DNA from: Rhytidiadelphus loreus
Taxonomy: Eukaryota; Streptophyta; Bryopsida; Hypnales; Hylocomiaceae
DNA: 64,000 bases
Direction: 5' to 3'
Assembly: GCA_947034895.1 (NCBI GenBank)
Contig: OX344764.1
Location: forward strand, 43,567,348-43,631,347
A program made the position numbers and the translations under genes. How positions within the stretch are numbered: position 1 is the stretch's first letter; each line of letters starts with the position of its first letter. The notes under the pieces are model-generated. The model was not told the DNA's origin. It saw only the letters and a list, made by a program, of their open reading frames with translations, and did no database searches. Below are positions 1 to 64,000 of the stretch, one piece after another.

Positions 1-410
1 TCGAGGAAAATCTGCATGACAACGTCGTCCTTCCTTGCGCCGATGAGCACCTTGTATGCCGGTGATGCCCTACGAAGAAGAGGGCCCTCGATTCCAGTGC
101 CATGAATCCCCTATGCATATTCATATTCGGACAGAAGATGGGCCGCCGGGCGTCCCTACTTTTGCTCTACACAGTCAGCAAGTTCAACCATGAACGAGCC
201 AGCACAATAACAACGCTAGAATGGATCCACACCGCACTTGACAAGCATTTGTCCGCGTGTCTCCGAATGCCCTGCAAGGTCCTCACAAGCGACATGAACA
301 GCAAATCAACACCCGCTGGTGTTGGTGAAATGGTGGTCCGCTGACAATCTACAATTTTGCAAACTAGAGGGGCAGTAAGCAACGTGGGGAAGTGGTTGAC
401 ACCCGGAAAC
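1..410. repeat. Direct repeat block A, copy 1
   Basis: This block matches 1434-1850 in the same orientation, including the run tgcatgacaacgtcgtcctt and the segments around ccatgaatccc and gttggtgaaatggtggtccg. Small ORFs lie on both strands but none resembles a known protein, and the two copies differ by indels that would shift frame. I read it as noncoding repetitive DNA. It contains one plus-oriented copy of a roughly 150-bp module (about 205-350) that recurs through the first 4.2 kb. Confidence 0.7.
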
Positions 411-476
411 TAGGTCGCCCACTCCACATTCTGAAATTGCGCCTCCAAAACCGCATGCAGACAACTTTGAATGAAG

Positions 477-654
477 CACTAGAAGAAAACTGTGTTAGAA
501 TCCCTGAAAACACGTCACCTTGTTTTCGTGAAGTTCTCGTTTCAAAACGTAGAAAAATGTTTTGACTTCCGCATTTTGCCTGCATTTTGAAATGGGAACT
601 TAACAAAAACAAGGTGATGTGTTTTCAGGGATTCTAACACAGTTTCTTCTAGTG
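477..654. mobile_element. CACTA-type MITE, 178 bp
   Basis: The ends are near-perfect inverted repeats of about 48 bp starting CACTAGAAGAAA, the classical terminal motif of CACTA (EnSpm) transposons. The left arm begins at 477 and the right arm ends at 654. The element is flanked by the 3-bp direct repeat AAG (474-476 and 655-657), the target-site length expected for CACTA elements. It is too short to code for a transposase, so it is non-autonomous. The arms differ by only one indel and one or two substitutions, suggesting a fairly recent insertion into the surrounding repeat block. Confidence 0.88.
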
Positions 655-659
655 AAGGG

Positions 660-1850
660 TCTTGAGCTTCATGAACAAAAGCAAGCGCCTATTTGCCAAT
701 CATGTCGTCGGAAAGCCTTTACAGGGCATTCGGAGATTCCCGGACAAATGCTCGTCAATTGCCACATGGACCACTTCCGGCGTCGCCTCTTTGCCGAATA
801 CATCATGGTTGAACCGGTCGACTGGGAGAGGTAAAAGCAAGAGCACTCACAACCCATCCACGTTCATAGGGGAAGTCAACTTCTTCCTCGAAAGATGGTG
901 ACACATGGTCACCCATGAAGCACACCAAGACCCACCTCGCAAACAGGGCGTCACTTGCATTCAAAGAGCTCCTGGGCGCAAGGAAGGACGGCGCTGTGAT
1001 ACACATTCTCCCCAAGTTGTTCGAGTGTACTTGGTAGCAGCGACGGCCATCCACCGTCCACGTGCTAGCATCCGGAGTTTGGGAGGGTGAGAACCAAAAA
1101 CGGTCGACTTTTCCCGGGAAGTGCACTGGTGTGAAGAGGGTGTCCATCGGAGTACCTATTGGCTGCTCATAACTCAATCCGTCAAGCGGATGTGCCGTTG
1201 TCCGAATACCACGGTGCATAGTGAGAGCCAAGTTGGTTTACGACGACACACATGCACTCGACGGCTTGAGTTATGAGCAGTCAATACATACTTCGATGGA
1301 CACCCTCCCCACACCGATCCACTGCCCCGAGAATAGTAGACCGCATCTGGCACATGTCCACAGAAACCCCGGATGCCGGGAGAAGGACGGTGGATGGACG
1401 TTGCTGCTACCAAGTACCTTAGAACAACAGGAGGAGAATGTGCATGACAACGTCGTCCTTCCTTGCGCCGAGGAGCTCCTTGAATGCAAGTGACACCCTA
1501 CGAAGATCAGGGCCATGGATTCTTGTGCCATGAATCCCTTATGCATATTGGTGTTCGGGCAGAAGATGGGCCGCGAGCGTCCCTACTTTTTTGCTCTACA
1601 CCGAGTCAGCAAGTTCAACCATGAACGAGCCAGCACGATAACAACGCCCGAATGGATCCACACCGCACTTGACGGGCATTTGTCCGCGTGTCTCCGAATG
1701 CCCTGTAAGGTCCTCACAAGCGACATGAATAGCAAATAAACACCCGCTGGTGTTGGTGAAATGGTGGTCCGCTGACAATCTACAGTTTTGCAAACTAGAG
1801 GGGGTGTAAGCAACGTGGGGACGTGGTCGACACCCGGAAACTAGATCGCC
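660..1850. repeat. Inverted repeat plus direct copy of block A
   Basis: The segment around 940-1200 is an inverted, diverged relative of about 1210-1480: 'ggctgctcataactcaatcc' on one side answers 'ttgagttatgagcagtcaat' on the other. The part from 1434 to 1850 is a second direct copy of 1-410. A minus-oriented copy of the 150-bp module lies near 680-840 and a plus copy near 1640-1770. The whole region is a foldback-style cluster with no supportable gene. Confidence 0.6.
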
Positions 1851-2099
1851 TTGCTGTTGGAGAGAGCAAGTATCTTGTACAAAAAGGCCAACGGTCAATT
1901 CCGGACTTGGGGGGGCAAAACAGCGCACTCAAAGACCACGTAGGGTACTGATAAGCCCACCTTATGATATACGGAGTCCTCAACCTCATTTACAATCGCA
2001 CCAGGGTGACGTCCAGGCCTTCCTCCTTTGGGGCCACGAAGCCGAAGCCAGAGCACTCTGAGTCCCACCTTCGTCTGCCTATGATGAATGTCGAGGCCC

Positions 2100-3010
2100 C
2101 AAGAGAAGGGGTTGGTGGACAAGTATTGTGACACCATTGCCGGGATGGGGACTATTGTGAACAGGGTGCCTATCAGCGCACCTGTTGGCTGCTCAGAACA
2201 AGGACCTTCAAGTGGGAGTGGAACATTCATATCCAACAATGCGCAATCATCGAACACATGCTGTTATGCATTTTTCGAGGAATGAGCAGAGCTGGATATC
2301 ATTGCTCCACTCCCACTTGAGGGCTCGCATTGTGAGCAGCGAACAGGTGCGTCGATATGCCCCCTGTCCACAATAGTCCCCATCCCGACAATGGTAGAGC
2401 GGCTGCAGTCAAAGCCCACGGAGACGGAAGGATGTCGCGGAGGAGGACGACGCATGACGGTGGCTCTCATGGTGTACCTCGAATGATGACGGAGGGAGAG
2501 GTTCATGGCAACGCCTCCCGTGGTTGCCCTTGGAAGTCCCGTGAATGCAAGGCGCATCCGCTCCACACAAGAGACGAGTTCAACAACGATCCATCCAGCA
2601 CATTGACATCGTTCGAATTGGTCAGCACTATAATGGACGAATATTTTCTGGACCTTCTCAGTGTGCCGTGCAACGACCACCCAAACGATATGATCGGCAA
2701 ATAGATGCCTACTGGCGTTGGTGAAATGATGTTGCGAGGACCTTTCATCTGCGTGCTACGATGTACAGAAGCCTACTCTACGGGGTCGGGGACTCGTGTT
2801 AAAAAAGTGAGAATATTTGTATTAGTGTATCCAATGTGGGAATGAGTATATTGTTGACAAGAATGAACTGAAAATGTCTCTACAATTCTCTAATAAATGA
2901 GATGCATCTATAAATGTCATTTATGTTGTAGCAATTTTCAGCAATGTCAATGTGACCTTCGCAGACGAGTTGAGGATGCTGCCCACATTTCAGACCGCGC
3001 GGTCTGAACC
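2100..3010. repeat. Foldback repeat unit B, copy 1
   Basis: The unit opens with an inverted repeat of roughly 105 bp: about 2140-2243 pairs with about 2293-2393 around a 48-bp loop. A copy of the 150-bp module follows (2580-2740), then an AT-rich tail (2770-2960) and one 20-bp palindrome. The whole unit recurs in the same order at 3600-4526, so it was duplicated as a block. ORFs open on both strands across the arms because of the inverted symmetry. I do not regard them as genes. Confidence 0.65.
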
Positions 3011-3186
3011 GCAGGCGCCGACGTTCCAACCTCCGTCGCCTCGTGATGACGCAAGGCGCATCCAATTCCCGTGAGCGCAAGGAGCAATGCCTACCGAGTT
3101 CTCCGCGTGCGAGTTGATGATGCTGCCCACAGTTCAGACCGCGCGGTCTGAACTGCAGGCGCCGACGCTCCAACCATCGTCTCTTC

Positions 3187-3600
3187 GTGATGACTCTCCA
3201 GCTTGATCAACACCAGCAAGAGTCTATTCGCCGATCACATCATCGTGAGGTCCTCGCACGGCACTCCGAGGTTCACGGTCAAATGCTCGTCCACTGTAGT
3301 GCGGACCCATGCTGGTGTCATCCCTTTGCCGGATGGATCATTGCTGAACTCGCTCTTGTAATGAGAAGAGGCAAGGACATGGATACCCCATCCACGGTCA
3401 CGTCAAGAACGTCCTCTTCACATCCCGGAACCCACCGCCTAGCGGAGTACGTGTTGTGTTCACAAGACTTCCAGTGCACAACCAGGGGAGGCGTTGTCAT
3501 GAACGCCCTCCTCCAACCGTTCAAGGGCACCCCATCCGTGCGACCGTCGTCTCCCTCCGCCACATCCTCGCGTTCTCCGTGGGCTTCGACCGCAGCCGGT
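3187..3600. repeat. Inverted copy of the unit-B interior
   Basis: Read on the minus strand, this segment matches about 2400-2750, including the part reading as (g)gtcctcgcacggcactccgag here and the reverse complement of gtgccgtgcaacgacc there. It lies between the two direct copies of unit B and makes 2.1-4.2 kb a large imperfect palindrome. No protein family is recognisable. Confidence 0.6.
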
Positions 3601-4526
3601 CTACCATTGCCGGGATGGGGACTGCCGTGAAAGGTGCATATCAACGCACCTGTTGGCTACTGATAACAAATGCCTTCAAGTGAGATTGGAACACTCATAT
3701 CCAACAATGCGCAATCATCGAACACATGCTCCTGTGCATTTTCCGAGGAATGAGCAGAGTTGGATATCATTGCTCCACTCTCACTCGAGGGCATTGTGAG
3801 CAGCCAACAAGTGTGTTGATAGGCACCCTGTCCACGGCAATCCCCATCCCGGCAATGGTAGACCGGCTGCGGTCAAAGCCCACGGAGAACGCGAGGATGT
3901 GGCGGAGGGGGACGCATGACGGTGGCTCTCCTGGTGTACCTCCAACGATGGTTGCCCTTGGAAGTCCCGTGAACGCAAGGCGAATCCGCTCCACACAAGA
4001 GACGAGTTCAACAACGATCCATCCAGCTCGTTCGAATTGGTCAGCACTACAATGGACGAATATTTTCCGGACCTTCTCAAGGTGCCCTACAACGGCCACC
4101 CACACGATATGATCGGCAAATAGATGCCTACTGGTGTTGGTGAAATGATGTTACGACGAAGGGAACCACGCTCTATGGGATCGGGGACTCGTGTTAAAAA
4201 AATGCGGGTATTTGTATTAGTCTATCCAATGTGGGAAACAGTATATTGTTGACAAGAATGATGAACTGAAAATGTTTCTAAAATTTTGAAAATGTTTCTA
4301 AAATATCTCTAATGAGATGCATCTGTAAATGTCATTTATGTTGTATGGGAAAGTCATCCGTGGCTCACTATGAGTCCACGTTCAGCAATGTTAGTGTGGA
4401 GCTATTACTAAAAGCAATGAAGGGTAGACCGGACTTTGGACTTGGAACGCGACTGTGCAGCCTTCCGTCGTAACCTTCGCAGACGAGTTGAGGATGCTGC
4501 CCACGGTTCAAACCGCGCGGTCTGAA
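3600..4526. repeat. Foldback repeat unit B, copy 2
   Basis: This is a second direct copy of 2100-3010. It has the same inverted-repeat head (about 3604-3705 against about 3760-3865), the same 150-bp module (4005-4150), the same tail containing 'ggggactcgtgttaaaaaa', and a closing palindrome in the one-mismatch form at 4507-4526. The head loop and the tail differ from copy 1 by small indels. It is noncoding. Confidence 0.65.
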
Positions 4527-4562
4527 CTGCAGGCGCTGACACTCCAACCTTCGTCGCGTCGG

Positions 4563-5073
4563 CCACTTGGGGAGGTGACTGCCCGGAGGGATCCTACACA
4601 ACGAAGACAATGGTCACGACCGTGCAAACGTGATTGCGATTTTCTAGACGAGCTCCGGAAAGACAAAGTTCAGAGTGGGAAAAGAGGAGCAACGGAGTAT
4701 TCGATGGACAAACAATTTCACCCCATCCTAGACTACAGCCTAGTGTAGGGCGGGAAAAAATTGTTTCTCCATCAAACTCATCCGTCGTCCCCTGCGTATC
4801 TCAATTCATCCCAAAGGAGCAAACAACCCACCTTACCACATACGTACACCGTCGCACCACGCGCTCGTTAGCAGTGATGTCTTCTTATAGGGAAGTGGAG
4901 GTCACGTCCTCACCCGGCGCCTCGCAACTGTCGGAGGAGCCCACTCCTTCCGTCGTCTGGGTCCGCCGTCGCTTCATCTGTCGAGGGCCCCTTCGCGCAC
5001 TGTCTACGGAGTGCCCGCCGAAAACGCGAACGCGGCGCAGCCCCTGCACACCCATCCATTTCCGCTTGGTGCA
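4563..5073. other. Intergenic stretch without a supportable gene
   Basis: GC-balanced sequence between the repeat cluster and the FCP1-like ORF. An ORF on the plus strand (4634-5119) has biased composition and no recognisable motif, and it overlaps the 3' end of the minus-strand gene. I see no repeat or regulatory element I can defend here. Confidence 0.4.
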
Positions 5074-6144
5074 TCAACCCTTTTCTTTCTTTTGCACCAC
5101 GTGCTTCGCTCTTCGATAGACGAAATGATCGTTCCCGTCTCTACTGTACGTGCCGACGAACTCTAGATACTCCAGCAAGAGAGACCTGTCCTGCAACGTA
5201 GCTAACCCGCGCACATTGAGTCTGAAAAAGGGCGTCGTGAGGTTTCCGAAAAACAGATTCCGAGACACGTACTGCGACACGCTAAGACCGGACTCTAGCA
5301 GGCCCTTGAGATAGAGTCGCAACGTCCTGTCCAGGGTGGAATCGTGCAGGCTGCCAATGTACGACAACGGGAAGATGGCATTGTGCACGGGATTGAGGAT
5401 GCTGCTCTCGGGGGAGGAATCGATGAGCAGTGTGTTGCTGGAATTGGCCCTGAACGTGCCGGATTTGAACCTATCTCCATCCCAAACGGCTTTGTGCAGA
5501 ACCTTGAGCCTCAGCCTCCCCTCGGGATGGTCGGGGAACTGAACGTACGTGTCCTCGTCCACGTCGGTATCCCACTCGGGTTGGTAGGGGTGCGCCGGAC
5601 AAGGCAACGAGGGGAAGTGGGGGGGGGGCCTACACCTGCACAACCGCCACGATCGTCTCTCCACGATGGAGGTGCAGTCCTCGAGCGTGAGCACGCGCAT
5701 GGACGAGCGCTCCAAGCCGCGGAAGAGGAAATCGATCATGGGATTGGCCACGACGGCCGGCAGCCTCGTCCACATAGACAAGCGAAACCTCTTCGCCAGG
5801 CCTCTGAGGAATTCGCGCACTTCCGGACGACACGAGAGGGAGAACTCGCCGAAGACGTGGCGTTTCGTCGGATCGTAATCGTCCTCCGATGGTGCGCTTG
5901 CTGTGGGCGAGCGACCGGATCCGAGGGGCCCGACGTGCTCAACTTGGCATAGGACTCCTTCCAACTCCAAGACAACAAAATAACTGTACAAGGGCAAAGC
6001 AACGGGAGGCGGCGGCGCAGGCAACGGCAACGAGGCCTGCGTATGCGAAATCCCTTGTTCAAAGTAGTATTTGAAAATTAAATAAACGGGAGTCCACAAT
6101 TGAAAATGCGCCCCCCCCCCAACAGGTGTGGGAGGCTTGAACAC
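5074..6144 (-). CDS. FCP1/NLI-interacting-factor-like phosphatase-fold protein, probably inactive
   Basis: The ORF encodes 356 aa. The pattern of an FCP1-like (HAD superfamily) phosphatase domain is visible. A hydrophobic strand leads into ELEGVL (about residues 59-64), where active enzymes have DxDxT/V. SMWTRLPAVVANPMIDFLF matches the second conserved block. NTLLIDSSPESSILNPVHNAI (about 230-250) matches the LIDDSP...NP.NAI block. Both catalytic Asp are Glu, so phosphatase activity is doubtful. A proline/cysteine-rich stretch near residues 170-195, beginning at a GT-rich site around 5640, may be a retained in-frame intron. The true start is unclear because the first 50 residues look unconserved. 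It lies directly downstream of the ParB/methyltransferase-like pseudogene on the same strand and might be hitchhiking in the same element. Confidence 0.6.
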   Translation of the reverse strand: MFKPPTPVGGGAHFQLWTPVYLIFKYYFEQGISHTQASLPLPAPPPPVALPLYSYFVVLELEGVLCQVEHVGPLGSGRSPTASAPSEDDYDPTKRHVFGEFSLSCRPEVREFLRGLAKRFRLSMWTRLPAVVANPMIDFLFRGLERSSMRVLTLEDCTSIVERRSWRLCRCRPPPHFPSLPCPAHPYQPEWDTDVDEDTYVQFPDHPEGRLRLKVLHKAVWDGDRFKSGTFRANSSNTLLIDSSPESSILNPVHNAIFPLSYIGSLHDSTLDRTLRLYLKGLLESGLSVSQYVSRNLFFGNLTTPFFRLNVRGLATLQDRSLLLEYLEFVGTYSRDGNDHFVYRRAKHVVQKKEKG

Positions 6145-6225
6145 AGAGACGTGAACCCTTGTCCATTATCATCCTCTTTCTAAACGAGATCCACGTCCGA
6201 TCCCTACAAACTATCTAGGCAAGCG

Positions 6226-6540
6226 CTACGGAGGCAGTGAGCAGAGGGATGCAAGGAGATCGAGCCTCACCTTTGTTACATCCGGAGTGGTGGCTGCAAC
6301 GGGAGTGGTGGCCGCGACGGGAGTGGTGGCACGCCTCGTGGCGGCGCGAGTCTGGACACCCGCGACGATGGGAGACATGACCTGTGCAGTTTGCGGAGGG
6401 GGGAGTTCCACCTTAGAGACCGGAGGGGGGACTTCAGCAATGGCGGGAGCCTCCAGTGCCATCGGTGGCGGACAAGGAGGGCAACTCGGTCGATGGAGTA
6501 CCAGTGCAGACTCTTCGCCCAACCTAAGAGCATGGCCACC
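6226..6540 (-). CDS. Exon 4: C-terminal Ala/Thr/Pro-rich tail
   Basis: The acceptor TTCAG|GGTGGCC at 6540 keeps the frame of exon 3 exactly (phase 0), and 104 codons run to a stop at 6226-6228. The tail is rich in Pro, Ala and Thr, with a short repeat (TTPVAATTPVAATTP-like) encoded by a duplicated 15-bp unit near 6284-6330. No domain is recognised. The assignment rests on the splice sites and frame, not on homology. Confidence 0.45.
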   Translation of the reverse strand, partial: GGHALRLGEESALVLHRPSCPPCPPPMALEAPAIAEVPPPVSKVELPPPQTAQVMSPIVAGVQTRAATRRATTPVAATTPVAATTPDVTKVRLDLLASLCSLPP

Positions 6541-6941
6541 CTGAACCGCAAATGCCAATTGCCAAGAGCGTAACTACATTGCCCAAGAGGACTCAGGATA
6601 GAAAGCACAATGCACAACACTCTACATTGCACATCACTCAACGCCACGAATTCCCGAAAACACGAATTGCCAAAAAACGAAACCGATATATTACAAATAG
6701 AATACAATGTTTGTACAAACTTTACGAACAGTGTTTCACGAACAATCCGAAAATCACGTCTGTACAACTAAAATCGTCACAGGCCTCGCCAAAAGGGCTC
6801 CTACATCTATGGGCCTGTCGCTCCATGGACGGTGGACCCGTCGAGACGACCTTCGATCGGCCCGACGTAACACCCTCACATAGCTTCCACACCTGGAAGC
6901 GCAATTCAAAAGATGGGGAGCTATGTGGAGGGGTTACCCAC

Positions 6942-8795
6942 CGTGGAAGTCTGGACGTCGTCGGAGGGTGAGTCGATTGGCGCATGCTCCTCGTGCCTCG
7001 CAGGGGGCAGCGCCGGAGTGATTGGGGCCTGCAAGGGAGCATACTGCTGGGTCAAGTTAGTGAAGGAGACCTCCATATCTCCCAAGTCGACTTCCAAGTC
7101 GTAAGGGTCATCGTCGTGGATGCTCGGACGATGCACTGGCCCAGCGACATGCACAAACGGAAATTGACTGAGGGCTAGGTCATCGAATCTGTCTGGATCG
7201 TCAACGACACTCACCGAAATATTTGAAGCCTCTCCTGAACCCAGCTGTCGAAGTCCATACGCTGCGGTGGCCGTGGCGGCGGAAATCGAATTCGTGGTGG
7301 AGACTCCGGAGACGTTGTGGAGCTCGCTCACAGGAATGGGAGTCGCAGCCATCGGAGGGGCACTTGTCTGCGCGGCCTGCTTCGCCAGAATCTGCTCCTG
7401 CAGTTGCTTGAGCAACAAAGTGTTCGTCTCGCGATCCCTCCTGTACTCCATTTCCTTCTCGGCCTGCAGCCTTCGCTCCTCCGCGAGTTCCTTCTCCTTC
7501 TGCGCCTTCTTGGCCTTCCGCTTCACCTTCTTCTCCTCCTCCACCCGCTCCCTCTCCTCCCTCTCCCTCTTGAGCTCCCGATCCTTCTCCCTTAAATCCC
7601 TCACGAGGTTGTCGATGGCGTCATTGCGCTTGTCGAGCGCCCCCGAGTGCCTCTGCCTTTCCCGCTCGAGCATCATCTCCACGTATGCGAGGTTGATCCC
7701 TGCCTTGACGTCCATGTGGATGGGTTTGGCGTCCATGTCCACCGCGGCTGGAGTCCCTCCTGCCTCGGAGGAAGTCCCCGCGTCCGATGTTGCCGCTTCC
7801 ACCGCAGCCTTGGCCATCTTGCTGTACTCGTCTCTGCCGGTTGCTGCCAAGGCCAGTCAGTTGTCCAAGTCTCCGTCGTCCATCTCGTCCAGATCGATCG
7901 GGCTGCTCTTTGTATTCGTGGACTTGAGGGCGAGTTGCCGGTACACGGCGCGCGTATGGGCCATGAGCAGAAGCTCACCCACGCTGGCGGCAGGCAGTTC
8001 CGACTCCAGGATGTCGACGCTGACCTGCGCACCGATCAGCTCATCATGTTCTCATCCCCATTGAGATCGGATGGATCGCGGATGGACCTCAATTCCTGGA
8101 CAATCGCCTGCGACGTCTGAATCCTACATTCCACGGAGTCATCACTGGGATTCGCGGGAGAGGCGGCGAGGTCGGTCCTCACACTCGCCACCTCCGCTTG
8201 CCTGGCCGAAGACAGTAGTCTCTGCAATGCAGCCAAATCAGCCTACAGGTCCTGAATGAGCATTCTCGAGGGAGGGGGCGGAAGAGACTCCTCCGTAGGA
8301 GTGGACACCTCCACTGCAGCCGCCTACGGTCGGGGAGTGGGAACGCGGAAGACATGTGGCCGTGTTTCAGATCGCGCGGTCAGAACTGGAGCGCGGTGAT
8401 CCTCGGAAGATTGGGTGACGGGATCCGACTGCAGGGCCGAATCTTCAGGTCGGGGGGAAGCAGAGGGAGTGCGAGGAGATGGAGGTGGAGGTGGAGGGGA
8501 CAGTAGTCGGTTTGCGGAGGGAGAGGGGGGGTTGGAGGGAGAGAGAGGAGTGTGCGGGTGCATATCAGACCGCGCAGTCTGATTACTGCGCGGAGGCACA
8601 CTCGAGCTCCGCGGGGAGGCTGGCGTCGAATCAGACCGCGCGGTCTGATCCGTCTCCCTCTAGACAGAGTGGACGCCGGACACCGAAGCATCTCCGTGGT
8701 CTGAAACGTCGTCGCCTTCGCCGTCTCGCCCTCCCGCGCGGTCGACGTCTTCATCTTCATCCTTGTCCTCGTCGTCCTTGTCCTCTTCCTTGTCC

Positions 8796-8829
<34 letters not shown>

Positions 8830-9118
8830 TCTCCTTCTCCACTTCCGAGTTGGAGTCGCTTCCATCGCGGAGGTTGAGGGCGCCCTCTTGCGATTCCTCC
8901 TTGCCCTCTCTTTCATCATCCGAAGACTCGCTCTCCACGGGGTCGGGGTCCTGGAGCCTCCGTGTCTGAGACTTGGGGTCGTAGATGAAGTCGAGGGTGT
9001 GCGGCTGCGGCACCAAGATGTCGGGCCACATCTGTGTACCGATTCGAGCGTGCACGCTCTGGCGCAGGAGGCACTTATCGGTGGGGCGCACGAAGGAGAC
9101 GGAGCTCCGACACAACAT
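6942..9118 (-). CDS. Exon 3: end of methyltransferase-like domain, acidic tract, coiled coil (broken)
   Basis: The exon starts after CTGCAG|ATG. Its first residues (MLCRSSVSFVRPTDKCLL) continue the motif-I helix and strand as in ...GRRC.GIEIDPKYC of N6/N4 methyltransferases, with the usual acidic residue absent. A tract of about 60 Asp/Glu/Lys residues encoded near 8740-8840 follows, then a proline-rich part in which three palindromes are translated as QTARSD-type hexapeptides (8630, 8564, 8366). From about 7700 to 7440 there is a highly charged coiled coil of Glu/Arg/Lys heptads. TAG at 8660, 8324 and 8243, TGA at 7857, and a frameshift near 8036-8060 break the frame. The exon ends with ACG|GTGGGT at 6942. 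Confidence 0.55.
8366..8649. repeat. Three palindromic sites inside coding sequence
   Basis: Copies lie at 8366-8385 (degenerate, GATCGCGCGGTCAG core), 8564-8583 (GACCGCGCAGTC core) and 8630-8649 (perfect core with outer bases AT). Read on the minus strand in the frame of the broken gene they translate as LTARSE or QTARSD. They therefore act as short in-frame inserts in a proline-rich linker, where extra residues would be tolerated. Confidence 0.85.
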
Positions 9119-9225
9119 CTGCAGTGCCAAACAAGGCACACGGCATGAATTCTCCGAATGACGCATTCAAATGGTCAGATGAGCTCTACATTAGAAGCGA
9201 GATAGGGAAGGAGTGGAGAGCTTAC

Positions 9226-10602
9226 CGAGCACGCGGAGACGGGCTTGGATCCCGCAAAGACGAGCATGACCGTTCCCTGGTCCCTGCAGAACTTGTCGAT
9301 GAAGCGGAGGTACACTTCGTACCGCAGTTCGCGATTCGTCAAGATCCAAGGGTTATCGTGGCGACAGAGCTCCCGAGTCTTGTACCTGACGTCATCCGTC
9401 GCCAGAGGCTTGTCCTCGGCAGCCGAGAGTTGGGGAATCAGTTCCCCGACATTAACGAGTGGGGAATTTGTGAAATGCTTCGTGGTCCGCTGAATGTACA
9501 TGACCCTGTCCTTCCCCCTGGTGTAATAGTTCGGCTCGCCCTTGGAATATACGTACGTCGCGATGCGCCGAGTGTTATGCTCGGGGAAGAATTTCTCGAG
9601 CGCCTATTCCACTCCCACCACCCTCTCGGCGCCCATGATGAGCATCCACGTGTGGACCCCCTTGGCCATGGTATTTTGGGAGACCCGCGCGACTTGTTTG
9701 ATGATTTTCTCGTACGCGTAGTGAATCTCCATATTCCCGACGACCGGGAACAGGCGGAAATCCATAATCCCCACCTCGTAGAAGCGAATGCTGGCGGGTC
9801 CGACCACGTATTCCACCCATTCGCGCTTCTGCTTCACGTAGACAAAGGGATCGAACACCCTCCTGACGCGATCCCACCAGCAGACCGTGGCCCGCGCACA
9901 CCTCTTGACGGTGTTGCAGCGTTCGTTGTTGGTGAGCAGTCGCTGGATCATGGCGACGACGTCCAAGGGAGCAACCATCGTTTTCTTCCCCGAGCCACAT
10001 TGGTGCCTGAGCCACTTCTGCCCAATGTGCATGGCGGCCCACATGTTGTGCCCCTGAATGCACAGCAGCGCCTTGAACTCCCGCCAGGCTTTAGGGACGA
10101 CCTCCCCCTGGGAAATCACCTCCTTGGCCTTGTCGATGCCCAGGACGTCGGCCTTCTCCTTCATCTCGAAGATGAGCACGGCCTTGTGCTTCTTGTTGGT
10201 GCACCACTCGGCGAAGGGAATGGCTGCTGTCCAACTGGTCGGCCTCTTCAGGTAGACCTTGGGCGGCGTCTCCAGGATTCTGCTCGCGAGCTCGCCTACG
10301 GCAGCGTCATCCATCCCCAAAAGGTTCTTCATCTGGTTGTGATTGATCGCCGTGAACTTGTAGATCTTGGAGCCCCCCTTCCCGTCCGGAATTTGGTTGA
10401 ACGGGACGCCGGTGTCGATGTCGTGCAACGCCCTGGACTCGTGCTTCTGGAAGACCTCTTGCCAACTGGTCCAGGTCGCATTCGAGGCCATGACGATCTT
10501 CCGGTCGCCCATCTTGTCGAAGTCCCAGGTCCTCCCCCCCCCGTTTCGGTGCTTGGCGCTCCCCAGCGCCTCGAAGCTTTGGTGCGCCTTCTCCTTGAAA
10601 TC
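9226..10602 (-). CDS. Exon 2: methyltransferase-like domain, first part
   Basis: The exon codes for 459 codons from an acceptor reading CCAG|GATTTC to a donor reading TCG|GTAAGC. The strand EVGIMDFRLF (near 9760) sits where class-beta N6/N4 methyltransferases carry the DPPY/W motif; only the Asp is kept. GVHTWMLIMGAERV and VYSKGEPNYYTRGKDRVMYI follow in the order and spacing of the later strands of such enzymes. Near the exon end, VMLVFAGSKPVSAC occupies the place of the SAM-binding motif DxFxGSGTT. Loss of PPY/W and of the GSGTT residues suggests a non-catalytic derivative. An in-frame TAG at 9604-9606 interrupts it. Confidence 0.55.
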
Positions 10603-10637
10603 CTGGACACGCATCGGCGCGGTGAGTATGTGTCGTG

Positions 10638-10837
10638 ATCTGACCGCGCGGTCTGAACTGTCCCCGAACAATCCACGACACCAAGTGGTGTCGAGGTCGG
10701 AATATCGCGGGATCAGACTGCGCAGTCCGAAGTGACCATGAATCAGAAAGGTGACGAGCGTAACGAGGACAATGGGAGCCTACCGATATGGAATGGGACA
10801 GAATTGCATCACTGGGATTCAGACCGCGCGGTCTGAA
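10638..10837. repeat. Three palindromic sites in intron 1 of the ParB/methyltransferase-like gene
   Basis: The sites are at 10638-10657 (left arm ATCTGACC), 10712-10731 (GACTGCGCAGTC core) and 10818-10837 (perfect TTCAGACCGCGCGGTCTGAA). The intron is 258 bp (10603-10860), so palindromes make up almost a quarter of it. The sequence between them is not repeated. Confidence 0.88.
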
Positions 10838-10860
10838 ATGCGTAGAGAAGTCGTGCATAC

Positions 10861-12597
10861 CTCATAGACCTTCGGGTCCTCCCCTTCAATGATGACCTTC
10901 GCGTTCTTCCGATGTTGTGTAGGCTTGCCTGCGTTTTCCCAGAGGTGGCGAACATGCATGAGTGTTGCCGGCAGGGACGACAGGTACGGGCCCGCGACGT
11001 TTCCGTCGTTGCACTTGGAGGACAACGCGTGGAGGTGGTCCTTGTTCTGGGACCACACGATTTCGCACGTCCACCTGTGTATTTTGGCGACGACCTTCTC
11101 ATCGTCGACGGTTGTGTTCCCGGAGATGATGTCCTTGGCGGCCATCCAGGTGTGCTGCCCATTGATGATGAGCAGCGGCCGCGCCTTCCAGGTGTGCTGC
11201 CCGTTGATGATGAGCAGCGGCCGCGCCTTCCAGCAATCCGCCCAGCATGTCGGTCTGGTGCGCATGTCCGGCATGACGGTGAGGATTTGCTTGACGTAGT
11301 TCACCTTCACCATCCTGTCCAGGACTGCCAAGACGCCGTCATTCTCGAGGGGCTTCACGATGATTCCCGACTCCTCCTGGGCATTCACCATGTCGGCCAC
11401 GTCCAACTCGAAGTACTGTCCCCGACCGAATATGTACATGTACGAGGACAGTTCCTTGAACACCTTATTGGCCGCCGCTTCGGCCTTGAGGCACGTCCGC
11501 GTTTCCAACTCGACGCTGCGTCGCGGATTGCGCTTGTACTCCGTGGGCACGGACACGCTAGCCGGGACGGCGTCGGCATCGAAGGGCACGGTTTGTGGAT
11601 TCTTGGTCCACTTCTCGTTCACCTTCTTGATCGCAATCTTCTGCGCCTCTTCCTCGGACACCTCTGCCGGTTCCGTGTTGGCCTCGTGGGTCGATGAGCT
11701 GGGGGTGCCATGCGATTCCTCGGCCACGCGTCTCGTCCGGACCCAGCGCCCCGCATCTTCTTCCGAGGATGCTTGCGTCGCCACGGGCGGGCCCGCTCTC
11801 TTCCGTTTCATGGCCTTCTGTTTAGACCGAGAAGTCGGCGCTGTGGTGGCTCGGCCTGTCGACTGAGTCGCCTGTGGCGGTCGTTGGATGGGTCCACGCG
11901 CTGGTGGGAGTGGGTCGGTACGCTTGGACGCTCCAGCAAGGGCCGACGCAAGGGGGGGCCGGCTGCGCGTTCCCGCTCCCGACGCCTTGGCGACATTCTT
12001 GGCGGACCCCTCTGGCGAAGCCATTGGTCCACTTCCTTCACCCTGGCAGACGTTCAAGGGCGACATACTCAGTGATTTGTTGTGAATGGCAAACGCTTTG
12101 GCGACGTACGAGTTGGCTACCTTTCTGGTCTCGTGGAAGTCACTAGAGACGGCTTCGCAGTGCGATTGGGTTTCGGCCATCAAGAGTTGATATGCACGAG
12201 GGACGGACGCGTAATTCTTCATGAGGCGTTTGCTACAGAAGGTCATCTCATTTTCTACACGGATGGCGATGACTCCGAATGCATTATTACTGGCATTGAC
12301 CACGTCGACGAGAATGGCCTCCCTCATCACATGGACATTCACGAGTACCAAAGTAGAGAAGGATTTCCATCGGGGATCCCCCGTCTTCGTGAATCCCAGC
12401 TCCAGATTGAAGATGGGGGAGCCCATCAGGAAATTCAGTTCGATCGTCCACAATGACTTGGATGCGACGAACTCCAAGGGGAATTTCTTTTCGATGTGCA
12501 GCTTCCAGGACTCGTGGATTCGGTCAGGCGAGATGGGCCTCAAGTAGCCCGCAAGCGGCAGACTGCTCTCCAGGAATGACTCCATGCCACTGTCCAC
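10861..12597 (-). CDS. Exon 1: N-terminal region and ParB-like block
   Basis: The exon codes for 579 aa starting MDSGMESFLESS. Residues 1-165 are a globular unknown region, and 190-330 are basic and low-complexity (Pro/Ser/Arg/Lys). From about residue 390, SGIIVKPLENDGVLAVLDRM begins a conserved-looking domain leading to LLIINGQHTWMAAKDI. The Gly-Gln-His signature and the hydrophobic strand before it resemble ParB/DGQHR-type domains. The core block is tandemly duplicated: 42 bp at 11146-11187 repeat at 11188-11229, giving 14 residues twice. The exon ends at 10861 with GAG|GTATGC. The start was chosen because it is the first Met after the palindrome at 12612-12631 and no other acceptor was found upstream. 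Confidence 0.6.
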
Positions 12598-12611
12598 AAG
12601 CAGTACTTCAA

Positions 12612-14125
12612 ATCAGACCGCGCGGTCTAAATTGGACGACTCAGGAGATTGCTACACGCCCAGCATGCAGTGGTCATGCGATGCACTAACGAGTTGAGGA
12701 TTCATTTCCTACGGTCGTTGACGATCTATTGCATTCTAGCGTACTTCTGATAGGACGATACTCCTTCATGCTATGCTGAGTCCATGGCGTGGTTTTGACC
12801 GCGCGGTCTAAACCAGGGACACGATTCATAGCCTAGACAGACCAGGCTAGCATGACGGTATTTCTACAATGACTGCTGCTCGAGGTTTTGACCGCGCGGT
12901 CTAAAACGCCTTCCCTTTCTATTCGGCTGATGACGATGCTCCTCGCTACGGGACCCTGCGAACGACATTATTTTCGTCTCGCCCATCACCTGGAACTGTC
13001 CTTCATCTATTAGATCGGACCGCGCGGTCTGATCCTGTCATTCCTAAGTCTACCCCGTATGCGGCGATAATTAACAGATACTGATCGCAGGGTCGACAAC
13101 CATTACTTCTGTTATCTTGGGCAGGGATTGGCGTAGGTCCTTTATTCGTCATCCGTCGGGGATCTGACCGCGCGGTCTGATTTACTCCTTCCCTGCCTAC
13201 TTTGGAGGCTCTGCACAATGCTACCAGCCATCGTGGCGTCTAGTTCCTTTTACTCTATTTCCAATCACTCATGAATCGATCCTATAATACTAAAAGTATT
13301 AGGTTTTGACCACGCTGTGTGATCCATGTGTGATGCTTATTCATGGTGCGTGATTAGATGAACATGCACAGGCCCTCTATTTGTGATGCATCTTTGTATA
13401 TGGTTTAGACCACGCGGTCTGAATCTGCCAACATTCGGTTATTACTTAGACGTGCCCACTGATATAGTGCATCCCCCCCGGCTGGGTTACTAGTTGGCAT
13501 GACAATGAGTCTAAATTATTGAAGGTGTCGACAATGGATCTGTCATGACAACACGACATGAACGCATTTACCACTAAGGATATCTTCTGGCCGCTCGGTC
13601 TGGTCGGTCCGTTCCCTTCTATTTTATGGCCGGGGGACCAGTTTAGACCGCGCAGTCTGAACCAGTATCTAGAGAAACGTGGACTAATTGGATCAGTAAT
13701 TCGTCCTTGACATTCTGTAGACGTTTTATCACTTTTGACCGCACGGTCTAATCCTATATCTAGAATATCGTGACATAATTTGATCAGTAGTTCGTCCAGA
13801 ACATTTTAGGAGCGGTGCATCACTTCAGACCGCGCGATCTGAACCTGTATATATACTAACTTGACAATGTCGATCGGCAATTAGTCCAGGTCATTTTGGG
13901 GACAGTTCATTACTTCAGACCGCGCGGTCTGAAACTACTTCAACTTGATTGATATGAAGTTGGATAGGTCTAGAATTCGTCCAACATTTTGAGGAAATTG
14001 CATCAAGAATTCACTTCAGACCGCGCGGTCTGAAACTATTTTACCTAATGCTCTCAGAAATTTCTACGTCGACAACTCCGGGCCATTTCAGGGACGCCGG
14101 AACACTTCAGACCGCGCGGTCTGAA
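12612..14125. repeat. Array of 14 palindromic sites upstream of the minus-strand gene
   Basis: The 20-bp sites start at 12612, 12793, 12886, 13014, 13162, 13304, 13404, 13585, 13642, 13733, 13824, 13914, 14015 and 14106. The last six are spaced 91, 91, 90, 101 and 91 bp apart. Their spacers share only a weak remnant (gatcagtaattcgtcc-like), so the array looks like an old tandem repeat in which the palindrome alone has been kept. The sites at 13304 and 13585 are strongly decayed; 13914, 14015 and 14106 are perfect. The first site lies 15 bp before the ATG at 12597. There is no ORF of note; this could be a promoter/enhancer or a transposon subterminal region. Confidence 0.88.
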
Positions 14126-14169
14126 ACATGGCTGGGGCCACATACACTGCACGGTTATAGGTGCCTCTT

Positions 14170-15140
14170 CTAAATTTCCGCAACATTCACAACTGAGAAT
14201 AGATTTTGCAGACAGCTTACCTCAATTGTGCAGTTCAGATTGTTGTGGATGTCGTGACTCCAATGAAAGCAGCAACACGACAATGTTCGAATGCCACTGA
14301 TCGCCAATGAAACCAGATTCTCAGCAATTCGATGACGCCAAGGACTGTAGATTTTTAACAATTCGTCAATGGTACAAACAAACAAATGAATGAATGCAAG
14401 CACGAGAACACAAACAATGAAATCACGAGAACACAAACCCATACAATGCCTACCATGATAGAATACTAAACTCTGAAAACACAAAAAGCACACAGAAAGC
14501 CAAGCACACGAAAGCTCAAAATTCTGGAACGATTGGGTCTACTTCTACGGTGCCATAGAAAGCCAGGCACACGGAAAGCCAGAAGATCAGCCAGGCACAC
14601 GAAAGATCAGCCAAGCACACAAGAAGATCAGCCAAGCACACGGAAAGTCAAAAAAAAGGTCCACAAGCATACCTGCGCAGCTCCAGCAGAAGAACACCGC
14701 CCCAGCAGAAAAACAACGCTCCAGCTAGCCGAACGCTCCGCCGATCAGTCAAGAAAGCCGCCGATTGGAACGCTCCGCCGATCAGTCAAACCAGTCTCCT
14801 CCACAACATACAAAACCAACGACAGAAATGACGAACAAGCAAGACAGAGGAAGGAGGAACAACAGAAATGCTAAACAACAAAAAGAACGCACACGAAAAG
14901 GAGTAACAGCGACAACAATTGACGAAACGCGGAGCAACAGTGAGGAACGCGAAGAAAACAAAAGACTCCAGCGAAACCCTGGCCGACGGAGAAGACGACC
15001 GACCGAGCCTCCCAAATACCGAACCTGCATCGAGCCTCCAAGCTGGTACGGAGCTCCTCCGAGCCTGCACGCGCATCCCGAAGCAGTCCCGAGCCTCCCA
15101 CGAACCTGCGCACACCACACGAAGCTGCCCCAAAGTAATC
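14170..15140. repeat. Purine-rich low-complexity DNA with short tandem repeats
   Basis: From about 14490 to 14650 a unit near 20 bp (agccaagcacacgaaagatc-like) is repeated several times. Around 14720-14790 a segment containing cgctccgccgatcagtca occurs twice, and from 15000 to 15125 the motif gagcctcc recurs. ORFs on both strands translate as Lys/Arg/Thr/Gln-rich or Ser/Leu-rich low-complexity protein and reflect the repeats. I see no gene. Confidence 0.6.
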
Positions 15141-15199
15141 ATGTTTAATGGTCAGTTTAGGGTTAAAACAGTGGGACTTAAAAGCGAGCTTAGAAGGGA

Positions 15200-18090
15200 C
15201 CAATGAAGGGCGGCTCTGCCTTTTTCATAGGCTTTCGTGGTCCGGAAAAAAAAAAGGGAGCTCTTTACAAAAAGAGAAATACATGTGCAACCTAACACAA
15301 GTAGTTTCGTATTTTTCTAAGCGTTTGTTAATTACTTATAAATTTGCAAAGATGGAAGATATAAGCAAGTACTCGTGGACATAGGTCTCCCAAAATACGT
15401 CCACTTGCAACTTGTACAGAAATGTGAGGAAATCAATGACAATGATTCACTCCTTCAATACAAAAATAATTTTTCCTCCAGGCGATGAATTCAATTGATA
15501 AAGCTCAGTGCTCCGTTGAAGAATCACCCCATCTCTATTTTGCACTTAAAAATAGGGGTGGTTTGAAGAAAAGGAGTGCTCTTAGAACACACATTGTCGA
15601 CCTTAAATCAACCCTAGTTTTTTCAATCAATTCACCCAAAAGCCCATTTTCCTAAATTCAAGGAAGTTGTACAATATTAAAGAAGCTCTAGGATATTGGA
15701 GGCACGTTTCTATGAATCCTCAATCCTAGAAAATAAAGATTTGGGATGGGCATGGAAAAAAATTAGGAACATGAAAATCATAATCAATCATTTCCAAAAT
15801 TGGATTTCGAATGCTAAAATGAACTTCCAAAATATTTGGATCATTTGCACTTGGCACTGATGGACAAACATGAAAGGGACTGGCAACATACTCAAAATAG
15901 GCCATATGTACATTAACTCTTATTCAAATCTCACAACTCACATGCACTCGTGCACTGCCTACAAATTAAATCAACGATTACAACATGTATATTATGCTTA
16001 GTTCTAGAAGGGGGAAGAATTTGCTTAATTGGAGAGGATTAGGAGTTCTACTTATTCTTAATCAATCATTTAAAATGTACTTCAGAAGATCGAGGTATTT
16101 ACCAACTCACACAGGAAATCTTCAACCAAAATACAAAAAATACAAAAGGCATAAGGGTTGCTTTGTAACCTCATAAATGTCCACAATAAACTTATGCATC
16201 GGTATTTATGTAGCATAAATTGTAAAGGGTCATTTAAGGCATTGATTTTTGAGAATTAAGGAAAGCAACTCAAACTCTAGCAAGGCTCTAGAAGCAAACA
16301 TGATTTAGAGGTACATTTCAATGTACCCGTTTTAGAAGGGGTTTTGTTTTGATGACCATTTTTTGTGAACTTCAAGAATTTGTAACTAATTTTACAAAGC
16401 TTGAAAAAATAGGAAGTGACTTCGGTTAGATGTCTATTCTACTTGTCTGTTGAGGGAAATTTACTACAAAATATTTAAAAATGTTTCACTTCCCAAATTT
16501 CAATTTTAGCCTTGAATTGGTTGATTTGTGAACCTCCTACCTCATTTATAGCAATTTGTACCGTTGGATGAGTTTCATATTTTGTTAGGTTGAAGAATCT
16601 CCCTTATGGAAACACCTTGTACGGTTTGATATAAGACTGCATCTTTGCAATGGACACAAAATTCAGTTTCTAGAAAAACTAGGCCCGCCCCTCAAATCAA
16701 CCACGGTCACTAAAGGGTTAACTTCCTTAGTGACCAAAACGTGGTCACTTTGATTTCTAAAGTACTTATTCAATTATTTGCAATATTCAAATGATATGGC
16801 ACTTCTAGGGATCCTTCGGAGAATCAAATTCATTTGGTCATCTTTCGGTACAATTGGATGTACATAACTAGCTTTTATGTAAAAAGAAAATCCCAAACTT
16901 TGAGTGTTTGGGTACTTACCCCGATAAAGCAACAGGTTGGGGGATTTGGTCAATGAAAGCATATATTACACCACTGACTTGTCCATCCGCCAACTAATGC
17001 TTGGCGCTAGCAGGGTTAGAGCTTCATTTCCTCCATGTATTGTATAATCCCATTTAATGGTCAAGCAACCACGTTATAATCACTTCAGGGTCTGCGATAA
17101 AAAGAACACAAAATGCGACCGTGAAGAATTGGTACTCAATCCTGTTCATAAATAGTTACATATTTTTCCACTCATAACACACCATTCTAAAACGAAAAAA
17201 AAAGAATTTAGAATTTTGCAACTATCATATTTCTTGTGAACTAAATCCAAAAATACTTGATATATAATTTGAAAACACAATACTGGGTACTTAGAAATAT
17301 AATGAACTTACTAGGATGGTTTATTAAATTTGGGATTTTGTTATCTTGATTTGTTTGTTTGAATTATTGTATTTCGTTGTTGCTATTCTAGAAGTGGAGG
17401 TATTTTAATCTAGATCAATGTACCAACTCTTCTCAATTTCCAACATCTGAAACTGTGTCCGAAATTGTACCTGGCCAAGTTGTTGTTCCTCCTACACTTC
17501 ACAACAATTATGTGAGTCTATTTGGGATATCAAAGAATGCAACATGGCTTGCTCTCTAAACTTGTCACCATTCTTTCATTTATGAAAATTGAAACTTACA
17601 CAATTCTATTAATGTACCATGATGCACAAATTAATTTCTTCTCTTCTTCGATTTTATTCACCATTGCATTCATATCTCCTATTTTTTTTAAATCAAGAGA
17701 TTTTCCAATACCCTATTTGATATATAATCCTATTTCAAGAATGAAATGTAGGCTGAAGTAGACATTTGAATCATATTTGATATTTGATATTAATTTCTTC
17801 ACTTAGTCTATCTTTTGAAGATGGAACAATAATTTCAAATCGTCACAGACTTAGACTCTTACATTAACAAATTCTACACACAATGAGATTCCATCATAGA
17901 AAAGAAAAAATTGCAATTTATATCACACCTTGACGATTTGAAAAATGGATCTATACTAACTAAGACCTTATAGGGGTTCATGACATTGTTAGTAGCTCAA
18001 ATATTATTGACACCTAGGAATTTTGAATATTGTGCTTTTATGTGAACGCTAAACAATTGATTTATAACCATGATATTTTAAATAGCACAT
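15200..18090. other. AT-rich noncoding DNA
   Basis: About 2.9 kb of AT-rich sequence with only short ORFs and no recognisable protein. The part from about 16340 to 16560 is a diverged relative of the repeat at 30690-30900: both contain 'cttcaa.aattt' and 'gatg.c.attc.a.ttgtct' with the same spacing. A small hairpin lies at about 16708-16740 (ggtcactaa...ttagtgacc). Otherwise I see nothing. Confidence 0.5.
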
Positions 18091-18600
18091 ACGACAATAA
18101 ACCAAAAATTTTCTTTCAAATTTTGAACAAGCTCAGTTATACGCTCATTAAGACAAACGTACAAATACCTTCCATCAGCCCTAAGAAGATCCATGCTACT
18201 ACAAAATAGTGACCAACAAAAATGAAATTTGCTTCACCTAAGCTATTTCTACATATAATGAATTATTTGTTATGAACAAATTTTTGTTTCGAAAATCTCA
18301 ACAAGTCTACAGACTTACAAATCAAGACGGAAGTATTGATACCCTTTCATTGACTTGGAGAAGATCCATGATGCTATAAGACAATGTTCAACGAAAATAA
18401 AATTCAATGTGATAAAGATCATTAGATATAAAAATAATTATTATCAACCATGTTTTTTTTCTAAAATCGAAACAAGTCTAACAACAATGCATTAAGAGAA
18501 AATTATTAGTACCCTCCCATCAACCATTCAATCCTAAGAGGACCCTTGTTGCTATAAGATCGTAATCAATCATTATTCTATATGAACTTATTTCCATCTC
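18090..18600. repeat. Diverged tandem repeat, period about 170 bp
   Basis: Two and a half units are visible, starting near 18170, 18346 and 18516. Each runs from 'ccttccatca...gatccatg.tgctataa' through 'aacaagtct' to 'tattgataccc', with many substitutions. It lies in AT-rich DNA and codes for nothing. Its age suggests a satellite remnant. Confidence 0.55.
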
Positions 18601-21030
18601 CATTCATCTTTCACATCAATTGAGTTCATGATTGTTATAATTTCTACTTCTAATATTTTAAGAAACATTGGAAATTTTGATTTTCATTTGAATTCTACAA
18701 AACCACGGTAATAGGTTCACGGCAATAGGTCTATAGTAATAGATACGATAATCCACTAAAAATAGAAGATTTTGATCAAAAATTTCAGATGGATTTTTAT
18801 TTTTAGCAATATTCTTAATTTTTTAGTACTTCTTTAAATTTTTGAACTTAACGCTCGCACAATCTTGCTCACCGCTTGAAATCTCATCATGCTCGTAGGC
18901 TCACAAACTAGCACCGCTGACTTTGGCAATTTTTTCAATTTCGACCGGGTAGTCTAAAATGTTCAAATGTCCTAGATTCGCACCTAGATTTCTTAGAACT
19001 TCATCATTTTTAAATGTCTGAAATCTACATGAGTCATAGATGGCACTTCTGTAGTTCAAAATACACCGCTTGAAATCTATAGAGATCCTAGATTTCTGAA
19101 ATCTATATAAATTCAAGATTGTTGAAATCTATACCTGTCCTAGATGTCACTTTTGTGGTTCGAACTAGGTACTTTGAAAATGGTACACAAAATATGGATA
19201 ATGTGTACAGCATTAAAAAAATGGTATGTGCAAAAATTCAGACCTAAATTTTTTATTCTCTAAGAGTTATGCACGGTCAAAGAGGGTTGAAAAATGCAAG
19301 AAAATAGACAGTTTGAAATTTAATTCTTAAGAAACAGTAAAAAAATTCAAAAAATTCAAAAAAAAATCTATTTTTTCTAACTTATAGATACTCCTTTTCA
19401 CCAATTTTCACTATTGGAAAAATAAAATTGTGTTCTCTACACTTGCGCAAAGGTAGTGCACTTTGAGCACATGTGGCAGATGGAAAATTATCTATTTTTA
19501 GAAAATCTTTGGTAAGGTTGTGTAACTCTAGTAGAAGTTCTAGTATACCAATTTTGAGCTTCAAATTCGTATTTTTGGGTGGAAAATAGTGCTAAAACCC
19601 TTCAAAATGGCCACGGTAGACATCCAATCGGGGGCAATTTAAAAATAGTAGAATAACTATAAAAAAAAGCCTTAAAAAGTACTCAACATCTGAAACTACC
19701 ACATGTACCTTCATTTCAAGTTTCATAGAAGATGGACACACGATGCAAAAGTTATGAGCAAAAAAACAGCTATCTAAGGTCCAGGGGACCAAAAAAACGT
19801 GAAGTGTTTCTTGCAATCACCCTATATCAAAAATCTTGTTCATTTTGCTTCTAATTATGTGAAAATGAAACAATTGATTCATAACCATGACATTTCGAAT
19901 AGCATATATACTACCCAAAAAAAAAAAAAAAAATAGGTACACCTAAGGTCAATCACTCAATGATCAAACTCAATTGTCATTTAAAAAATCATGGCTTTTT
20001 AAATGATTCTCACACATATGAACTTGATCATGTATCTCATAGCAAGATGTCTCATCCGATGCTTTTTAAATGCAAGTTTCTTGCTCACCTTTGTGCGTGA
20101 AGTTCAGAGCTTACTGTACCTTCTCTAAAGCTCACTCACAACTTGAGAAACTAAGTGTTATATTTCAGACTTATGAAGTTGAAGTTTTCCCGGAGTTGCA
20201 AGTGAACTCCAGCATTATCTAACTTGGATTATTTACAAATTCAATGTAACATGACTGTTCCAATACTACAAAATGATTGAGAGTTTCACTCTATGATGAG
20301 TTCCATGGAAACGAGATATAACAAAGAAGCATAATTATATGAAATATACAACATAAAATGTGTTGAATTTCCAATGAAAAAGTAGACATTTATTCTATGA
20401 GATATCCTAGTAAGTGGAAAATATAGATGTAGAGCATTTGCGGCCCGCCCAACTATGGCTTGAGAAGATCGGTGCTAATATGCTCACATTTGTTGAAGTT
20501 GCCATTTCTTTGTATTCGTATATAATTAGACCAATTCATTGAGAGGCTTGTTGAAACACACCATCTGTAAGTCCAATACTATTGTTGAAGAAAAGGTAGA
20601 ATTATTTGAAAATTCTAAAGCTTAAAGAAACTCAGGATTCAACGTTGCTGAATGAATGACTGTGTGTAGTTAGAGGCTTGTTTTTTTGGATCATTCGGAG
20701 GCAACCCATTCTAAGTATTGAAATATGAGAGCCACCCCCCCTAGGTAGTTGAAACCCCGGATGCAAATATAGACCACTATAACAAATCTTATATTCATAA
20801 AGTCCTAAAATAACTGACATTGGAAGGATCTGGATTGGAAGCCAGAAGTGAAAAACCAAGCAGTATAGATGATTGCCATGAGTAGGAATTCACAGCATAC
20901 ATCTTTCGTTCTAGGAAAACAAGAAACTATGAACGGAATATGAAGCAATATAACAAGGGCAATGTCTTTTTTCTATAAAACCTGTTCCCCATGCAATGCT
21001 ACTCAGCAAGAGCTGATTCCTCATAGATAC
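18600..21030. other. AT-rich noncoding DNA
   Basis: No ORF here has recognisable features. At 18939-18958 a sequence (TTTCGACCGGGTAGTCTAAA) looks like a decayed relative of the 20-bp palindrome, but it could be chance. Poly(A) occurs at 19916-19932. The rest is unremarkable. Confidence 0.45.
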
Positions 21031-21290
21031 AGTGAGCCCGCAAAAAAGTGCGATCAGCGGTTGCGACGTCGAGCCCCGCGAGGTTGAGGCGAGAGGTTTG
21101 CCAGATTCACTTGTGCTTGATTCAGCCGAGCCCGCACTTGCTCAAAAATATCTAGGTCGACATGAACGGCTTGCGACTCTTTGTGGAGATGTTCGGTTCC
21201 GTGCTCATCATCCTGAGAGAGTAGTGGTGGAAACACGTATTCCAATGAGTCAATATTGGTATCAGGTACTTGGCAATTGAACCTCGATGA
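21030..21290. other. GC-rich island, possible exon of an unknown gene
   Basis: A short GC-rich segment sits in AT-rich surroundings and is open on both strands: 21032-21280 plus, and 21054-21245 minus. The minus reading has an amphipathic stretch (HVDLDIFEQVRARLNQAQVN) that could be a coiled coil or a helix-turn-helix remnant. Without homology I cannot choose the strand, so treat it as a candidate exon only. Confidence 0.25.
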
Positions 21291-22270
21291 ATTTAGAACA
21301 TTCGTTTACCAACTTAACCGACATCATTGCATATCATGGATGACTTCTTCCCAAGTGGGTGAAGATTGTTGTGTCCCTTCCAAAGTTTGACATGGATTTG
21401 AGAGTGGAGTCCCTTCGATGACAAAGTAGCATTGGACATATTAATCTTTGTCTATCTCCTAGTAGATGCTATTCGTAGGTAGGGACGAGCATTTACTACT
21501 AACCTGAATGAGTTGTAGTAATAAGGAACCATTCTCGGAGGTTGATAGCTTGTTGGCATCGTCGAATTCTTCCATGAGAGCTCTGTATGTCACGCCGCAG
21601 CCCCCAGTTGAGCATGATTAGGACGAAAGAAATTCTAGAGTGAAGAACATGATTGCATGGTACAAACCCACTGTACTACTTGTTGCTCCAAATGGGGTCT
21701 GACATGATTGACATGGAGTGGTCACCTGAGGTTCTTGCAGTCCTTGCCATGGCGGATGTGGACATACTCCTCCATCATGACCCACACATCCCGAATCGCT
21801 GCATCAAATAGTGCACCCCATGCCACTTCCATTGTGTTTTGCAACGCACACATCACTTGACCTACAGAAAGGAAGCCATCAATGTTGTCCGAAGTGGTAT
21901 TCACGAGCGCGCCATTTAAAAAATAAATGATTTGAATTGAATGCAGCATACAAATGCACGAAGCCCAACATGGTCCATATAGCACTCACCCATCTTGCTG
22001 TCTTGGAACAACCCCTTGGATGTATCACAGTGAGAATAATGGGCAAAGCAGTACAGTTTGTATCCTTGCCAGAAATCTTGAGCTCTGTTTGGGAAATCAT
22101 TCCAATTGGAATTCGCAAAGATTGATGTCAGCAGTAATGGTCATTTCCAGAATACATGGGCAAGCATACGAGCATCAGATTCTACTTTAATTTCGTGAAA
22201 ATGGCGGGTTTTTGTGGACCATTTCCGAAGACTGCATTTCGAAGTGTCCGGCTTCCTGAGTGACTTGTAC
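21291..22270. other. Noncoding or degenerate sequence
   Basis: Short overlapping ORFs occur on the minus strand at 22118-21722 in two frames, with Cys/Trp/Met-rich translations. They may be the remains of a broken gene, but no family is recognisable. No repeat or regulatory site is evident. Confidence 0.3.
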
Positions 22271-22274
22271 CGAG

Positions 22275-22710
22275 TTCAAACCGCGCGGTTTGAACTGTGG
22301 AGGTTGCGTCATTGAAATTTTCTGATGTTGGACAGTTTTCTCAAATCTTCGACAGTTGGCGTGAAGCGACGAAGGGAAGGTCACTATCGTCATGGAATCC
22401 CGCAGTCTCGGACTCCAGACCGCGCGGTCTGAAGTCTGTGAGTCCCGTTCGTGTCAATTTTAGTTTTCGGACTTCTAGGAAGCATGTCATCTCGTTTTCC
22501 TAAATCTAGGACTATGGGAGAATCGTAAAAGTGACTGACAGGCCCTACAGCGTCTTGGATTTCCTAAGTCGTGGACTTCGACGAACTTCAGACCGCGCGG
22601 TCTGAAATGTGACAGTCCCGTCCGTGTGAATTGTAACTTTCTTCCATCCACTTGTGATCCAGTTTTCCGAAATCTAGGACAGTTGTGGATTTCGGACCGC
22701 GCGGTCTGAT
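22275..22710. repeat. Cluster of four palindromic sites
   Basis: The sites are at 22275-22294, 22414-22433, 22587-22606 and 22691-22710, spaced 139, 173 and 104 bp. The first reads TTCAAACCGCGCGGTTTGAA: both arms carry the matching change, so symmetry is kept. The second and fourth vary in the outer bases only. The flanks share 'gtgagtcccgttcgtgt' and 'gtgacagtcccgtccgtgt' after sites two and three, hinting at an old tandem unit. Confidence 0.88.
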
Positions 22711-24150
22711 CTGCAGAAACTTGTAGATTTGCGAAACCTGGTTGCTAAACCTCGCCAGTCGAATGGGATTATCATAATGGCCGTGATGGCTTTCAATGAA
22801 CACAATGCTCGGAAAGCAACAACTTGAAGTCAGTTCAACATACCCGAAGTTTTGATGGTCAAGTATAGTTTTGAGGTTGTGGGAGCACTTGCTGAAACGT
22901 GAGTCTGCCATTGAGCCTCGTCGAATGTGCACCTACCTCCAAATCCAAGAAACTTGTATGCTTTAGTTGTGCAATTTGGAGCCAAGGGAGGTACCTTTTG
23001 AATCCCACTTCGGAAATGACAAGCATTGCAAGTCAGTAGGGAGCGGAGCCGTGATCCATTGACATCTACAAAGTTCAAAGTTCAAAGTTCCACGAAATTG
23101 ACCATACAGTCACGTAGTTACTAAGCGGCGAGTGAAACATGAAGTGTATTATTTATTTCCTACAATAGGCTCCATGAAAGCGCGTACTAGGAGAAAGCAT
23201 TCTCTCTTTGCGCAGTCTGTGACTCCTATAATTCCTAAACCGAAAACATGTTCTCTATGACATCGTGCAGTGGATGGAAATAGAACTCTTGAGACTTGCA
23301 TGCATTTGCGTGTCATCTATACTGAAATCAATCCATTGACAATGTCCATTTCTTGAGTTGATCGGTTTTGACTGGCGCAATCCCAAGAAAGCAAGAATGG
23401 AAACAATTGAAATATGTTTTACCTTGTGAAGAGTGTCGCGAAACTGCCCTCCTCTTCCGCGTTTGGATGTTCGCCTTCTTTCCACCGTCCCCCGTGCTTG
23501 AGTTTGTGCCGCCTTCTTCCCACCCGGCCGTCCACCTCCCTTGTGTCGATGTTGCGAAATGCAGCGCAAGTTGAAATGAACGCCGCTACCTTGTTGCGCC
23601 CAACTCTTTTGGACGCCGCCTTGAAGTTCGCCCGAGAATCCCAGGTGAAGTATCGTCGGAGGTACAAGGCTTGCATCCGTTTGCAATGCGCCGCCACTTA
23701 CACGAGTTTCCCTTAAACTATATTAAATGGGAGAGTATCACACGAGTTTTCTGTAGATGACCCTACTGTACGTCCCATGATTCTCTTGTATTTGTTGCTT
23801 CCCTCGTATTTTGAAGCCCGAGCCATTGACAGAGCTTGATGGACAAATGAATGTGTTGTACTATGAGTAATTCTTGTTCCATCCCACTTTGACTAATTCC
23901 TGACTTTCAACGACCTTTTCTTTGAAATGAAATTGAATGCATTGCATTGCCTTTGGTTTCGTGTTTTTTCAGTAATTTACATGAAATCAAATTATTGTTC
24001 CCCTTGGAGCTTCCAAAGGTATCATTCCCTTTCTATTTGAGTTCGTAATTCTGATTCGTGATTATTCAATGACATGTAGAGTGCCTATTAGATTGAATTT
24101 CAGTACACCTTCAGCTTATTCGATTTCCGCGAGGTCCGTGACTTTCACAT
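22711..24150. other. Mixed sequence, one weak candidate exon
   Basis: No firm gene. A minus-strand ORF at 23686-23255 contains a basic Gly/Arg/Lys-rich segment, and the sequence CACAAG|GTAAAA near 23425 could be a splice donor, so it may be an exon with basic composition. Both strands are open here, which weakens the case. The rest is unremarkable AT-leaning DNA. Confidence 0.25.
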
Positions 24151-24341
24151 TTGAGACCACGGGGTCTGAAATGCAAACCTGTCGATATGAAAGGACACTC
24201 CGAGGTCAGGCAGAAGGCCTCGTTTGGAGGATGACAAATTTCTATGACTGGATTCCTGTGAAGACGTCCAGTCCCTGTCGTGCAGGAATTTTTCAAGTTC
24301 TGCCGTTTTCACAGTTCAGACCGCGCGGTCTGAACTGTGAA
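24151..24341. repeat. Two palindromic sites, one extended to 34 bp
   Basis: A decayed copy lies at 24151-24170 (TTGAGACCACGGGGTCTGAA). At 24315-24334 the perfect 20-mer is embedded in a perfect 34-bp palindrome spanning 24308-24341, whose outer arms are TTCACAG and CTGTGAA. This is the longest exact dyad of the family in the window. Confidence 0.9.
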
Positions 24342-25017
24342 TGTTCACTTTCTGATTTTGTGAGCATGTTTTTGGGAAATGACTTTCGTGACTGAGTTCT
24401 GAATGCAGTTGTTCCAATATCCCAGTGGACATTGTTCGAACCAGGTCCCCGTTGGGGTTCACATAGTTCAAATCCAATTTAGAACAAGTCTATGCATGGT
24501 CGGGTTCAATTCTCCCTTTAAATGTGATCCTTCTTTAATTTTTCTTGCCCGATCCAGTTTTGAATGCCTCGGAAATGAAGCAAATCGGAATAGGATTATT
24601 CTATTTTATCCCCCTCTTCCCTCCATTCGACAATTTAGAACTAATACTCCCAAACTGAAATTGAAATTAGAGTATAAAGTGTGGTCACAATATATATGAT
24701 GTATATGTCAATGTTTGCGCACATGTTTATTTTTTCATAATGTGAACTTTGTTCTTCTTGTGTTATTTGATTTGCTTATCACCAAGTGACATCTTTTCTT
24801 ATCATTTGGAAATTCTGAATTCTACGTCATCACCTACCTGCAGCATACTTAGGTGCAAAAAGATACACAACGAACGGGCTTCCAAGTGGACCCCACGGGC
24901 TTTTATGTGCTGGCCGCCGGGCGCATTAAATGAAGGAAGTCTAGCACTCTAGGTCGCCGGCTTCGTCTGCCTCATGTCTCCCTCCCGTCGCCGTTCTCCC
25001 GCGGGCTCCGTCGCTGC

Positions 25018-25146
25018 ATGTCTTCCTCTCGTCGTCGTTCTCGCGTGAGCTCCGTAGACACGCGTTTGGGGCGAATTTTGGATCGCTGTGCTGCCGCTCG
25101 TCGGCGCCTTGAGTCGGAAGATCACGTCGGACCGCCTCCCTTTCAG
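25018..25146 (+). CDS. Candidate 5' exon, basic N-terminus
   Basis: A GC-rich island from about 24890 carries an ATG at 25018 followed by exactly 43 codons (MSSSRRRSRVSSVDTRLGRI...), closed by a good donor, CAG|GTACGA, at 25146. The phase is 0, compatible with the downstream exons of the 26.8-29.9 kb gene. If joined, the palindrome cluster at 25897-26687 would lie in the intron. An upstream ATG at 24974 is soon closed by a stop. There is no homology, and the next acceptor is not certain. Confidence 0.3.
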
Positions 25147-25896
25147 GTACGAAGACGTCTCCGTGTTTGATTTCGCTTCCTAGTCGGAGAATGTAGGGTT
25201 CGTTCCTTTGCGTAGTGTGACTTGCGTGGTCGGAATGGAAGGCTCGGCCTCATCGAATCCTACTGATTTCGGATGAGATGGATGCAAAGGTGTTTTCCGA
25301 ATTCAAATCAAGTACTTGCAATTTCATGGATGTTTGATCTGCTGTCATTGCCAAATGAATGCTCGATTTCATTCCATTCAATGTTATATTGTCCATTGCA
25401 AATGTAAGTCATTCTCCGTGTGCATGCATTTAATTTGTGGCTTACCTCATTCAGTTTCGGGTGTATCCCGATTTCAAGAATTGTGATCGGTTGTTCAATT
25501 ATGCTCACTGGGTCCATTTTGCGAGAATGGCGGCAAGCTTGTCATTTTTCCGGAATGTAGTGTTATTTTCTCGCGAATTCAGTGCCATTGTAATGGAATG
25601 CGGTGCCATTACATTGGAATACCGGCATTGCAACTAGGAATACCATTCTGCATTTCTAGAATATCAATTGTGTTTGGCTGTCATTGTTATATTATCCACT
25701 CTTCCCCTGTGGAATTGCCTTTCGATTGGTTGGCATTCTGGACAACAGTTCATCGTCATTTGTGTTACCTCCCTGACTGCACATTAGTTACCTAGATGCT
25801 CCGTTTTATTAGGTACGTCTGTACACCGACTTATTCACGTTGCACGGTGTGAACACATTGAGGTTGGAAGTCACCTTACGAGTGAGGCCTTTTTGT

Positions 25897-26687
25897 TTTT
25901 GACCGCGCGGTCTGAAACGTTTTGAGACGGAGGATTTGATATCCTGAAACTGCACCCCCTACTCATTCCAGACCGCGCGGTCTGAAATGTTTTTCGACCG
26001 TATTCAAAGATCCGACAATGGAGAGTCCATTTTGGAGATCCATCGGATTTCACATTTCAGACCGCGCGGTCTGAAATGTTTGATACCTCACCTCGTGTTC
26101 CAACATCGGATTTTCATTTATGTCCAAGCGATGACAACTGTTTCCTGCTCGTACAGCATTTGTCGAAATTCTGGATTCTCATTCCAGACCGTGCGCTCTG
26201 AAATGCTCCATGTTACCTCTACTTGGAAGGACTGGATCCGAGTAGTTCGGACAACAGTTCAGACCGCGCGGTCTAAAATGTTCCGAGCAAGTTATTGCTC
26301 CGAGAGGTTCTGCTCATCGGATTCCGAAACATGCATGGTCTTATTTCTATGAATCCACAGACCTCTCAAATTAGACCGCGCGGTCTAAACGAACGACATG
26401 TTCACTGCCGAAGATATCGTCCTATGCAAGTATGGAGGCTGGCAGTGAGTTCGACGCCGTCGAATTCTGACTAGTACTGGTTGCCGTAGGTTCATCTCCT
26501 ACTCTAGTGGTCTTCCCGTGGCTCCTCACGAACAGACCGCGCGGTCTAATCTTGGAGAGCATTTGGCAATTATGAATGACATTTTCAAGACAAAGGTTGC
26601 AGTCCGTCGGATGAGTATCATGTCATGCATGCACACGGGATGTCTGAATGATTTGCATATCCTGTCTTCCAGACCGCGCGGTCGGAT
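25897..26687. repeat. Cluster of eight palindromic sites just upstream of the DUF7869-like gene
   Basis: The 20-bp sites start at 25897, 25967, 26056, 26183, 26258, 26370, 26531 and 26668. 26056 is perfect, extended to 26 bp (ATTTCAG...CTGAAAT with outer C and G). 26183 has GTGCGC in place of GCGCGG. 26370 and 26531 use the TCTAA arm. The last copy lies about 115 bp before the ATG at 26801. Spacers are unrelated to one another. The position mirrors the array upstream of the gene at 12597. Confidence 0.88.
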
Positions 26688-26800
26688 CGAATTTGTCGGG
26701 GAAGCATTTACCACTTCCTGCGACAACTTACGGAGCTCCCGTGCGGGCCCTCCGTGGAGTGGGAGATTTCGTTTCCGGAAACAACTTCCGAGGGGCCAGT

Positions 26801-29800
26801 ATGGCTTCTGGCAGCGAATCCGACGGCGACGAGGTACCCCACTTACTCATCGACCCTGCGTCACCTCTCGGCATTCTACTTCGCGTCCCGAGTTGATTCT
26901 TGACCGCGACATGCGCAGGGGTTCCAAGAATGTGAAGAGGAAGACGTCGACTTGGAGGCACCTGCCCAGGCAGATGTGGACGCCACTCCCATTCCGGATT
27001 GTGAGGGCATTGGTCGGGACGCATGGTCTGGCAAAGCACTGCTCGCGAGGCACGCCGACGGCACCGATTTCGCGGAAGTCATCATCATCAATGCCAATCC
27101 GAACGCATGCATTGATGGTAACAGCAGGCTGGGCGTGGATGACGTCGGCATTGTTGTGCTCGAGGTCCTCAATGGAGACCACAGCATCAGCGACATGTGC
27201 TTGCGATGGCCTATGCGACGCGTCTTTTATCACGGTGAACACGGGTATGTCAGTGTTTATGATCACGCTCGCAAACGACGGGCTATCGAGGAAGAACTGC
27301 AAGGAAACCGGAAGAGAACGGGCGGACGACAATATCGCTATGACAGAAGAACTCGAGCTGCCGCAACATTGAACAAAAGGACCAAGATGCTATCACATGA
27401 GTCCATCGCCGAGGTCTACGCGCAACTTTGTTGCGACAAGGAATGCACTCGGAAATTCTCTCCTTCCACCATTCGCGCGCTGCGGACAGAAATGCACATG
27501 CAGTCATTTCAAATCAGGAGCACCCGAAATTTGGACGTACACAGGGCGCTGCACGAAGCATGGGGAAGCGGAAGGAGGAAAATGGTCACCGTAGAAGGCA
27601 TAGACATCTGTCCGCATGCTTGGAGGGTTGTACACAACATTACTCGCCGCACGTTCGAGAGGTACAAAGCCAAGGCCAAGGTCGGCGTCAGAGGCGCTCC
27701 GCACGGAAACCACCACCATACAAAGGCTAGGGATGCAACTGTACAAGCCATCGAGACTTTGCGCTCATTATTGGAGGCAAGGGCCGACCACATGCCCCAT
27801 TTGTCTCACACCTTGCGCACAGGCGAGAAAGTGGGCGTCAAAGTGCTCCCCGCCGGAACCGAATGGGGGCAATTGTTGGTCACCGTAAACGAGGTAAGCT
27901 TCCCACGTACCTACAGCATCACTTGAGATTCAGAGAATGAGGCACTAGCTCCACTGCGCATTACTCATGACAATGATTCAAAGTCCTTGTCCATTGTGAT
28001 CATTCATCCAACAACCATGTGCTTGGCACTGTTTGCAGGCCAACTCCGGACTCGGGTTGTCCGCCCTTTCGCAATCTTGTTTCAGTAAGATCCGAACAAA
28101 ACATTTTTCCGAGTACGTCATCAAGGGAAGAGGAGATTCCTTTGCAAGATGTAGCATTTGCGACACCTTGAAGCAATTACGTGCTTCTTTTGCACCTAGG
28201 TGCGAGGACTACGAACGAATCCAGAAGCGTTTCGAGAAGCACTTGTTTCTGCAAGAGGCCTATCGGCATGCCTACTACCGGAGTAGATGGTTGTCCAAAT
28301 TGCAACCCATGCAATTGTTATCCATCATGCACGACAAGATGGACCATTCGAAAACAGCGTGTCCCGCATTGGCGAGAAAAACGAAGGCACTCGATGGACT
28401 CATGAAGTTGCCCATGAAAGTGACGGGAATCTTTGCACATGGGCACGGGGATGGCAAATACGCACATTACAATTTGGACGTGTTTCGGAGCGACAGCAAC
28501 TTCACCGTGGGATCCATCGCCAAGCTGTTGCGAGATTTGGAAGCCCCTCCCATCAAGTCTTCTCGATCTTTGTTTGCTAGAGGCGGCAGCACAGAGTTGT
28601 ATCGAGCATTGCTGTCGGGTAGCGAGATTTGTGTGGCTTCTTTGGGAGAGGTTCCTCCACAACCCATCGAAGCCCAACCATTGCCCCCGGTGCTCCACGT
28701 TCAAATGGACAACTCGTGGAGGGAAAACAAGAACCGATACGTCTTTTGTTTTTGGTCGCTCTTGGTGGCAAGGCGGATCGTGAAAGAGGTGATCGTATCC
28801 TTCATGATCGTGGGACACACGCACGACGACATGGATGCATCGTTCGGGCGTTGGAGCATGCAACTCCGCGAAAAGGACCATCCCACTTTACCGTTGTTGA
28901 TGCAGTCGTACATGGAAATGGAACAAGGCCCCTTCATTCCCCACTTGGTCGAAGAAGTTTTGGATTTCAAGGCTTACGTGAAACCTTACATCAGGATGCA
29001 GAAGCAACAACTGGTGGGCCACTCGCACAGCCGGCAATACAAGTTCTTCATGGACGACAACGGTTGGCCGATCATGCAATACAAACTGGCGTGTACAGAC
29101 ATTCCTTGGTTGCCGGAAGCGGGCTTGAGGTTATGGAAGGAAGATGTTGAGCACAAGCCTCTGCTTCCGCAAGGCGATCCCCTCCGCGTGTCTCCCAAGA
29201 AAATGACGAGCGAAGCCGAGATCGTGCGCGGACTGAACGGATACATCCAACACTGGACGGACGTATGCAGAGACGGGACGGCGGAGTACAAGGCGCGCAT
29301 ATCCTATTTGGTCGCGTATTGGAGCGGCGTGAGAAATGCGCTGCGTGACGGAGCGGAAGAAGACCCTCGCGACTTTGATGAGTTGCAGCAGGGGTTTTGG
29401 CCTCAGACTCGACAACCTGGGGATTTCACGACGGACTTCATGCAAGACGGCCGGACGCGGAAGGAGCACGAGGCGGAAGACCCTTACATCGGCACTCTGG
29501 AGGGGAGGCCCCCGCCAGCGTACAACGTGGCCACTGATCTGCGCGAAGGCTTCTACGTGTTTGTGAGGCCGGGCTTGGATTGTGAGGATCCGATGTGGCT
29601 TGGTAGGGCCGTGGAGAATCCTCAATTCGATCCCGCGGGAGTCCACTTCCGTGAAGTTTTGGTGCAATGGTACATCCCGTGCGGCACCTCGAAGGACACC
29701 GCGCGGTTGTACGCCGGGTGGGACACGAAGTCCAGTTTCAGATGGAAGATTGACCGTAGGGCGAGCCAGGCGGACTACGTATCCACGGACAGTATTATGG

Positions 29801-29910
29801 CCTCGTGGAAACCGAAGAAGAATGACGGGAAGAGCTTCATTGCGCCGCGTCAACAAGTGCAATTTGCGGTGGACAATTTGCGTCGCATTGTAGAGGAAGA
29901 GGTACACTAA
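26801..29910 (+). CDS. DUF7869-like transposase-derived protein, three-exon gene
   Basis: Three exons join in phase 0: 26801-26833 (GAG|GTACCC), 26919-27893 (GCAG|GG ... GAG|GTAAGC) and 28039-29910 (TTGCAG|GCC to TAA), giving about 959 aa with no in-frame stop. Exon 2 has an acidic start, a basic middle (ARKRRAIEEELQGNRKRTGG) and a Cys cluster (CCDKEC). Exon 3 carries CSICD, a zinc-binding-like pair before a Lys/Arg-rich helix. It then has a core with HVQMDNSWRENKNRYVFCFW and IVGHTHDDMDASFGRWS. The D..ENKN and GHTHDD.DA.F motifs are typical of the DUF7869 group, which I believe is an RNase H-like transposase-derived fold. The C-terminal 200 residues resemble a chromo- or SH3-like region (FYVFVRPGL...WLGRAVEN). 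It is the only long gene here that looks intact, so it may be active or domesticated. Confidence 0.68.
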
Positions 29911-30637
29911 CTTTTGAAGAATAATTATGATGGGCTTTGCTGGTGAGGGATGTTGGAAGCTTTATCTTCGATGCATGCTCAGCTACCATGCGTTTTGGCC
30001 GAGTGACGGCATTTGACATATAATGTAGCCAACGGTGAGCGGTCAATGGCAATCCATGTAGTTTTGGACTCGTGCTTGAGATTGCATTGTTGAGGTCCTT
30101 GGTAGACTCTAGGAAGCGTGGCGTGCATGCTGGCCGATTTTTGTAATGACCATTTTCTTCGAGGAGAAATAATATTAAATGATGCGTTTCGTTTTGGGGG
30201 GGGCTCGTCCATTTGAAGGAGTCCTATTTTGAGTTCTCTTTGTGCAATATTTGTTGATCCCGCGTTCATGAATGATCACGCCGAATTGTCCATCGTGGGT
30301 TCCTGACCCCTACCCCTGATGCCCCCCCTTCCATTTGAGGCGACGACAGAAAGCCTGCGGTTCCAAAGATTCCAGGAATATTCCACCATCTCCCCGTTCG
30401 TTTTGCCCGCCTTTTGCGAACTAGATTTGTGCCCATTGTCTGTCCTTCCTCTCCTAGTACGCAGAAATGCATCTTCTCGTGTCGTGGGATCACTTTGTCG
30501 GACCCTACCATCACATCCAACTGGCTACGTAGCACACATCCTAAACCACCTTTCCGGACCTTCATGTACAAATGGCATTCGGAATACCGCCATTTTAACG
30601 AAATTCCCTATTTAAGCATTAATCAAATTTTGAAACT
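29911..30637. other. 3' flank without a supportable gene
   Basis: This follows the stop codon of the DUF7869-like gene. Short ORFs occur on both strands with no recognised motif, and there is a G-run at 30196-30205. The sequence becomes AT-rich after about 30600. No palindromic site is present, although the gene's 5' side holds eight. Confidence 0.4.
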
Positions 30638-31724
30638 GTAAGGTAAGGGTTAATCTAACAACTATGTAGGACATTTTAGAAAGTGGATGCTTCTAGTGAT
30701 CATTGTGTTTCAACTTCAAATATTCAAACCTAATTTCACTAAGCTCTAAAAAATATGAAATGATTCAGATAGATGCCAATTCCATTTGTCTTTGAAGGAA
30801 AATTGATTGAAAAACATTTCAATAAGTCTAACCTCCCAAAATTAATTATTAGCTTATAAAAAGGACACTTTATGGACTTCCTACCTTAAATTTTTCAATT
30901 TATGCCAAAAAACTCCACTAACATGCATTGTTACACCTACCTCTCTCCTTGCAAAGCATCCTAACTTTTTTGTTTGTATTTGTTGGCATGCAATGAAGAT
31001 TAAAGTACTCTGATCTTAAAGCATTAGATGAGATTTGGGAGGGCTGGAGGAATGTTTTGGGTCTATTCCCAGCTCCATTCCCCCCGATCTTCTCGAACTC
31101 CGGTGTCAGACTTTTATTTTCTGAAAAATAAAAATAAAATAAAATTTAAGTCCTTAAAATGAGAAACAAAAGTTTTTTTTATTTTTTTTATTTTTTTTCC
31201 TTTCGAAAAAACTAACCTGGCAATCTCTCGGCAAACATTGTTGACATAAAAATACAAGTTGTTACAAAGGATGTCTAGCAAAATCCATCAACTTTGACAT
31301 CAAATTTTTCAAAAAAACACAGACTTCTAGTCAACACAAGCGGGGAACAACGGTTCAGTAGTTTTCAGGTGGGTTTTGAGTTGGGAACTCGCAGCCCTCT
31401 CCAATAGCCAAAACACATGTAATGCAACCTTTTAAGAGCTGATTTCTTTTTAGAGGAAGCTAAACTCTTCAAAACAATTTTCAATAAATTTTATAGGAAG
31501 AAAAAAGCAATTGGCATCTATTCTAAGTTGTTTCAAATTTTTTAGACCTTTGTAGAATTATTTACAAATTCTTGAAGTTAAAACACAATGGTCTCTAGCT
31601 AAAAGTGACTACTTCTTGAACTGTACACTTTCAGTACATTGAAGAAAAGAGAATTGGTACCTATAAGTTAGAAGTCACTTTTACTCTTTTAGGGTAGGGT
31701 CACTTTTAAAGCACCCTACCTTAC
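30638..31724. mobile_element. Inverted-repeat (MITE-like) element, about 1.09 kb
   Basis: The ends read GTAAGGTAAGGG and, in reverse complement, GTAAGGTAGGG. Inside them, about 30690-30830 is an imperfect inverted match to about 31460-31610 (for example tagatgccaatt in both). A possible 3-bp target duplication ACT lies at 30635-30637 and 31725-31727. There is no coding sequence. A diverged relative of one arm occurs near 16340-16560, so this is a repeat family. Superfamily is not determined. Confidence 0.5.
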
Positions 31725-33514
31725 ACTGAATACCGAAAGCTAAACAATTGTCCTAGTACGGGCACAACTAATTTTGGACACCATTCTTTTAGAGTTAGAT
31801 GTTCTTCGTATCGTTAGAGGAGATTTGGAAGGTCAAAAGGGCCGTTTCAGACCTGTTTTTGGCGTTGTTCCCCCAATAGTCCGAGAACAACCGCTATTAG
31901 ATTTATTTTTTTTGAAATTTTTTTTGAAAATTTTAGAATGAAACAACAAGTTGAATTTTTTTTTTTTTAAATGAAATATTGACGTGGTAGTCGCCGTGCC
32001 ACGTTAGGCAACAACTACGGACTGTTGTAGGGGCTATTCACAGCCCAAAGGAACTCACAGCCCTCTAGAGGAGCTAAATCCCCTCTAATGTGTATACCAA
32101 GACTTTCTCAAAGGCTATGGCTTGGTAACCTCTAATTCAAGACGTACAAACAGTATATAATCTTTGCAACAACTATCCATATATCTTGGACTAGCTAGCT
32201 AAACACCAATACTAGCAAGACTAGGAAGCAAATAGATAGCTATTGCATATGGCATTGCCATATCTACATGCCGTGGTCTTTGAAAGACCTTCATAATTTC
32301 ATCAAGTTCTATTGACGTAATCAAGAATATCACTTGTAGAAACAAGTGGAGAAGAAATTTGTAGCAACACAATGCAAACAATAAACATTACAAACTCAAA
32401 TGGCAGAGGAGTAGAAAGTTTGAAAACAAAGTACCACTTCCCCTTTCCACTTTGTCCTCTTTCTTCTCATTGCTTCTGATTTATAAAGCAATGTCTATGA
32501 AGCAATCCTATACAATCACTTAGATGCAACTCCTTTTCTCGTCAAAGCTCACAACAACTAAAGCATGTTCAAAGTTGTCGATAAAGTGCATCAAAACAAG
32601 AAGATGAGTTAGTGAAGTAGGTGGGAGGTGGGAAGGTCTTTTAATTTGAGTAGTGGGAGATTTGGATTTGTTGTTTTTTCTCACTTTTACCACGTTGAAA
32701 GGAGCGGGTGACAAATTGGGGACTAAACACCAAAGATTTGTTGAAATTTTGGGAATTTTGTCAGCAAGTGTAGTTGACTATGGAAGTCAAAACTTTGGTG
32801 ATGCATTGCTTTTTGTCAATCGTAATAGCTTTATTTAGTGAATTAGCTAAAATTAGGAGTTGCAAATTTCAAGGGAAATTGAATTCTGCTTCTACAACTC
32901 CCTATATCTGGAAATTGGAGTCTGTGAGGGCTCTTGCAAATTACTTCATAATTGTCACACAATTGATGAAACCGCAAATTGACAAAAAAGAAATCATGTA
33001 TGATGTGTGTTAGGCAGCGGTGCTAGATTGTGAGCCTGCGAGCACGAGCCCAAGAGCGGTGAGCAGGGGTAATGTGAGCGGTGAATTCAGAATTAGAAAA
33101 ATCAGAAGAAAAGACAATTTTGGGCTCTAAATAGACAAAATTTTATAAAATTTGTGGTCAATTACTACTTTTAGGGTTTAGGGTGACTATTACTGTGGAC
33201 CTATAACCGTGGAAGTATTTAGGTGTAGCGATTGCTATGGACATATTACTAGGGACTTGTAATCATGGTTTAGGGTGAATATTTGTAGAATTTATTATTG
33301 TCGGTATGAATTCAAATAGTAGAGTACACGTTATAAAGCCAAAGCACAAGAGTATATTAAAATTGATATTGATATTGTAAATAGTTTGTACTGAGTACAT
33401 TTCCAAATTATAATATTCACACAAACAGAAAGTGATCATGTTGGAGCTATATCTCTAATTTCAGTCTACAATTTCAAAATTTGAAATACCAATCTCTGAA
33501 GTACTATTGGTCTT
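31725..33514. other. AT-rich noncoding DNA
   Basis: AT-rich sequence with long A and T runs, for example near 31905-31975, and only short ORFs. There are no recognisable motifs. It leads into the 3' end of the minus-strand MULE-like gene. Confidence 0.45.
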
Positions 33515-34921
33515 CTAGGCCTGTTTGCGAGTGTCACTTGAATCCTTGATGATACCAGCCTTAACGAGAAGCAGCTTCACTTCATTGAAGCTAAAGCTTG
33601 GAGAGTGTATAAACTTGTCGGCTACTGGATTCATTTTGCAGAAATAGCGGAATAAGTAGTAAAGATGTTTGCAACTCACATATTGATGTTGACCACCAAT
33701 TGCGGAGACGGCCATATCTACAAAATCGGGACAAGTGCACTCAGAATACATGCCTACTATGATTCGGTAAACCTTTTGCGTGGGCTCCGTTCCAGATTGA
33801 AGGGTGATAATGGCACCAAGTCCGGGTAAAGGGAGCATGGTTACTCCCAAAATCAACCCTTTGACATTACCAACACTCTCCCATTTATTGCGATGCTCAG
33901 TAGTTGGAGCATTTGCAATACGGCGAATGGCCTTGCTCCTTCGAGTTGTTGGATATGTGTCCGCATTCAGTGGACTACTTTCATTATAAAAGTGCGCCTT
34001 GAACACATTTGACATTGTAAACAACCGTCGAGGTGACATAGGTGGTCGCTCTTGAAGTTGAAAGCCGGCTTCTTGCAATAGAAGGGTTTCATGTCGAGTT
34101 AAACTGGTGGCAGTGAGCACTGGCCATACGTCTGGTACTTGAGGCCAATCAATAACCCAAAGACGTCTTGAGCCTCTCACACATCGATCAAGGTCATCTG
34201 GACAAAACCAGAAGTCGGTCATGATCTCCTTGTTTCCACCATATTGCTTCTTGCGACCACGATACGTTGGGGCTAGAGTACCTTTAGATCCCTTTGCAAT
34301 TCTAGCAGTGCAACGAATGTTTGTCCCTCTTTGTTGGGCGTGACATTTACAGCTTGATTTATGAAACAATCTTGCAATGTGCTATTGTGTAGGGTCACAA
34401 TCACTCTCCATTGCAGTTGAGACATGCGTTACATGCGACAATGGAGCGAGAGGGGCTGGTTCATTAGAAGCCATTGTTGGTGTACCTGTAGATCGAATCC
34501 GCACTCGTGGTTGAGAGAAGTTCACCTTGTCTGGACGATGAGAGTCACCATTTGACCCGATAGGCAGGTCAAGTTTACGTTTGCTACTACCAAAAACTTC
34601 TTCGCCTTCCAAATGTGGAATACGTGTTCCAACATCACTTGGGCCAGGCAGGTCATTCAAGGCCTCGGCAATCTTCTTAGGGTCGCTGCTTCGTCTAGCG
34701 CCTCTTAACTTCAATTCTTCTTTTGATGGCCCTGACCTTGATGTTGTACCGTTCAAAAATGCTCAATAATTCGTCATCTACATGAAGGCTCGAATGCAGT
34801 CATCACAAGTGGCGGCAAATAAATCATTACCACGATTTCCGGATTGTTGCAACCACTTGTTGTGAATTGTTTCTGATAAGTTGCATGATGGCATGTCTGC
34901 TATCTCTTCCAGACTCAACCC
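33515..34921 (-). CDS. SWIM-finger C-terminal exon, broken by three stops
   Basis: After the acceptor, 47 codons (GLSLEEIADMPSCNLSETIH...) lead to TAG at 34778. Then TGA at 34763 and TAG at 34382 interrupt the same frame, which otherwise runs to the stop at 33515. The first part resembles the helical segment that follows MULE-like cores. A Ser/Pro-rich linker comes next. The last 285 residues include WFCPDDLDRCVRG and the SWIM motif CTC...CKH with a helix between. The two TAG codons replace what are probably Gln codons. Confidence 0.55.
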
Positions 34922-35272
34922 CTAAAAGAGAAACAAATGTACAGTTAGGCCCTGCATAAAGATTTCCGGGAAAAAAAACCACCAGAAAATGGTAGACTAC
35001 TTCGATTTTGGTCTCGACAGGAAGAGGTCAAGACTCCCCTCGGCGCCGAGGGGTAAATCCTCCACGGCACCACTCCCTATACTGCTTCGAGTTCCATATA
35101 AATTTCATATGATTTTTGATGGGACCAAAAAAAATCATAATGACGTACAACTAATTCACTGAATAAAAAATGAAAAAAAAAATATGTTGAAGGGTCTATA
35201 AGCAATTCATATATAAATTGAGAAAGGACATCTTATGACGTACCATTTGCATGAACCCGCCCCATTGGCGAT

Positions 35273-35356
35273 CAGGGTTGTCACCGTCACGTCCTGTCCG
35301 TCCGTCAGGATGTCCGGACGGACGTCAGGATTCAACCCTGGCGTCCGTCGGGATTA

Positions 35357-35393
<37 letters not shown>

Positions 35394-35775
35394 TTTTTTT
35401 TTTTTTTTCGCTGGACGGTCCGTCCGTCGACCTGGACGGGTGGTCTGTCCACCTTGACGGGTAGTCCGTCCACTGGGACGGTCGGGCCGTCCCCTGGACG
35501 GTCAGATTGTCGACCTGAACGGTGGACGGACTGGCCGTCCAAGTCGACGGACAGGCCGTCCAAAAAAAAAAAAAAAAAAAAATTTTTTTTTTTTTTTTGA
35601 CGACCTGGCTGTTCACTGGTCTGCTCCAGGGTGCCAAATTGGCTGTCAAAAAAAAAAAAAAAAATCTTTTTTTTTTTTTTTTTTTTGGGCTAACGGCAAT
35701 ACCGACGCGTCAGGACGGACGCGTCATGACATCCGGACGTGAAAAGCCCACGTCACGTCCGGATAGACAATCCTG
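35273..35775. mobile_element. hAT-type non-autonomous element, copy 1 (503 bp, perfect TSD)
   Basis: The element begins CAGGGTTGTC and ends in the inverse of CAGGATTGTC. It is flanked by a perfect 8-bp duplication, TTGGCGAT, at 35265-35272 and 35776-35783. CAGGG-type ends with 8-bp duplications are hallmarks of the hAT superfamily. The body holds repeated GGACGG/CCGTCC subterminal motifs and three A-run/T-run hairpins (about 35358-35409, 35561-35600, 35647-35686). There is no coding sequence. It interrupts the MULE-like gene. Confidence 0.9.
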
Positions 35776-36975
35776 TTGGCGATATTGGAAGTGCCAGAAC
35801 GCAAGCCACAACTCGAGTTCCCTCAAAGCATCTTCTGAAGCTGCTCCCGATGATAGCCACCAAGAGCGGATTGCCAAGTACCGCGTCTCCGCTTCTTCCA
35901 TAGTCTTTGAATCCTTGTACTGCTTGCAAAGACGAGTGTGTTGATGTTGCATGTCTGGTTTGATGAGCTTCTGTGTATGGCGGTGTAATGAAGTACTCCA
36001 ATGTAGGAGACATGTACGTTCACGATTCACCATCTCTATTTTAGAATCCCCTGTACCATACACAATGCAAACGGCATTCCAATTTGCTTGTGCACTGTCA
36101 GCCATGAAGCCCTTGAAGTTTGTATTTTGCACTCCATTGCGTCTCATGACCTCGTTTAAGGACCTCCACATAATGCCTTGCACCTCAGCGTCTTCGGATT
36201 GCATATCACAGACGGCAATTGTCATGACCTTCCTGCAACCTGTGTCATAGACGTGGCAAGCCATAGTTGTCCAATCCTTTACTCGTTTGACGTGATCAAA
36301 CATGAGCCATGCGTTCTCTAGATCTCCACCGGGTTGCATGCGGTTCACCAAATCAACTCCACTACCAGGACCTTCTACCAACATCTTAAACAGGTACACC
36401 TTTTCCTTCCCTTGTCCAGGGAAGACACTGTCATGGATGTAGTCAAACTTCAAATTCCGCTTCATATTCATAATACTATCTATGACTCCACCCTTTCCAG
36501 TGCTACGGAAAGAAGTGATAATATTACGGATGTTAGGAGAACTTAGTCTTTGGAACCTATCCATGACATCTTCTAACGATTTCCCTTTCAAGATCTCTTT
36601 AGGCCCTTCACCACTATGTATCAAGTGGCGGTCTAGAAATACCTTACTAGCTGAGAAGGCAATGGCTGAGTTGGTAGCGGTAGGAGTTCTGGCAACCTCG
36701 CTGGCTATGAGAACGGAAATAGTATCTACAGTCTCTCTACAAACTCTAGAAGCCACAGGATGCATGTGATTCCCTAGATGAATGCACGCTCTAGTCATCA
36801 ACGCGTTATTGCTAAACACGTAATATATTCGCGCGTCACACATACTAAGACAACTTGGCGGATATTTGCATATCTTGCAAAGAAGACTTGATTCCTTTGG
36901 AGGATCAGAACCAACCTGGAATGGAGCAACAGTATATCCACACCACTCTGTCTCGTTCTGCTTGGTGGACCGTTA
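35776..36975 (-). CDS. MULE-like core exon
   Basis: The frame is open from the TAA at 36973 to the insertion boundary. Near the start are Cys pairs (LCKICKYPPSCLSMC) that may bind zinc. The stretch from about 36150 to 35850 carries the transposase-like core (DSAQANWNAV, then RTCLLHWSTSLHRHTQKLI), followed by a helical tail ending ELWLAFWHFQYRQ. Beyond that point the frame runs into the transposon. The interrupted codon resumes on the far side at 35272 (QYRQ continues into WGGFMQM), which shows the insertion came after the gene formed. Confidence 0.55.
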
Positions 36976-37098
36976 GAAGTATGAACACTCAGAATTAGTA
37001 CATACCAAATGTCCCGCACAAGCTGATTTTTTGAACTTCAACCCGTCTTGGTTGTGGATATTGGATGTCATTGTCCGACACCAAGCATGACCATCGTA

Positions 37099-38082
37099 TC
37101 ATTTATCCATGCCTTGAAGATTCCCACCGCTACATGACAAAGTGGAGACACGAAGTGATGGCAATTCAAATACTACATCTCCATCAAAGTCTGCAGGAAG
37201 ATATTGCACTTTGTGGTGGATTAGTGAATTGTAATCTAAAGCAACCACTTCGTTCCTAGATCGCCGTACTGAAGCAAGATTCCGTAGGCACCCAACTATA
37301 CTAGTTTGTCCTGTACTAATTGGATACGTTGGTGGGTGAGAGTGAGTTGAAACATGAAGAGTACTAGACGACGTGCGGTGTTTATCCAAAGTAGTTTTAG
37401 GGCCATCTTCGAATACTTCATGAAGATGCATTCCTTGTATACTGGGCTGGTTAGGGGATTCTCCCTTTGACTCACTAGAGATATCTATGACTGGGTTAAG
37501 GACTTCTTTTTTCAAGTGAAGATGTTCAGGAGGTGTACTGGCAATTGTAAAGGACTCAGGTTCTATGGAATTTCCAACAACATGCCGAGTAGGAGGCATA
37601 TCAACAGTAGAATGATCTGACCGGTGATGTACAATGTCTGTGGAGGCTCCTATCATAAGAGATGACAATCCATAAGCTCTGTAGCGACCCTGATGAAGTT
37701 GCCACACATGACCATCGTCAACTTCCAACCTTAGTATGTGGACATACTCCTTTAGTTGACCTGAATCAAACAAGACCTCTTCTTCAACATATATACTGGA
37801 TTGGATGAAACCAAATCGGACATGCAGAAGGTGTGAAGACACTACAGCATACCCTTCTATTCCAAGAGGGAGAACAACTGGGATTTCATGGCCATCTGCT
37901 CGAATGGAGGCCATTGACACAAGAAGGAGGTTCAAGCTAAAAGAGAGTTGTAGTACTAGACCTTCAATGACATTAGAGGCAAAGTGAGTGAATGGGGTAC
38001 ATTTGTATATATTATATAAGCATGAGAATGACGTTTCAAAAAATTTGATTAATGCTGCTGACAATGAAATTAATGTTGCCAA
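37099..38082 (-). CDS. Unknown N-terminal exon of the MULE-like gene, or a separate gene
   Basis: This 327-codon ORF has a hydrophobic N-terminal stretch that probably includes non-coding or intron sequence. A globular-looking part follows (EYVHILRLEVDDGHVWQLHQ), then a Ser/Thr/Pro/His-rich linker. It lies on the same strand, 80 bp upstream of the next segment of the MULE-like gene, so I treat it as a likely 5' portion. No domain is recognised and the ATG is not secure. Confidence 0.35.
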   Translation of the reverse strand: MATLISLSAALIKFFETSFSCLYNIYKCTPFTHFASNVIEGLVLQLSFSLNLLLVSMASIRADGHEIPVVLPLGIEGYAVVSSHLLHVRFGFIQSSIYVEEEVLFDSGQLKEYVHILRLEVDDGHVWQLHQGRYRAYGLSSLMIGASTDIVHHRSDHSTVDMPPTRHVVGNSIEPESFTIASTPPEHLHLKKEVLNPVIDISSESKGESPNQPSIQGMHLHEVFEDGPKTTLDKHRTSSSTLHVSTHSHPPTYPISTGQTSIVGCLRNLASVRRSRNEVVALDYNSLIHHKVQYLPADFDGDVVFELPSLRVSTLSCSGGNLQGMDK

Positions 38083-40020
38083 AGGCCTCCAATTTTGTAT
38101 TCGTACAGACGATCTTGATATAGATATTCAAATCGTATTTGAGGGAAACAAGCCGTTTCTAAAACCGAACTCATAAACGCGAGTAAAGCACAAACTAAGG
38201 AATATGTAACTTGTGAGTAGATTTGGGGCGCATTCATAATTTCCAAGGACCATCCATCCTTCCTTGGGACCCATCCGAGGTTTCAAAATATTCATTGCAT
38301 CTGTCCTACATTCAATTACATGGATCTATAGAAGTGTCATCAAAGCATTGTCGTGTTAAATTTTAGTTGGACAACTAGAATCTATGGATATAGAATCAAA
38401 TACAAGTGCATGACGGTTTTGATGGTATCGAAATCAAACGATAGAAAATATGAAATAAGGATGAGTCAAATCAATTTGAAATCTGGAGGGCATACAAATT
38501 TTTTTATGTACAAGCGCCTATGACCATGATCACTTGTATAATGAGACATTTATGTGGAAATTGTGTTGTATCCATAAAACATCCGTACTTCATTCATTTC
38601 GGTAGTATTGCCAACGAACTATTTCTTTGAAGAAGTAGGCGAATGCTTGTGAATACAAAAGCAATTTCTCATCCTACATGAGTTTGCCGTAATGGAATAC
38701 ATAACGGTGATAAGTAGTGAAATATTGGATGTCAGAAATCCAAAGATTCACCATTAGATCATAAAAATGATTATTACAATAAAAAGTACTTCCACACATC
38801 TTATAAAATAAAGCTTGAAGTCACTATATCTCAATTGCAGTGGACATGGTAAAAGATCATTAGTATTTACAGTAGCGTCAACATTATGTGAAGTATTCTA
38901 ACAACGAGTTCGTAGTTGTACCATTAGCATTTCAGAGTTTAGTATCCACTTCTTATGTTCACTTGCAGTATGTGCAATTAGTCTCATGCATGCGGCAAAT
39001 GGTATTTCCGAAAAGGCTTTAGGGCATAGAATTAGGAAGAGGAGAAAACAAAGGAAACTCCTATACTCATCGCGGAACAGTTGCAGCGGTCTAGAAGAAG
39101 AGGCAAAGGTAATCCTATAACAACTACATCACCTCTGAAAGGATACATGACAGTAGATGATAAAAAGGATAATGTAATTTGTGATAGAAATGAAGGTAGC
39201 CATTGGGAGCTCTCGATCAGTGAAGAGGAGACAATGAGACTATGCAACGTAGGAGCAACATCGAATCCCTACGTAAGTGAACACATCTCCGCATGATTGC
39301 ATTGTTCCATGTTCCATTAGTTGAGGGTATCTATTATTTAGTAGAGCAGACACTGATAAAATCCAAATCCTAGTAAATAATATATTTGATGTGAGGACCG
39401 AGGGAATTGCAAATTGTTTATGTATAAACGGATGCAACTAAGTACCCAAACATCTCATATTGATTAAATTGGAAGTATGTGCACATGTTGAGTATTCGTA
39501 TCCTAGGACAACGTATAGAGAGTGTATTTCTGGGTTGCTCGGACATTCAAGAATTCTGTATGAATGTCAACTATAAAATGTCATTACTAATTAATGATTG
39601 CACCGAAAAATTCAGAACATCTTGTGCAATATACTGATTTCACTTGACATACCAGTATGAGTAACTTGAAATTAACTTAGAAGTTAATTATCGACCGGTT
39701 GGGAGGCGGACTATCGCTTGCTGACCTGGGCATCAAGCAAAGTAGTAGGAAAAAGTCAACTGGTCAGTATGCGGTGCTCTCTCTCCGGAAGACTGTCAGA
39801 GGTCATCACTTTCAGGAAGACTCGTCGCAGTCTCCCCCATTCTCACCATTTCAGTTAGAGAATCCAGTGCAGCTAGGTCGAGGGAATCACCTTGTTCTCA
39901 TTTGCAGATCCTCTTGTTCTTGGTACGTAGGCTTTCCCTGAAGATTTCCGATTAACGCTTCCTTGCTTTCCTCTCACTGTCTCGTACTAGGGTTTGAATA
40001 CGATTCAGGTTTTGCAGAAA
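38083..40020. other. Intergenic stretch between divergent gene remnants
   Basis: The minus-strand MULE-like gene and the plus-strand ParB-like gene point away from each other, so this region should hold both promoters. Two facing short ORFs near 39032-39296 have no recognised motif. A run from 39994 leads into the start of the next gene. I cannot define a TATA box with confidence. Confidence 0.35.
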
Positions 40021-40329
40021 ATGACGGCAATGGCGCGGAGGCCGGCAACCCGAAGTGCGCCAATGGGAGCTCAACAAATCCCAGCAGATGCAAGTGGGAG
40101 CAATGACGAGACAGGAATTGAATCTGTCAACATCAATACCGCAAGAGCGCCGACATCCACTATGAGAACCCTAATCTTTTTTTCTTCTTTGATGTTGGTT
40201 ATGAATGCACTCCTTTCAGTCAATTGTGATGAATGCTCAGCAGCCAAACAAGCATTTTGGATTTAGTAAATTACAAATAGAACCCGAATTGGTGGCATCG
40301 ACGGGGAAGCAAGCCTACTTGGTTGGAGG

Positions 40330-41940
40330 ATTACCATCGTCGCCGAGGGGTTCCAGGCTTCCTACTAAAGAAAGATTTTTTGTTTAAACCCGATTGTGGG
40401 CTCTCCTTAAGGGCTGCATGATTCGGGCTGCTTGGTAGCTACGACGTGCAAGGGATACCATCAGCACCGAGTTGTTCCTGATGAAGCATTTTTTTTATTG
40501 AATCCCAATTTTGCAACTCAGCCGGAGGGCCCGAAGCTGCTAGCTGTGTGGTCTCAGCGCCATGCGAGGGTCACCATCGGCGCTGAGGGGACTTGATCTT
40601 GAAATCTTTTTTTTTTAAAACAAGGACTGGGCTCACTCCAAGCTCTGGGCTGCGTGGTCTCAGCGCCATGCGAGGGTCACCTTCGGCGCCGAGGGGACCT
40701 GATCATGAAATCTATTTTTTTGAAAATGAGGACTGGGCTCACCCCCAGCTGTGGGCTGCTTGGTCTCAGCGCCATGCGAGTGTCACCATCGGCGCCGAGG
40801 GACCCTGATCTTGAAATCTTTTTTTTTAAAAGAAGGATTGGGCTCACCCCCAACTGTGGGTTGCTTGGTCTCAACGCCATGCGAGTGTCACCATCGGCGC
40901 CGAGGGGACTTGATCATGAAATCTATTTTTTTGAAAACGAGGACTGGGCTCACCCCCAGCTGTGGGCTGCGTGGTCTCAACGCCATGCGAGGGTCACCGT
41001 CGGCGCCGAGGGACCCTGATCTTGAAATCTATTTTTTTGAAAACGAGGACTGGGCTCATCCCAAGCTCTGGGTTGCGTGGTCTCAGCGCCATGCGAGGGT
41101 CACCATCGGCGCCGAGGGGACCTGATCATGAAATCTATTTTTTTGAAAATGAGGACTGGGCTCACCCCCAGCTGTGGGCTGCTTGGTGGCTGCGTGGTCG
41201 GAGAGTCACCGTCGGCGCCGAAGGGACCTGATCTTGAAATCTTTTTTTTTTAAAACAAGGATTGGGCTCACCCCCAGTTGTGGGCTGCTTGGTCTCAACG
41301 CCATGCGAGGGTCACCGTCGGCGTCGAGGGGACCTGATTATGAAATCTATTTTTTTGAAAACGAGGACTGGGCTCACCCCAAGCTCTGGGCTGCGTGGTC
41401 TCAGCGCCATGCGAGGGTCACCATCGGCGCCGAGGGGACCTGATCATGAAATCTATTTTTTTGAAAACGAGGACTGGGCTCACCCCCAACTATGGGTTGC
41501 TTGGTGGCTGCGTGGTCGGAGAGTCACCGTAGGCACCGAGGGACCCTGATCTTGAAATCTATTTTTTGAAAAACAAGGATTCGGGCTCAACCTGAAGACC
41601 CCAAGCTGCTGGCTACGTGGTGCGATGGGGCTCAGCCTGAAGGCCTCAAGTTTTTGGCTGCGTGGTGCGAGGGGCACCATCGACACCGAGGGTTCTTGAT
41701 GAGCAAACCCAGAATTTTGATATCCAGTTTCGGGTCTCACCCTGAAGGCCCCAACCTGCTGGCTCTGTAGTGTCCATGTGGTGTGAGGGTCATCGTTGGC
41801 GCCAAGGGGTGCCCAACTGAGTTAGAAAATGTCTTTGGCGACGGAGGTGTATGCTCACCCAGACGGCCCCAAGCTTCTGTCAACGTGGTCAGAGGAGACA
41901 TGATATTGGGTCCATCGGCGCCGAGAGTAGAGACAGATCA
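40330..41940. repeat. Tandem array with a 106-bp period inside intron 1
   Basis: The anchor 'ga(c/t)tgggctc' recurs at 40625, 40731, 40836, 40942, 41048, 41154, 41260, 41366, 41472 and about 41578, a period of 105-106 bp. Each unit holds a T-run of 7-9, then a GGCTCACCCC segment, GGTCTCAGCGCCATGCGAG and a CGGCGCCGAGGG segment. Diverged units continue on both sides. Because 106 is not a multiple of three, the overlapping ORFs of about 90-125 aa shift frame from unit to unit; they are products of the repeat, not genes. Confidence 0.9.
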
Positions 41941-42180
41941 AATTATGTTTGATTCAATTAGACAGAAAATTAATGTGCATGATATCCGTGGAGCCGGCTG
42001 GGTTCGTAATGAGGACTAGGCAAAGCACATGTGATAATGGTATCCAAGTTCTTGCCATCATTGGCGACGATGGCAGATTTTGGATACTCCGTTAATAATA
42101 TTGTAACTCACTCTTTGGCTGCTTACATGTTGATCAAATTTTTCTGAAGCCCCTAGTATTAATCCCTGGCTTTCTTACAG

Positions 42181-42821
42181 GAGGTGGTAGTTCAAGGAAA
42201 CCAAAATCCCGAGGTTCAAGAACGTGCGGATACCGTTGGAGATGAAGTTGATGAGGACCAAGTCTCAGACGACGACTCAGAGAACAACAACCAGGATTTC
42301 ACAACAGAAGACGCATATCGGAGGTCTCAGAAAGTTAATACTGTAGCATCCATTAGCGCACTAAGACTGAAACCTGACTCCATATCACGTATTAGGATTC
42401 CTCTGTGTCGTCTTGCCCAGATGCCGATGGTTCGACCAACTCTAAGATGTGACCTCACACGACTAGAGCAGGAATTTGTACATGGTTACAGAGATGGATC
42501 TTCGGTGTTTTACGTTTCCCTGACAAACGAGCAAGGAGAGACAGAGAAGGTAAGCGAGGCCGAGAAGGAAGCTTGGGGAACGATATGGAATGATGAGAAT
42601 GAAGAGTTTGATGCCAAGCTGAATGCAACACCCGGGATGGGCTACTTTCAGGGCTCCAAATTTTTCGTGTGTGATGGGAACCACAGACTCCTAGCGTGGT
42701 CATCTTACATTTCTAAGCACCATGCTGTTGACAAGGACTGGCACATTTCTGTCGACTCCATAATTCTAGAGACAAAAGGAAAAATTGGGGACGTCATGCA
42801 CGCTATGCATGATATCAACAA
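42181..42821 (+). CDS. ParB-like exon (DGNHR motif)
   Basis: This is the best-preserved exon of the gene above. It begins after CTTACAG|GAG with an acidic segment (DEDQVSDDDSENN) and continues with a compact domain of about 150 residues. Visible elements are a PLC.LAQMP.VRP strand-turn, a helix (DLTRLEQEFVHGY), a strand (SSVFYVSLTNEQGE) and the loop VCDGNHRLLAW near 42670-42702, then ISVDSIILETK. This order matches ParB-like domains, where the loop contacts DNA or nucleotide. The donor is AA|GTACGT. Confidence 0.5.
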
Positions 42822-44159
42822 GTACGTACAGTCTCTTGTCTTTTATGAATTCAAAATTCATGAGTGTTCATATTATGGTGTTCTGATTACCATGTGTTGT
42901 TTGTGAAGGCAAACAGAGAATTCGTTTATTAAAACGAGTCTCGTACACACGCTATACTGTGTCCAGAAATATGGTATTCTCCGGCTAGACAAGTTTGCCG
43001 AGCACTTGAGTGCCTCTGAGATGACACAGTGCCAGTAGAACACACGAAAGAGCTGGTACACTATGTCCTTGGAGGTGTTCGCGTCTTTCATTTTTCGGGT
43101 AAGAATCTTCATTTTATTAATGATTATAGTTGTGAATATTTGTTTCATAATTACGAAGCAAATTTCAAATGGGTTTTGCAGTACGAGATTGCGGCAGCTG
43201 CTGATGTGGCTATTCGAAAATACAACGAAGAAACGATGAAAGAGGATCAGTCAGAAGAAGGAATCCTGTCCGCTATGCGATTGGGAACTAAGGAGCAAAC
43301 TTCAAAGTTGGTTCAGAAATTGGGCAAGATGACAGCAGTTGCAAACCCCAATCTAGGGAGCGACTGGCTCAAAGAGGTATATTGATCATATTTAGTGTAT
43401 ACAATTAATAATTTGATTTATCTTCTTCTGGATTGGTTTTAATGGTTGCTTTATAATGGTTTGTTTATACAGATTGAGCGGCATTGGAGCTCCAATATAA
43501 CTCCCGAAATGACTCTTGACAAGTTGCAAATGATTGCAACTTGCAAAGTTGCAATGTCAAGAGTGAACACAAGGTGAGGTGGCTGAGGTGGTGGAATTCT
43601 TCAGTTCAAACGCGAGAGGCCAAAAGGTTTCCATTGAAGCTAGTTGGAGAGAATGACTTAAAGACTTCTTTGATGAAGGCATGCTGGTATGGTGGGGTAT
43701 GTATTTCTTAGTTATTTGCATTCCTCTATACTCCTCCGCTATTTGCTAGTGTGCATGATATTTGAAATGTTATTGCCATATGATTCTCTCTCATAAAATT
43801 GAACTCTCAAATTCCACAGATTGTAGATACAGGCTTCGAAATGTTTGATGACATTGTCAAGAAGGACCAGTTGGCATTGTCTATGGATTCCCCCACTGAA
43901 CCGGAGAGTTTTGGAGATTACATTGAAGGATGGAGAATTAGGGTGTGGGACAAAGCATTTTTGTCCAATTTCAAGGGACAAGACGTTTTCAGGAAGTCCG
44001 ATGACTTCAAGAAACGCAAGGACAGTGATCTAGATGTAAAGTGTGTGATTTACCGGTAAATATTCTATTCTTTATTCTTGCACTTGATTCATGGTCGTAG
44101 CCATGCATGTCAATTTCCAGACACTATTTTACTTCCATTGACCATATTTGTTTCTACAG

Positions 44160-44829
44160 GTACTTCACGTACGAGCTCCTTCCGAAAGGGGCCATATTGA
44201 AGCGAGATCTTCCTCCTTTTCTTGGAACATGGCTCGATGTCTCCTCGGAGCACTGCATGTTCTCTGCCTCGCAATTAAGGTGGTGGACCAGTTTGCATTT
44301 GAAGTCCGGCGCCTGGTACTTGGATTGCCCACCAGAGTTCACTCCGTTGCCCGAGGAGCAACTCAAACACTCCATTGCTTCTCATGAGGTTGCACAAGAC
44401 ATGAACGACTTTGCTGGCCTTGATGAAGATGCGAAAGTAAGAGCTCTGAAGAAGAGAGAAGACACTGACAAGAAGATAGCATTGAAGAACTCAGAGGCAG
44501 TGGACAAGGCAAAGGAGAGGATTGCTAAGAAGGCCTTAAAACTTGCCGAGACGGGGGACACATCTATGGCAAAGCAGCGAAAGGGGAAGAAGGCTAAGCA
44601 GCTAATTGTGCCCTCCAACACTAAGGACGAGGGCTCTCATCAGCAACTTTCGGTTTCACGAGGAACCAAGCGCGATGTTGAGTACATTTCACTTAGCGAT
44701 GGTGGCATGGTGCATGGTCCCTCAACAGTGGAGATCCTAAACAGGGTTATCTTGTCTGACATATTTTTGGGTTTAGGCGTCGTGTATGACGTCGCGTGTC
44801 GCGTGTCACGAAGTGTCGAGTTTACTTGA
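44160..44829 (+). CDS. Last exon of the ParB-like gene
   Basis: The exon starts after TTCTACAG|GTACTTC and reads YFTYELLPKGAILKRDLPPF..., with a Trp-rich segment (LRWWTSLHLKSGAWYLDCP). A long Lys/Glu/Ala helix from about 44430 to 44620 follows, likely a coiled coil or nuclear-localisation region. The last 20-30 codons (VYDVACRVSRS) run into GC-rich repeat DNA, so the natural stop may have been lost. No catalytic motif is visible. Confidence 0.45.
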
Positions 44830-44843
44830 CATCGCGTCGCGGA

Positions 44844-44863
44844 GGGGTAAAAATTTTTACCCC
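44844..44863. repeat. Perfect 20-bp palindrome GGGGTAAAAATTTTTACCCC
   Basis: This exact dyad lies just after the end of the ParB-like gene and at the edge of the GGCGACTGCGGGT repeat region. It could form a hairpin in RNA (GC-capped stem with an A/U run), or mark an element boundary. No second copy was noticed. Confidence 0.6.
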
Positions 44864-44909
44864 ATGGTAAATAGATTTTGCCTACGTCGCAGGGCTTCAA
44901 AACTGACGT

Positions 44910-45310
44910 GGACAGCTGCGTAGGCGACTGCGGGTGTGGGCGCGTGCAGGTCTGCCTTGGGCGACCTCGGGTGGAAAAATTGAGGCGACTACAGGTTTAG
45001 GGTGGAAGGTGACTACGGGTGAAGGGGCGACTGCGGGTCTGGGGCGCTAGGGCGACTTCGGGTGAAGGGGCGACCTCGGATGCAAAAAATAGAGGCGATT
45101 GCGGGTTTAGGCTTGAAGGCGACTGCGGGTGAGTGGGCGACTGCGGGTCAGGGGCTTTAGGGCGACTTCGGGTGAAGGGGCGACCGCGGCTTCGGGTACT
45201 GAGGGCGACCGTAGGTCCGACAGGTAGGGGCGACTGCGGGTTACAGGGCGACTACGGGTCGGAGTAACAGACAGCGACCGCGTGTTCCAGGGCGACCGCA
45301 GGTTCAGTTT
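44910..45310. repeat. GC-rich minisatellite, GGCGACTGCGGGT-type
   Basis: The motif ggcgactgcgggt, with variants ggcgactacgggt, ggcgacttcgggt and ggcgaccgcagg, recurs more than 15 times in about 400 bp, with irregular spacing. A larger unit of about 110-120 bp seems to be duplicated (44960-45080 and 45080-45190). It is noncoding. Confidence 0.8.
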
Positions 45311-45836
45311 AGGATTTCAGTTTGGCATATTCAATCTTTGAAGTAACACGTCACATAGGTGTTTTATAAGCGCAGAATTAGGTGCTACGTTATATTGGGG
45401 TTTACAATTTACAAGTGCAAATAATAGAGTCCATGAAATGTAAATTGAACAAACTTCTCTAATCCCAAAAATTCACCTAGTATAAGGCCACAATAATAAT
45501 GTCAACAACAATTATATTAATAAGTCATCGATATTGCTTTGAGGCGGACTTCAAATGTAGCCATACTTGCATTGCACTTTTATAACCTCGTTGCAGTCAT
45601 CACCTAACTGCCTACCAATTAGAACTCAACATATATTTTAAAACCGGTAATCTGTTCCTCATTCTAATATGCTCATATGCTTGATGAAGCATTACAAAAT
45701 CCTTACACATCAGGATGAAGGCTCAAAGCTTGAACTACAAAGATTTGCTACCTAACATATAAGCTAAAACCTTATAACTATAATTATAACTATAACTATA
45801 ACTATAATTATAATTATTGTTTACTTCTCTAGTACT
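45311..45836. other. AT-rich spacer with a short simple repeat
   Basis: No gene is visible. At about 45775-45822 the motif TATAAC/TATAAT repeats several times (simple repeat), just downstream of the stop of the minus-strand hAT gene. Confidence 0.5.
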
Positions 45837-47476
45837 CTAGTCACCAGGTGTGAATGTGGAATTGCTCGGCACCTCATCAGCATTAGGGTCTGTATCTTCG
45901 TAAGACTCTTCGTTGCTCCTGTTGTCGCCCGAGCTTTCGATTTCATCATCTTCCCTTGTTACTACTTCGATTTGTACCTCACGCTCTACCTCTGAGTTCA
46001 GATTTCGAACTTCTGTATCTACATCACTTAACCCTTCAGTTTGCACAAGTCGTTTCGTGAGCCTCAACGCATCCGTAGTTCCATCCATGTTGGATGCAGG
46101 GTGTCGCCCTCCTCTACTTGATTGTCCAACATTCTGGGTGGAACATCCCGCTCCAATGGTACACCATTGGACAATTTGAGTGGGTCGTTTAGGGTTTCGA
46201 GGTCCCCTCTCGTCAACCCTCCTAATACGCCTTTTCTGGCCTCTACTGTTGCGCCCCTGGATTCCTAATGATGATTCGCCAGGGCCAAACACGGATGAAG
46301 GTTGAGTGGGTTGTGGAGCTGAGCCGTGAACCTCTTCATCAATCGTCCGTAGAGCACCTCCACGCACCGGTGGCCTTGTTGGAAGGGTTGGGATAGACCT
46401 CCTCACTGTTGCCACATTTGTAGTCGTCTCTGGATTCAACGGCACATTCCGACTTTGATTCATAACATATGCCAATGGCACATCATCATCATCATCTGCA
46501 GTAACAGTTGTTCCAAGGGTAGATGCGTTCAATACAACGGGATTTGGTATTCCCTCGTGTACAACTTCATTGACTTCGATGGCCTCTTCTTCATGTTCGC
46601 TTCTCATTGGAACTTATGCACTGCTTCTTAAATTGCGGGCCATATTTGGAGGCGAACTAGTTGATATTGGAGATCTAGCTTCTTCCTCTACGGGTGCCAT
46701 GGGAATAGGTATGCCTTCGTCGTTGTTGTCGGGGGTGCTTTCCCTCCTCTGTGATGCATGTGCCGGCGAAATTGCATACATATTGTGCACGACGTTCTGC
46801 GGTGGACTGCGTACAGGTGAATTTCCAAGAGAAACATACCCATCGTCACTAAAGTCAAATGTATTCCCGTATATTGGTCGTGGAGGACTATGTGGCGGCC
46901 TAACCATTGCATTCCAAGGATTGTTGCGCAACCGATCCTCTTCATCCCTGCGGTTCTCGCGTTCTCTCATAAAATCTGGAACAACGTCGTCTTCTTCCCC
47001 TGAAGACAAAGGCCCATCACGCTCGTCCTCATCATCTCCATCTGTAAGCATCTGGTCGTAAAAAATGGCTGGGTTGTGTCCACGTTTATGACGTTCAAGT
47101 TTGTTGTTCGCGTAGATATACACCAATGTCTCCGCCTTTGTCGTGGCCAAGCGATTTCGCACTTTATTGTACACAAAGGAATACATGCTCCAATTCCTTT
47201 CACACGAAGATGCAGAGCACGTCAAACCGAGAATTCGCTTTGCAATTTTTGGAAGAGCATTGCCCCCCACACGATTCCACCATTGATGAGGCAATAATTG
47301 ACATTCAATGATATCGGGAGCCTCATGTAAAGGATCGAATGCACCTGTTTTCTCTTCAAATTGAGTTAGCTCCTACATTGCTTCCACCACTGACACGTTC
47401 AATGGTACGCTTAGTTTTTGTATGACTCGATTCAAAGCTCCCTTTGCGTAGCCATTGTTATGAATAGCCTCCACGT
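45837..47476 (-). pseudogene. hAT transposase, 3' part only
   Basis: Minus-strand frames encode the hAT C-terminal dimerisation region: PHQWWNRVGGNALPKIAKRI and LTCSASSCERNWSMYSFV (near 47290-47180) match the typical W...A...LL.....SSA.ERNFS pattern, with Cys-Glu-Arg-Asn-Trp. A long acidic Ser/Pro-rich tail follows. The frame is broken by TAG at 47373 and by a stop at 46614 that separates the tail ORF (46607-45837). The 5' side is cut at 47476 by a non-autonomous element, and the sequence beyond that element is unrelated, so the BED finger and most of the catalytic core are missing. It cannot be functional as it stands. Confidence 0.72.
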
Positions 47477-47804
47477 CAGGGTTGTCTATCCGGACGTGAC
47501 GTGGGCTTTTCAGGTCCGGAAGTCCTGACGCGTCGGTATTGCCGTCAGCCCAAAAAAAAAAAAAAAAAAAATTTTTTTTTTTTTTTGACAGCCAGTTTGG
47601 CACCCTGGAGCAAACCAGTGAACAGCCAGGTCGTCAAAAAAAAAAAAAAATTTTTTTTTTTTTTTTTTTTTGGACGGCCAGTCCGTCCACCGTTCAGGTC
47701 AACAATTTGACCGCCCAGGTGACGGCCCGACCATCCCAGTGGACGGACTACCCCGTCAAGGTGGACAGACCACCCGTCCAGGTCGACGGACGGACCGTCC
47801 AGCG

Positions 47805-47852
<48 letters not shown>

Positions 47853-47908
47853 TTTTTTTAATCCTGACGCACGCCAGGGTTGAATCCTGACGTCCGTCCG
47901 GACATCTA
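47477..47908. mobile_element. hAT-type non-autonomous element, copy 2 (inverted, one end lost)
   Basis: In reverse orientation this is the same element as 35273-35775. It begins CAGGGTTGTC at 47477, carries the ccggacgtgacgtgggcttt segment, three A/T hairpins (about 47552-47586, 47636-47671, 47806-47858) and the GGACGG/CCGTCC motifs. It stops about 35 bp before the expected far end, in tccggacat. The left flank ctccacgt has no partner on the right. The missing end and missing duplication point to a later deletion or to insertion of the neighbouring retroelement. Confidence 0.85.
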
Positions 47909-49167
47909 TGAGCCCCAAATTCGTCACTTGGGACTCATTGTTTTCTTTTTTTAGTTTATTACAAATTAAGGCATAAAGTAGTACAAAAAGCCCAAAAAAG
48001 AGTGTAGAACCAAAATAGGTATGTCACGTACCAGTATAGCATTTGGTCATAAATAGCCTTTTATCTATAGATTACCCATAAAACCCACTTGTATATAGGT
48101 TAGAACCCGTAATTAGTGGGAAACAATAGGGCTACTGGGAACTTACCCAAAATAGCCCAAAACCTAGTGCATGTGACCATGATAGGCTAAATTAAGTCTT
48201 AGGAGAGTGGGGGAGGTCTCCACATAAATCTCCAAAGATAGGTTCTAGTTTCCCCATTCCACCGACGAAACATTAGGAATCCAAATTGTTAGCTTGCAGG
48301 TGTTACTTGTCCCAGACAGGCCGCATGGAGGAATCTACAGCCGCCAGATAGTGTTCTCGGATCTGGAGCACGTCGGGACATCCACGGCAAAACCCATTCG
48401 CCAAGATTCCCTCACATGTGAAAGATTCCCTGACTGCCGGTGATTCAACCGAAGTCAGTTTTCACCTCGCCACCAACTGTGTGCTAGAATAGCCTAAGAC
48501 TTGGCACGTGGCTTGGGGGACTCCATGAGAGGTTCCCCAAAAAGTCTCGGTTTTTTCTGATCTCCAAAGGATCTTTTTCCGAGCACTCAACCGCCAAAAG
48601 CCACGTTGGGAAATTCATGGAAAATACCCAGGCCATGGTAAAATCTCACTAAAAATTAGACTAGCATCTTTTATGTTAATAACGCGCCCCGACAAATTTC
48701 ATGGTGTTCCAATAGCAAGAAGCAGCCAAAACTGACAACATCCCCCCAATTAATATTTATGGCAAGATCTTTGCGGGGTTGACCAGCGTCCCGGGAGCGT
48801 ACGAAGTCGGAACGAAGACATCAAGGAGCCTTTTATTACTCCCTAGAGCCTCCCCAACAACCCTAGCTAGTTACCCAAGCCAAAAGAGGTAAACCCCAAA
48901 AGTTAGGTTTTTACCTTTTTAATTGGCTCTAGTTGGCACTAGTTTCCGAGGGTTTTTTTGTGATAGAAATGGGGGTAGGGGATCCCTTAGGCTAAAAATG
49001 GCATTCTGAAGCCATTGGCGCAATCCATTTGCAATTCCGAGCTAAACTCCAAAAGTTAGAAACCAGGACCAGCGTAAATCCCAAGATTAGGTGAAAATCT
49101 CAAAGTTGGATGAAAATCCGGATGGATGAGGTTACTCGTCGAGGGGGGGAGTGGGCCCTTGGAAACC

Positions 49168-49175
49168 TATAAAAG
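49168..49175 (+). promoter_or_regulatory. TATA box, candidate retroelement promoter
   Basis: The sequence TATAAAAG is followed by ggggcccttctctctcccaa, a TATA-plus-pyrimidine patch arrangement common in plant promoters. It lies upstream of the polyprotein on the same strand. A similar TATAAAAG occurs at 62024-62031 downstream of the polyprotein, but the flanks of the two do not match. Confidence 0.45.
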
Positions 49176-51017
49176 GGGGCCCTTCTCTCTCCCAAAACAC
49201 CCCCAATACTTGTTTTGGGTCCGTAGGTCCAAGTTATCTTGGAATTTTTGGCATTTAGGCCAAAAAACCTCTACGGTGTTTTTGGAGCACTTTTGGCTCT
49301 CGTTGTTGTTCTATTTGCAGCTTTTAAAGGTCCTTGGAGTCCTTCTTCTTGTACGTATGTACTTTGTGTGTTTTCTTTGGCCTTCTTTTGGTCCCATTTG
49401 AAGAGTCTTTGGTGAAGTTTATCTTGTGTCATGCACTAACCCCAGAGTAACCCCCACCGTACCTTGGCGATGCCGCTTTAGGGGGCCTTTGGTGCATAAG
49501 TCTCTTAACGTTACTATCTTGCATGTACATGTGCCTTAGAAGAAAGATCTAACCCTAGTAACCCTTTCCCTTGATTGTGTGGACCCCACCCTTCGGGGGA
49601 CGGCGAAGCTTTGACCTTGTGACCCCTTGAGTCCTAAAGAGTGTGTTAAAACGAGTCCTAGACGGCGGAGCTTTGAATCCCAAACCTTGGCAAGTCCTAA
49701 AGTCGGTGTTAAAACCGATTCTACGGCGAAGCTTTGGACCCGGGAAGGTCTAAGTTCCAAAAGTTTAGTTCCCAAGATCTTCTTGGGAAAGATTAAAGTT
49801 TAGCTCCCAAGATACCCCCTAGGTGGTAGAAAGGCGGAAGAACCCCCCATAGGATAGCTGGGTTAACTCTCAGTTCATCCCCCAACGGCAAAGCTCTGCC
49901 CTCAAAAACGTCACATTTAGTCCAGCCCTTGTTTCACCCTAACCACAAAAAGTAATATCCAGTTTAGTTTTTAGCTGAGTGGGTTCCCATACGGGAACCC
50001 GAGAGGAGGGATTTAGAAAGGAGAAAAACCAGTACCAGACCAGCCACCAGCACCAGTACCGGGGTAGCCCGGCAGCGGGACCGGCAGCAGTACCGGCACA
50101 GTATCGAGGGAGTCCAGGGAGCTTGGGCGGGGGAGTCTAGGGGAGCTTGGGCTGGGGATCGGGGGAGTCCAAAAAGGGGGGGGGAAGGAGAAATCCTCAC
50201 CTCAACTAAATTCAGCACTACGGGACGATGCCCTACGGGGCCCCACCACACCTTTTTTTTGGTTTTTCATCACACTAAGATTGAAAACCGGGGGTCTAGT
50301 AGAAGACTAACGAAAGATCAACTCAAGGCTAAAGGAAGAAGGGGGGAAGAGAAGTCGCCATCCTACGCGTCCAAACCTGCACAACCTCTCAAGGTTCCTC
50401 ACCAACAAGCTACCTCACACAATGATGACAAAATTAGGAAGGGGGTAGTTATAGGAAGGAAGAAGGGAGAGACGATAAATAGTGTTGCGTCATAGGATTA
50501 GGTAGGAAATCTCAAAAGCTTCTTACAACCATTAGGAAAGAGATTAGGATGACACCAAAATGACGACGTAAGGGAATAGGTGACTCTTCCATTAGATTAG
50601 CGTCATATGGTGTAAGGTCTCATTTAAGGGGTTGGTAGGAATAGTGTTGAAGTAAAAGAAAAAGAGGCAAGGAGAAAGGAAGGAACCATTAAGGGTCTTT
50701 AGAGTGTACTACTTCGCCGAGGACTAAGCCGTTGGCATTTTACTACTTCAAACTACGTGTCGACTATGGAATACAAGCACGCGGCCGGAGGTATGGAGGA
50801 AAATGCCGCGCATGCCAACGACGATCAAGTGAGTCAGTAAATCAATCCCTGGGGCTATCTTTCTTTTAATTTACGCTAACCCTATTAGGTAGTGATTAAT
50901 TTCGATTAGCAATTGGGAATTAGGAAGGGGGGGCCTTGACTGAGACATAGAAGTTTACCAATAGGACTCGAAGTATCCAAACCCATTTCATACGTAGAAG
51001 TTGACCATACAAATAAC

Positions 51018-51440
51018 TAAATTAGAAGATCAAATTAGGAAAAAAGATAAATTAAATTAGAAGATCAAATTAAGGGAAAAGATAAATTAAATTAGAAGAT
51101 TAAATTAGATAAAAGATAAATTAAATTAGAAGATTAAATTAGATAAAAGATAAATTAATTTAGAAGATTAAATTAGATAAAAGATAAATTAAATTAGAAG
51201 ATCAAATTAGGGAAAAAGATAAATTAAATTAGAAAATTAAATTAGGAGGTAAATTAGATTAATTAAATTAGAAGGTCAGATTAGGAAAAAAGATAAATTA
51301 AATTAGAAAATTAAAGTAGGAGATAAATTAGATAAATTAAATTAGGAGATAAATTAGGAGAAAAGATAAACTAAAATAGGAAATTAAATTAGAAAGAAAA
51401 GGATAACTTAAATTAGGGAAAAAGATAACTTAGATTAGAA
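51018..51440. repeat. AT-rich tandem repeat (aaattagaagat...agataaatt)
   Basis: A unit of about 35 bp built from 'agataaattaaattagaaga' and 'ttaaattag' is repeated about ten times with small changes. It is noncoding and lies between the TATA box and the candidate primer-binding site of the retroelement. Confidence 0.85.
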
Positions 51441-51784
51441 AAACAAACCCAATCAATTTAGGAAACTATAGAAGGGACTTAGGTAATCCCTCCTCAGTCT
51501 TAGGAAAGGTCAATTAGCCTCAGATTCCCGTAGATTAGGATAGATCCGGTGATAGTTCGCATAGGCTGCCGTTAGGGGACGGTTAGCCCGAACTATTCCC
51601 TCGCCAATTGGGGGCAACTCCATTGTCACCTGCGGAAACTAGGAACTTAGTAAAGAAGATCCATTGCTTGGAAGGCACAATGGACCGACGTTTAGTCACC
51701 CGTTAGGTTAGAATTTAGTTAACCCCTAGAACTTGGTTGTGTCCGATTAATTACCAAGGGTGGGTAATTAAGCGCCCACATGAA

Positions 51785-51802
51785 TGGTGCGTCTGCCGGG
51801 AG
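51785..51802 (+). promoter_or_regulatory. Candidate primer-binding site
   Basis: TGGTGCGTCTGCCGGGAG resembles the TGGCGCCGTTGCCGGGGA primer-binding site used by Athila/Tat-type Ty3/gypsy elements (about 14 of 18 positions by eye). It follows a CA dinucleotide that could close the 5' LTR and precedes the polyprotein by 320 bp. Confidence 0.45.
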
Positions 51803-52121
51803 TTAAAGTTTAGAAGCTTGCCTTTTAAAAAAAAAAATTTCTCACATCAGAAGTTAGTTAGGGTAACACTTAGTTAGAATTAGAGTGTCTAGGTTAGAGT
51901 AATAATTAGCAATCATAGAAGGAATTAAAAGTGTTTATCAAGTTAATGATAAGAAAGATATTTCAAGTCTCTAGTTCGGTTAGTAATTAGTGGGAGATAC
52001 CTTAGGATACCTTTAAGATCTTTTTAGAGGTAGTAAGTAGAAATTAGGACTAGGTTGTGAGCATAAGGTGAGCGCTAGTAGTCGACAATAGCCACTCACA
52101 GAGGGGTAGGTCACCACCAAG

Positions 52122-55079
52122 GTGAATGTGAGGGTTAAACCCCCAACCATGGAGAGTCTAACTGGGACCTTCAATTTGCTTGCCAAACTCTATGACTACA
52201 TTGATGGGTGGGTCAACGATGACGGGATTGATACCCCACCCAAACCCTGTCCGGTCAAGTACACACCAATGCCCTGGGCCACCAGAATTGGCTCCTTCTT
52301 CCAGTTAGTGCCACCCGTTCCTCCAGCGGTCCCGCTAATGGTCACGACCAAGTACGAGGCAACTGCTGAGGTCCTTGAAGACAACAACACGACTGACCTC
52401 CTCCCGTTGGTTGATGACATCCCTATGGAGAGTATCTACCACTTGGAGATTGATGGCACCCAACCGATGGCTTGGGATCCCATACTTCCAGAGGAAGACC
52501 TCCTCCCCAGCTTGCACTTCCGCAGAACATCCGAGGGTTTCCAGGTGGGCTCTGACTTGCCCACCTATCCTCCAGTACCAAACGACTGGTACCATGGGCC
52601 AAGTGACCCAGTTCATGTTCAGGCGGCCGATTGGAAGGAGATTGACATTTCTTTCCAAGGGGAGGAGACAAAGCTGATCAAAGTAGGCGCACACCTCGAA
52701 GGTCGCGATTTGGAAGAATACCGTTCCTTAATCATGAGATACCGTGATGTCTTTGCTTGGTCCTACCTAGAATTGAGGGGGGTACCGGCCCAGATCGCCC
52801 AGCATACCATCCCACTCAAACTGGACGTTCAACCAGTTAGACAAAGACAGAGGCACATGAATCCGGCTCTGCAACTGATCGTCAAGGCAGAAATTGAACG
52901 ACTGCTAGCAGCCAAGTTTATTCGACCGGTAGAAATCACAGACTGGGTCTCCCCCATGGTGTTGGTGAAGAAGAAGAACGGGAAGCTCCGAGTATGTGTG
53001 GATTATCGGCAGCTGAACAAGAACACCCGGAAGGACCATTTTCCCTTACCCTTCATCAACACCATCGTGGACGAGGTTGCGGGCAACGAGATGTTCACCT
53101 TCATGGATGGTTACTCAGGCTATAATCAAATCTCCATCGCCCCGGAGGACTGGTCCAAAACCGCTTTCATTACTCCTTGGGGGACCTTCATCTACGTCGT
53201 TATGCCTTTTGGCCTGTGCAATGTCCCTTCCGCCTTCCAGCGCGTGATGAGCTTGGCATTCTCCGATCTGCTCCACAAATCCATGACCGTCTACATCGAT
53301 GACTTCAGTACTCAGTCCACTAGCAAGGACCACCTTCCGTTGGTTGAAGAATGTCTCATCCGTTGCAAAAGGACGGGAATCGCCCTCAACCCCGACAAAC
53401 TATTCCTAGGAGTTAAGAAAGGGGTGCTGTTGGGCTACGTCATCTCCAAGGATGGAAAGATGGCCGATCCAGAAAATGTTGAAGTCATAGTGAACCTCCC
53501 TGCCTCCAAGGACGTCAAGGGGGTACAACGAGTCTTGGGTCACGCCGGATACTACCGCGAGTTGATCCCCGACTTTGCAACTCATGCTCAACTTCTCACC
53601 AACCTCATAAAGAAATCAGTCAGGTTTGAATGGACTCCTCTATGCTAGCAAGGATATGATGAGCTCAAAAAAAGGTTAGCCACTGCCCCAGTATTAAAAA
53701 ACCCCGACTGGAACCAACCTTTCCATGTCTATTGTGATGCGTCCGCACTAGCCGTAGGGACAACCTTGTGTCAAAAGGACGAAGACTCCGGGTGTGAACA
53801 CCCTATTGCCTTTTCTAGTCGCCAGCTAACCTTGGCGGAATGCAACTACACCACCACTGAGAGGGAGTGCCTCGCCATGATCTTTGCAGTCAAAAAGTAT
53901 CGACATTATCTCCTTGCCAACCCAGTGGTGTTTTTTGTCAATCATATGGCAATTAAGTACATCGTCAACAAAGCGGAACTCAGCGGAAGGCTGGCACGGT
54001 GGGTCCTACTACTAGCAGAGTTCGATTACACAGTCGAGTTCAAGCCCGGGAAGAAGCACGAACGGGCTGACTACTTGTCTCGGATCTCCAGTACCCTTGG
54101 AACTGAGGAATTAAGTGATGACTTCCCCGATGAACGACTATTCGTCGTTCGAACCATACCTACTTGGTACGAACACTTGGCTCACTTCTTAAGCACTCAA
54201 CAATACCCAGAGGGCATGGACAAGAACGAGCGCCGCAAGATCCGGGTTAACAGTACCCATTTCGCCCTCATTGGGAACCGGTTATACCGACGGGGCATCG
54301 ACGGAATACTACGACGTTGTGTTTCGTACTACGAGGTACCTTCCATCCTAGAAGCATGCCACAACGATGCGTGTGGCGGCCACTTTTCGGGACGATTGAC
54401 GGCCCAGAAAATACTACGAGCCGGCTATTTTTGGCCGACGCTATTTGCGGATGCAAAGGCCCACACCAAAGGATGTGACGCATGTCAAAGGTACGCTCGC
54501 AACGACACCCGCTTGGACCTCCCTCTTCACCCATCCTTGCCTATTGCACCCCTCAAAAAGTGGGGTATCGATTATATAGGACCCTTTGCCCCCATGTCGT
54601 CTCAAAGGAACCAATACGTCATCGTCGCCACCGAATACCTGACCAAGTGGGCCGAGGCTAAAGCAGTCAAAAAGGCCGACGGGAAGCAAACGGCCATTTT
54701 CCTTTACGAAAACATCATATCACGGTTCGGGTGCCCAACAATCTTAGTTAGCGATCGAGGTTCCCACTTCCTCAATGAAACTATAGAGCTCATGACCGAG
54801 ATGTTTAAAATCAACCATCGGAAGACCACTCCTTATCACCCTCAAACCAATGTAGGGTTACCAGGACGTCCGGACGTGCAGACGTACGTCTGGACGTCCA
54901 GCGTCCGGACCCCCCCGGACGTCCAGTTTCATTTACAGTCCCAAAATATAGTGCATCTCCAACGTCCGCCCGGCCCGGTATGTCCGCCTGTTCGCAGCGT
55001 CCGATCAGACAGGGCGTTCGATTCCGACGGCTCGTCTAATCTGATAGGGCGTCCAATTCCGACGACTCGTCTGATCTGA
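52122..55079 (+). pseudogene. Ty3/gypsy polyprotein, 5' part: RT, RNase H, start of integrase
   Basis: One frame runs from 52122, interrupted only by TAG at 53646 (a Gln position in relatives), until the insertion at 54853. The reverse transcriptase shows LVKKKNGKLRVCVDYRQLN, FMDGYSGYNQI, MPFGLCNVPSAFQRVM and the YIDD catalytic box (about 53290). The RNase H has FHVYCDASALAVG and TERECLAMIFA, but the usual DH is NH (FFVNHMAIKYI). The integrase has the HHCC finger (CHNDACGGHFSG...CDACQRY) and two of the three core acids (GIDYIGP, VSDRGSHF). No gag or protease is evident upstream. The last codons before 55079 belong to the inserted transposon. Confidence 0.85.
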
Positions 55080-55505
55080 CAGAGCGTCCGATTCCGACGG
55101 CCTGTCCAATCCGATGGTCTAACAATCCCGCCCGTCCGCAGTGTCGGATCCAAAAGGCCCGTCCGCACTGTCATCCACTGTCGTCTGACGCCCCCGTCGA
55201 CTTTTCTATGCCTCATAATATATCATTGGATAGATATTCTTGAGAGCTTTCCAACGGTATATAATGCATCCAATTCGGACAAGAACTCCAACTATGGGAC
55301 TTCTCCAAAGATTGAAGTCTGCCTAGTCATCTGATCGGACGCCCCGTTCAATTGGACAAGCCGTCAGAATAGGACGCCCTGTCTTATCATTTTGTGTGCC
55401 TTATAATATATCATTGGAAAGGTATTGTTGAGAGCTTTTCAATGGTATATTATACGTTTGATTTGAACAAAGACTCCAAGTGTGGGACTTCTCCAAAAGA
55501 TTAGG

Positions 55506-56640
55506 TGCTAGATATTACTTTGTAATCTTCAACACTCTTAGATCCCTTATCTTCACACAAAAAGATCAAGTTGGTCATTATTCAGTTCACTACTAAACAT
55601 TAGAGACCATATTTTCACCAAAACTGCTCCAAAAGTGCCCTTACATTTACAAGCACCAAATTTTATATGAAAAACAATTTTAGACACATAAAACCGTAGG
55701 ACCTTGTAGTAAAATAGTTTGAAAAGTTGTGAATTTTTTTTTAGAATTTTCCATCATGTAGATTGTGATATATTAACATTTGAAGTGACAAAACCCTTTT
55801 TTTGGCCTTGTAAAACATATGGGTAGCTGCACTTCACAAGGTTACATTTGTATAAAAAATATCCAAAATTAAGGTTACTCTTTGGATTCATTCCGCAAGT
55901 CAAGTTGGCTAGGTGCTTGAAAAATTTTAGATCATTTGGAATTGTACAATATATAGGAAAAGAATAATAAGTAGGAAGCAGTAGAGAATGATTAAAAATA
56001 CTAAATTGTTAACAATTTATTTATAGAATTGAAAAATGCCAATCCCAATGTTTGTAATGTTTTAATAAACAATATACACCTAATGTTTGGTTTTTTTTTC
56101 AAGAATATTTAAAATTGAGTTAAATAAAAGACTTCAAAGTTTATTTTAGAGTAGAGATTCCATATCTAACCACAAACTAATCTAAACTAAAATTCCTCAT
56201 AACTTTCATCTCATTAATCAAAATGGAATGATTCAAAGCAGAAGAAAATGATTCAAAGCTTAATATATATATAAAAATCTAGAGAACCAATTTCAAATTT
56301 TTATTTCTTTTAAAGTGATCTTCAAAGAATTTTTTTCTGCTCGCGTTGCCCGCCGAACACTGAAAATTACATATCATGCAATAACTTTAAAACCATTTAG
56401 TCAAAAGTTATGAAAATTGTTGGGCCTTAAAGCTAATCCTTGGCCACACATTGTGTGAAATTTCCAAAGAGAAAAAATAAAAATTTCGTCTATAATGAGC
56501 TGCCTAAAATTGTAATGTTGCCAAAAAACATTGTTTGGATGTTTAGGAGTTAATCGTGAGATTTGCTTGCAATTGTATTGTTAGAACCTTAATACGCTTG
56601 ATTAGTTTTATATTACTAAGAATATGATCAATTGACCATA
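55506..56640. other. AT-rich interior of the foldback element, left part
   Basis: AT-rich sequence with only short ORFs. It lies between the terminal 180-bp repeats and the first 340-bp unit. No coding potential and no repeats are obvious. Confidence 0.5.
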
Positions 56641-56647
56641 GACACTT

Positions 56648-57600
56648 CCGACGGCCACTTCCGACGGCCCACTTCCGACGGCCTACTTCGGACGCCTAGA
56701 TTTTTCCACATTTCCTAACACCCCCTCAGAAACTTGTCCATAACTTCTTGGTCGAAGGTCCAAACTTGAAACGGATTGCTGGAGATGAAACCTTGCTTGA
56801 TTTCCAAACTTTTTCTAGTTCAAAGTTTTTCAAAAAAATGTATTCTACTATGCGGAAATGAGGTCTGAACATTGACTTTTCTTACATTATATTTCTTATG
56901 GCTAGTTTGAATTTGGAAGGGGGAAGGTTGGTTGCCTGGTTCCACTTGGATTCTTCTGACGCCAAACTTCCGATGGCCACTTCCGACGGCCCATTTCCGA
57001 CGGCCACTTCCGACGGTCACTTCCGACGGCTACTTCGGACGCCTAATTTTTTTTCAAATTTCCTAACACCCCCTCAGAAACTTGTCCATAACTTCTTGGT
57101 CGAAGGTCCAAACTTGAAACGGATTGCTGGAGATGAAACCTTGCTTGATTTCCAAACTTTTTCTAGTTCAAAGTTTTTCAAAAAAATGTATTCTACTATG
57201 CGGAAATGAGGTCTGAACATTGACTTTTCTTACATTTTATTTCGGATGGCTAGTTTGAATTTGGAAGGAGGGAAGGCTGGTTGCCTGGTTCCACTTGGAT
57301 TCTTCTGACGCCAAACTTCGGACGGCCCATTTCCGACGGCCACTTCCGACAGCCACTTCGGATGCCTAATTTTTTTTCAAATTTCCTAACACCCCCTCAG
57401 AAGCTTGTCCATAACTTTTTGGTGGAAGGTCCAAACTTGAAACCGATTGTTGGAGATGAAACCTTGCTTGATTTACAAACTTTTTTTAGTTCAAAGTTTT
57501 TCAAAAAAATGTATTCTACTATGCGGAAATGAGGTCTGAACATTGACTTTCCTTACATTTTATTTCGGACGGCTAGTCCGAATTTGGACAGCTGGTCTCA
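56648..57600. repeat. Three direct 340-bp units in the foldback element
   Basis: The anchor 'cttgtccataactt' recurs at about 56733, 57081 and 57404. Each unit has a cluster of cacttccgacggcc motifs, a cctaacaccccctcag stretch and a gtattctactatgcggaaat stretch. ORFs of 83-103 aa arise in each unit (for example 56898-57209 and 57281-57532) and repeat the same translation, which shows they are by-products. Confidence 0.85.
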
Positions 57601-59340
57601 GTTGGCCACTTCGGACGGCCTTGTTCAGATGGAAAATTCGGACGGCAAATTTCGGACGCCCATTTTTGTCTTATTTTTAAACAGTTGTCCACCTTGTGTA
57701 ACTGTTGACTGTTGGTCGAGTTGTTCGACAGTTGACTGTTGGCTTGTTTGACAGCTGACTCCTGACTTGTTTACACAGCTGTCCACTTGTACAGAAATAG
57801 TGTATTCTAAGAAGTACAGATTTGCTTTCTAAGATTGCTATTTAATGCTATAAGCATCCTATGTAGTAAGAATGTTTTTAAAGAAAAGGTAATTCAAGTT
57901 ATTCTTTCTCACATTTAAATATGCATTCTAAACCCTAAACCCTAAACCCTAAACTTTCAATTTTACATTAGTTACCAAAAACATTGGTGTAATGTGTGGA
58001 ATATTTTTTATTTCTTTATTTTTTTAAGATGTAATTATCATGATGTACAACATATGTTCTTGTATAGACCTCATAGATTTATTTATATATGGTTTCAATG
58101 TATTTTTAGTTTTTCTACATCAATTATCATGTGCCACTTTACAAATGTGGAACATACAATTATAACTTGAAGTGTTCTTTAAGTTTTGTTGTAAAATGCA
58201 TTAATAGTTTGAAACAACAAAATATACATAATACAAGCAATTGTATTATTTTGTTATTGTATTAGATGATGTTACAAAAAATGCTTTAAGCAATTTAATG
58301 TAATTTAATTTAGTTCAAGATTAAATATTGCATTTATACAAAAAATTGTAATTGAAGTTATTTTGATATTTTCCTACACCCTTATACTTATATTTACATC
58401 TTAAAATGTAAATTGTCAACAATATATCCCATACAAAAAATATTGGTGCTTATGTAGTGAAAAATATGATTGACTTTCAAATATGATGATCCCTCATGTA
58501 TCACAATTATGGTCTTATGGACCTTATTTATGTACGTTTGTAACGTATTTCTACATCAAAAATGATATTTTCAATTCATCTTGTTGTAAATGTGAAACAT
58601 GCAATATTGCAATTGTGATTTAATAACTTGTATAATTTGTATATTGTTTGAGACATCTTTAAAATATTTGGATTCATTTTTATATATTTTTTGTTCTTCA
58701 TCACACTAGGTTGAACCTATTATTTTTAAAATTGCTAAAAATACAAATTTAAAAAAAATTCTTCAAACACAATTTATTTGTATAAAGTAAAGACTAGGAT
58801 TGTTTAAGAAATTTTTTTTTTTTTCTATTTCTACTATTTCTTTCATTGGAAAAACATTGTATGTGCTCTTTTTTTCTAGTAGACCACATTTTCTAAATAA
58901 TTTTTGTAAATATTTCTCACATTCAAATTTTCAAAATCAAATAATGCAACAAGTATGTAAAATTTCAATTCTACAAATCCTAGTTTGTAAAATATTGAGA
59001 TTTGTTTCACCGTATCGAGAATTTTCCATTGAAAATTTGAAGAGGACTCATTGTGTCCACTTTGTACTTGAGGGATTAATGATTACAAGTAGGTTTCATC
59101 TCCAAAAATAAATTTTTCTAAAACTTCCCAAACAAATTTCAATACTACTATCAACATCAATTAACAAGTCCCCCAAAATTAGTTTAAATAGAATTATTAA
59201 TGTATGCTACAAACTTATAGCCACAAAATTGTAGTAACAATAAGAAATAATGCATGTACAAATGATTTTATAGCAAATTATGTAATCTAAACCTTAGAGA
59301 TTACAATATCTATTGAATTAAAAGAAAAGAAAAAACTCTA
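57601..59340. other. AT-rich interior of the foldback element, right part
   Basis: This is AT-rich with no gene. At 57930-57956 three CCCTAAA units occur (plant-type telomere motif), too few for an interstitial telomere block. The remainder shows long T runs (for example 58808-58823) and nothing else I can support. Confidence 0.5.
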
Positions 59341-60070
59341 AATGGGACCAGCCTTCCAAATTCAGACGAACCGTCCGAAATATAATGTAAGAAAAGTAGA
59401 TGTTTAGACTTCATTTCTTCATAGTAGAATACCTTTTCTAAATTACTTTGAACTAGAAAAAGTTTGGAAATCAAGCAAGGTTTCAAGAAAAAGCAAGGAA
59501 ATCAAGCAAGGTTTCAAGAAAAAGCAAGGAAATCAAGCAAGGTTCCAAAAATCCAATTGAAGTTTGGACCTTCCACCTAAAAGTCATGATTTACACATAG
59601 TAGAATACCTTTTTTAGAAAACCTTTGAACTAGAAAAAGTTTGGAAATCAAGTAAGGTTTCATCTCCAACAATCCGTTTCAAGTTTGGACCTTCCACCAA
59701 AAAGTTATGAACAAGTTTCTGAGGAGGTGTTAGAAAATATGAAAAAAAATTAGGCGTCCGAAGTGGCTGTCGGAAGTGTCCGTCGGAAGTTTGGCGTCGG
59801 AAGAATCCAAGTGGAACCAGGCAACCAGCCTTCCCCCCTTCCAAATTCAAACTAGCCATCCGAAATATATTGTAAGAAAAGTCAATGTTCAGACCTCATT
59901 TCCGCATAGTAGAATACAGTTTTTTGAAAACCTTTGAACTAGAAAAAGTTTGGAAATCAAGCAAGGTTTCATCTCCAACAATCCGTTTCAAGTTTGGACG
60001 TTCCACCAAAAAGTTATAGACAGGTTTCTGGGGGGGGGGGTTAGGAAATGTGAAAAAAATCTAGGCGTCC
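59340..60070. repeat. Inverted 340-bp units in the foldback element
   Basis: These are the right-hand partners of the units at 56648-57600, in reverse orientation and partly truncated. 'gttatgaacaagtttctgag' (59704) and 'gttatagacaggtttctggg' (60013) are reverse complements of the 'ctcagaaacttgtccataac' anchors. A short local triplication (aaatcaagcaaggtttc) lies at 59470-59545. Confidence 0.82.
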
Positions 60071-60293
60071 GAATTCGGAGTCTGCTTTTGGACGCATTGT
60101 CTGAAATCCGACGGACCGTCCGAATTCGGACGTTGCTTTCTGATGGGCCGTCTAAAATCCCTGTACCGGGGCGCGGACCATGCGGTATAATTTTTCAACG
60201 CTGTCGTTCAATGCGGACGCTGGAGTCCGCTAAGTTTGGACGTCCGGATTTTGGACGCGATTTTGGGCTGGACGCTCCAATTTGTCAACCCTG

Positions 60294-60861
60294 GACCAAT
60301 GGAAACACCAATCAGGTCAACCAAACTTTGGTTCGCATCCTTCGGAAGACGGTCACCGACAGCAAAAGGGATTGGGATGTCAAGCTGATCCCTGCCCTGT
60401 GGGCCTACCGAACGACTTATAAGGTGACCATCCGGGCTACCCCTTTCTCCTTGATGTACGACGTAGAAGCAATCTTGCCCATAGAATTTGAAGTGCCTTC
60501 GCTACGCATCGCCATTGACGAAAGATTGGACGAGTCCCAATCCCTCCATGATCGATTAGAACGACTGGAGGCCTTAAGCGAGTCTCGGCGGGCATCCTCG
60601 CAACACGTGGAGGTCATCCAGAGGCGCCGGAAGGTGGCCTTCGACAAGCGGGCAAAGGTGCGTACCCTTGAACCAGGAATGTGGGTCATGGTCCAGGACG
60701 CACGGAAAATGGAATTCCCAGGGAAGTTTGACGCCCTATGGACCAGACCCTACATCATCCACACTACTTTCCCCAACAATTCCCTCCAACTCAAGAACCT
60801 GGACGGTTCGGAATTCCCGACTAGAAAAAACGGGGGACGATGTAAGGAATACAAGGTGTAG
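60294..60861 (+). pseudogene. Ty3/gypsy polyprotein, 3' part: end of integrase
   Basis: After the insertion the integrase continues in frame: NGNTNQVNQTLVRIL, then LIPALWAYRTTYKVTIRATPF and LMYDVEAILPIEFEVPSLRI, the usual conserved end of the plant Ty3/gypsy integrase core. A Gln/Arg/Lys-rich C-terminal segment (VAFDKRAKVRTLEPGMWVMV) follows up to TAG at 60859. Where relatives have the catalytic Glu (NG..E..N), this copy has Asn, so the integrase would be inactive even without the insertion. No chromodomain is evident. Confidence 0.82.
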
Positions 60862-61611
60862 AGCCCCGGCGGTTATAATTACTGAGGGCCACTAGAGGCT
60901 CTCAGTTCTCTTCTTTGACTTAAGAGTCAAGTCTTAGGTTAGATAGGATGTAAAAGCCATTTTAGGCCTCCGCATGTAAGCCCCAAAAAATCAATAGTTA
61001 GTCAATTTAAGGAAGATAAATTGAAGAGCTAGAAAAAACCCCATAAAAACCTAAAAAAATCTTCCAACCCATCACCAAGTCACTAAATCACTAAGTCACT
61101 AGGATACTAGATTACTTTGTCACTATTGGTTGCCGATTGTGGATTGTCTCCGTAGATAGGTGCAGTTGGTGTAAAATGAAAGGCCTCTGGTCAGCCAAGC
61201 CCGGGGGATCTTCGGATGCCCCAAAACTAAGATTTTTGGTTGTTAAACATAGGTTATTGCGCGAGATGACCGATGCTAACGTAAAATGGTCCTTGGCAAG
61301 ACTCCTAGAATTCTTAGAGTTACTTTTAACTTCACTGATCCGTAGGGTCCTAAAACACGTCACTCAGAGCCACTTGGTTGTTAGTTCTTAGGTAGTCGCG
61401 GGGTAAGGAACCCACGTGGAAATCTACATCTGACGTAAAAAGAAAAGCTTAACCGCTAGCCAACACTTTGTTTAGATTTGTTTTCAGCTATACTTCTTAG
61501 GATGTCAGGTCAGGGTTGATGTTGGCATATGACCCATGCCTCACCCGCTTGTCAGAAGATAGCTTCAAGGGGAAGTTGAACTCAACTCCCCGATTGAATC
61601 CAATACCGCTA
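60862..61611. other. Noncoding sequence after the polyprotein
   Basis: No gene. A short ORF at 61137-61391 is without motifs. The stretch is probably internal to the retroelement, between pol and the downstream ORF. Confidence 0.4.
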
Positions 61612-61949
61612 GACTGGACGTAATATATGCCTGAGATGCTGAAAAGACAGCTAGTTGGGGGGATTCTCTTATGACTCACTAGACCGGACGTAATAGACAC
61701 CATCGAGTTGAAAAGACGGCTGGTTTGAGGGCGTTTTTGTACTGGCTAGACCGGACGTAATAGATACTATAGAGTTGAAAAGACGGCTAGTTTCAGGGAG
61801 GTTCTGTACTAGCTAGACTGGACGTAATAGATACCATCGAGTTGAAAAGACAGCTAGCTTCAGGGAGGTTCTGTACTTGCTAGACCGGACGTAATAGATA
61901 CCATCGAGTTGAAAAGACGGCTAGTTTAAGGGCGTTACTAAGTCTCGCT
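61612..61949. repeat. 67-bp tandem repeat, five units
   Basis: Units start at 61612, 61681, 61748, 61815 and 61882, each beginning agac(c/t)ggacgtaatag and containing gagttgaaaagacggctagt. The middle three are spaced exactly 67 bp. It is noncoding and lies in the 3' part of the retroelement. Confidence 0.9.
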
Positions 61950-63002
61950 AGTCGTCGTACACCTAGTTAGAGTACTGACAGACGACTAGCCTGGGATTTC
62001 CGCACTTGGCCTTCGCACCTTAGTATAAAAGTAGGAGGGAGTCCCTCGTCTTTGTGTGCTGTGTATTGTGATGTGCAGGTGCAGTAGATTAGCAGATGGA
62101 CCATGGTTGGTACAATCCACCGGCGGTCCTTCCAGTAGGACTCTTCAACATTCGGGTTCAGTGTATCGAGAAGCTCAACTTCACTACTTTCCTCCGCACT
62201 CATTTTGGTCAAGAATTCCTGACCCAGGTGCTCCGTAGCCCCTGGCCTTTGATAGTTCCAGCAGTCACCTACGGGGAAACCTGGGATAGCGTGATTTACA
62301 TCCTCATCTAGCACTGTGCCGAGCGACCTGTGAGGCACTTCTACTCCCTACCTTCCATCATCTTCTATCTTCTATCTTCTTCTTAGTCCAAACTTGCTCC
62401 GTCAAGGGCAGAATGTGGGTTTTCCAAATTTCTTGTCTATAGGTCCAAACCAACTCCATTTGGGGCGGATAGTAGGGTATTAGTATAGCATAGCATATCG
62501 TCGTCATCATTGCCTTGTCACTCTTCCTCCGTTACAGCCTTCCTCCACTTCATCCTCCTCAGTATCGCTGACGTCGCCATCCGATAGCGCCCACATGAAT
62601 GGTCCGACAGTCCTTCATACCAGGTAACTGGATCTGAGGCCTGGCCGACCGCATGTGGATCTACGGTGGTGCCCCTACATCACCGCCCTGGTCAACGAGA
62701 TGGGATCTCTTCCATCTTTTCGCTTTCTTCGCCATCATAGTTAGCATTGGCATTCTCTTCTTCACATTCTGAATTGCAGTCACTAGCAACAGACGACCTT
62801 TTCCAGCTAACCAAGGCCTCTTCCGCGAACACCGACACCACCGGGCAGCAAGTCGAAGACATCAGGTAGAAGCACGTGAATACCACTGACAACCTCAATG
62901 GGAGTCATGCCAGGCCCTCGGAATGTACCTTCCGAGTCCCAGCCTTCTTCCCCTTCATCGGCAGGTTCTCCAAGGCCCTCGGAGCCTTCACCTTAGGGGA
63001 CG
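61950..63002. other. Noncoding stretch with a TATA box and a boundary-like motif
   Basis: TATAAAAG lies at 62024-62031. The 18-mer agcgcccacatgaatggt at 62586-62603 is identical to 51771-51788, the junction just before the candidate primer-binding site. The flanks do not match, so this is not simply the 3' LTR. The motif agtccaaact(c/t)(a/g)ctccgt occurs at 62384 and again at about 63951. Confidence 0.4.
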
Positions 63003-63584
63003 ATGGAAGAATCAACAGGGGGAGTTCCATCCCCAACGCAGTTTGGACCTTCAGCTCAACCGAGCAATGCACTAGCCACGGAGGTCCTCACGGAGCTCCT
63101 CACGCAACCCAGCATTGACGACAGTCCTCATCCAGTCGAAGAGTTAAACACGCCCGCAGAACCTGAAATCAACTCACCAAAGGAAGAAGAAGAGATGGTG
63201 ACGCTTCAGGAAGCGGCATTTCTGACACATCTACAAGGCTCTCGAAGGCGGCCGCACGCAGAGGAGGTGGCACCTCAACACCACAACATCCGGCCTCGCC
63301 TGCCAAATGCAGCCAGGGAGGAGGATTCTTCCATCGTGGAGGACAGGGAACTACTCATCTACTTGCAGTATCGTACGGATGAGAGTACGGGGGAGCATAC
63401 CACCCTGGTTGGCAACTACTACATCGCAGATGATATGGGGGTCATCACCCGTCAATCGGAAGGCGACCACCACGAATTCCGGGTGGAAGGGCCGCTGCGA
63501 ACCTTGACCCCAGACTTCAAGGCAATGCACTCCATCAACTCCCTCATCCAGATCCTCACCTTCTTGGACTTATCTCGGGTTTAA
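63003..63584 (+). CDS. ORF downstream of the polyprotein, unknown function
   Basis: A 193-aa frame starts MEESTGGVPSPTQFGPSAQ and ends at TAA 63582. The first 80 residues are Pro/Glu/Ser/Thr-rich and probably disordered. The second half is more globular (LLIYLQYRTDESTGEHTTLV, then DDMGVITRQSEGDHHEFRVE). There is no membrane segment, so it does not look like an envelope protein. Several plant Ty3/gypsy lineages (Athila, Tat/Ogre) carry an extra ORF in this position, and I infer the same here. The GC content matches the polyprotein. Confidence 0.45.
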   Translation: MEESTGGVPSPTQFGPSAQPSNALATEVLTELLTQPSIDDSPHPVEELNTPAEPEINSPKEEEEMVTLQEAAFLTHLQGSRRRPHAEEVAPQHHNIRPRLPNAAREEDSSIVEDRELLIYLQYRTDESTGEHTTLVGNYYIADDMGVITRQSEGDHHEFRVEGPLRTLTPDFKAMHSINSLIQILTFLDLSRV

Positions 63585-64000
63585 TCCCTTGTACATAGCT
63601 ATTAAAAATAAAAAATAAAAAATATGCTTTGTTTTATATAGGGGGCACTAGTTCAGGGTTGGCCGGTATATATACCACCCCAACAAGACGACGGACGTCT
63701 CCCGCCGCGGCAGCTCGGTGGCCTGTGACCGACAACTTCAATTCCGGCAGCGAGGGTTCGACCTTTGGGCCGTTGCTGGGGCACCACCCCTGAGCTAGTG
63801 ACAAGGCAAGGAACCACTACCAACTACCACGACGGGAGACACTTTTGCAAGGGTCAAACCCCCCAAAAGGTCCTCTTGCCCCCCCTCTTGTGACTTCTTT
63901 CCTTTGTCTTTGTTGTTGTTGTTGTTCTTTTTTTTTTCTTTTCAAAACACATAGTCCAAACTCACTCCGTTGAGGGAGGAAGGCGGGTTTGAAATATTTT
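63585..64000. other. Window edge, probably 3' part of the retroelement
   Basis: No ORF. An A/T simple run (aaaaataaaaaataaaaaat) follows the stop, then GC-rich sequence and a GTT microsatellite at about 63907-63925. The fragment ends with agtccaaactcactccgttg, the motif also seen near 62384. The expected 3' LTR is probably beyond the window. Confidence 0.4.

Follow-up and report, generated by a model that had tools for sequence, protein, structure and literature searches.

Introduction

The VANDAL21/VANC21 anti-silencing system of Arabidopsis is described in two reports (PMC5735166, PMC10398659). The VANC21 motif given in the former is the 9-bp non-palindromic sequence YAGTATTAY, which forms arrays in one orientation, is located in non-coding DNA, both within introns and ahead of genes, and evolves by tandem repeats (PMC5735166). 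This system is the closest precedent for the locus described here: in both cases a DNA transposon with several genes carries a short motif repeatedly in its non-coding DNA, including introns and gene-upstream regions, the context is one of silencing, and the motif arrays differ between relatives through tandem repetition (here units of 91 bp versus 82 bp). The motif itself differs, since a 20-bp CpG-rich palindrome stands in place of the 9-bp non-palindromic sequence, and VANDAL21 is much smaller than the present element.

A short repeated CpG-bearing motif and methylation-linked control are also features of En/Spm (CACTA) elements with their TnpA binding repeats. CACTA elements have subterminal repeats, TIRs starting with CACTA and duplications of 2-3 bp; the present element, with TIRs starting ATGGGG, a 4-bp duplication and site-free ends, was not assigned to this group. 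Bacterial ParB/parS systems share with it several short palindromes near a gene, here one whose product has a putative ParB-like stretch, and giant eukaryotic transposons share a size of tens of kilobases and the presence of several genes (reviewed in PMC6431247, in which the term 'moss' occurs 0 times).

Palindrome counts and arm symmetry

The window, i.e. the whole 64-kb stretch of Rhytidiadelphus loreus DNA that was analysed, contained 32 sites of the 20-bp palindrome with up to 3 mismatches, against 0.00 expected from 100 dinucleotide shuffles. Nine were exact matches. With up to 5 mismatches 36 sites were found, the first base at 2989 and the last at 26687, the window being otherwise free of sites, and composition shuffles of this interval (n=20) gave 0 or 1 site each. 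The original prediction of about 37 dispersed palindromes, and of none between 26.7 and 64 kb, was thus closely borne out. In the whole genome 3737 palindromes with up to 3 mismatches were counted compared to 0 for a backwards-read control pattern, and the 12-bp core GACCGCGCGGTC occurred 2039 times compared to 10 for its backwards control.

Core positions 5-16 carried the identical base in 34-36 of the 36 sites, and the outer five arm pairs were symmetric in 148 of 180 cases versus 138.2 +/- 3.2 after shuffling (P 0.0024; both from the majority state over five copies), in agreement with the earlier remark that variants often keep their symmetry. For a symmetry test on the window copy, related sites were thinned to 27, 21 or, most strictly, 11 representatives. 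The outer four motif pairs gave P values of 0.016, 0.023 and 0.34, respectively; flank positions 1-8 were symmetric in excess with 27 (P 0.0000) and 21 representatives (P 0.0042), and no significant excess was seen with the strictest 11 (P 0.20). Perfect arms reach 17 bp in the palindrome at 24315. The arm symmetry at flank positions 1-8 goes beyond what a binding consensus alone explains.

The enclosing DNA transposon and its copies

All palindromes of the window lie inside one giant DNA transposon, the left end of which is located beyond the window (Table 1). This enclosing element had been missed by the original prediction. Alignments ended at the right boundary in copies A-D and at the left boundary in copies A-C. 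TIR self-comparison gave 95% identity over 41 bp, flank included, and 4-bp duplications were present on both sides of copy A (GTAT), copy B (ATTT) and copy C (CCCG), so that TIRs together with target-site duplications were found in the window copy and in copies A, B and C. The transposon is present in dozens of copies in the genome, and nearly all palindrome copies examined belong to one transposon lineage.

Table 1. Coordinates of the transposon, its genes and its palindromes in the window
Feature	Position	Strand	Remarks
Giant DNA transposon, 32,523 bp	window -1911 (L025:4089) to 30611; in-window part 1..30611		alignment ends, TIRs, target duplications
Left TIR	L025:4089-4119		repeat also present at left end of copies A-C and right end of A-D
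Right TIR, 31 bp	30581..30611	-	reads ATGGGGAATTTCG... inward; one difference in window copy
Target-site duplication TTAA	right 30612..30615; left just before L025:4089		
NIF-type phosphatase ORF, element-borne	5074..6144	-	PF03031, E 4.3e-10; third-position excess
Acidic ORF	8660..9166	-	from ORF list; third-position changes in excess across copies
Second gene, exon 2 (P0124 and on)	9217..10605	-	52% identical to P0134 over 473 aa
Second gene, inferred intron	10606..10860	-	GAG/GTATGC ... GTCCAG/GAT; contains three palindromes
Second gene, exon 1 (protein P0121)	10861..12597	-	52-53% identical to P0125
DUF7869 gene, upstream exon	26952..27926	+	aligned part 26976-27890; start position provisional
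DUF7869 gene, main exon	28033..29910	+	PF25273, E 1.8e-45; 77-78% identical to P0001
3 palindromes (2989, 3133, 4507)	2989..4526		related 92-bp units, left non-coding region
3 palindromes (8366, 8564, 8630)	8366..8649		beyond the second gene's acidic ORF, on its 3' side
3 palindromes (10638, 10712, 10818)	10638..10837		within inferred second-gene intron
13 palindromes (12612, 12793, 12886, 13014, 13162, 13404, 13585, 13642, 13733, 13824, 13914, 14015, 14106)	12612..14125		adjoin second gene on upstream side; partly 91-bp tandem array
6 palindromes (22275, 22414, 22587, 22691, 24151, 24315)	22275..24334		no coding signal in stretch
8 palindromes (25897, 25967, 26056, 26183, 26258, 26370, 26531, 26668)	25897..26687		adjoin DUF7869 gene on upstream side

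Two palindromes searched together with their flanks gave 82 and 79 genomic occurrences. The flanks, described before as mostly unrelated, are so for most sites within one element, but these two sites recur with their flanks in about 80 places; the proposed counter-reading of a single repeat family with conserved flanks is thus borne out by half, nearly all copies examined being in one lineage and the flanks within an element being mostly unrelated. When five element copies were aligned, 34 of 37 site columns held a palindrome in all five. Of the three exceptional columns, two were gaps that spanned the full 24 columns displayed and hence exceeded the site in length; in the third the palindrome had decayed past the cut-off. 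Unit-sized presence or absence of a palindrome was not observed among the five copies, and the palindromes were not classed as mobile units or MITEs. They multiply as parts of larger units that are duplicated in tandem and measure 91 bp here and 82 bp in a diverged relative; the mobile palindromic unit that had been suggested is not supported. This relative, with a DNA identity of about 77% where alignable, has 37 palindromes in 20 kb (up to 5 mismatches). Its array of 82-bp tandem units, unlike the 91-bp units of the window in sequence, precedes a stretch of the same second gene (66% identical), and its DUF7869 gene is 50-68% identical to that of the window element.

Genes of the transposon

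The main-exon product of the DUF7869 gene is a probable transposase, possibly of the DDE type. The upstream exon shares 34% identity with a DUF7869 protein from Ceratodon (P0031) and shows third-position changes in excess. A search by the word DUF7869 in the literature available gave no paper. For exon 1 of the second gene no family was found above the cut-off in Pfam and NCBIfam. The proteins of relatives end or begin close to both sides of the inferred intron. Exon 2 of the window copy is interrupted by an in-frame stop (9604-9606), and a third-position excess was absent from this ORF in the five copies compared. The acidic ORF is possibly, though uncertainly, the last exon of this gene. A stretch of the second-gene product (INGQHTW..AAK) might be read by eye as ParB-like; among the relatives only P0125 gave a match (PHROG 723), which was weak (E 0.17), and the second-gene proteins had no ParB match in Pfam or NCBIfam. 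The VANC domains DUF1985 and DUF287 had no match in the Pfam scans made (nine ORFs in one of them), a search that spliced or fast-changing genes may escape.

Placement and decay of the palindromes

None of the 36 palindromes overlaps the 7,553 bp of defined exons (circular-shift P 0.019), a modest P value that depends on the choice of exons, as some sites overlap open frames left uncounted as exons, e.g. 8630 in 8380-9141 (-) as well as 26531 and 26668 in 26518-27372 (+). The upstream regions of the two genes account for 21 of the 36, with 13 within 1.6 kb of the second gene and 8 within 1.1 kb of the DUF7869 gene, and 3 are in the inferred intron. No gene start was found beside the six palindromes at 22.3-24.3 kb and the three at 3-4.5 kb. 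In the window copy the terminal 4,900 bp and 3,924 bp contain no site, the nearest palindromes lying 3.9 kb or more inside.

Every cytosine of the palindrome is in CG or CHG context. For one palindrome with 82 copies, counted only in copies with up to 3 mismatches, 46 copies were unchanged over the 20 bp, and 35 of 36 changes were C>T/G>A transitions, 18 of them in CG and 17 in CHG context; by this pattern, the palindrome cytosines decay like methylated cytosines. At this site the rate of change is higher in the motif (0.022 per base per copy) than in the 15-bp flank (0.015). In the five copies the sites are kept no better than their surroundings, with minority bases at 1.6% in the motif versus 1.4% around it and CpG transitions at 2.7% versus 3.0%; CAG/CTG transitions alone were lower in the motif (12/530 versus 39/930). 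Since present sites are kept no better than their surroundings and the motif changes faster than its flank, selection is inferred for an ancestral active lineage only.

Discussion

On balance, the palindromes are probably cis-acting sites for a dimeric regulator, situated in a giant DUF7869 DNA transposon of about 33 kb. The original prediction had offered a dimeric-protein binding site or a mobile unit, and it is the former, still putative, that is better supported by the symmetric near-invariant core, the symmetric arms, the non-coding placement at gene starts and the retention in a diverged relative. A protein that binds as a dimer, with the element itself as its likeliest source, would occupy the palindromes and control the genes of the element. 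Because the cytosines all stand in a CG or CHG context and show the decay of methylated ones, binding probably acts against DNA methylation by the host, either in competition with it or by reversing it, in the way that VANC acts on the VANDAL elements of Arabidopsis, and by this analogy the regulator is possibly an anti-silencing factor of that kind. The second gene, which directly follows the densest array and has three palindromes in its inferred intron, would encode the first candidate for the binder, at the level of a guess.

Among the other explanations, sites of a host transcription factor or host silencing factor collected by the element would suit the location upstream of genes and the methylation-type decay, but in a list of 50 distinct core sites (out of 2039; contig C1, first 17.2 Mb) 48 were clustered and 2 isolated, so that the palindrome does not seem to be a common motif of host genes, and we consider this origin improbable. 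Structural or recombination products, made symmetric by hairpin-templated repair or gene conversion with no bound protein, would account for symmetry extending into flank positions 1-8 (P below 0.005 in the sets of 27 and of 21) and for the long perfect arms; this account is less probable again, as the symmetry was not significant with the strictest representatives, and one 12-bp core at 36 places with mostly unrelated flanks, together with the placement upstream of genes, is left unexplained.

In CACTA or Ac elements subterminal repeats serve the assembly of the ends by the transposase, and a short motif repeated within a DNA transposon having a probable transposase, possibly of the DDE type, could suggest that the DUF7869 protein binds the palindromes in the same role. 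In the window copy, however, the 36 sites all have an internal position, with the outer 4.9 kb and 3.9 kb empty, and no palindrome was seen by eye in the printed letters of a small TIR-bearing insert (copy F; L024, 246 bp), which makes this role unlikely, slightly more so than a structural origin. Least probable of all, to a degree that leaves it hardly credible, are passive hitch-hikers, a small palindromic repeat inserted again and again into the ancestor of the element: the unrelated flanks of most palindromes within one element would be expected, but not the filled columns of the five-copy alignment, the lack of site-sized presence or absence, or the multiplication through 82- to 91-bp tandem units.

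Returning to the dimeric regulator, a more far-reaching version, which we hold to be rather unlikely as a whole, is that giant moss-type transposons own a VANC-independent anti-silencing system, in which a dimer of the second-gene product would read the palindrome, whose cytosines are all CG or CHG targets of maintenance methylation, and through its presence on dozens of such sites would shield the element from methylation or clear the element of it, the sites acting as a methylation-sensing switch. To our knowledge, sequence-specific anti-silencing encoded by elements is known from Arabidopsis VANDALs only. Even without the anti-silencing reading, a large multi-copy family of DUF7869 transposons is documented here. 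If the reading is true, such anti-silencing would be known a second time, from a plant lineage far from Arabidopsis and with a different protein and a different type of site, which would suggest repeated invention by transposons, and it would offer a new handle on locus-specific demethylation.

Palindrome counts in the window and the genome

With up to 3 mismatches, 32 matches to the CpG-rich 20-bp palindrome TTCAGACCGCGCGGTCTGAA were found in the window, all within 2989-26687, and none in dinucleotide shuffles of it; nine palindromes in the window are exact. With up to 5 mismatches, 36 palindromes were found between 2989 and 26687 and none past 26687, which agrees with the original prediction of about 37 copies from 2.9 to 26.7 kb and none from there to 64 kb. 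The genome-wide count that it had proposed, with up to 3 mismatches in 407 Mb (489 contigs), gave 3737 palindromes against 0 for the backwards control, and the exact 12-bp core (positions 5-16) occurred 2039 times against 10 for its own control.

The palindrome-bearing element

Other motif-carrying places align to the window over long stretches, mostly at 96-98% identity, with shared limits near 30.61 kb of the window on the right (genomic copies A-D) and 1.9 kb ahead of the window start on the left (copies A-C; the aligned row of copy D stops short at this end). A 31-bp inverted repeat, ATGGGGAATTTCGTTAAAATGGCGGTATTCC, is located at the element ends, and the duplications flanking them are 4 bp long (TTAA for the window copy, GTAT for A, ATTT for B and CCCG for C). 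The palindrome-bearing element is therefore a giant DNA transposon, measuring 32,523 bp in the window copy and 33.4-35.4 kb in the three other copies sized (A, B and C). A 400-bp right-end piece was matched by all 40 scored candidates of 728, one of them the window itself and the other 39 at 97-99% identity. One palindrome with its flanks was found at 82 genomic places and another at 79, up to 3 mismatches being allowed for both. Any given site is therefore kept in roughly 80 copies; as an estimate and not a count, about 80 element copies would account for most of the 3737 palindromes. A 246-bp insert inside copy F (L024:3808-4053), with the giant element's type of TIR and a CAAT duplication, is a MITE-like non-autonomous relative.

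The right part of the element codes for a DUF7869 protein (PF25273, E 1.8e-45), which is probably the transposase; DUF7869 was not mentioned in the literature searched. Translated in the window's frame, the main exon is interrupted by two stops in copy A and by one in C, and is uninterrupted in B and D. The profile matched at least 150 genomic places (150 of 150 scored, from 1805 candidates), and Ceratodon and Physcomitrium proteins are among the species-named relatives (120 of 213 relatives listed). A second, leftward gene carries an in-frame stop at 9604-9606 in the window copy; it matched no curated family above cut-off, and its relatives were found at 32-53% identity. Across five copies, an excess of third-position changes was observed in exon 1 of this gene and in the DUF7869 exons, and none in the exon 2 frame (20, 18 and 19 columns vary at codon positions 1, 2 and 3). 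The DUF7869 relative P0012 and the second-gene relative P0137 are probably on one contig, as the contig size is 338,987 for both. Among frames of 90 residues or more in five copies, no coding signal was detected in 14.2-25.9 kb.

Coordinates of genes and tandem arrays in the window
Feature	Position	Strand
Second gene, exon 1	12597-10861	leftward (-)
Second gene, inferred intron between exons 1 and 2	10860-10606	leftward (-)
Second gene, exon 2	10605-9217	leftward (-)
NIF phosphatase ORF	5074-6144	
Tandem array, period 106 bp, ~10 copies	40543-41589	
Tandem array, period 35/74 bp	51018-51416	
Tandem array, period 67/134 bp	61608-61932	

Additionally, another repeat family consists of tandem 21-bp units whose halves are inverted (CTGGACGGTCAGTCCGTCCAC), at 35411-35523 and 47709-47802, adjoining poly-A runs at 35358-35389 and 47805-47849. 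The palindrome TCGGCGCCGA occurs nine times in 31001-64000, and a plant-type telomere repeat, CTAAACC, is located at 57928. Taken with the Ceratodon and Physcomitrium relatives of the DUF7869 protein, this telomere repeat makes a moss the probable host.

Placement and symmetry of the palindromes

None of the 36 palindromes overlaps the defined exons (7,553 bp), which was reached in 1.9% of trials with circular shifts of the whole site set; this result hinges on exon choice, as open frames not counted as exons, for instance 8380-9141 (-) and 26518-27372 (+), overlap some sites. Of the palindromes, 13 are located upstream of the second gene (within 1.6 kb), 8 upstream of the DUF7869 gene (within 1.1 kb) and 3 in the second gene's inferred intron. 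The window copy is palindrome-free over its outermost 4,900 bp on the left side and 3,924 bp on the right side. Such a distribution favours a role in controlling the element's genes over recognition of its ends.

In the majority state of five copies, core positions 5-16 have the identical base in 34-36 of 36 sites, and the greatest variation is at positions 1, 3 and 4 with their partner positions. That variants often keep symmetry, as had been claimed, was borne out for the outer arms, which are symmetric within a site beyond expectation when right arms were redealt among sites (P 0.0024). For flank positions 1-8 in the window copy the excess was present with related sites thinned to 27 or 21 (P below 0.005) and not significant with 11 representatives (P 0.20). 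Long perfect arms were found at 24315 (17 bp) and 26056 (14 bp). At 22275-22294 both arms carry a matching change (CAAACC/GGTTTG), the arms of four other copies being unchanged.

A diverged relative with the same palindrome

Three of four genome-scan loci lie within copies of the window element; L001, with nine palindromes in an array of ~82-bp units, lies outside them. Arrays of ~82-bp units occur as inverted pairs at no fewer than 12 places, 9.7-21.5 kb apart, and 14.0-16.5 kb apart at 10 of the 12 places listed. The one place read, C3:7778001-7806000, is a relative of the window element in rearranged form, starting with a related TIR. Its DUF7869 gene has 50-68% amino-acid and ~77% DNA identity to that of the window element, and the second gene is represented on both arms by a stretch of 161 residues (66% identity) with a palindrome array upstream of each. 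The carrier repeats are 91-bp units in the window element and ~82-bp units of other sequence in the relative; the palindrome is common to both, and one palindrome (window 4507) matches between the two elements in aligned flanks. With an array before the second gene in both elements and a different carrier repeat, the site has thus been kept before that gene, and this retention is taken as the strongest evidence for a function of the palindrome.

In this relative (L034, L030, L031, L035) the two inverted arms are 96-97% identical to each other. Directly left of its TIR, C3:7778064-7778917 (L034) shares 91.5% identity with window 14970-15807, which suggests insertion of the relative into a copy of the window element.

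Methylation context and decay

On one strand, the six cytosines of the palindrome are in CG (8, 10, 12) or CHG (3, 7, 16) context, and likewise, by symmetry, those of the opposite strand. At the site found in 82 copies, 46 copies are unchanged; of the 36 changes within the 20 bp, 35 replace C by T or G by A (18 at CG, 17 at CHG), and old copies therefore look methylated there. The motif of this site is somewhat more variable than its flanks. Among five copies, variation was 1.6% in the motif versus 1.4% in its surroundings and CpG transitions 2.7% versus 3.0%, CAG/CTG transitions being the sole class lower in the motif (12/530 versus 39/930). Since the motif is as variable as the sequence around it, constraint is visible only in the copies' common ancestor, and the data speak against selection on palindromes in present copies.

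Possible function of the palindromes

The original prediction had offered a binding site for a dimeric protein or a mobile palindromic unit. Unit-sized presence/absence was not seen among five copies, so the mobile unit found no support and passive palindromic repeats are highly improbable. Binding by the transposase for recognition of the element ends is very unlikely in view of the internal position of the palindromes. The symmetry of the arms is explained more readily by DNA repair than by a binding consensus; DNA repair leaves the recurring core unexplained, however, and is quite unlikely. Sites for a host factor are also unlikely, as 48 of the 50 core sites listed (of 2039) are clustered and 2 are isolated.

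A putative dimer binding site controlling the element's genes is the best-supported reading, given placement, symmetric arms and retention in the relative. By its position, the product of the second gene is a candidate binder; a possible ParB-like character of it comes from one weak hit (E 0.17) together with a motif spotted by eye. In the literature searched, the 12-bp core had a single occurrence, in a Caulobacter paper. A precedent is VANC21: according to PMC5735166 (see also PMC10398659), this protein recognizes the motif YAGTATTAY in the non-coding parts of VANDAL21, where the motif copies are located in introns and upstream of genes and evolve by tandem repetition. A VANC protein was not found and the palindrome is not classed as a VANC target, but in placement and turnover it resembles one. 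A predicted dimer would occupy the palindromes, and the genes of the element would thereby be controlled.
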